Of a stretch of 28,848 bases of DNA, positions 1 through 28,848 are shown piece after piece. The notes below the pieces were generated by a model. It saw nothing but the letters and a program-made list of their open reading frames with translations. It was not told the DNA's origin and made no database searches. The translations under genes and the position numbers were made by a program. Source of the DNA: Treponema sp. GTDB lineage: Bacteria; Spirochaetota; Spirochaetia; Treponematales; Breznakiellaceae. Numbering within the stretch: position 1 is the first letter of the stretch; each line of letters opens with the position of its first letter. The stretch lies in contig JAIRSD010000089.1 of the NCBI GenBank assembly GCA_031255615.1, forward strand, positions 1-28,848. Reading direction: 5' to 3'.

Positions 1-2
1 AG

Positions 3-86
3 GGGACGAGATACGAGGCGAGGCGGTTCCGGCCGGAAAAGAAGGCCGATGTGAAAGGCATGGCGGCGGAAGCGTTAAGTGCATAA
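3..86 (+). CDS. 3' end of a plus-strand gene (partial, unidentified)
   Basis: An open frame enters from the left edge and stops at TAA 84-86. Its 27 visible residues are basic and alanine-rich and end in AAEALSA. The other two plus frames either stop earlier or run on with an unlikely composition, so this is the best candidate for an incoming gene. No family can be named from so short a fragment. It may be chance, and the next 686 bases are repeat-rich intergenic DNA. Confidence 0.3.
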   Translation, partial: GTRYEARRFRPEKKADVKGMAAEALSA

Positions 87-149
87 GGGGGCCGGGAGCT
101 GCCAGGGGAAAGTCTGAAACAAAACCAGACAATTCCTGACACAAAACAT

Positions 150-263
150 AGGAGGCGAAGAAGGCGCACGAAAGGCGGGGATTGAAGGCGCCTATTCATT
201 CCTTCGTGTTCCTTGGTGCCCCTTCGTGGTCAACATTCCTGTTCCCGGTTCTTTCGTTTATCT
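150..263. repeat. CACGAAGG-type intergenic repeat, copy 1
   Basis: This is the first of two related tracts in the left intergenic region. The core at 188-213 is identical over 26 bases to 380-405, and the flanks match with small changes: an upstream GCACGAA/GGCGGG segment and downstream TGGTCAAC and TTCCCGGT segments. Between core and TGGTCAAC this copy has 13 bases (214-226). It has no coding potential that I would support. Confidence 0.75.
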
Positions 264-339
264 GGTAAGTTTAGTGTAAGCAAGGTATTATTAAGCTGCT
301 TGGCCCAAAAGATCAGATATACGGACGGAAGAAATCTGC

Positions 340-457
340 CACCAAGGCGAGGAAAACGCACGAAGGCGGGAGACAAGAAGCGCCTATTCATTCCTTCGTG
401 TTCCTGGCGAGCCGCAGCTCGCCTTGGTGGTCAACGTTCTTATTCCCGGTTTTTAAC
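340..457. repeat. CACGAAGG-type intergenic repeat, copy 2, carrying an inserted hairpin
   Basis: This is the second copy of the repeat at 150-263. The core at 380-405 is identical to copy 1, and TGGTCAAC recurs at 428-435. In place of the 13 bases of copy 1 it carries 22 bases (406-427) that include a perfect hairpin. Its arms are GGCGAGC (406-412) and GCTCGCC (417-423) around the loop cgca. The hairpin has the same style as those of the boxed elements elsewhere in the window. Confidence 0.75.
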
Positions 458-513
458 CCCAGGCCGCAGCATGAACGCCGGCGGATCCCCGGTTGTTGCG
501 GAAGACGGGATCC

Positions 514-659
514 ATGGGTTTTTGCCGGGCAAAAACCCATAACAAAAGACGGCATGGATACACGGCGAACCGCGCAAGGGATAGGAGCGGAATAAAAACC
601 CGCAGGGTTTTTGTTAGAGCGGATAGCCCGGTCCCCGGCCCGCGGCCGGGGATGCGCCC
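514..659 (-). repeat. Boxed hairpin element, copy E1
   Basis: Read on the minus strand, this is box A (652-659), hairpin, box B (621-631), hairpin, box C (571-584), distal hairpin. The A-B hairpin has arms TCCCCGGCC (632-640) and GGCCGGGGA (644-652) with loop cgc. The B-C hairpin has arms AAAAACCC (594-601) and GGGTTTTT (605-612) with loop gca. The distal hairpin has arms ATGGGTTTTTGC (514-525) and GCAAAAACCCAT (529-540) with loop cgg. The element lies between the incoming plus-strand gene and the end of mrfB. Confidence 0.85.
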
Positions 660-772
660 TAAAGAATCTCGACGGACGGCCTATGCCGTTTTTCCAAGAA
701 CCCTTCGGAAACTTCAGCTTCCGTGCAATAACCGCGTCTGATCTCAATTTCTAAAACGACGGGGCCGGAGGC

Positions 773-1975
773 TTAGGGCCGGCCCTTCTTCCGCGCCTTC
801 GCGGCCTTCCCCAGGAGCCGTTCCCGCCGGCCCGCCAGATCAAGCCGCAGTCCTTCGGGCATGTCCCGCCCCAGGGCCCGCTCCACCAGGTCCAGTGCCC
901 CCCCAATATCGCCGGTCCGCCATTCCGCCTCGACGGCCAGCTTCCGGCAGCACCGGGGATAGCCCAGGGCCGCCCCCCGTTCAAGCAGGTCCCTGGCCCG
1001 CCGAACTTCCTCCTCCCCGCGGCAGCCCCGGTCCAGGGCCCGCTGCCAGCAAAGGGCGAGCTGTTCCGGGTTTGCGGAAAACCGCGCCCCCTCCCCCAGG
1101 GGATCCGCCGCTATCCGGCAGAGGCAGGCGAGGATGGCGGCCATGCCCAAAATATCGCGGCAGTTGTGATCCCCAATGCGCAGAACCCCGGCGGGATTCC
1201 CGGTGCGCAGAAATTCGAACCACGCCTCGGGAGCGAAGGCCCCCGGCAGGTCCCCCTCCCTGCTCAACGAGAGAATTTCCGTTTCCACCGCCGCCTGGGA
1301 ACAGGAGGGCAGGACCCCCCGCCAAACCCTCCGGGCGCTGTGGAGCAGATCCAGGTGGTCAAAACCGGGGAGGCCCAGACCCAGCATCGTACAGCGGTTC
1401 CGCAGAATCGGGATGTCGAAGGTTTTGCCGTTGTAGCTGACCACCGTGGGCGGGGCCGCCGCGCCGGAATCCTCCCCCGCCCCCTTCCGGTCTTTTGCCG
1501 GATTCCCCAAGTCCCCCGCCAGGGATTCCAGGAACTCCCCCTCTCCGGGATAATCCAGCAGCAGGTACTGGACCACCCGAATCCGGCCCAAGCCCTTCCC
1601 GCCCTGTTCCAGGACCCCGACCGCCGCCAGGAACGGAAGGGTCCCGGCCCCGATGGAAAGCCCCGTTGTTTCCAGATCGAAAAAACGCAGCGATTCTGCG
1701 GGGATCCCCCCTCCCCCCGGCGCCAGGATTCCCAGGGCCGCCGGCAGGGTATGGGGCAGGGCAAGGGGGAGCCCCAGGGTCTGAGTCCGCCGCAGAACCA
1801 GGGCCCCCGATTCCGCCGGGGAAGCCGCCGGAATCCAGCCCCCCTTTTTGAAGGCGCCGGGGAGCCCGGCGGGGGCCGCCCGGGGAGCGGGAGAATTCTC
1901 TCCCTTCCCTTTCCCTGGCGTCCCGGCGGCGGGCCGCAGGCCGCGGATGCGGGATAATCGCGAACGTAGATCCAC
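773..1975 (-). CDS. mrfB: YprB/MrfB-like DEDD ribonuclease-H-fold exonuclease
   Basis: This protein belongs to the YprB (RNase_H_2) group of DEDD-type 3'-5' exonucleases. In Bacillus subtilis MrfB works with the helicase MrfA in repair of mitomycin C damage. Visible motifs are FDLETTGL (D100, E102) followed by GAGTLPFLAAVG, then SYNGKTFD (around 180-187), LDLLHSARRVW (208-218) and HNCRDIL (D274). Residues ~300-400 look like a short helical TPR-type tail. The start is GTG at 1973-1975, preceded by GGAGG at good spacing; an internal low-complexity stretch lies at ~155-175. The helicase partner is at 18658-21021 on the same strand, about 17 kb upstream in the transcription direction. The family call is firm. 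A role in interstrand crosslink repair here is inferred from the family. Confidence 0.88.
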   Translation of the reverse strand: MDLRSRLSRIRGLRPAAGTPGKGKGENSPAPRAAPAGLPGAFKKGGWIPAASPAESGALVLRRTQTLGLPLALPHTLPAALGILAPGGGGIPAESLRFFDLETTGLSIGAGTLPFLAAVGVLEQGGKGLGRIRVVQYLLLDYPGEGEFLESLAGDLGNPAKDRKGAGEDSGAAAPPTVVSYNGKTFDIPILRNRCTMLGLGLPGFDHLDLLHSARRVWRGVLPSCSQAAVETEILSLSREGDLPGAFAPEAWFEFLRTGNPAGVLRIGDHNCRDILGMAAILACLCRIAADPLGEGARFSANPEQLALCWQRALDRGCRGEEEVRRARDLLERGAALGYPRCCRKLAVEAEWRTGDIGGALDLVERALGRDMPEGLRLDLAGRRERLLGKAAKARKKGRP

Positions 1976-2008
1976 CGGCCTCCTCCGGAAAAAACTGTCC
2001 CCATATAA

Positions 2009-2039
2009 TCAGATAATCCGAATTCATATTACTATCTGA
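2009..2039. promoter_or_regulatory. AT-rich inverted repeat between mrfB and the transporter genes (operator candidate)
   Basis: TCAGATA (2009-2015) and TATCTGA (2033-2039) form a perfect 7-base inverted repeat with a 17-base centre. It lies in AT-rich DNA just upstream of mrfB and about 125 bases before the promoter of the divergent transporter operon. A protein-binding site is a guess from symmetry and location only. Confidence 0.3.
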
Positions 2040-2162
2040 ATATTATTACTATACAAGAAAGAATAGTATGTTTTACCGGCCCGCAAAATTTCAAGGGGGC
2101 CCGGCGGCGGCTTCCCAAAAAACGAAAAATTGAAAAATAGATTTTGATTATTGATTTTTGTG

Positions 2163-2191
2163 TTGACAATTCTGAAGACCAGACTTACTAT
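2163..2191 (+). promoter_or_regulatory. Sigma-70-type promoter of the transporter operon
   Basis: A perfect -35 TTGACA (2163-2168) is followed after exactly 17 bases by TACTAT (2186-2191), a 4/6 match to the -10 consensus. Transcription would begin near 2198, leaving a ~26-base leader that contains GGGAGG before the first permease ATG at 2224. The surrounding DNA is AT-rich against a GC-rich background. Confidence 0.7.
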
Positions 2192-2223
2192 AAGTAAAAT
2201 TTGGAAAGAGAACCGGGAGGACT

Positions 2224-3144
2224 ATGATGATTCATCTACCGAAATACCGATGGAAGGATTTTTCCGGGAACCGCTGGCTTTATTTTTTGCTTATTCCCGG
2301 TATCATCTATTTTGTTGTTTTCAGGTACATTCCTATCTTTGGCCTGCATATCGCCTTTATGGACTACAATCAGTACAACCCCTCGGATAGTAAATGGGTC
2401 GGTTTCGCGCAGTTCGCCAAACTGTTTTCAAGAAATTCCTTTGTCCCGGTCCTGCTCAACACCCTTAAAATCAGCACACTAAAGCTGTTTTGCGGCTTCC
2501 CTATCCCTATCATCCTCGCTTTGCTTATGAATGAAATGAAGATCCTCAATTTCAAAAAGATAGTCCAGACCCTGCTGTACCTCCCCCATTTTATCTCCTG
2601 GGTTATCATGGCCGGTATCTTGATGAACCTCCTGGATCCCTCCATCGGCCTCATCACCCAGATGTTCAGGTCCAGTTCCGGCGGGGGAAACCTGGTGATC
2701 ATGGCGGACAAAAAACTCTTCGTCCCCATGCTGATCATCTCGGACGTGTACAAGAGCATGGGCTGGGGCACGATAGTATACTTTGCCGCCATGAGCGGTA
2801 TAGACCCCCAGTACTACGAAGCGGCCGTCATGGACGGGGCGGGGAAACTCCGGCAGGCCCTGTCTATCACGGTGCCCACGATTCTCCCCACTATCATCAT
2901 TATGTTTATCCTCAGCCTGGGGAATATTCTTAACGCCGGATTTGAGCAGGTGTTCATGCTCTATTCCCCCCAGGTCTACGAGGTGGCCGACATTATCGAT
3001 ACCTATGTATACCGGATGGGTATCATCAGGAACGATTACGCCTTCAGCACCGCCGCGGGGATGTTTAAATCGGTGGTAGCCTTTATTCTCATTGTAACGG
3101 TGAACCAAATAGCCCGGGCTACCGAAAACCAGGGTATCTTTTAA
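2224..3144 (+). CDS. LplB-type sugar ABC transporter permease
   Basis: This is an inner-membrane permease of the binding-protein-dependent carbohydrate importer family (LplB/UgpA branch), likely moving an oligosaccharide or modified sugar. It has about six hydrophobic spans, starting with the one at ~18-42. The cytoplasmic EAA loop at ~199-211 (EAAVMDGAGKLRQ) is the contact site for an ATPase. At 306 residues it has the usual length. ATG at 2224 follows GGGAGG; a second ATG is the next codon. The second permease begins 20 bases after its stop, so the two are co-transcribed. No ATPase gene is present in the cluster, so a shared MsmX-like ATPase encoded elsewhere is expected. Confidence 0.93.
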   Translation: MMIHLPKYRWKDFSGNRWLYFLLIPGIIYFVVFRYIPIFGLHIAFMDYNQYNPSDSKWVGFAQFAKLFSRNSFVPVLLNTLKISTLKLFCGFPIPIILALLMNEMKILNFKKIVQTLLYLPHFISWVIMAGILMNLLDPSIGLITQMFRSSSGGGNLVIMADKKLFVPMLIISDVYKSMGWGTIVYFAAMSGIDPQYYEAAVMDGAGKLRQALSITVPTILPTIIIMFILSLGNILNAGFEQVFMLYSPQVYEVADIIDTYVYRMGIIRNDYAFSTAAGMFKSVVAFILIVTVNQIARATENQGIF

Positions 3145-3164
3145 TCTTTTAGGAGGAACCGAGA

Positions 3165-4100
3165 ATGAGTACTATGCTTGATACTTCTGCTACCCTGGCC
3201 CCCCCCCCCCGTGTTCAAATGAAGGTGGGAATATCCAAGGGAGAAAAAATATTTACCTGGTGCAATTACACTTTTTTTGTCGTCCTGTGTTTTGTTATGA
3301 CCTACCCCTTTTGGCACGTCGTTATGATGTCCCTGAGTTCTTCGGAAGCCACCCTCAAGGGGGGGCTTTTCCTTTGGCCAAAGGGTTTTAATCTGGACGT
3401 GTATGTCCAGGTCTTTAAAAACCCTCAAATCTACACCGGGTATCAAACGACCCTCATGGTTACTATTATCGGCACCCTCTTTGGGGTCCTTTTTACCGCC
3501 GCCACGGCCTACGCCCTGTCAAAAAAGTACCTGCCCTTTAGCTCCCTGCTTATGCTGCTGGTCCTCTTTACCATGATTTTTAACGGCGGCATGATTCCCA
3601 ATTACCTTCTTATCAAGAATTTGGGCCTTATCAACAACCGGCTGGCCCTTATCCTGCCGGGCCTGATAAACGCCTATAATGTTATCATTATGAAGACCTT
3701 TTTCATGTCCCTCCCCTCCAGTCTGGAGGAATCGGCGAAAATTGACGGGGCCAACGACGCATACATCTTCGTTTCCATTGTTATTCCCCTTTCAAAGGCG
3801 GTGCTGGCCACCATCGCCCTTTTCATGGCGGTAGGCTATTGGAACGACTTCTTTAGTACGGTCTTGTATATCAACGTCGGCGACAAGTGGTCCATGCAGG
3901 CGGTTCTTCGTTTCATGATCACCAACACCGCCGCCGCCTTCGCCCGGGCGGGCGTATCGGTCCAGGACTACACCAACGTAACCGAGGCGACCATCAAGGC
4001 CGGTTCCATCGTGGTAGCCACGGTGCCTATCCTCATCGTGTACCCCTTCCTTCAAAAGTACTTTGTCAAGGGCGTCATGCTGGGCAGCGTTAAAGGCTGA
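3165..4100 (+). CDS. YtcP/AraQ-type sugar ABC transporter permease
   Basis: This is the second permease of the importer (YtcP/UgpE branch). It has six predicted spans and a typical EAA loop at ~188-202 (EESAKIDGANDAYIF), and ends in the usual family manner (PFLQKYFVKGVMLGSVKG). The ATG at 3165 follows AGGAGG. Codons 12-16 are encoded by a run of 12 C (3199-3210), giving three prolines in a non-conserved cytoplasmic N-terminus. Loss of one C would give a stop at codon 19, and gain of one C would give a stop at 3389-3391, so length change in this tract would switch the protein off. The next possible ATG (3219) has no ribosome-binding site in front of it. Confidence 0.93.
   Translation: MSTMLDTSATLAPPPRVQMKVGISKGEKIFTWCNYTFFVVLCFVMTYPFWHVVMMSLSSSEATLKGGLFLWPKGFNLDVYVQVFKNPQIYTGYQTTLMVTIIGTLFGVLFTAATAYALSKKYLPFSSLLMLLVLFTMIFNGGMIPNYLLIKNLGLINNRLALILPGLINAYNVIIMKTFFMSLPSSLEESAKIDGANDAYIFVSIVIPLSKAVLATIALFMAVGYWNDFFSTVLYINVGDKWSMQAVLRFMITNTAAAFARAGVSVQDYTNVTEATIKAGSIVVATVPILIVYPFLQKYFVKGVMLGSVKG
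3199..3210 (+). repeat. 12-base poly-C tract inside the permease gene
   Basis: Twelve consecutive C residues lie 34 bases after the ATG of the second permease gene. They cover the end of codon 12 to the first base of codon 16. Tracts of this length are prone to slipped-strand mispairing. It is the longest homopolymer I noticed in the window. Confidence 0.9.
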
Positions 4101-4153
4101 GATTCCATAGGGGGAGGTAGTCCCCTTAATGAAACATTTTCTTGGAGGAAGCT

Positions 4154-5782
4154 ATGAAGAAATTCGTTGTACTGGCGGCAGTGGTGACGTTAGTCTCTCT
4201 GCTTGTGGGCTGCGGCGGCGGCGGCTCAACGAGCAGCGGCGGGGGGGCGGCGGTAACGCGGGACCCCAATGTCAAGGTGGACATTTTTGACAAGTCCCTA
4301 CCCAAAATGAAGGTAAGAGTAGCAACCCTTACCGGGTATACCATTCCCGACAGCCGGACGGAGAAATGGCTGGAAGATCGTTACAATATCGACATAGAAA
4401 TTGTCCCCCTCCCCGGAGCGTCGGAAGCTCCCGCCAAAACATCCCTGTTGATGGCCGATGATAAGGAACGGCCCGAAGTGGTGTGGTGGAGCGGTATGGA
4501 AGCGGACTTTTCCAAATGGAAGGACGCGGGGCTCCTGGTGGATCTGACGGATTACATGGATAAATACACCGTCATGCGGGATTATTACGACGGCCAGGAC
4601 CCCAGGATTATGTTCTACGCTTCCAGTTCCGGCGGCAGGGTGTTCAGGATTCCCGGCGACGTGTCCGAACCGGGCTGTGAAACCCTGTGGATCAGGAAAG
4701 ACTGGCTGGATAAATTGGGCCTCCCCATCCCCAAGACGATGGAGGAGTACAACGCGGCCCTCTACGCATTTACCAACAACGACCCTGACGGGAACGGGAG
4801 AAAAGATACCTACGGTCTGGGAGGCCAGGGAAACGACCTGCGGTCTTTCTGGCCCTGGCAGCAGGGCGCCGGTACCGGCCGCGGAAACGTGTACTTCCAG
4901 TTCGTAAAGATGCCCGACGGGTCCTACGAATTCTCCGGCGCCACCGAGGACACGAGAAAGTGGCTCGGGCAGGTCGCCCAACTCATGAAAGACGGCGTTA
5001 TTAACCCGAATGTCGTGGTTACCACCACCAACCGGAACGAGGAAATGGCCCGGGGCGGCTTCGGTTCCATGCATGCGTGGGTAGCCTGGAACAACCCCAA
5101 CACGACCTTCGATTCCTTCTACGCCACCAATCCTGACGCGGAGTGGATCCCCATCCGGATGCCCGCAGGCGACACTCCCGGAAACGACGGCTACGGCATT
5201 GAAAACGCCGGCTTCCTGAGCGCGTGGTGCTTCTTTGGGATCACCAAAAACGCCTCCGATCCCGAACGGCTTTACGCTATTTGGGATGATATGGGCGCGC
5301 CGGAACCCTACGTGATCAAGCGCTGGGGCATTGAAGGCCAGGAATACGTTACCAACCCCGACGGTTCCCACAACCTCATCATCCGCCCGGGCAGCAACGA
5401 AGCCCTGGAAAAGCAGATCGGCATTGACCTGTTCCACGATCTTTTCGCCCGGAAAGACGAGTACAACTTCTCCAACACCCCCGAAACGGTCCAGATCTTC
5501 GCGGATCGCACCAGGGACAGCCGCGCCGCCTACGATATTGGTATTGAGAAAAAAGATCCCAACATGTACACGGCCTGGAATGAATACGGCGCCGAACTCT
5601 TGGACATTCGGAACGCCTATATTTACAACGTTATCGGCGGCACCGAATCCATCAACGACTGGGACGCGTACATTGCCCGGCTTAAGGCCAACGGCCTGGA
5701 CCAGGTTCTCGATGAATTGAAAGAACTGTATCCGAAGCAGCAGGGAGAGGAGCGGACCTACCTGAGCTCCCGTGGTTTCTAG
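4154..5782 (+). CDS. Extracellular sugar-binding lipoprotein 1 (LplA-like)
   Basis: This is a large solute-binding protein of the family 1/LplA type, anchored outside the inner membrane as the receptor for the two permeases. A signal peptide (MKKFVVLAAVV...) ends in the lipobox LVGC with lipidated Cys20, followed by a glycine/serine linker. The segment NDPDGNGRKDTYGLGG (~210-225) resembles the calcium-binding loop found in many of these proteins. I chose ATG 4154, because a TTG 12 bases upstream overlaps the ribosome-binding site GGAGGAAG. The mature protein is about 520 residues, normal for LplA. The neighbouring gene is a close paralogue. The ligand cannot be read from sequence; the cluster context suggests a sugar or small glycoside. 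Confidence 0.92.
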   Translation: MKKFVVLAAVVTLVSLLVGCGGGGSTSSGGGAAVTRDPNVKVDIFDKSLPKMKVRVATLTGYTIPDSRTEKWLEDRYNIDIEIVPLPGASEAPAKTSLLMADDKERPEVVWWSGMEADFSKWKDAGLLVDLTDYMDKYTVMRDYYDGQDPRIMFYASSSGGRVFRIPGDVSEPGCETLWIRKDWLDKLGLPIPKTMEEYNAALYAFTNNDPDGNGRKDTYGLGGQGNDLRSFWPWQQGAGTGRGNVYFQFVKMPDGSYEFSGATEDTRKWLGQVAQLMKDGVINPNVVVTTTNRNEEMARGGFGSMHAWVAWNNPNTTFDSFYATNPDAEWIPIRMPAGDTPGNDGYGIENAGFLSAWCFFGITKNASDPERLYAIWDDMGAPEPYVIKRWGIEGQEYVTNPDGSHNLIIRPGSNEALEKQIGIDLFHDLFARKDEYNFSNTPETVQIFADRTRDSRAAYDIGIEKKDPNMYTAWNEYGAELLDIRNAYIYNVIGGTESINDWDAYIARLKANGLDQVLDELKELYPKQQGEERTYLSSRGF

Positions 5783-5805
5783 TCTTATGTTGATTTGATC
5801 CCTCG

Positions 5806-5835
5806 CCCGTCCCGGACGCCCCTGTTTGGGACGGG
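5806..5835 (+). terminator. Stem-loop between the two binding-protein genes
   Basis: CCCGTCCC (5806-5813) pairs with GGGACGGG (5828-5835), an 8-bp GC-rich stem with a 14-base loop. It lies 23 bases after the stop of lipoprotein 1. There is no U-run after it, so it is more likely an attenuating or mRNA-stabilising hairpin than a full terminator. It would raise the level of the first lipoprotein message over the genes downstream. Confidence 0.4.
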
Positions 5836-5886
5836 TCAATTTAAAAACGGTTCTCCAGCGGCGTTAGGGTATACAGGAGAGAAATC

Positions 5887-7512
5887 ATGGAAAAAAGGGC
5901 TTCGATCGCGGCGGTAGTTTTGGCAGCCTTCGCGCTGCTATCGGCGTGCGGCGGGAACTCGCGGGCCTCTACCGGCGGACCGGCGGTCTCCAGCAGATCT
6001 CCAAACGAAAAAGTTGATGTCTTAAATCAACCCGAAAAGATGCGCCTTAAGGTGGTAACCCTCCAGGGTTATACCCAGAGCGACAGCCGGACGGAGAAAT
6101 ACCTTGAAGATCGGTACAACATCGACATGGAAGTAGTCGCCCTCCCTGGTTTTTCCGAGGTGGCTACAAAAGTGTCGCTTATGATGGCCGACGACAATGA
6201 ACGGCCCGATATTATTTGGTGGGACACCCGCAGAATGATTGCCGATTTTTCAAAATGGCTGGACGCGGGCTTACTGGTCGATCTAACCGACTATATCAAC
6301 AAATATACGGTTATTCGGGATTATTATGACAGCCAGGACCCCCGGATTATGTTTTACGCCCAAAGCGAAGGGGGGAAGACCTACCGCATACCCGGAGATA
6401 TTTCAGAGCCGAGCTGCGAAACCCTTTGGATAAGGAAAGACTGGCTGGATAATCTGGGCATCGAGGTTCCCAAAACCCTCGCGGAGCTGGAACAGGTGAT
6501 GTACCAGTTTACCTTTAACGATCCCGACGGGAACGGCAGGAACGACACCTACGGATTGGGGGGCGACGGCTACGAATTGCGGTCCTTCTGGCCCTGGCTC
6601 CAGGGTTCGGGGGCCAACCGGAATCACTATTATTTCGATTTTACAAAAATGCCCGACGGAACCATCGCCTACGCCGGCAGCACCGACGATATGAAACTTG
6701 CCATTGGACGGATTGCAAAATTGTACAAGGACGGGGTCATTACCCCCAACATCGTTACGGATACGAACGGGAATGAGGAAATGGCCCGGGGCGGGTTTGG
6801 GGTTATCCACCGCTGGATAGCGTGGAACAATCCTTCCGCGGTAGCGATGCGGTCCTTCTACGCAACCAACCCCGACGCCCTGTGGATCCCCTTTGATCCG
6901 GTAGCCGGCGATAACGGCAACGGCCAGGCTAATCCTGAAAAATTAAGCGCCTGGTGTTTCTTCGCTATTACCAAAAACTGCGCGGATCCTGAACGGGCAT
7001 ACGCCATCTGGGACGATATGGTAAGCCCGGATCAGTATATCATAAGAAGATTCGGGATTGAGGGCCAGGAATATGTTGCCAACCCCGACGGTTCCCATAC
7101 AATCCTTATTTCCTCCCAGGCCAATGAAAATCTGGCGAATAACCTTGGCATCAATCTATTTCAGGATCTTGTCGGGAGGAAAGACTTCTGCAATATCGGC
7201 AACACCCCCGAAACGGTGGATCTTTTCAAACGGATGTCCGAGGGCAGCCGGGATTCCTACGCTCTGGTGGTCGAAAAAAAGGACCCAAGTAAATATGTCG
7301 TATGGAATGATCTGGGAAGTGAGATTACCGACGTGCGGGACGCTTATCTGTGGTCGGTGATCTCCGGAACGGACTCTTTGGACAACTGGGACGGGTACCT
7401 GGCGAATTTAAAGGCCGCCGGCCTGGATGAAGTCTTGGAGGAAATAAACAGGCTGTACCCCGAGGAGGATCGGGAAATGCAGACCTATCTGGCCTCCCGG
7501 GCCGCCAGGTAA
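5887..7512 (+). CDS. Extracellular sugar-binding lipoprotein 2 (paralogue of 1)
   Basis: This is a second LplA-type solute-binding lipoprotein with lipobox LSAC and lipidated Cys21. It aligns along its full length with lipoprotein 1. Shared stretches include the SRTEK.LEDRYNID segment, ADFSKW.DAGLLVDLTDY, ETLWIRKDWLD, the DPDGNGRNDTYGLGG calcium-type loop, NEEMARGGFG and the EGQEYV.NPDGSH segment. It is clearly a tandem duplicate that has diverged. The start ATG at 5887 follows AGGAGAG. The two receptors probably serve the same permease pair with different ligand preferences, but that is inference. The kinase gene starts 37 bases after its stop. Confidence 0.92.
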   Translation: MEKRASIAAVVLAAFALLSACGGNSRASTGGPAVSSRSPNEKVDVLNQPEKMRLKVVTLQGYTQSDSRTEKYLEDRYNIDMEVVALPGFSEVATKVSLMMADDNERPDIIWWDTRRMIADFSKWLDAGLLVDLTDYINKYTVIRDYYDSQDPRIMFYAQSEGGKTYRIPGDISEPSCETLWIRKDWLDNLGIEVPKTLAELEQVMYQFTFNDPDGNGRNDTYGLGGDGYELRSFWPWLQGSGANRNHYYFDFTKMPDGTIAYAGSTDDMKLAIGRIAKLYKDGVITPNIVTDTNGNEEMARGGFGVIHRWIAWNNPSAVAMRSFYATNPDALWIPFDPVAGDNGNGQANPEKLSAWCFFAITKNCADPERAYAIWDDMVSPDQYIIRRFGIEGQEYVANPDGSHTILISSQANENLANNLGINLFQDLVGRKDFCNIGNTPETVDLFKRMSEGSRDSYALVVEKKDPSKYVVWNDLGSEITDVRDAYLWSVISGTDSLDNWDGYLANLKAAGLDEVLEEINRLYPEEDREMQTYLASRAAR

Positions 7513-7549
7513 AATGATGTTTCTTCATACAAAAAGGATAGCTTAGGTC

Positions 7550-8518
7550 ATGGTAGATGTAGTGGGATTAGGTCATCCGGTGATGGATCAACTGGTCAAT
7601 ATTTCCCGCTTTCCAGGCGGCAACAGCGGTACCCGGGCGGAAGAAATTTTTCATCAGGGCGGGGGCAATGTCGCAACCGCCATGGCGGCGGCGGCGAGGC
7701 TTGGGGCAAAGGCCGGAATGATCGCGAAGATCGGCGGCGACGCCATCGGCGACTTTATTATCAAGGACTTTAAATATAACGGGGTGGATACTTCCCGTAT
7801 TTTGCGGGACGGCCCCCAGTCCCACAGCGCCTTTGTCATTGCCGTGTCGGAAATCGAATACGGAACCCGCGCGTTTATTGGCAGAGGCGGCGCCAGGGCA
7901 AGCCCCCTTCTGCCGGAAGAGATTGATTACGATTATATCGCCTCCGCAAAGATCCTGCATTTGGAAAACGGGGGCCCCGCTTCAACCGCGGCGGCCCGTT
8001 TCGCGCGGGACAGGGGCATCAAAGTCTGTATTGACGCCGGTTACTATTCGGAAGACCGGGTCGAAATAATACCCCATATAGATATCTTTATTGCCTCGGA
8101 AATGTTCTACAACGTCATGTTCAAGGGACGGGAGGCGGATATCCAAAAAAACTGCGAGGAAATTCATAACGCCGGTCCTTCCGTGGTATGGGTAACCTAC
8201 GGGGCCAAGGGCTGCGTCGGGCTTGTTGACGGCCGGTTTTATGAGGTGCCCACCTTTGACGTTCCGGTAAAGGACACCACCGGCGCCGGGGATGTCTTTC
8301 ACGGGGCCTATATTGCGGCCATGCTGGAAGGTTTACCCCACCCCGAATGCGCCCGGTATGCCAATGCGGTTTCCTCTATCAAATGTATGTTTGTCGGGGG
8401 AAGAACGGGGATTCCGACCCGGGAAACCCTGGGCCGTTTTTTGGAGGACGGTACAATCCTTACCGAGGAGATCGAGGGCCGGCTGGACTATTACCGAAGG
8501 AGTTTTCTGGAAAATTAA
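7550..8518 (+). CDS. PfkB-family sugar kinase
   Basis: This cytoplasmic kinase of the ribokinase/PfkB fold is predicted to phosphorylate a ketose or similar sugar with ATP. Diagnostic motifs are the N-terminal GGGN (37-40), TYGAKG (216-221) and DTTGAGDVF (242-250), with the catalytic base D248. Its 322 residues are normal for the family. The ribosome-binding site is weak (AAAAGGATAG), but the start ATG 7550 fits the family's N-terminus. Its place between receptor genes and an epimerase, upstream of an isomerase and an aldolase, makes it the probable kinase of an isomerase-kinase-aldolase route. The substrate is unknown; the IolC, FruK-like and YihV-like subgroups cannot be told apart from sequence alone. 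Confidence 0.88.
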   Translation: MVDVVGLGHPVMDQLVNISRFPGGNSGTRAEEIFHQGGGNVATAMAAAARLGAKAGMIAKIGGDAIGDFIIKDFKYNGVDTSRILRDGPQSHSAFVIAVSEIEYGTRAFIGRGGARASPLLPEEIDYDYIASAKILHLENGGPASTAAARFARDRGIKVCIDAGYYSEDRVEIIPHIDIFIASEMFYNVMFKGREADIQKNCEEIHNAGPSVVWVTYGAKGCVGLVDGRFYEVPTFDVPVKDTTGAGDVFHGAYIAAMLEGLPHPECARYANAVSSIKCMFVGGRTGIPTRETLGRFLEDGTILTEEIEGRLDYYRRSFLEN

Positions 8519-8557
8519 ATTTTTTCCCCCGGACTATAAAGCCGTATATCAAAGTTG

Positions 8558-8579
8558 TTCGGGGGCTTCAGCCCCCGAA
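8558..8579. other. Perfect GC-rich hairpin between kinase and epimerase genes
   Basis: Arms TTCGGGGGC (8558-8566) and GCCCCCGAA (8571-8579) flank the loop ttca. The stem can be extended by GTTGT/ACAAC with a small bulge. It sits in the 183-base gap before the next gene. No U-tract follows. A weaker, imperfect stem (AGTCC.../...GGACT) follows at 8622-8642. Confidence 0.6.
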
Positions 8580-8701
8580 GGACAACCGCTTAAAACGGCG
8601 AAAAGACGGATTCCCTTGAGAAGTCCGCGTCGCCGCGGGACTCGTTCAGTAATCAGCCGGGGCTTATTGAACAAATCCATCATCAGGAGAGGAGGCTTGT
8701 T

Positions 8702-9484
8702 ATGCCAATCGGTGTCGTGGGTTATACTACCCGCTTTCGTACATTTACCCCCGCGCAGGTGGAAGACACCTACCGCAAGATCGCTGAGCTGGGCTACGAC
8801 GGGCCCGAAAGCCCCCTGGGACGTTTCTTTTCCGTCGAAGAAAGCCTGGCCCTCCTTTCAAAGTACAACCTTAAAGTCGCCGATGTCCACGCGGACATTG
8901 AAAAACCCGAGGCGGCCTTCAAAATCGCCGAAAAATACGGCGTAAAGATCTTTGGCGTCCCGTCGATTCCCGGGGAGATGATGAATTCGGTTGACGGTTT
9001 CCGCGCCTACGCGGAAAAAATCAACACCCTGGCAAAGCCCTTCAAAAACGCCGGCTTCCGTTTGCAGTACCACAACCACGCCCAGGAATTCCGCAACTTT
9101 CCCCAGCTAAACGGAAAAACCGGTATGGACATCCTCATCGAGGAAACCGATCCGCAGGCCGTTGTTTTTGAACTGGATACGTTCTGGGCCTCCGCGGCGG
9201 GGGCCGATCCCGCGTTATGGATTTCCAAAGTAAAAAACCGCATCCCAATCGTGCACTTCAAGGATTTCGCCGTTGACTGGAAGGCGGAGGATGTCCAGCT
9301 TGGATCAATCCCAAAACGTTTTGCCGAAATTGGCCAGGGGAATATAAATTGGCCGGCGGTGGCAGGCGCCTGCCGGGACGCCGGGGTGGAATGGTACTGC
9401 GTCGAGCAGGACAGGACCGCGATGGACGAATTTGAAAGCCTCCGTTTAAGCATTGCCTTCATAAAGGGGCTTGGGATTAAATAA
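8702..9484 (+). CDS. TIM-barrel sugar phosphate isomerase/epimerase 1
   Basis: This belongs to the AP-endonuclease-2-type TIM-barrel family (COG1082), whose members isomerise or epimerise ketoses or dehydrate inositol derivatives using a divalent metal. The expected blocks are visible: YHNHAQEF (123-130), FELDTFW (156-162), HFKDF (185-189), GQGNINW (211-217) and EQD (235-237). These supply the Glu, Asp, His and Glu metal ligands. The start ATG 8702 lies after AGGAGAGGAGG. The 260-residue length is normal. It resembles the second TIM-barrel protein (12736-13566) in motif layout (YHNH.QEF, H.KDF, EQD), suggesting related substrates. Specificity cannot be assigned. Confidence 0.88.
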   Translation: MPIGVVGYTTRFRTFTPAQVEDTYRKIAELGYDGPESPLGRFFSVEESLALLSKYNLKVADVHADIEKPEAAFKIAEKYGVKIFGVPSIPGEMMNSVDGFRAYAEKINTLAKPFKNAGFRLQYHNHAQEFRNFPQLNGKTGMDILIEETDPQAVVFELDTFWASAAGADPALWISKVKNRIPIVHFKDFAVDWKAEDVQLGSIPKRFAEIGQGNINWPAVAGACRDAGVEWYCVEQDRTAMDEFESLRLSIAFIKGLGIK

Positions 9485-9521
9485 AGTCCGTTCCGGACCG
9501 CCGGTATGGTTTGTGCGCCGG

Positions 9522-9533
9522 TTGTAGACGGAC
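9522..9533 (+). repeat. Short repeat TTGTAGACGGAC, copy 1
   Basis: This 12-base string recurs exactly at 14542-14553, in both cases in intergenic DNA and followed by a further similar CRCGA. Here it lies 55 bases before boxed element E2. The function is unknown. Confidence 0.5.
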
Positions 9534-9587
9534 GCGAAGGAGCGGCAGTTCCCCGTATCAGAATATGCCGTATATCGAGTGCATGTT

Positions 9588-9711
9588 GGGCGCATTTTTT
9601 TGCGGCTCCGCCGCAAAAAAACCGGGCTATCCGCTCCAATTCCCCGCCCCCGCGGGGGCGGGGAATTCCGCTTCTATCCCTTGCGCGGGCGAAAGCCGTG
9701 CCGGCTTTCGC
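9588..9711 (+). repeat. Boxed hairpin element, copy E2
   Basis: The order is box A GGGCGCAT (9588-9595), hairpin, box B (9622-9632), hairpin, box C (9674-9687), distal hairpin. The first hairpin has arms TTTTTTTGCGGC and GCCGCAAAAAAA (9595-9606, 9610-9621) with loop tcc. The B-C hairpin is a perfect palindrome, 9638-9667, of the AATTCCCCGCCCCC type. The distal hairpin has arms GCGAAAGCCG and CGGCTTTCGC (9689-9698, 9702-9711) with loop tgc. It fills most of the 373-base gap 9485-9857, which has no gene. Confidence 0.9.
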
Positions 9712-9803
9712 TTTCGCTGTTCCCTGCTGTTTTTGCAGGCTGCGGTTGAGGGCGGATCCCGGTGCGAGAGGAGCGGGGCCGAAGGAGAATTACCGGAAGG
9801 AGC

Positions 9804-9831
9804 TTGTACAGTTTGTACAATTCAATATATC
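9804..9831 (+). promoter_or_regulatory. Palindromic operator overlapping a promoter candidate
   Basis: TTGTAC (9804-9809) and GTACAA (9815-9820) form a perfect inverted repeat with a 5-base centre. The left arm could serve as a poor -35 with TATATC (9826-9831) as the -10, spacing 16. The site lies 38 bases before the ATG at 9858 and after the boxed element, so it could start a separate transcript for the isomerase half of the island. The symmetry is seen in the sequence; the function is inferred. Confidence 0.4.
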
Positions 9832-9857
9832 TTTATGCTTAGGAGTGTTACCTGTTT

Positions 9858-10358
9858 ATGAAAACTATCAAAGTGCAGCAGTTAAGCGCCGCCGCGTTCC
9901 GCCAGTACGGCACATTTCAAAATCTGTTGAATAATGAGGAACTCGCCGCCGCTTCGGTGAATAAACGAGGATTCTTCGCGGATCTTATAACACTTAATTT
10001 TGGTACGACCACCCTGCCCACCGTTTCGGTGTGCAATGTAAAGCGGGAAGAAAAAAATATTATCGGGTTTGTGGAGGCCCACAAGTACACCTGCGAGGGG
10101 CTTCTACCCCTGGACGCCGATGTGGTAATTTATGTGGGAAAGGTGATTCGGGGGGAGTTAAGCCCGGATACTATCGAAGCCTTCCTTGTGCCCAAGGGAA
10201 CCTTCGTAAAATTGGAGCCCCTCATCCTCCATGGCCGTCAGTTTGTAAACGAAGCCGAAGAGGCCCATATCCTTTGCATGCTGCCCCAGCGGACCTTTAG
10301 CAACGACATGATGGCCAAGTTTCTTGAGGAACAGGATAAACTGGAAATCGTTCAATAA
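9858..10358 (+). CDS. AllA/ureidoglycolate-lyase-like cupin-fold protein
   Basis: This 166-residue protein appears to have the bicupin-like fold of ureidoglycolate lyase (AllA) and DUF4867-type proteins. Points of similarity are FVEAHKYTCEGLLPLDADVV (~71-90), a block DTIEAFLVPKGTFVKLEPL, and H125 in ILHGRQF where AllA has its WHHPL histidine. There are no other purine- or allantoin-degradation genes nearby, so an AllA reaction is unlikely. Given the isomerase next door, a role as a sugar acid or ketose-binding enzyme is more plausible. ATG 9858 follows AGGAG at a rather long distance (12 bases). The family call is moderate; the reaction is unknown. Confidence 0.6.
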   Translation: MKTIKVQQLSAAAFRQYGTFQNLLNNEELAAASVNKRGFFADLITLNFGTTTLPTVSVCNVKREEKNIIGFVEAHKYTCEGLLPLDADVVIYVGKVIRGELSPDTIEAFLVPKGTFVKLEPLILHGRQFVNEAEEAHILCMLPQRTFSNDMMAKFLEEQDKLEIVQ

Positions 10359-10489
10359 AATGTCCGGCAAAGTACAAAATGCCTGTCTTTATCCACGGTT
10401 TTTGGGTTCGCGGGGTCCGGCGGTAATAGGGAATACCCGGGTCCTGTGTATATGTTTCAACATGATCACTACATGAGAGGAGTTTTGCC

Positions 10490-11869
10490 ATGTACGATTT
10501 CAGAAAATGCACTATCGGCGTAGCCCCCACCAGAAGGGATGCTTTTCGAAATAGCAGAAAGGAGGAGATCAATAAACGGGTTGCCGAACTTGGCAAAAAG
10601 TTTGACGTTTCCCTGGTAGGCATCGAAGGCGTCGCCCGGGAGGGCCTCTTGGTATTCAACGACGAGGTTGAAAAAATCGCCAGGCATTTCATCGACAACA
10701 ATGTTGACGCCGTGTTTGTCCCCCACGCCAATTTCGGCCAGGAAGAGGCGGTGGCAAAGCTGTGCAAACTGGTAGGGAAACCGGTCCTCCTGTGGGGGCC
10801 CCGGGATCCCGCTCCCAAGGGTCTGGTCAACCAGGGCGAAGATCGGCCCTATGATGTCCAATGCGGTCTTTTTGCCACGGGAAAGGCCCTCTTGACCTAT
10901 CAAGTCCCCTTTACCTATGTGGAAAACTGCTATTTAGACTCCCCCGTCCTTGAGCAGGGATTCTCCGATTTTGTTCGAACCGTTTGCGCGGTAAAGGCGT
11001 TCAAGAACGCCCGGATTGGACAGCTCAGTGTAAGGCCCCGGCAGTTCTTGACCGTTAAATACAACGAAAGCGAGCTTTTGGAAAAATTCGGCGTGGAAGT
11101 GGTCCCCATGCCGGAATCCGAGGTGCTTGCCGCCATCAACGAGTTCCTAAAAGATAAAAAAGACGCGGTCCGGGAAAAATTGGCGGAATGGGAAAAAAAT
11201 GTCGATCTTTCCGCCATGGATACGGAGATGCAGGAAAAACTTGCCGCTTCGGCCCTGGGGATTCACAAGCTGGCGGATACCTACGGCTGCGCGGTAATGG
11301 CCGGCGAATGCTGGCGGATGCTGCGGATAGGCCTCGGCATAGGGGCTTGTTTCCTGTGGGGGGCCCTGACCGACGACGGCCTTCCGGTGGCCTGCGAGAC
11401 CGATGTCCTGGGAGCTTTGGGAACCTCGGCTGCCTTCGGCGCCCTGCGGGGAGACACCCGGCCCTTCTTTGCGGATATTACTATTCGGCACCCGACCAAC
11501 GACAATGCGGAGCTTCTGTGGCACTGCGGCCCCTTCCCCTATTCTCTGGCAAAACCCGGCGCCGGAAAGCCCTGCGTTATCGGCTGCAAGGGCCAGTGGG
11601 AAATCAAGGGCGGGGATATTACCATGGTCAGGGTGGGGGCGCTCAACGGGAGGTATACCCTCTTTGCCGACGAAGCGGTCAGCGCCGACGGACCAAAAAC
11701 CAACGGCACCTATATTTGGGTCGAGACGAAAGACTGGCCCAAATGGGAACGAAAATTTGTAACCGGGCCCTACATCCACCATGTTACGGGGATGCACGGG
11801 AAATTCCGGGCAATCCTGCATGAGGCCCTTAAGTATTTAGGGGACATTCATCCGGATTATATCGACTAA
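10490..11869 (+). CDS. COG2407 L-fucose/L-arabinose-isomerase-like sugar isomerase
   Basis: This is predicted to interconvert an aldose and its ketose with a divalent metal. It is a 459-residue member of the fucose-isomerase-like family (COG2407). Motifs include AGECW (271-275), ACETDVLGALG (301-311), which corresponds to the family's CE.DVLGAL active-site block, LWHCG (343-347, H345) and a C-terminal HH..GMHG (429-437). ATG 10490 follows GAGAGGAG. The aldolase gene begins 26 bases downstream, indicating co-translation. Members of this family act on fucose, arabinose or sulfoquinovose-type sugars among others, so the substrate here must be left open. Confidence 0.85.
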   Translation: MYDFRKCTIGVAPTRRDAFRNSRKEEINKRVAELGKKFDVSLVGIEGVAREGLLVFNDEVEKIARHFIDNNVDAVFVPHANFGQEEAVAKLCKLVGKPVLLWGPRDPAPKGLVNQGEDRPYDVQCGLFATGKALLTYQVPFTYVENCYLDSPVLEQGFSDFVRTVCAVKAFKNARIGQLSVRPRQFLTVKYNESELLEKFGVEVVPMPESEVLAAINEFLKDKKDAVREKLAEWEKNVDLSAMDTEMQEKLAASALGIHKLADTYGCAVMAGECWRMLRIGLGIGACFLWGALTDDGLPVACETDVLGALGTSAAFGALRGDTRPFFADITIRHPTNDNAELLWHCGPFPYSLAKPGAGKPCVIGCKGQWEIKGGDITMVRVGALNGRYTLFADEAVSADGPKTNGTYIWVETKDWPKWERKFVTGPYIHHVTGMHGKFRAILHEALKYLGDIHPDYID

Positions 11870-11895
11870 ACTAAACCAAAGAAGGAGAAAACGTT

Positions 11896-12726
11896 ATGGC
11901 AATAGCTACCCTTGACGATGTCCTGCCCCAGGGGCGGGTGGGGAAATATGCGGTAGGGGCCTATGATTTTATGTCCCCTACCATGATGATGGGAATTATT
12001 GACGCCGCCGAAGAGACGAAGACCCCCGTGATCCTCCAGTTTCCCGACGGCCGCGGCATGCCGGACCTGGAAGTTTATGCTCCGGCCATGGTGGCGGCGG
12101 CGAAAAGGGCCTCCGTACCCGTGGTTATCCATCTGGATCACGGTAAAAGCATAGAAGCCTGCAAACGCTGCCTGGACGCGGGCTTTTCCTCTATCATGAT
12201 CGATTCCTCCACCCAGCCCTACGATGAAAATGTCCGGATCACCAGGGAAGTGGTGGCCCTCTGTAAACCCCTGGGCATCCCGGTGGAAGCGGAACTTGGG
12301 CATGTGGGCCAGGGCAAGGATTACGACCCGGATAATTATCAGTATACGGATCCAAAGGAAGCCGCCGCCTTCGTGGAGGCCACGGGCATCTCCGCTCTGG
12401 CGGTGGCTATCGGCAACGCCCATGGGGTTTATAAGGGAAATCCCCGGATCAACTACCCCGTACTGGAAGAAATAGTCAAGGCCGTTTCTATCCCCCTGGT
12501 CCTCCACGGCGGTTCCGGTATCAGCGATGAGGATTTTAAAAAGATCATCAAGATGGGGGTCTCCAAGATCAACATCTTTACGGAGCTTGCCCAGGAAGCG
12601 GGGGCGCGGCTTAAGGCCATAGAAAACGCGAAGCTGGACATTTTCTCCGCGACGGAAGCTATCCGCGCCGGTTTTAAGGCCCGGACCCTGCAAAAAATTC
12701 GGCTTTTCGAGACTAAGAGTATATAG
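11896..12726 (+). CDS. Class II (zinc) ketose-bisphosphate aldolase family protein
   Basis: This enzyme belongs to the FbaA/GatY/KbaY/IolJ family, which cleaves a ketose-1-phosphate or -1,6-bisphosphate to dihydroxyacetone phosphate and an aldehyde. The metal and catalytic residues are in place: HLDHG (79-83, D81 and H82), EAELGHVG (131-138), NAHG (H176) and LHGGSG (H204), followed by KINIFT (224-229). The second motif has HV where family members often have GG.E, which may mark a subgroup. It has 276 residues. ATG 11896 follows AAGGAG. A TIM-barrel epimerase starts 9 bases after its stop. Together with the upstream isomerase and the PfkB kinase it forms a complete isomerase-kinase-aldolase set. 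Confidence 0.9.
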   Translation: MAIATLDDVLPQGRVGKYAVGAYDFMSPTMMMGIIDAAEETKTPVILQFPDGRGMPDLEVYAPAMVAAAKRASVPVVIHLDHGKSIEACKRCLDAGFSSIMIDSSTQPYDENVRITREVVALCKPLGIPVEAELGHVGQGKDYDPDNYQYTDPKEAAAFVEATGISALAVAIGNAHGVYKGNPRINYPVLEEIVKAVSIPLVLHGGSGISDEDFKKIIKMGVSKINIFTELAQEAGARLKAIENAKLDIFSATEAIRAGFKARTLQKIRLFETKSI

Positions 12727-12735
12727 GAGGCGACC

Positions 12736-13566
12736 ATGGCTAAAATCAAAGCCGCGTGGATTGGGTTTAGAGAGGAAGGCGTTGATCCCTTCGTCAGCTT
12801 CGAGAAGTACGCTAACATGGGTTACAAGGCCATGGACGGCGATCTCTCCAGGCTGCCGGGGGACAAGGGCGAAAATCTTAAACGTTTTCGCGATCTGGGG
12901 CTCTCCTGCCTCTGCACTTGGTCCGGCCCCATGAAAGACCTGGTGAACAATGAGGAGGCTATAAAGGAGACCATAGAGCGGGCCAATTTCTACCAGGTCA
13001 AGAATATCAATATCGGATGGTCAACGGTGATCAGCAGCTTTGGCGAGGGCTACGGCCACAACGGCACCTACGATTCGATGATGCAGGATATTGATATTAT
13101 GAACAAACTGGTAAAGCGCTTTGCCGGCGAGGGTTTTGCCCCCCAGTACCATAATCACTACCAGGAGTTCACCGTTGCCTATAAGGGCGTTTCCGTAATG
13201 GATTATTTCCTTTCCCAAATCGATCCCCGGCTTAAGATAAAGCTGGATGTGGGCTGGGTTTATGTGGGCGGTCTTGATCCGGTGGAGTATATGGAAAAAA
13301 TAAAGGACCGGCTGGGGCTTCTCCATGTCAAGGACTTTACCGAACAGATCCAGCCCCGCTATCTGGTCAATGCGGATAAGGCGACGGATTTCTGCTTTAC
13401 CTCCGTGGGGACCGGGAAGCTGGATCTCAAGGGTATCCTGGGAAAAGCCTGCGAGCTTGGCATTGAATACGCAATCGCCGAACAGGACCGGGTGCGCCAT
13501 TTAAGCTGGGCGGATTCACTGCATTGCGCCTATTTCAACATGAAAGAAACCGGTTTCCTGGAATAG
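12736..13566 (+). CDS. TIM-barrel sugar phosphate isomerase/epimerase 2
   Basis: This is a second COG1082 TIM-barrel enzyme of 276 residues. Visible motifs are YHNHYQEF (138-145), KLDVGWVYVGG (169-179), HVKDF (197-201), GTGKLDL (~226-232) and EQDRV (249-253). It shares the YHNH.QEF, H.KDF and EQD pattern with protein 8702-9484 and is probably a paralogue. ATG 12736 follows GGAGG, 9 bases after the aldolase stop, and the third TIM-barrel gene begins 10 bases after its own stop, so expression is tightly coupled. It is predicted to act on a keto-sugar or its phosphate. The exact reaction is not visible. Confidence 0.88.
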   Translation: MAKIKAAWIGFREEGVDPFVSFEKYANMGYKAMDGDLSRLPGDKGENLKRFRDLGLSCLCTWSGPMKDLVNNEEAIKETIERANFYQVKNINIGWSTVISSFGEGYGHNGTYDSMMQDIDIMNKLVKRFAGEGFAPQYHNHYQEFTVAYKGVSVMDYFLSQIDPRLKIKLDVGWVYVGGLDPVEYMEKIKDRLGLLHVKDFTEQIQPRYLVNADKATDFCFTSVGTGKLDLKGILGKACELGIEYAIAEQDRVRHLSWADSLHCAYFNMKETGFLE

Positions 13567-13576
13567 GGGGAAGAAG

Positions 13577-14431
13577 ATGTATAAATCTCTGAATCCAGGG
13601 CTGGTGAATATTAAGACCGCTTCCTTCCGGGAGGCTGTGGAGATTGCCCATAAATACGGTTATGGAGCGGTGGAATACAGCCCCCTTGCCCTGGAAGAAC
13701 AGGGGATTGGAGCGTCTCAAGCCCAGGACCTGATGGGACAGTACGGGGTAATCATTTCCAACTTCGGACTCCCCGTTGCATACCGGACCAGAGATCAATT
13801 CAACGAGACCTTTCCCAGGCTGGAGAAAACCGCCCGGACCGCCCGGAAACTCGGAATCGGCCGCTGTTATACCTGGATGGCAAGCTCCTCCGATGAATTC
13901 GATTTTGCCGAAAATTTTAAGCGCCACAAAGAAATGCTGGGCCTCTGCGCCCAGGTTCTTAAAGAATACGACATCTCCTTTGGCATCGAATTCCTGGGCC
14001 CCAAGGGGGCATGGACCCGGGGGAAATACCCCTTTATCCATACCCTTACGGGGATGCTGGAGCTTTGCGATGCCATCGGCACCGGGAATATGGGGCTCCT
14101 CCTGGACGCCCACCATTGCTACTGTTCCGGTGTTCCCGGGGACTCCTTTGTAAAACTCATTCGCGGTGAGCAAGACATTATAGTGGTCCACCTCAACGAT
14201 GACGCCAAAGGGATTCCCCCCGATGAACTGCCCGATTCGCCCCGTTATTTCCCCGGAGAGGAGGGGGGCGGCGGAAATGATGTAAAGGCTTTTATGAAGG
14301 GCTTGAAACAAATAGGGTACTCGGGCCCGGTAATCGCAGAGCCCAACAGCGCCGTGATTAAGACTATGAGCGACAACGACGCTATCGCCAAGCTGATCTC
14401 GGAAAGCACCGATTCTGTCTGGCCCAAATAA
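13577..14431 (+). CDS. TIM-barrel sugar isomerase/epimerase 3 (IolI/Hyi-like)
   Basis: This is a more distant member of the COG1082 fold, 284 residues. The metal-site blocks are GIEFLGPKG (136-144), LLLDAHH (174-180), VVHLND (203-208) and IAEP (253-256), a pattern closer to IolI/hydroxypyruvate-isomerase-like proteins than to the other two TIM-barrel proteins here. A glycine-rich loop (EEGGGGND) lies at ~228-235. ATG 13577 follows AGGGGGAAG. It is the last gene of the tight isomerase-aldolase-epimerase group; a 159-base gap with hairpins follows. Function beyond sugar isomerisation or epimerisation is not resolved. Confidence 0.85.
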   Translation: MYKSLNPGLVNIKTASFREAVEIAHKYGYGAVEYSPLALEEQGIGASQAQDLMGQYGVIISNFGLPVAYRTRDQFNETFPRLEKTARTARKLGIGRCYTWMASSSDEFDFAENFKRHKEMLGLCAQVLKEYDISFGIEFLGPKGAWTRGKYPFIHTLTGMLELCDAIGTGNMGLLLDAHHCYCSGVPGDSFVKLIRGEQDIIVVHLNDDAKGIPPDELPDSPRYFPGEEGGGGNDVKAFMKGLKQIGYSGPVIAEPNSAVIKTMSDNDAIAKLISESTDSVWPK

Positions 14432-14479
14432 GGTCCGGGGTCCTTCCTTTCCGGATGTTGTATGAAGCACAGAGGGGTT

Positions 14480-14549
14480 GGTTCCGGGGTTCAATACCCC
14501 GGAACCGCCCTGGATAGAGTTTGTCTACAAGGCAGCCGACTTTGTAGAC
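14480..14549. other. Two consecutive hairpins in the gap before the oxidoreductase gene
   Basis: The first has arms GGTTCCGGGGT (14480-14490) and ACCCCGGAACC (14496-14506), an 11-bp perfect stem with loop tcaat. The second has arms GTCTACAA (14523-14530) and TTGTAGAC (14542-14549). Between them CTGGATAG resembles the start of box B read on this strand. There is no U-tract, so termination is not obvious. Confidence 0.6.
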
Positions 14550-14553
14550 GGAC
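14542..14553 (+). repeat. Short repeat TTGTAGACGGAC, copy 2
   Basis: This is an exact copy of 9522-9533. Its first 8 bases form the right arm of the second hairpin upstream of the oxidoreductase gene. Confidence 0.5.
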
Positions 14554-14590
14554 ACGAGATAACACCAATTCTTGCGAGGAGGCATAGAAA

Positions 14591-15805
14591 ATGGATGTAA
14601 AGCCGGTAAAAGTAGCTTTGATTGGAAGTGGAAACATCAGCTACACCTATCTTAACACCCTGACCAGCGGGTTGCAGATTGTTGAGATGGTGGGGTGTTC
14701 CGATCTTATCCCCGAACGGAGCAAGGCCCGGGCGGAACTTTTTGGCATCAAGCAGATGACCAATGAGCAGATTCTTTCGGATCCGGAGATTGAGATTGTG
14801 GTGAATACCACCCAGCTTTGGAATCACAACGCGGTTACCAAAATGATCCTGGAAGCGGGCAAGCACGCGTACTCCGAAAAGGCCATGGGCCACAACTACG
14901 AAGGGGCCAGGGAAAATTACGATCTGGCCAAGAGAAAGGGGCTTTTTGTCGGCTGCGCCCCGGACTGTTATATGGGTTCCGCCTGGCAGACCGCCCGTAA
15001 ATTGATCGACGACGGTTACATCGGAATTCCCCTTATCGCCTATTCCATGTGCATGCGGGGCTACGGATCCAACGAGCGCCCCAGCAGCGCCATGCCCGAT
15101 CCCATGATGGGCACCCACGGGACCACCATTACCTACGACATGGCCGGTTATTATCTTAACGTGCTTTTCAATCTGTTCGGTCCGGCAAAGCGGGTGAGCG
15201 GTTACTCCAAGGTCTTTAATGGGGGTCGGAGTTTTGTCAATACCATGCACCCCGATTACGGGAAGCCCTTCACCAGCAGAGGCGGCGAGAGCGTGATGCT
15301 GGGATCCCTGGAATTTGAAAACGGCGTCTACGGTGCTCTGGTGCTCTGTTCGGAAGCCTTTAATCCTGAGACCCCCCGGGTGGATATCTACGGTACCGAA
15401 GGCCACCTGACCCTGCCGGATCCCAACCTGTTCGGCGGCTGGGGTAATAATGTTTACCTTACCCGCAAGGGCAATCCCAACGAGACCTTTAAGATTCCCC
15501 TTACCCATGGATTCAGCGATACCGATCCTTCCGTCCCGGCCAAGAGCGGGAAGCGGGAACCCTGCCACAATAGCTGGCGGGGGATTGCGGTGGCCGACAT
15601 GGCCTACGCTATCAGGAGGAAAAGGCAGCCCCGCAGCAACGGGGACATGGCCCTTCACACGGTGGAGATTCTTGACCGCATCGACAAGAGCAACGCGGAC
15701 AATAAGGTCTACGAACTTAAAACCCGCCCTGAACGGCCCGCCATGTTGACCCCGGGCCGCTATGGACCGGTGGCGGTAATGGAATCGGCTATTGACAACT
15801 GCTAG
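14591..15805 (+). CDS. Gfo/Idh/MocA-family oxidoreductase
   Basis: This NAD(P)-dependent dehydrogenase family acts on sugars, inositols or their derivatives. The N-terminal Rossmann motif is IGSGNIS (11-17). The signature position that is normally EKP reads EKA (96-98), followed by GHNYEGARE. The C-terminal half has the family's open beta-sheet substrate domain. At 404 residues it is a little longer than average. ATG 14591 follows GAGGAGG. It is the last gene of the first transcription unit, as a strong terminator lies 20 bases downstream. Substrate oxidation before or after the epimerase steps is plausible. The loss of the proline may only mark a subfamily. Confidence 0.9.
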   Translation: MDVKPVKVALIGSGNISYTYLNTLTSGLQIVEMVGCSDLIPERSKARAELFGIKQMTNEQILSDPEIEIVVNTTQLWNHNAVTKMILEAGKHAYSEKAMGHNYEGARENYDLAKRKGLFVGCAPDCYMGSAWQTARKLIDDGYIGIPLIAYSMCMRGYGSNERPSSAMPDPMMGTHGTTITYDMAGYYLNVLFNLFGPAKRVSGYSKVFNGGRSFVNTMHPDYGKPFTSRGGESVMLGSLEFENGVYGALVLCSEAFNPETPRVDIYGTEGHLTLPDPNLFGGWGNNVYLTRKGNPNETFKIPLTHGFSDTDPSVPAKSGKREPCHNSWRGIAVADMAYAIRRKRQPRSNGDMALHTVEILDRIDKSNADNKVYELKTRPERPAMLTPGRYGPVAVMESAIDNC

Positions 15806-15824
15806 TTATCCGGATTGAGACACT

Positions 15825-15854
15825 GCCCCGCCCTTTTGGGCGGGGAGTTTTTTT
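15825..15854 (+). terminator. Rho-independent terminator after the oxidoreductase gene
   Basis: CCCCGCCC (15826-15833), loop TTTT and GGGCGGGG (15838-15845) are followed by AG and seven T. An outer GAGACA/TGTCTC pair brackets the structure. This is the clearest intrinsic terminator in the window and ends the main catabolic transcript. Confidence 0.93.
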
Positions 15855-16054
15855 GTCTCCTGAATCCGTGAATTTCCGCGGCGGGGGCTGGGCTTAAGGC
15901 GGTCTATCCGCAATACGTTGTGCGTTGAAATCCGGCTGTTATTGGATTTGTTCGGCGGAAAAATTGGCCGGCGTTATTCGGGAACCCTAGATTCCGAAGA
16001 ACAGCCGCCTAAATACAATCCGTTGATCAAAAGTTATGTTGAAGGAGGAAAACC

Positions 16055-17002
16055 GTGCGTTACAAACAATTTGGGAAATCAGGGGTTTCCGTATCGGAAG
16101 TGGCCATTGGCACCTGGGGCGTCGGCGGCAGGGGATGGGGGACTTCGGAAAAACAGGATTCCATAACCGCCATGCGGACCATGCTGGATCTTGGGGTTAA
16201 TTTGATAGATACCGCCCCGGCTTACGGCGACGGCTATGCCGAAACAGTGGTGGGCGAAACAATACAGGGAAGAAGGGACAAGGTTTTTATTTCCACTAAA
16301 TGCGGAATCAAGATAGACGCCCCCCGTGGCAGCAACCGGAAAATCGCCACCGGGGATGAGGTTATTTCCGGCTGCGAGGGATCCCTGCGCCGCCTGGGAA
16401 CGGATTATATTGATATTCTTTTTGTCCACTGGCCCGATGAACATACCCCCATCGAAGAAACCATGGGCGCCCTGAACACTTTAAAGGAACAGGGAAAAAT
16501 CCGGCATATAGGGCTTTCCAATTTTTCCATCGCCCAGATAGAAGCTGCCGGTGCATACGGGACCGTGGAGATCATTCAGCCTCCCTTTTCCCTGGTGGAG
16601 CAAAAGGCCCTGGAAATCATGCGGTGGTGCCATGAAAAAGGCATTTCCAGCATGACCTACGCCTCTCTGGGGGCGGGCATACTGGGGGGAAAGATCCGTT
16701 CCCTCCCCCAATTCGAACAGGGGGATGTACGGAATGGTTTTTACGACTACTTCCGGGAGCCTAAATTCTCCAAAGTTATGGAACTGCTTAAGGTCATGGA
16801 CGGCATTGCGGAGGCCCACAAAGTTCCCCTGTCCCAGATAGCTCTTAATTGGGCGGTTCAAAAGGATTTCGTCCTTACCGCCCTGGTGGGGGTGCGGACA
16901 ACCGAGCACGCCAGGGAAAACGCCGGAGCCGGTGATTGGACTCTGAGCGCGGAAGAGATCGCCCGGCTGGATGCTGAAACAGGCCGGCTGTTTGGAGCAT
17001 GA
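16055..17002 (+). CDS. Aldo/keto reductase
   Basis: This NADPH-dependent (beta/alpha)8 reductase has 315 residues and shows the catalytic tetrad of the family: D52 in IDTAPAYGDG, Y57, K82 in STKCG and H125 in FVHWP. The substrate may be a sugar aldehyde or ketone made in the island. The start is GTG at 16055, chosen because AAGGAGG precedes it and because RYKQFGKSGVSVSE is the standard family N-terminus. It follows a terminator and a ~200-base gap, so it should have its own promoter, although I could not find a good one. The MFS gene starts 8 bases after its stop. Confidence 0.93.
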   Translation: MRYKQFGKSGVSVSEVAIGTWGVGGRGWGTSEKQDSITAMRTMLDLGVNLIDTAPAYGDGYAETVVGETIQGRRDKVFISTKCGIKIDAPRGSNRKIATGDEVISGCEGSLRRLGTDYIDILFVHWPDEHTPIEETMGALNTLKEQGKIRHIGLSNFSIAQIEAAGAYGTVEIIQPPFSLVEQKALEIMRWCHEKGISSMTYASLGAGILGGKIRSLPQFEQGDVRNGFYDYFREPKFSKVMELLKVMDGIAEAHKVPLSQIALNWAVQKDFVLTALVGVRTTEHARENAGAGDWTLSAEEIARLDAETGRLFGA

Positions 17003-17010
17003 TACCCTGA

Positions 17011-18360
17011 ATGTTAAAAATTATACCGCCCCTGCGGTATCACCCGAACAGAAAAGCCCCGGTAGATAATCAAGATCAAGGCTGCCGGGGCGGCGCCGGG
17101 AACCATGTTTTTACCGGAGCCTCCGCGGCCGTAGAATGGCTGCGGGGCGTTCCCAAGGCATATTGGACTCTTTCGTCCATCGAATTTCTTTTTTGGTTCG
17201 CCACCGCTACGGGAACTTACCTTACCGTTTTTCTGCAAAAGAACGGATTCAAACCGGATCAGGTCGGAATCATCAACGCGATCAATTCTATGGTGGTTAT
17301 CTTCGCTACCCCCTTTTGGGGCATGATTGCGGACAGGATTCGGTCGATCAGAAAGGTATTCCTCTTTTGCATGTGTTTCGCCGCGGCCCTTTGGGCCTTT
17401 ATTCCCGCTTCCTCCCAGATTATGCTGGGTTCTTTCATGCTCATGTTTTTGGTTATCCCCCTGGGAGCCTTTTTCCGTATGCCCGCCAATTCCCTTCTGG
17501 ACGCTTTTGTGGTGCAGCGTTCCGATCTGGACAGAGTCCCCTACGGCCATGTACGGCTTTGGGGATCCATCAGCTTTGCGATCATGAATATTTCGTTAAG
17601 CGCGGTGCTGCCGAAGACGGGGGTGGAAATTTCGTTCTACCTTTACGGAGCCGCCTTTATACCCCTCCTGGCGATCATGTGGCGGATGAAGGGCGCCGAC
17701 CTGGTTTCCGCCGGATCACGGAAAAACATTTCCTTTAAGCAAATGGGATTTGGCCGGCTTTTTAAAAATTATTATTTTATTACCTACCTGATTTTCGCCG
17801 TATTCCTGCAAATGCCGGCCAACACTTCCATGGCCTTTCTTCCCTATCTGGTGGCGAATGTGGGGGGGGATACCGCCCAGCTCGGCCTTGTTACCGGCTA
17901 CAAGGCTCTTCTGGAGATCCCCATGCTCCTCCTGATGCGGCCCCTGCGCCGCCGCTTCCCCCTGCCCCTGGCCATCGGCGGGGCGGGAATATTCTACAGC
18001 ATCGAGGCCCTGCTCTATACCAGGGCCGACAGCCTTCTCCAGATTCTTTTTATTCAAACCCTTCACGGCCTGGGCGGAGGTTTGATGATTGGGGCCGCCG
18101 CCAATTATGTGTATTCCCTGGCGCCCAAGGGCCTTAATTCAACGGCCCATACGATGAACGGCGCGGCAAACGCCATCGCCGCGATCATCGGGAACACCAC
18201 CGGGGGCATCTTGATCGTCGCCATCGGCATCCGGTCCTTCTACTTCCTGGTCAGCGCCGTAATCGGCTTTGCCCTGCTTTACTTTCTGCTCTCCCTGTTC
18301 TTTGGGGTAAAGGTGCTGAAAAAGAAACTGCCCCTTAGTCCCGCACAGGGAACGGCATAG
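17011..18360 (+). CDS. MFS transporter
   Basis: This is a polytopic inner-membrane carrier of the major facilitator superfamily, most like the LacY/MFS_1_like branch. It has 449 residues and about 12 hydrophobic spans. The first begins near residue 50 (TLSSIEFLFWFATATGTYL), and the loop between spans 2 and 3 contains GMIADRIRSIRK, the MFS loop motif. The first ~45 residues are hydrophilic and unusual, and their DNA folds into two hairpins (17023-17040 and 17056-17091). No in-frame ATG, GTG or TTG lies between 17011 and the first span, so I keep ATG 17011. Pairing with the reductase suggests uptake or efflux of its substrate. Confidence 0.85.
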   Translation: MLKIIPPLRYHPNRKAPVDNQDQGCRGGAGNHVFTGASAAVEWLRGVPKAYWTLSSIEFLFWFATATGTYLTVFLQKNGFKPDQVGIINAINSMVVIFATPFWGMIADRIRSIRKVFLFCMCFAAALWAFIPASSQIMLGSFMLMFLVIPLGAFFRMPANSLLDAFVVQRSDLDRVPYGHVRLWGSISFAIMNISLSAVLPKTGVEISFYLYGAAFIPLLAIMWRMKGADLVSAGSRKNISFKQMGFGRLFKNYYFITYLIFAVFLQMPANTSMAFLPYLVANVGGDTAQLGLVTGYKALLEIPMLLLMRPLRRRFPLPLAIGGAGIFYSIEALLYTRADSLLQILFIQTLHGLGGGLMIGAAANYVYSLAPKGLNSTAHTMNGAANAIAAIIGNTTGGILIVAIGIRSFYFLVSAVIGFALLYFLLSLFFGVKVLKKKLPLSPAQGTA

Positions 18361-18406
18361 GGGAAAAAGCGGACCGGGGATCCGGAACGCGGTACTGCCC
18401 TATAAA

Positions 18407-18579
18407 CCTTGGACTTTGCGCGGAGCGCAAAGTCCAAGGCCCGCCGGGACATTCCCCAGGTTTTTGCGAAGCAAAAACCCGCCCGCGCAAGGGATAGAAG
18501 CGGAATTCCCCGCCCCCAGAGGGGGCGGGGAATTGGAGCGGATAGCCCGGTTTTTGCGGCCCGCCGCAAAAATGCGCCC
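18407..18579 (-). repeat. Boxed hairpin element, copy E3
   Basis: Read on the minus strand, the order is box A (18572-18579), box B (18540-18550), box C (18484-18497). The A-B hairpin has arms TTTTTGCGGC and GCCGCAAAAA (18551-18560, 18563-18572). The B-C hairpin has arms AATTCCCCGCCCCC and its complement (18504-18517, 18521-18534) with loop aga. Two distal hairpins follow: GGTTTTTGC/GCAAAAACC (18459-18467, 18471-18479; loop gaa) and a perfect 15-bp stem (18407-18421 with 18425-18439; loop gga). It occupies the 297-base gap between the convergent MFS and helicase genes. Confidence 0.92.
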
Positions 18580-18657
18580 AAAAAGAATTCAAGATCCGGC
18601 CTGTTCCTCTTTTTTTGATTCCCCTTTTAACGATTCCGCCCTGTTGTACGCGGGGCT

Positions 18658-21021
18658 TTAGGCTTGGCCGGCCGTCAGCACCCGTAAAAATCCCCCTACC
18701 CCTTTCTTGTTGCCTCCGGGGCCCACGCAGGAGGGGCAGCCCGACGCGCAGGGGCAGCGTTCCACTATCCGCCGTATGCCGGTGAAGAGTTCGCCCGTCC
18801 GCCGGGTCAGGGCCTCCGAAAGGCCGGTGCCGCCGGGGTACTTGTCGTAGACGTACAGGGCGGGGGTTCCAAAATGGGGGTCCCGGACCCGCTCGGCGAT
18901 GCCGAGGTCCCGTGGGTCGCAGAGGAGGAAGACCGGAGCGATAAGACGGATAAGGGTCCCCAGGCCAAAGAGGATGGAACCGATCTCCGCGCCGTCCTTT
19001 CCTTCCAGGGCCCGGCCTCCCGCAGTGTCAGGGCCGAAGAGCAAGGCCAGGGCCCGGGTCTGCATCTCCTCCTCCGGGAGATCGATGTCGCCGTAGCCGA
19101 TGTTTTCGTGGGTATGGAAACGAATCTTCTTGAATTTCGTCGTCTGGGAACGGACCAAGACGTCCCCCAAGCTGCCCCGGGCCGCGGGATTCCCAAGCCC
19201 CGCCCCGGAATCGTCCGCGGCTTCGGTCCCAGCTGTGGGGCAGCTAAATTCCTCGTCCTCCGAAAGCACCTTAATATCGGTTTTGACCAGACCGTCGGTA
19301 AAGTAATTAACGTCCGCCTCCCGCACCAGGCATCTTCTGTTCTGAATATCCAGGGATTCCACCAGGTACTGCCGGCCCCGGTGTATATACACGGCGTTCT
19401 CAAAGATAAGTTCCTTGGCGCTGGGCCGATCCATTTCGCCGATAACCCGGTTGCGGCCATGGGTGGCGTCAATGATTACCACGTTGTCGGCGGCGGCGGA
19501 ACGGAGGCTGATTCCTTCCGCCGGGTAGGACCGGTCCGCCCAGAACCATTTGCCGCCGGTGTGGCGCAGGATGCCCTCCTCTTCCAGGAATTCCAGGGCC
19601 GGCGCCGCCGCGGCCCCGAAGGGCTCCTCCCCGGATTCAATCTTTTCATCGGAGAAGGGAAGTTCAAAACTGGCGCATTTGACGTGGTCGCTGAGGATAT
19701 AGGGATTCTGCGGATCGACGCGGCCCTCCTCAGCGCTTTTGCGGAAGAACCATTCCGGATCGTTCATAATAAACTGGTCCAGCGGAGAGGAGGAGGCGAC
19801 GAAGACCGAAACCGAAATTCCCCCCCGGCGGCCCGCCCGGCCGGCCTGCTGCCAGAACGAATTAAAGGAACCGGGAAACCCGGCCACCACCGCGGCGTCC
19901 AGCCCGCCTATGTCGATGCCCAGCTCCAGCGCGTTCGTGGAGACTACCCCCTGGATCTTCCCCTCCCGAAGGCCCCGTTCGATCTCCCGCCTCTCGTTGG
20001 GAAGGAGGCCCCCCCGGTAAGGTTCCACCCGGATTCCCGCATTGCCGGTGAAAAAATTTTTTAGATCCTCGTTCACATAACTGGCGACCACCTCGGTTTT
20101 TACCCGTGAATGGGCGAAGAGGATGGTCTTGATTCCCGCCCTAAGGAAGGCCAGCATCCAGCGGCGGCTTTCGACGGCGGCGCTGCGGCGGATCCCCTGC
20201 ACCGCGTCCACCAGGGGCGGATTGTAAAGGATGACCCGCTTTTCCCCCCGGGGGGCGCCGTTGTTGTCCACCAGGTCCACTTCCTCCCCGATGAGGGTTC
20301 GGGCCAATTCCCGGGGATTGGCGATAGTGGCGGAACAGAGGATGAACCGGGGGCGGGCTCCGTAAAACGCGGCGACCCGGCGAAGCCGGCGGATCAGTTC
20401 CGCCACATGGCTTCCCAGGACCCCCCGGTAAGTGTGGATTTCATCTATAACGATGTAACTGAGGCTGGAAAAAAATTTGATCCACCGGGGATGGTTGGGA
20501 AGAATCCCCGCGTGGAGCATGTCGGGATTGCTGATAATGATCCGCCCTGTGTCCCGGGCGCTCACCCGCAGGCTTTCCGGTGTATCCCCGTCGTAGGTGG
20601 CTATCTTGATGGGGATGTACCTCCCCCCGCCGGCCCCGTCCCCGGAGCCGGCCAGCTCGTTTAACTCGGACTGTTGATCCTGGGACAGGGCCTTGGTGGG
20701 GAACAGATAGAGGCACCGGGCCTTCTCATCCCGCAAAAGGGCCTGGAGGCAGGGCAGGTTGTAACAGAGGGTCTTTCCTGAAGCGGTGGGAGTTACCACC
20801 ACGACGTTCTTTCCCTCCCGGACCTTTTCCCACACCTCCCCCTGGTGGGTGTAGATCCGCTCTATACCTCTTGCCCGCAGGGCCGCGGCAATCCGTTCGT
20901 CCAGATCCTTCGGGAAGGGGACAAAATGCCCCTCCTCCGCCTTCAGGACCCGTTCCATCACGATATGAGAGACAAATTCAGGACTTTTCAGGATCCCTTC
21001 CAGCGCTTCTGCCTGAGTCAT
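18658..21021 (-). CDS. mrfA: MrfA/YprA-type DEAD/H-box helicase with four-cysteine zinc domain
   Basis: This is a superfamily 2 DNA helicase of the MrfA (YprA)/Hrq1 group, which in Bacillus acts in mitomycin C repair. In order it has a Q-motif-like YTHQ (57-60), Walker A TPTASGKT (77-84), the motif Ib NPDMLH, the DEIH box (193-196), SAT (230-232), STNALELGIDIG (361-372) and QQAGRAGRRG (391-400). The C-terminal DUF1998 region has YDKYPGGTGL (725-734) and four cysteines C756, C758, C762 and C765 in C.C...C..C. It has 787 residues and is complete. An acidic low-complexity insert lies at ~588-620. The ribosome-binding site before ATG 21021 is weak. The exonuclease partner is 17 kb downstream. Confidence 0.93.
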   Translation of the reverse strand: MTQAEALEGILKSPEFVSHIVMERVLKAEEGHFVPFPKDLDERIAAALRARGIERIYTHQGEVWEKVREGKNVVVVTPTASGKTLCYNLPCLQALLRDEKARCLYLFPTKALSQDQQSELNELAGSGDGAGGGRYIPIKIATYDGDTPESLRVSARDTGRIIISNPDMLHAGILPNHPRWIKFFSSLSYIVIDEIHTYRGVLGSHVAELIRRLRRVAAFYGARPRFILCSATIANPRELARTLIGEEVDLVDNNGAPRGEKRVILYNPPLVDAVQGIRRSAAVESRRWMLAFLRAGIKTILFAHSRVKTEVVASYVNEDLKNFFTGNAGIRVEPYRGGLLPNERREIERGLREGKIQGVVSTNALELGIDIGGLDAAVVAGFPGSFNSFWQQAGRAGRRGGISVSVFVASSSPLDQFIMNDPEWFFRKSAEEGRVDPQNPYILSDHVKCASFELPFSDEKIESGEEPFGAAAAPALEFLEEEGILRHTGGKWFWADRSYPAEGISLRSAAADNVVIIDATHGRNRVIGEMDRPSAKELIFENAVYIHRGRQYLVESLDIQNRRCLVREADVNYFTDGLVKTDIKVLSEDEEFSCPTAGTEAADDSGAGLGNPAARGSLGDVLVRSQTTKFKKIRFHTHENIGYGDIDLPEEEMQTRALALLFGPDTAGGRALEGKDGAEIGSILFGLGTLIRLIAPVFLLCDPRDLGIAERVRDPHFGTPALYVYDKYPGGTGLSEALTRRTGELFTGIRRIVERCPCASGCPSCVGPGGNKKGVGGFLRVLTAGQA

Positions 21022-21101
21022 AAACCAAGATTACCATAAAACGGCGGGGGCGTAGAGGGCGCCGGTTCCCGGTTCAGCAATGTCCGTCCACTAAATCTAT
21101 A

Positions 21102-21170
21102 CCGGGCGCATGTTTTGGGGCGGCGCCGCGGTTTCGCGGGCCCCCGCAAAACCGCAAACAAAGGGCCCGG
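21102..21170 (+). repeat. Degenerate boxed-element fragment upstream of mrfA
   Basis: CCGGGCGCAT (21102-21111), containing box A, is followed by an imperfect GCGGTTT...AACCGC stem (~21128-21155) and GGGCCCGG, which may be a decayed box B. Boxes B and C are not intact. The rest of the 613-base interval 21022-21634 holds element E4, a promoter and a leader hairpin; I see no gene in it. Confidence 0.45.
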
Positions 21171-21257
21171 CTTTTGGTCTGTCCCGCTCCACCCTCCCCG
21201 CCGCGTCCGCGCCGGCAGGGGGGCCGGGCAATAAGTTCCGTTAGTTTCATGGGACTC

Positions 21258-21442
21258 TGAGTTTTGGCGGGGGGCGCCAAAACTCACGGATTCAAAAACG
21301 GTAGGGCTGCGGAGGCGTTCGCGCAAGGGATAGGAAGGGTGCGGAGCAGCCACGCCGGAGGCGGGGCCGGAGCGAAGCGCAGCCCTGGATAGCCCGGTCC
21401 CCGGCCGCAGGCCGGGGATGCGCCCCTCATATCTTCGATATG
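21258..21442 (-). repeat. Boxed hairpin element, copy E4
   Basis: On the minus strand, box A is 21418-21425, box B 21387-21397 and box C 21320-21333. The A-B hairpin has arms TCCCCGGCC and GGCCGGGGA (21398-21406, 21410-21418; loop gca), as in E1. The B-C slot holds a long GC-rich module (~21337-21386) that matches the one in E5. A distal hairpin has arms TGAGTTTTGGCG and CGCCAAAACTCA (21258-21269, 21275-21286). A small hairpin CATATC-ttc-GATATG (21428-21442) abuts box A. Confidence 0.88.
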
Positions 21443-21521
21443 CGGAATTCTAAACGGGGCATTCCGCTGCCGGGCGGCGGATTCTTGCATGCCGGCCATA
21501 AAACCTAAACAAAAAATTATA

Positions 21522-21550
21522 TCGACAGAAGGGATTTTAAGTTTTATACT
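21522..21550 (+). promoter_or_regulatory. Sigma-70-type promoter of glgC
   Basis: TCGACA (21522-21527, 5/6 match to -35) and TATACT (21545-21550, 5/6 match to -10) are separated by exactly 17 bases, in an AT-rich patch after repeat element E4. Transcription would begin near 21557, giving a leader of about 78 bases before ATG 21635. Confidence 0.75.
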
Positions 21551-21578
21551 GGAGGGGCCAGGAAAATTTGATGTCCAT

Positions 21579-21600
21579 CCGTTCGGCGGCCGTCGAACGG
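21579..21600 (+). other. Leader hairpin upstream of glgC
   Basis: CCGTTCG (21579-21585) and CGAACGG (21594-21600) form a perfect 7-bp stem within the predicted glgC leader, 21 bases before the ribosome-binding site AAGGAGG. It could affect message stability or translation. No known riboswitch pattern is recognised. Confidence 0.5.
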
Positions 21601-21634
21601 CACTTCCCAGCCGGGGATAACAAGGAGGGTGAGC

Positions 21635-22909
21635 ATGTCAGGAGTATTGTCCATCGTATTGGGAGGCGGTAAGGGGACCAGGCTGTTTCCTCTTACCCAG
21701 GCGCGGGCCAAACCGGCGGTTCCCTTCGGGGGAAAGTACCGTTTGGTGGATATTCCTATCTCAAATTGCATCAACGCGGGGCTTCGGCAAATATATATCC
21801 TTACCCAGTTCAATTCCGCTTCCCTCCATCTTCATCTTGCACAGACCTATGTTTTTGATACCTTTACCAACGGGTTTGTCGAAATCCTGGCGGCGGAACA
21901 GACCTTTGAACATTCCGGCTGGTACGAGGGTACGGCCGACGCAGTGCGGAAGAACTTTCCCCATTTCCGCACCCAAAATCCCTCATACTATCTTATCCTT
22001 TCCGGGGATCAGCTTTACCGGATGGATTTGCAGGATTTGGTAGCGGAACATAAAGATTCCGGCGCGGCAATCACCATCGCCTGCACCACGGTGAATCGCC
22101 AGGCCGCCAGCCAGCTCGGCATCCTCAAGGTGGATAAAAACGGCCATATCGTCGAATTTCTGGAAAAACCGGGCCCCACCAAGGATATCAGCGATTTTAG
22201 GGCGCCGCAGGAATTACAGGGAAAGCTGAATTCTAAAGAAGAACTGTACCTGGCCTCCATGGGCATCTATATATTCAACGCCCGGAACATGGAGGACTGT
22301 CTGGCCAATGAACTGACCGATTTCGGCAAGGAAATTATTCCCCGGGCCATCGAAAAATTGAAGGTCAACGCCTATATCTTCAACGGCTACTGGGAAGATA
22401 TTGGAACCATAAGAAGTTTTTACGAGGCCAACCTGGAATTAACAAGTCTGCGGCCCCGTTTCGATTTTTACGATGAGAATAAACCCATCTATACCCATAT
22501 CCGCAATCTGCCTCCTTCCAAGATGAATTTTAGCAACATGAACCAGTCCATCGCCGCCGAGGGCTGCATCATCACCAACGCGGCGATCACCAATTCCATC
22601 GTCGGGGTCAGGACCATTATCGAATCCGGTTCCAGCCTAAACGGGGTGGTATGTATGGGGGCGGACTACTACGAGACGGAGATTCAAAAGCAGCAAAACG
22701 CGGAAGCTAGGGTTCCCAATGTGGGTATCGGCAAGGGCGTTATCGTCAAAGGGGCGATCATCGACAAAAACGCCTGCATCGGCGACGGCTGCCGTATTGG
22801 GGTTGACAACATCGACCGGAACGACGGGACCTACGGCAATTACCATATCGTGGACGGCGTTGTCGTTATTCCAAAGAACGCGGTGCTGTATCCGGGGACG
22901 GTGATTTAG
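21635..22909 (+). CDS. glgC: Glucose-1-phosphate adenylyltransferase
   Basis: This enzyme makes ADP-glucose from glucose-1-phosphate and ATP, the committed step of bacterial glycogen synthesis. It has 424 residues from the ATG at 21635. That ATG is preferred over a GTG two codons upstream because AAGGAGG sits 6 bases before it. Motifs are LGGGKGTRL (9-17), KPAVPFGGKYRLVDIPISNC, WYEGTADAVR (96-105), SGDQLYRMD (123-131), the substrate-binding VEFLEKP and the SMGIYIFN/DIGTI blocks, then a left-handed beta-helix C-terminus. It is transcribed alone from its own promoter, divergent from the helicase and convergent with clpC. It has no visible link to the sugar island, but surplus carbon storage would fit. 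Confidence 0.96.
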   Translation: MSGVLSIVLGGGKGTRLFPLTQARAKPAVPFGGKYRLVDIPISNCINAGLRQIYILTQFNSASLHLHLAQTYVFDTFTNGFVEILAAEQTFEHSGWYEGTADAVRKNFPHFRTQNPSYYLILSGDQLYRMDLQDLVAEHKDSGAAITIACTTVNRQAASQLGILKVDKNGHIVEFLEKPGPTKDISDFRAPQELQGKLNSKEELYLASMGIYIFNARNMEDCLANELTDFGKEIIPRAIEKLKVNAYIFNGYWEDIGTIRSFYEANLELTSLRPRFDFYDENKPIYTHIRNLPPSKMNFSNMNQSIAAEGCIITNAAITNSIVGVRTIIESGSSLNGVVCMGADYYETEIQKQQNAEARVPNVGIGKGVIVKGAIIDKNACIGDGCRIGVDNIDRNDGTYGNYHIVDGVVVIPKNAVLYPGTVI

Positions 22910-23036
22910 GAAAAACCTTCCGGGCCTTTTTCATCCTTATTTCCGCGGCCGGCGGCCTCCCTTTCGTGGAGGGCGTAAAGGGGAAGCGGCAATGCCGAAT
23001 TTGCGGCAGGGGGCCGGGGATGCTGAACGGGGGATC

Positions 23037-25625
23037 TTAAAGGGGGACCGCTAAACCCTCGTTCCTGGGGACGGCAGGGAGGGGGGCTTTGCCGTACAGA
23101 GTGATTTTTCCCCGGCGGCCGTTGACGTTGAACACCGTGCCGGGAGGCCATCCGCCGTCCAGGATAAGCGCGGACAGGGGATCTTCCAGTTCCTTCTGGA
23201 TGGCCCGGCGCATGGGGCGGCCGCCGAATTTAGGGTCCCATCCTTTTTCGATAAGCAATTTTCTGGCCCCCGGAAGGATCATAAGGCCGTAGCCCTGTTC
23301 CGCAAGCCGGTCCTCCAATTCCCGGACCTGGAGATCGAAGATCGCCCCAATCTGTTTCCGATCCAGGGGCTGAAAGACCACCACATCGTCTACCCGGTTA
23401 AGGAATTCGGGGTTAAAAAGCCGGCGTAATTCCCCCAGGGCCTGGGTTTCAATTTCCCGGCTATCCAGGGTCCCCTGCCCCGCGGAAAAACCCAGCCGGG
23501 AATCCCGGTGAATTTCCCGGGCCCCCGCGTTGCTGGTCATAATGATCACCGTGTTGCGAAAACTGACGGTATGGCCCAGGTTGTCCTTGAGTTCCCCCTC
23601 CTCCATCACCTGCAAAAGGAGGTTAAACACGTCCCGGTGGGCCTTTTCGATCTCGTCAAAAAGAATCACCCGGTAGGGATTCCGCCGGATCCGTTCGGTC
23701 AGGACCCCTCCTTCCTCGTAGCCTATGTATCCCGGCGGGGCCCCCACCATGCGGGAAGCGTTATGCTTTTCCATGTAATCCGACATATCGATCCGCACCA
23801 GGGATTCTTCGCCGCCAAAGAGATAGCGGGCCAACTGTTTGGCAAGCAGGGTTTTACCGACTCCGGTGGGGCCCAGGAAGATAAAGGTCCCCAGGGGCCG
23901 GCGGGGATGGGCAATGCCCGCCCGGGAACGGCGCACCGCATTGGCGATCCGCCGGACCGCCTCGTCCTGGCCGACAACCGATTTATGGAGTTCCCCTTCG
24001 ATACCCAAAAGCCTGCGGGATTCCCGCTCCTCCAGCCGTTGAAGGGGAATCCCCGTTAATTCCGCCACGACCCGGCGGATATCCCCCTCGTCCACCCGGA
24101 CCGCCTCGGTTTGGGAGGCCCGTTCCCAGGCCGACTGCAGGGTCTGCAATTTATCCCGCAAAGTCCGCACCCGATCCCGCAGTTCCGCCGCCCGCTCGTA
24201 ATCCTGGGTGCTTGCCAGGGCGTTTTTTTCCTCGATGAGGAGCCGTATTTCCGCTTCAATGCCGGAAACTTCCGGGGGCTGGCTTATCTTCTCCAGTTTC
24301 CGCATGGCCCCGGCTTCATCCAGAATATCAATAGCCTTATCCGGCATATAACGGCCGCTTATGTAACGCCGGGCCAACTTGACCGCCAATTCCACCGCTT
24401 CCGGCGAATAGGATACGTGGTGGCAGTCTTCGTACTTCTTCTGTATACCCTTGAGAATCTCCAGGGTATCCGCGGGGTCCGGTTCTTCTACCAGAATAAC
24501 CTGGAAGCGCCGTTCCAGGGCGGCGTCCCTTTCAAAGTACCGGCGGTACTCCGTCAGCGTTGTGGCGCCGATACACTGAATATCCCCCCGGGAAAGGCCC
24601 GGTTTGAGCATGTTGGAGGCGTCAACGGTTCCCTCCGCCCCGCCGGCGCCGATGATCGTGTGTATTTCGTCGATAAAGAGGATCACGTTTCCCGCCTGGG
24701 AAATCTCTTTCATGATCTTCCTGAGCCGTTCTTCGAATTCTCCCCGGTACTTCGTTCCCGCCACCACGGAACCCATATCCAGGGAAAGAATGCGTTTCCC
24801 CGCCAGGGCCGCCGGGGCATCCGCTCCTGCCAGAAGCTGGGTGATGCCCTCCACGATGGCGGTTTTACCGACCCCGCTTTCCCCCACAAGAATGGGGTTA
24901 TTCTTGGTCCTGCGGGCAAGGATCCTCACCGCCCGGTCAATCTCCCTTTGGCGGCCCACCACGGGGTCGAGTTTTCCCCCCTTGGCAAGCTCGGTAAGAT
25001 CCCGGGAGAATTCGTCCAATGTCGGGGTAAGCGCCGGGTATGCGCCGGAGCCAAGGCGGGGGCCGCGGACTTTATGCTCCCCCTCCCGGTGGTAGGACCA
25101 TCTCTGGTACGCAGCCTGGGGAGCGCCGGCGGATTCAAAACCGGCGCCCCAGGAGGATCCAAAGGTATTCCCATCGCTCTGGGGATTCCGGCTGAAGGTG
25201 GTCCGAACCACCACCCGCAGCATCTCCGTATCCACCCCATGCCGGGAAAGGTAGCCCTGAACCGCGGCTCCCGGCTCCCGGCTCCCGGCAAAGAGAAGAT
25301 GCTCGGTCCCCAGGTAATCGCTGCCCATGGTACGGGCTTCCTCGGCGGCGGTATCCAGGAGTTTTTTTATCCGCGGGGAAGGGGGCGCTTCACCGTTGAT
25401 CGGAGCGGCGGCGGCCTGGGGAATCCTCGATTCCAAGGTATGGCGGAATTCCAGGAGATCGATCCGTAAAAATATGAGGGCCTTGCAGGCAATTCCCGCC
25501 CCCTCCTTAAGGAGGGCGATAAGCACATGCTCCGGGAGGACCTCCCCCGAATTAAGGCGGCGGGCTTCCCGCGGGGCCGCAATGGATAGGATTCTCTGAA
25601 CCCGCTGGGTTAAGCCTTTAAACAA
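23037..25625 (-). CDS. clpC: ClpC-type AAA+ protease ATPase
   Basis: This hexameric unfoldase feeds ClpP. In order it has a Clp N-domain (1-~145), a linker, AAA domain 1 with Walker A GESGVGKT (248-255) and Walker B ILFIDE (315-320), a UVR-type coiled coil (~473-500, YERAAELRDRVRTLRDKL) that marks ClpC rather than ClpA, and AAA domain 2 with GPTGVGKT (585-592) and VILFDE (653-658). The ClpP-docking tripeptide LGF is at 711-713. It has 862 residues. The start is TTG at 25623-25625, because FKGLTQRVQRIL is the standard N-terminus. This start overlaps the end of the DUF192 gene by 8 bases, so translation is coupled. Confidence 0.94.
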   Translation of the reverse strand: MFKGLTQRVQRILSIAAPREARRLNSGEVLPEHVLIALLKEGAGIACKALIFLRIDLLEFRHTLESRIPQAAAAPINGEAPPSPRIKKLLDTAAEEARTMGSDYLGTEHLLFAGSREPGAAVQGYLSRHGVDTEMLRVVVRTTFSRNPQSDGNTFGSSWGAGFESAGAPQAAYQRWSYHREGEHKVRGPRLGSGAYPALTPTLDEFSRDLTELAKGGKLDPVVGRQREIDRAVRILARRTKNNPILVGESGVGKTAIVEGITQLLAGADAPAALAGKRILSLDMGSVVAGTKYRGEFEERLRKIMKEISQAGNVILFIDEIHTIIGAGGAEGTVDASNMLKPGLSRGDIQCIGATTLTEYRRYFERDAALERRFQVILVEEPDPADTLEILKGIQKKYEDCHHVSYSPEAVELAVKLARRYISGRYMPDKAIDILDEAGAMRKLEKISQPPEVSGIEAEIRLLIEEKNALASTQDYERAAELRDRVRTLRDKLQTLQSAWERASQTEAVRVDEGDIRRVVAELTGIPLQRLEERESRRLLGIEGELHKSVVGQDEAVRRIANAVRRSRAGIAHPRRPLGTFIFLGPTGVGKTLLAKQLARYLFGGEESLVRIDMSDYMEKHNASRMVGAPPGYIGYEEGGVLTERIRRNPYRVILFDEIEKAHRDVFNLLLQVMEEGELKDNLGHTVSFRNTVIIMTSNAGAREIHRDSRLGFSAGQGTLDSREIETQALGELRRLFNPEFLNRVDDVVVFQPLDRKQIGAIFDLQVRELEDRLAEQGYGLMILPGARKLLIEKGWDPKFGGRPMRRAIQKELEDPLSALILDGGWPPGTVFNVNGRRGKITLYGKAPLPAVPRNEGLAVPL

Positions 25626-26115
25626 CTATTTCCCCTGCCGTGGATGATGATACTATTCCGTCCAACACCAAGCGATCCCCCGCGGCTATGCCCGCCCGGT
25701 CAAACCATCCCTGGGGTACTTCCAGGGCGTAACGGACCCCCCGGGAGGAACGGATCGGGCTTTCATCCAGGGGCCGCATATCCCGAATCTCCAGGATGCT
25801 CCCGTCAGACTTGATGTAGGCGATGGAAAGGGGGATAAGGGTGTTCTTCATCCAAAAGGACATGATCTGATCCCGGTCGAAGACAAAGAGCATGCCCCGG
25901 CCTTCGGCAAGATCCTTCCGGTACATAAGGCCCTGTTGTCTTTCCCCCGCGCTGCGGGCAATCTCCGCCCGGAGCGTTACCGCCCCGCCCGCCGCCCGCA
26001 GGATTGTCAGTTCACGTAATTCCAGGCCCTTCGCCTTGCCGCCGCAGGCGCCGCCGGTAAACAGGAGGACGAAGAAGGCCGCCGTCAACAATCCGTTAAA
26101 ACGTTTAAAGGGCAT
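25618..26115 (-). CDS. DUF192 secreted or lipid-anchored protein
   Basis: This is a 165-residue member of the DUF192 family, small exported proteins of unknown role. The N-terminus is a signal peptide (AAFFVLLFTGGAC) with Cys24 as a possible lipidation site in a relaxed lipobox. The domain shows the conserved GLMYRKDLAEGRGMLFVF block, the FWMKNTLIPLSIAYI block (about 90-105), the basic-loop region and a VLEVPQGW-like end (ALEVPQGWFDRAGI). ATG 26113-26115 overlaps the end of the preceding gene by 11 bases, and clpC overlaps its own 3' end. It probably sits in the cell envelope. No enzymatic function should be assumed. Confidence 0.88.
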   Translation of the reverse strand: MPFKRFNGLLTAAFFVLLFTGGACGGKAKGLELRELTILRAAGGAVTLRAEIARSAGERQQGLMYRKDLAEGRGMLFVFDRDQIMSFWMKNTLIPLSIAYIKSDGSILEIRDMRPLDESPIRSSRGVRYALEVPQGWFDRAGIAAGDRLVLDGIVSSSTAGEIVV

Positions 26116-26629
26116 CGATAAATTCCTGGCGCATCAACAATTCCTGGGTCTTCTCCACGGAAGAGTCGCCCACAATTCCGTCAAAGATCTCCAGATCGAT
26201 ATACTTTACCGTCAAGGGGCGTTCCAGGGCCAGCCGGACACCGCCGTTCTCCCAGACCGACTGCCGGGGGCTCAGATCCGTGGGTTCCCCATACTTTCCC
26301 GTCAGGGCGGTAAAGACCGAATAGTAATCAACAAGATCGGTGTTCATCGAAAAGGCCATAATAAAAAGCTCCCCCCCGTGGAGCTGAAAGAAGGCCCGTT
26401 TGACAAAGGAAAGGCCCGTGGTTTCTACCAAATACTGCTGGGGGTCGGGCAGGAAGGACACGTCCCGATCCCCCCGGAAGCTGAACAAGCCGTCCTCCGC
26501 CAGGGCGGTTTTGAGTTCCTCTAAGGACATCCCCAGGCTCAGACCCCTAAATTGCCGGGGCGGTTCCTGGGCTTCCAGAGGGCGGCAGAGCAGGAAGGCG
26601 AGCAAGACCAAGGGTATTGATACACGCAT
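26105..26629 (-). CDS. Exported hypothetical protein
   Basis: I do not recognise this 174-residue protein. It begins with a signal peptide (MRVSIPLVLLAFLLCRPLEAQ) with likely cleavage after LEAQ. The mature part has FRGLSLGMSLEELKTALAEDG, a pattern seen in envelope proteins that sense or bind small ligands, then an F.F.GGELF-type strand and a YSVFTALTGKYGEP motif, and ends with KTQELLMRQEFIDAL. The ribosome-binding site is weak. It overlaps the DUF192 gene by 11 bases and lies 133 bases after recA, so it is probably the head of the hyp-DUF192-clpC unit. A periplasmic location is inferred. Confidence 0.75.
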   Translation of the reverse strand: MRVSIPLVLLAFLLCRPLEAQEPPRQFRGLSLGMSLEELKTALAEDGLFSFRGDRDVSFLPDPQQYLVETTGLSFVKRAFFQLHGGELFIMAFSMNTDLVDYYSVFTALTGKYGEPTDLSPRQSVWENGGVRLALERPLTVKYIDLEIFDGIVGDSSVEKTQELLMRQEFIDAL

Positions 26630-26732
26630 ACTAACTTATCGGCCTTTTTATTCCGTTTATTCGCTGCCCCGCGGCTTCGGACGATTGTATTGGGGATAAA
26701 ATATTGAATCCCCGGCCGGGTGCATTCCCCGG

Positions 26733-26762
26733 AGAGGGGGGCCCTTTTCCGGCCCCCCCTCT
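26733..26762 (-). terminator. GC-rich hairpin at the 3' end of recA
   Basis: AGAGGGGGGCC (26733-26743) pairs with GGCCCCCCCTCT (26751-26762) with a one-base bulge, immediately after the recA stop codon. No U-run follows on the minus strand, so termination would be partial or factor-dependent. It separates recA from the next gene on the same strand. Confidence 0.45.
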
Positions 26763-28256
26763 CTAAAACAGGGCATCCCCCCCGCCTCCCTCGGGAGCAG
26801 CCTTCCGGGGACGCCCGGGCCCCCGGTGGGGGGCTTCTCCGGCAGGCCCGGGGGCCGGGGAGATAGGATGAGCGGGCCGCGGCGCGGCGGCCGGCGGCCG
26901 GGGAGCGGCGGCGGGGGGGCGGCCCGGACCACGGCGGAGCGGAGCTTCCACCGGACCGGGAGCCGGCGGGGGGGCCGGGGAAACAGCCGCCCTTTTGGGG
27001 GCCTCCGCTTTGGGCGGCGGGGCGGATTCTTCGACCAGGGCGGCCGGGGCCTCAAGGGGGCCGCCGGCCGCCGGAGGAACAGGGGCTTCCGGAGCCGGAT
27101 CGGCGGACGGATCCGGCTCCGGCGCGGCGGCTTCCGCGGAATCGGGGGCCGTCCGGGCTGGACCCGCCCCCTGAGCGGAGGCCGCCGCCGCCTTTTCCCG
27201 GGAAAAATCCCGGCCGGGGAACATGAGCTTCCGTATCTTCTCCTCAAGTTCCCGGGCAAAGGCGGAATTCTGGTCCAGGTATTCCCGGGCGCTGTCCCTG
27301 CCCTGGGCTATCTTCTCTTCCCCCCGGGAGTACCAAGCCCCCTTCTTGTCAATAAGGGCGTACTTGACCGCCGCGTCCAGAAGGCTGGCGGTGGCGGAGA
27401 CCCCCTTGCCGAAGATCACCTCCAGTTCCGCCCGGCGGAAGGGGGGGGCCACCTTGTTCTTTACCACCTTGACCCGAACCCGGTTTCCCACCGCGTCCGT
27501 ATCTTTCCCCCCTTCAATCGTTTCGGTCTTGCGGACTTCCAGCCTTACGGAGGAATAGAACTTCAGGGCGTTGCCCCCGGTCGTCGTTTCCGGATTGCCG
27601 AACATGATCCCAATCTTCATACGAATCTGGTTGATAAAGATGAGGATGGTCCGGGATTTACCGATGATGGCGGTGAGTTTCCGCATGGCCTGGCTCATAA
27701 GCCGGGCCTGAAGCCCCATCTGGGCGTCCCCCATATCCCCGTCAATTTCCGCCTGGGGAGTTAAGGCGGCGACGGAGTCCACCACGATCACGTCCACCGC
27801 CCCGGAGCGGACCAAATTCTCCGTGATTTCCAGGGCCTGTTCCCCGGAATCCGGCTGGGACACCCAGAGTTCGTCGATATTGACCCCCAGATTTTTCGCG
27901 TAGACCGGGTCCAGGGCGTGCTCGGCGTCCACAAAGGCGGCGATGCCCCCCAGCTTCTGGGCCTCCGCGATGGCGTGGAGCGCCAGGGTGGTCTTGCCCG
28001 AAGACTCCGGGCCGTATATCTCGATGATCCTCCCCCGGGGGTAGCCGCCGATCCCCAGGGCCTCGTCCAGCAGGATGGACCCCGAAGGGATCACCTCGAT
28101 CCCCGCCGCGCTGCCGGCGTTCCCCAGTTGGATGATGGAACCGGCCCCAAATTGTTTTTCTATTTGGAGACGGGCCGCTTCCAGGGCCTTCTTTTTGTCC
28201 TCCGCGGAAGCCAGAGGATCCCCCCTGGATTTTTCATTCTCGCTGACCTTTGCCAT
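26763..28256 (-). CDS. recA: RecA recombinase with long Pro/Ala-rich, AT-hook-like tail
   Basis: This is the strand-exchange ATPase that searches for homology. The RecA core (1-~350) is standard: Walker [10 protein letters not shown] (82-90), Walker [11 protein letters not shown] (156-165), INQIRMKIG (209-217) with the flexible loop, and TTGGNALKF (225-233). Residues ~351-497 are a low-complexity tail rich in Pro and Ala, with two near-repeats, RRGPGRPP (441-448) and HRGPGRPRK (477-485), which resemble the GRP core of AT-hooks. The protein is 497 residues; many bacterial RecAs are about 350. ATG 28256 follows AAGGGG. The tail's reading frame is open throughout, with no frameshift seen. The tail's function is inferred only from motifs. 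Confidence 0.95.
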
Positions 28257-28523
28257 AATTTACCCCTTCGAGACTCTCTCAAAACCTCAATTTTGGGAGC
28301 TTTGTCTTAAAATTGCAAGGAAAACGGCCCTAAACCGCTCCCCATGTCTTTCTCCAAAACCGGGCGCATTGTGAGGAAGGCTCTTTATATAGGGCCCCGT
28401 CCCGCATGGCGATTCATTTTTCACAAAAAATAATAAATTTTACGGATTCTTTCTACCTGATCCCGCCCTGCCCGCATGATTCAGCCGGGTTCAGTTCGGA
28501 CAGCCCATGCACCGTATGTTTTT

Positions 28524-28694
28524 GGGCGCATTTTTTGCGGCTCCGCCGCAAAAAACCGGGCTATCCGGGGCTGCGGCTTCGCCTCCGGCCCCGGCGCTTC
28601 GCGCCGGGTCTGCTCCGCACCCCTCCTATCCCTTGCGCGGGGCGAAAGCCTGCGGCGGTCGCCTTCTGAGCTGGCGCACTCCGTGCGCCAGCTC
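28524..28694 (+). repeat. Boxed hairpin element, copy E5
   Basis: Box A is 28524-28531, box B 28556-28566 and box C 28626-28639. The A-B hairpin has arms TTTTTTGCGGC and GCCGCAAAAAA (28531-28541, 28545-28555; loop tcc). The B-C slot has a long GC-rich module, similar to E4, with an internal CCCGGCGC-ttc-GCGCCGGG stem (28590-28608). A distal hairpin has arms GAGCTGGCGCAC and GTGCGCCAGCTC (28668-28679, 28683-28694; loop tcc). With AT-rich DNA at 28410-28450 it fills the 490-base gap 28257-28746; no gene is seen there. Confidence 0.92.
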
Positions 28695-28720
28695 AAGAAT
28701 GTTATTCCCGGTGTGGAGTT

Positions 28721-28735
28721 TGGGGCGTTGCCCCA
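28721..28735. other. Short hairpin before the last partial gene
   Basis: TGGGGC (28721-28726), loop gtt and GCCCCA (28730-28735) form a perfect small stem-loop, 11 bases beyond the 3' end of the minus-strand gene at the right edge. It could help end that gene's transcript, but it has no U-run. Confidence 0.4.
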
Positions 28736-28746
28736 TATGCACTAAC

Positions 28747-28848
28747 CTAACAGGTATTGCACATCTGGTACCGTATCCCCCCTTTCCGTTTTTCGCATTC
28801 AAGCCGTTTCGCTATGTGCTCGTAATCTTCAAGCATCCGCAGTCCCAG
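28747..28848 (-). CDS. 3' end of a minus-strand gene (partial, unidentified)
   Basis: An open frame enters from the right edge on the minus strand and stops at TAG (28747-28749). The visible 33 residues are charged and end in RYQMCNTC, with a helical MLEDYEHIAKRLECEKRKGG segment. The composition is protein-like, but no family is recognised. The start and the bulk of the protein lie outside the window. Confidence 0.4.
   Translation of the reverse strand: MGLRMLEDYEHIAKRLECEKRKGGIRYQMCNTC

Follow-up and report, generated by a model that had tools for sequence, protein, structure and literature searches.

The window (the whole stretch of DNA analysed, 28,848 bases) carries five loci at which a long, a middle and a short box follow one another in the same order, GCGCAAGGGATAG ... 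GGATAGCCCGG ... ATGCGCCC when read in the orientation of the Rfam family Flavo-1. With at most one mismatch allowed on both strands, the long box was found in the window at these five loci only, the middle box at 9 places and the short box at 33, the five loci included. One strand folds as a three-way junction, in elements of 88-115 bases in the window, comprising a short closing stem, P1, in which the long box pairs with the short box; an arm, P2, in which the long box pairs with the middle box; and a further arm, P3, a mostly perfect hairpin. P2 is the hairpin described by Rfam, and contains two G/A-rich 3x3 internal loops that lie between direct repeats of GNAGCGGA.

The element of locus 1 (572-659, plus strand), recognised from its boxes and a Flavo-1 model match and with P1 assigned by the covariation-derived pairing rule, runs through the P1 and P2 5' strands (572-584), the P2 tip (585-620), the P2 3' strand (621-631), the P3 hairpin (632-651) and the P1 3' strand ATGCGCCC (652-659), and is preceded by a hairpin with 12-bp arms (514-540, plus strand). 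Locus 2 (element 9588-9686, minus strand; boxes and Flavo-1 match) has its P1/P2 5' strands at 9674-9686, the P2 tip at 9633-9673, the P2 3' strand at 9622-9632, P3 at 9596-9621 and the P1 3' strand at 9588-9595, with an upstream hairpin of 10-bp arms and a GCA loop on the element strand (9689-9711, minus strand). At locus 3 two upstream hairpins (18407-18479, plus strand), one with a GGA loop (18407-18439) and one with a GAA loop (18459-18479), precede an element at 18485-18579 (plus strand; boxes and Flavo-1 match), made up of the 5' strands (18485-18497), P2 tip (18498-18539), P2 3' strand (18540-18550), P3 hairpin (18551-18571) and P1 3' strand (18572-18579). The elements of loci 4 and 5 were recognised from their boxes: 21321-21425 (plus strand), with a branched P2 tip (21334-21386), P3 (21398-21417) and the P1 3' strand (21418-21425), behind an upstream hairpin GAGTTTTGG..CCAAAACTC (21258-21286, plus strand); and 28524-28638 (minus strand), with the P1 3' strand (28524-28531), P3 (28532-28555), P2 3' strand (28556-28566), a branched P2 tip (28567-28625) and the 5' strands (28626-28638), beside an upstream hairpin of 13-bp arms with a GGA loop on the element strand (28667-28695, minus strand). 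The upstream hairpins of all five loci were placed by the hairpin scan.

Base pairing of the boxes and of the slots between them

A scan for perfect hairpins (arms of at least 9, loops of 3-9) returned 16 in the 28,848 bases, 13 of them within the five loci, which together cover 800 bases or 2.8% of the window (binomial p about 3e-18); five controls shuffled within 300-base blocks gave 1, 1, 0, 2 and 0. Palindromes are thus concentrated far above chance, and the first-pass annotation, which had described three-box loci separated by such hairpins and accompanied by further ones, is borne out at all five loci: the boxes stand in order, and each locus has one or two more hairpins, which precede the long box in Flavo-1 orientation. 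The slot between the short and middle boxes (P3) has perfect arms at 5/5 loci, while the slot between the middle and long boxes is perfect in loci 2 and 3, has a perfect arm of 8 bp at locus 1, and was read from the sequence as imperfect and branched in loci 4 and 5. Beyond the window, 68 distinct spirochaete sequences were given and 67 could be scored for P3, which in 57 of these is a palindrome with Watson-Crick pairs throughout. The proposed family of conserved linkers with non-conserved, self-complementary inserts is real.

The closing stem was established by covariation: among 31 copies with a P1 other than GCGCA, the exact complement follows the core in 25, against 32 of 554 control pairings. 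Two of the 25 (L037 and L110) look like chance hits, and the 31 include one false element (CAGTC) and three out-of-register CGCAA rows, all of which were left in. By reading, there are nine P1 types, three of them in one genome. The P2 pairs likewise occur in several Watson-Crick forms, although the partners were picked by pairing score and, because the 35 Flavobacterium copies kept had a pairing score of at least 5, these counts lean towards pairing. Since P1 covariation supplies the Rfam arm with a closing stem and another hairpin, the boxes are base-paired, long with short and long with middle, and the earlier suggestion that they lie exposed on the single strand does not hold. What is conserved is the fold and the junction strands only.

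Family identity, distribution and tip turnover

The core of the repeat is Rfam Flavo-1 (RF01705), and so is not new. Covariance-model scores were 42.8 bits for locus 2, 39.9 for locus 3 and 21.4 for a third copy, so that one window copy in five (locus 2) exceeds the curated cut-off of 42; for loci 4 and 5 no model match was reported at E up to 10. In loci 1-3 the P2 stem with its two GNA/GGA-type internal loops aligns to the model, and in loci 4 and 5 the outer P2 strands are kept and the inner tip is different. The 76 Rfam positions correspond to the P2 arm only, with the same boxes and internal loops; the model holds neither P1 nor P3, nor the high-copy, strand-neutral dispersal and differing tips seen here.

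The Flavo-1 taxa tabulated in PMC2864571 are Bacteroidetes. We found matches in 17 of 198 Spirochaetota genomes and in 113 of 121 Flavobacterium-group genomes, the other 8 giving no match under strict filters. Twelve genomes gave at least 138, 150, 11, 74, 80, 111, 4, 1, 36, 0, 13 and 0 matches, where, with up to 150 candidates scored per genome, the highest value means at least 150. Related genomes therefore carry copies by the hundred, as had been predicted from the density in the window. In one survey 147 of 221 long-box matches were kept. Plasmid and phage records gave no match to locus 3; among viral contigs a shorter pattern is matched by 22 stretches, of which most look unrelated by eye and two (L131 and L139) are true-looking copies.

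Orthologous copies differ in their tips. This was seen at the Flavobacterium trmD locus, where flanks were compared by eye, and between the close relatives G006 and G243, in which tip apices have been replaced; in addition, both hairpins of window locus 3 differ from those of a probably orthologous copy in genome G004 (L241). The tip that differs between G006 and G243 recurs in other Flavo-1 copies of G006, and its motif (at most one mismatch) fell inside an element 4 times out of 4, one place being listed twice. In genome G001 P2 and P3 tips assort independently (41 rows, in which at least 4 repeat a copy already read; the data comprise 53 elements with palindromic P3, some read twice), and related tips have arms changed in step.

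Presence at a site can also vary. The long box of locus 4 is absent from all 24 relatives in which the helicase-glgC pair of genes is retained, and in those gaps, at up to 3 mismatches, the middle box occurs in 2, the short box in 1 and the long box in none; locus 4 is lineage-specific. In a 110-kb syntenic block, on the other hand, 6 of 6 copies are common to two Flavobacterium-group species, and mobility there is therefore either old or absent. In the copies compared we read neither a target-site duplication nor an exactly bounded empty site; the element ends, viewed as MITE-type terminal inverted repeats, pair over 5 bp but differ between copies.

Strand signals and competing explanations

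The hairpins are not strand-symmetrical. In two of three hairpin sets G.T wobbles outnumber A.C by 16 to 2, whereas the third, the spirochaete P2 tips, runs in the opposite direction (G.T 3, A.C 28); there, 26 of 27 C.A cells fall at one recurring internal-loop position, and leaving these out brings the total over all three sets to 19 against 4 (32/35, 66/66 and 67/68 hairpins scored, distinct spirochaete strings of 11-69 bases kept). Loops were surveyed with arms of 7 inside or upstream of elements and arms of 9 elsewhere. Among 138 triloops GNA exceeds TNC by 65 to 12 (43 to 10 among 106 distinct hairpins), 64 of the 65 GNA loops being closed by C-G, and the 95 tetraloops include 7 GNRA, 12 GNNA and no TTCG. 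These C(GNA)G triloops, which mark one strand, occur in spirochaetes only: Flavobacterium had no GNA triloops, and indeed no triloops at all among 23 scored hairpins. PMC4686876 describes DNA mini-hairpins that combine a GNA or GNNA loop with G-C pairs as extraordinarily stable. Sense-versus-antisense folding energies under RNA and DNA parameters were dropped, because the cut strings carry an unpaired G, a possible source of bias, and because the DNA parameters did not separate GNA from other triloops in energy; in the discarded run on P3 strings the sense strand was the more stable in 63 of 68 with DNA parameters and in 19 of 68 with RNA parameters.

We think it somewhat probable that the family is a REP-like, high-copy interspersed DNA repeat with a Flavo-1 core, which folds as single-stranded DNA and is mobilised in trans. 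Copies would spread as DNA, in the manner of REPs or MITEs, and the fold would most likely act when the strand is exposed as single-stranded DNA and a nuclease or recombinase, with its gene at another place, recognises the fold. The hairpin tips would be replaceable modules that move between copies, with the boxes serving as homology and gene conversion as the probable swapping route. Several results weigh against this reading: no such enzyme was found, the copies in the syntenic block are all shared, neither a target-site duplication nor an exact empty site was read, Flavobacterium showed no GNA triloops, and the third hairpin set runs the other way. In one genome with dnaA taken as origin there was also no replichore strand bias (51 versus 57, p 0.63), the best free split of strands being matched by 19 of 300 shuffles.

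That the repeat is instead a transcribed structured RNA, either a small RNA or a cis element, with an RNA junction, compensatory tip evolution and dispersal like that of mobile RNA elements, we consider unlikely, although the strand-specific pairing, with G.T over A.C in two of three sets, the P1 and P2 covariation and a three-way junction with purine-rich internal loops would all suit it. PMC9029176 counts Flavo-1 among the sRNA families of highest abundance and names no function for it, and no description of it as a DNA repeat was found in those parts of the literature that were searched. In Flavobacterium psychrophilum several structured 5' transcript regions coincide with Flavo-1 matches, but the same passages of PMC9723704 place matches in sense and antisense indistinctly, many of them outside those transcript regions. 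Around our copies the 5' flank is little conserved and orientation relative to genes shows no preference (7 sense, 10 antisense); both argue indirectly against a small-RNA gene in its own right, the type assigned by Rfam ('Gene; sRNA'). The 3' flank is A-rich rather than T-rich. The spirochaete loops, C(GNA)G and not GNRA or UUCG, and the replacement of tip apices between close relatives also tell against RNA, and the repeat looks more like a spreading DNA repeat than an RNA gene.

It is improbable that these are functionless old palindromic repeats without dedicated mobility, in which template-switch correction in hairpins keeps the arms perfect and ordinary recombination reshuffles the tips. 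Arms that are perfectly Watson-Crick paired and rarely hold a wobble, related tips altered in step and stable shared positions would be expected of such relics, but the strand asymmetry of loops and wobbles and the covariation of P1/P2 junction pairs, which lie outside the tips, would not, and therefore point to selection on one folded strand, at least formerly; the lineage-specific locus 4 speaks against relics as well.

A transposase near the repeat was not in evidence. None was found among ten window proteins scanned, in agreement with the first-pass annotation, and none was seen by eye in the 30 largest protein clusters displayed from the neighbourhoods of related copies (369 near and 301 far ORFs; the largest cluster, of 14 ORFs with 6 near, is transporter-like). 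No linked nuclease gene, of the REP or tyrosine type that the annotation had proposed to look for, was found, judging from the Y1 loci of G006 and from copy-rich genomes that have no Y1 match. That the repeat is a classical REP family which a REP-associated tyrosine (Y1) transposase moves is very improbable. In its favour are REP-like dispersal, single-strand palindromes and the Y1 genes, present in 8 of the 11 genomes scanned for them and in 26 of the 32 Flavobacterium-group genomes rich in copies. Long- or middle-box matches (2-3 mismatches) also occur at 6 of 12 G002 Y1 loci (30 kb in all), where about 1.7 are expected from the Rfam density of that genome (no fewer than 150 in 2.7 Mb) or about 5 from window density (5 in 28.8 kb). 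Against it stand Rfam-model matches at just 1 of 11 G002 loci scanned (L164) and 1 of 5 in G006 (L159, within about 1.5 kb), copies of another palindromic repeat at G006 loci L154 and L156, the 6 of 32 copy-rich genomes without a Y1 match and the 4 of 8 Flavo-1-free genomes with one, and the lack of a GTAG or CGTC foot, the conserved ends being GCGCA..TGCGCCC or TAGCCC..GCTCC.

Returning to the trans-mobilised DNA repeat, a bolder form of it, possible if doubtful, would make the family a class of mobile elements in Bacteroidota and Spirochaetota whose unit is the single-stranded DNA junction, with interchangeable hairpin cassettes exchanged among hundreds of copies and a new junction-recognising nuclease or recombinase, a class until now entered as a small-RNA family. 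Beyond the Rfam model, P1, P3, the junction and the tip differences are now added to the known Flavo-1 core. If most copies are DNA repeats, the sRNA label misleads counts of regulatory RNAs in Bacteroidota and Spirochaetota. A search for a partner protein gains a proper target in the whole P1-P2-P3 junction, and the replacement of tips at sites that genomes share offers a natural record of palindrome turnover in bacterial genomes.

Comparison with known systems

In integron attC sites, conserved paired boxes flank a variable palindrome on a folded strand, a likeness that concerns the way of working only. The ends of attC follow a GTTRRRY-type consensus, which by eye the window repeat does not carry, and the copies examined here are dispersed, except for one run in G433 of 8 same-strand copies in 57 kb. 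This run prompted an integron reading that was dropped: large genes surround it, RHS repeats occur in 2 of the 10 proteins that were scanned in its central 20 kb, and it forms no tandem array of sites separating small cassettes. In two G002 loci TD-2 (Rfam RF03162) sits immediately upstream of long boxes of the Flavo-1 type, and its middle hairpin resembles by eye the upstream hairpin of locus 4; TD-2 gave no window match at E values up to 10 and, unlike the three-way junction repeat, is a separate hairpin array. REPs of the GTAG/CGTC kind are also high-copy intergenic palindromes, and CGTC REPs are reported in PMC3733652 to occur in Bacteroidetes and Spirochaetes too and to have no dedicated transposase. 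REPs are described there as palindromes of 20-40 bp that carry a tetranucleotide tag, whereas in the present repeat the stems are not conserved and it is the junction that is.

Layout and fold of the element

All five intergenic loci that the first-pass annotation had described as sharing three boxes in one order proved real on re-reading. On the Flavo-1 strand, which carries the long, middle and short box in that order, each locus shows GCGCAAGGGATAG, GGATAGCCCGG and ATGCGCCC in turn, separated by inserts that vary; loci 1 (572-659), 3 (18485-18579) and 4 (21321-21425) lie on the plus strand and loci 2 (9588-9686) and 5 (28524-28638) on the minus strand. Palindromy far above chance, which the annotation had proposed to test, was also seen: 13 of the 16 perfect hairpins in the window (arms of at least 9, loops of 3-9) fall inside the 800 bases of these loci, out of 28,848, and block shuffling of the complete window, done five times, left 0-2 such hairpins per shuffle, compared with the 16 observed. 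The other three perfect hairpins (arm of at least 9) lie outside the elements, at 8558-8579, 14480-14506 and 27089-27122. No tRNA or tmRNA was found in the window, and a Pfam scan of ten window proteins returned ordinary chromosomal functions (transporters, a helicase, a glgC-type protein, Clp, RecA and others) and no transposase, in agreement with the annotation.

In an Rfam scan of the window, the core of the repeat matched Flavo-1 (RF01705) with 42.8 bits at locus 2 (cut-off 42), 39.9 at locus 3 and 21.4 at locus 1; loci 4 and 5, which have the same outer boxes as the other copies and a branched P2 tip, were not reported. The Rfam model spans one arm only. The five bases that open the long box vary among divergent copies, and their partners in the short box vary in step, with three types within one genome, G001 (GCGCA/TGCGC, GCGCG/CGCGC and GCGCC/GGCGC), and others elsewhere (CGGAC/GTCCG, GGGTT/AACCC, GCGAA/TTCGC, GCGAT/ATCGC, GCGTT/AACGC and GCGTG/CACGC). 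Among 31 copies that open with a pentamer other than GCGCA, 25 are followed by its exact complement within 120 bases of the end of the core, versus 32 of 554 in a control using another copy's five bases; two of the 25 (L037, L110) seem to be chance matches, and the 31 include several related copies. Across all copies, the same test gave 124 of 140 versus 226 of 1,091. This covariation indicates that the element folds as a three-way junction, with a closing stem, P1 (long and short box), an arm, P2, which is Rfam's hairpin (long and middle box), and a second arm, P3, formed by the hairpin between the middle and short box.

Compensatory variation was also seen in P2 among 35 Flavobacterium-group copies, at one position (AT 18, TA 8, GC 8, CG 1) and at another (AT 17, TA 8, CG 5, GC 3, TG 2), the lack of mispairs being partly built in since partners were picked by pairing score. 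Read by sequence, both sides of P2 carry the same 8-mer, GNAGCGGA or a near-identical one, and that reading together with the Rfam structure line has the 8-mer self-pairing by two Watson-Crick pairs at its centre, with G/A-rich 3x3 loops on either side. The P1 covariation and P2 compensation therefore have the boxes paired with one another, and not left exposed in the folded strand as had been proposed.

Spread of copies and turnover of hairpin tips

Scanning named genomes with a pattern turned up at least 119 stretches. Most come from assemblies of Treponema, Spirochaetaceae and other spirochaetes, and further sources are Flavobacterium, Chryseolinea, other Bacteroidota, one Clostridiales bin and one Myxococcales bin; the Myxococcales stretch is without the downstream boxes, and its genome (G012) is without an Rfam match. 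Rfam-model matches in 12 of these genomes numbered 138, 150, 11, 74, 80, 111, 4, 1, 36, 0, 13 and 0, counts that can be low because at most 150 candidates were scored per genome. Under stricter filters, 113 of 121 Flavobacterium-group genomes and 17 of 198 Spirochaetota genomes had a match. Copy numbers above one hundred in some related genomes agree with the first reading, which expected hundreds per genome if the window's density is typical. One run (G433:C1:2587333-2644178; L225-L227) holds eight copies on one strand in 57 kb, with RHS repeats in two of ten proteins scanned from its middle 20 kb. Long variants with an inner hairpin, whose GACC..AGGAA motif is shared across two phyla, were recognised by eye in L210, L216 and L217 (Flavobacterium group), in L048, and in L226 and L229 (Spirochaetota); these may be the element's full-length form.

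The tips, the variable parts of the hairpins, differ at shared sites. Upstream of trmD, where flanks match by eye across species, the element keeps its place while its tip takes at least six unrelated forms, each self-complementary (classes L183/L184/L201, L185/L186, L187, L192, L196 and L204). The set comprised 30 loci, the best matches to one species; the pattern found an element in 15, whose sites do not all coincide. L204 also shows the CAG/CTG pair in the opposite order, CTG/CAG. Two species share a 110-kb syntenic block whose aligned blocks have 75-95% identity (mostly 83-92%). Each of the six copies that one species has there is matched by a copy in the other, in one case a decayed one; the tip apex is exchanged in two and small tip changes are present in one. 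The G243 version of the tip in one differing pair is the tip of other G006 copies, and this motif, searched with up to one mismatch in 586 kb, occurs only inside Flavo-1 elements (4 of 4 matches, one place being listed twice). A second tip motif lies inside an element in 5 of 6 matches, and a third, CTGAACTTGTTTCAG, is also found free in the genome, outside elements. Among the 41 rows listed for G001, at least four of which are second readings of one copy, the same P3 occurs with different P2 tips, and vice versa. In the window, P3 is nearly identical in loci 2 and 5, P3 arms are identical in loci 1 and 4, and the P2 tips differ within each pair, which hints at the same reassortment as elsewhere.

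In G004, the closest of the relatives found, with an 87% identical helicase, a copy adjoins the end of the helicase gene. It matches locus 3 in side and orientation, lies about 36 bases from the gene end (79 for locus 3) and differs from it in both hairpins. Alignment of the flanks is only partial and no MFS neighbour was seen in G004, so orthology of this copy to locus 3 is probable, not certain. In the rest of the 30 loci, the 400 bases next to the helicase gene end contain no true copy (202 bases being available in L242). A second pattern match near that end, in L264, proved not to be an element on reading. The helicase and glgC genes flank locus 4, and the long box, at up to three mismatches, is absent from the gap between them in all 24 relatives with both genes in the locus (30 fetched), where the gap measures 86-410 bases versus about 600 in the window. 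This absence indicates that locus 4 is specific to the window's lineage among these relatives, the edges of the inserted stretch being not exactly readable.

DNA or RNA as the acting form

Two measures, wobble pairs and triloops, favour selection on one strand, and the type of loop points to DNA. G.T exceeds A.C by 10 to 1 in Flavobacterium-group tips and by 6 to 1 in spirochaete P3 hairpins; spirochaete P2 tips show the reverse (3 to 28), with 26 of 27 C.A cells at one recurring internal-loop position. GNA triloops outnumber TNC by 65 to 12 downstream of the long box (n=138), 28 to 12 upstream of it (n=83) and 12 to 6 elsewhere (n=63; arbitrary strand, longer arms required), and by 43 to 10 of 106 when distinct hairpins are counted (p ~6e-6). 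C-G closes 64 of 65 GNA loops, and 95 tetraloops include GNRA 7, GNNA 12, TNNC 3 and TTCG 0. RNA is not known to share the stability bonus that GNA and GNNA loops have in DNA. With at least two G-C pairs such loops are reported to make unusually stable DNA mini-hairpins (PMC4686876), and Weinberg and co-workers reasoned from loops in a similar way, but to the opposite effect, for the STAXI motif (PMC2864571). No triloops occur among 23 scored Flavobacterium-group hairpins, so the DNA signature does not extend to the whole family.

The main rival reading is that the copies are transcribed RNA. An independent RNA gene fits poorly with the little-conserved 5' flank and with the lack of orientation preference relative to genes among 35 copies, of which 17 are in tandem contexts (7 sense, 10 antisense), 16 divergent (many being trmD orthologues), 1 convergent and 1 inside an ORF call. 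It also sits badly with F. psychrophilum, where Flavo-1 is reported in sense and antisense placement indistinctly (PMC9723704).

The 3' flank is A-rich in both phyla: in 119 spirochaete copies CC is followed by A in 66, 70 and 76%, and in 34 Flavobacterium-group copies GCTCC is followed by T in 85% and then by A in 71-100% over the next five positions; the 5' side of these two sets shows little conservation apart from a C in 56 and 65%. This could be a target preference or the trace of an insertion route. The linked REP-type nuclease that the annotation had proposed to look for did not emerge, since by the Rfam model Flavo-1 matches occur at 1 of 5 loci of Y1, the tyrosine transposase, in G006 and at 1 of 11 scanned in G002, and 6 of 32 copy-rich genomes are without a Y1 match; Y1 transposases are not the obvious partner. 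A looser box pattern matches in 6 of 12 G002 Y1 loci, which may reflect a weak association. No recurring transposase family was apparent by eye beside copies in the 30 largest protein clusters, and no replichore bias was found in the one genome tested. We therefore favour, with moderate confidence, the reading that the copies are a REP-like DNA repeat that folds and would be mobilised in trans by an enzyme encoded elsewhere.

Neighbouring repeats and known families

G002, a Treponema bin, has about ten Y1 gene copies (L152, L155, L157, L158, L160-L165) with open frames of 143-223 aa, which is unusual for the REP-associated type. At two Y1 loci of the Flavobacterium genome G006 there is a different palindromic repeat, GCGCAGAATTGCATTCTGTGC, with variants (L154 at 1089, 1312 and 2018; L156 at 1340), which together with Y1 is likely a separate REP/transposase pair. 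In a Treponema bin, the hairpin-array motif TD-2 (RF03162) has matches immediately 5' of Flavo-1 long boxes (L165 1183-1275, L166 803-885); a further TD-2 match is at L027 5541-5623. The TD-2 hairpin loops, AUGGAU and ACGGAU, resemble CsrA sites. In one Spirochaetales bin (L024, L111, L119), Flavo-1 copies were seen by eye within a longer repeat starting GAGCCTGTTTAATATCTTG, which in L111 ends in inverted AACAGGCTC and there looks like a MITE carrying the Flavo-1 element along.

As far as the literature was searched, and in the parts of it available, we found no prior description of the three-way junction with P1 and P3, of tip exchange at shared sites and independent tip assortment, or of the case for DNA over RNA as the Flavo-1 form; the Flavo-1 core itself is a known Rfam family, so the element is not a new kind.
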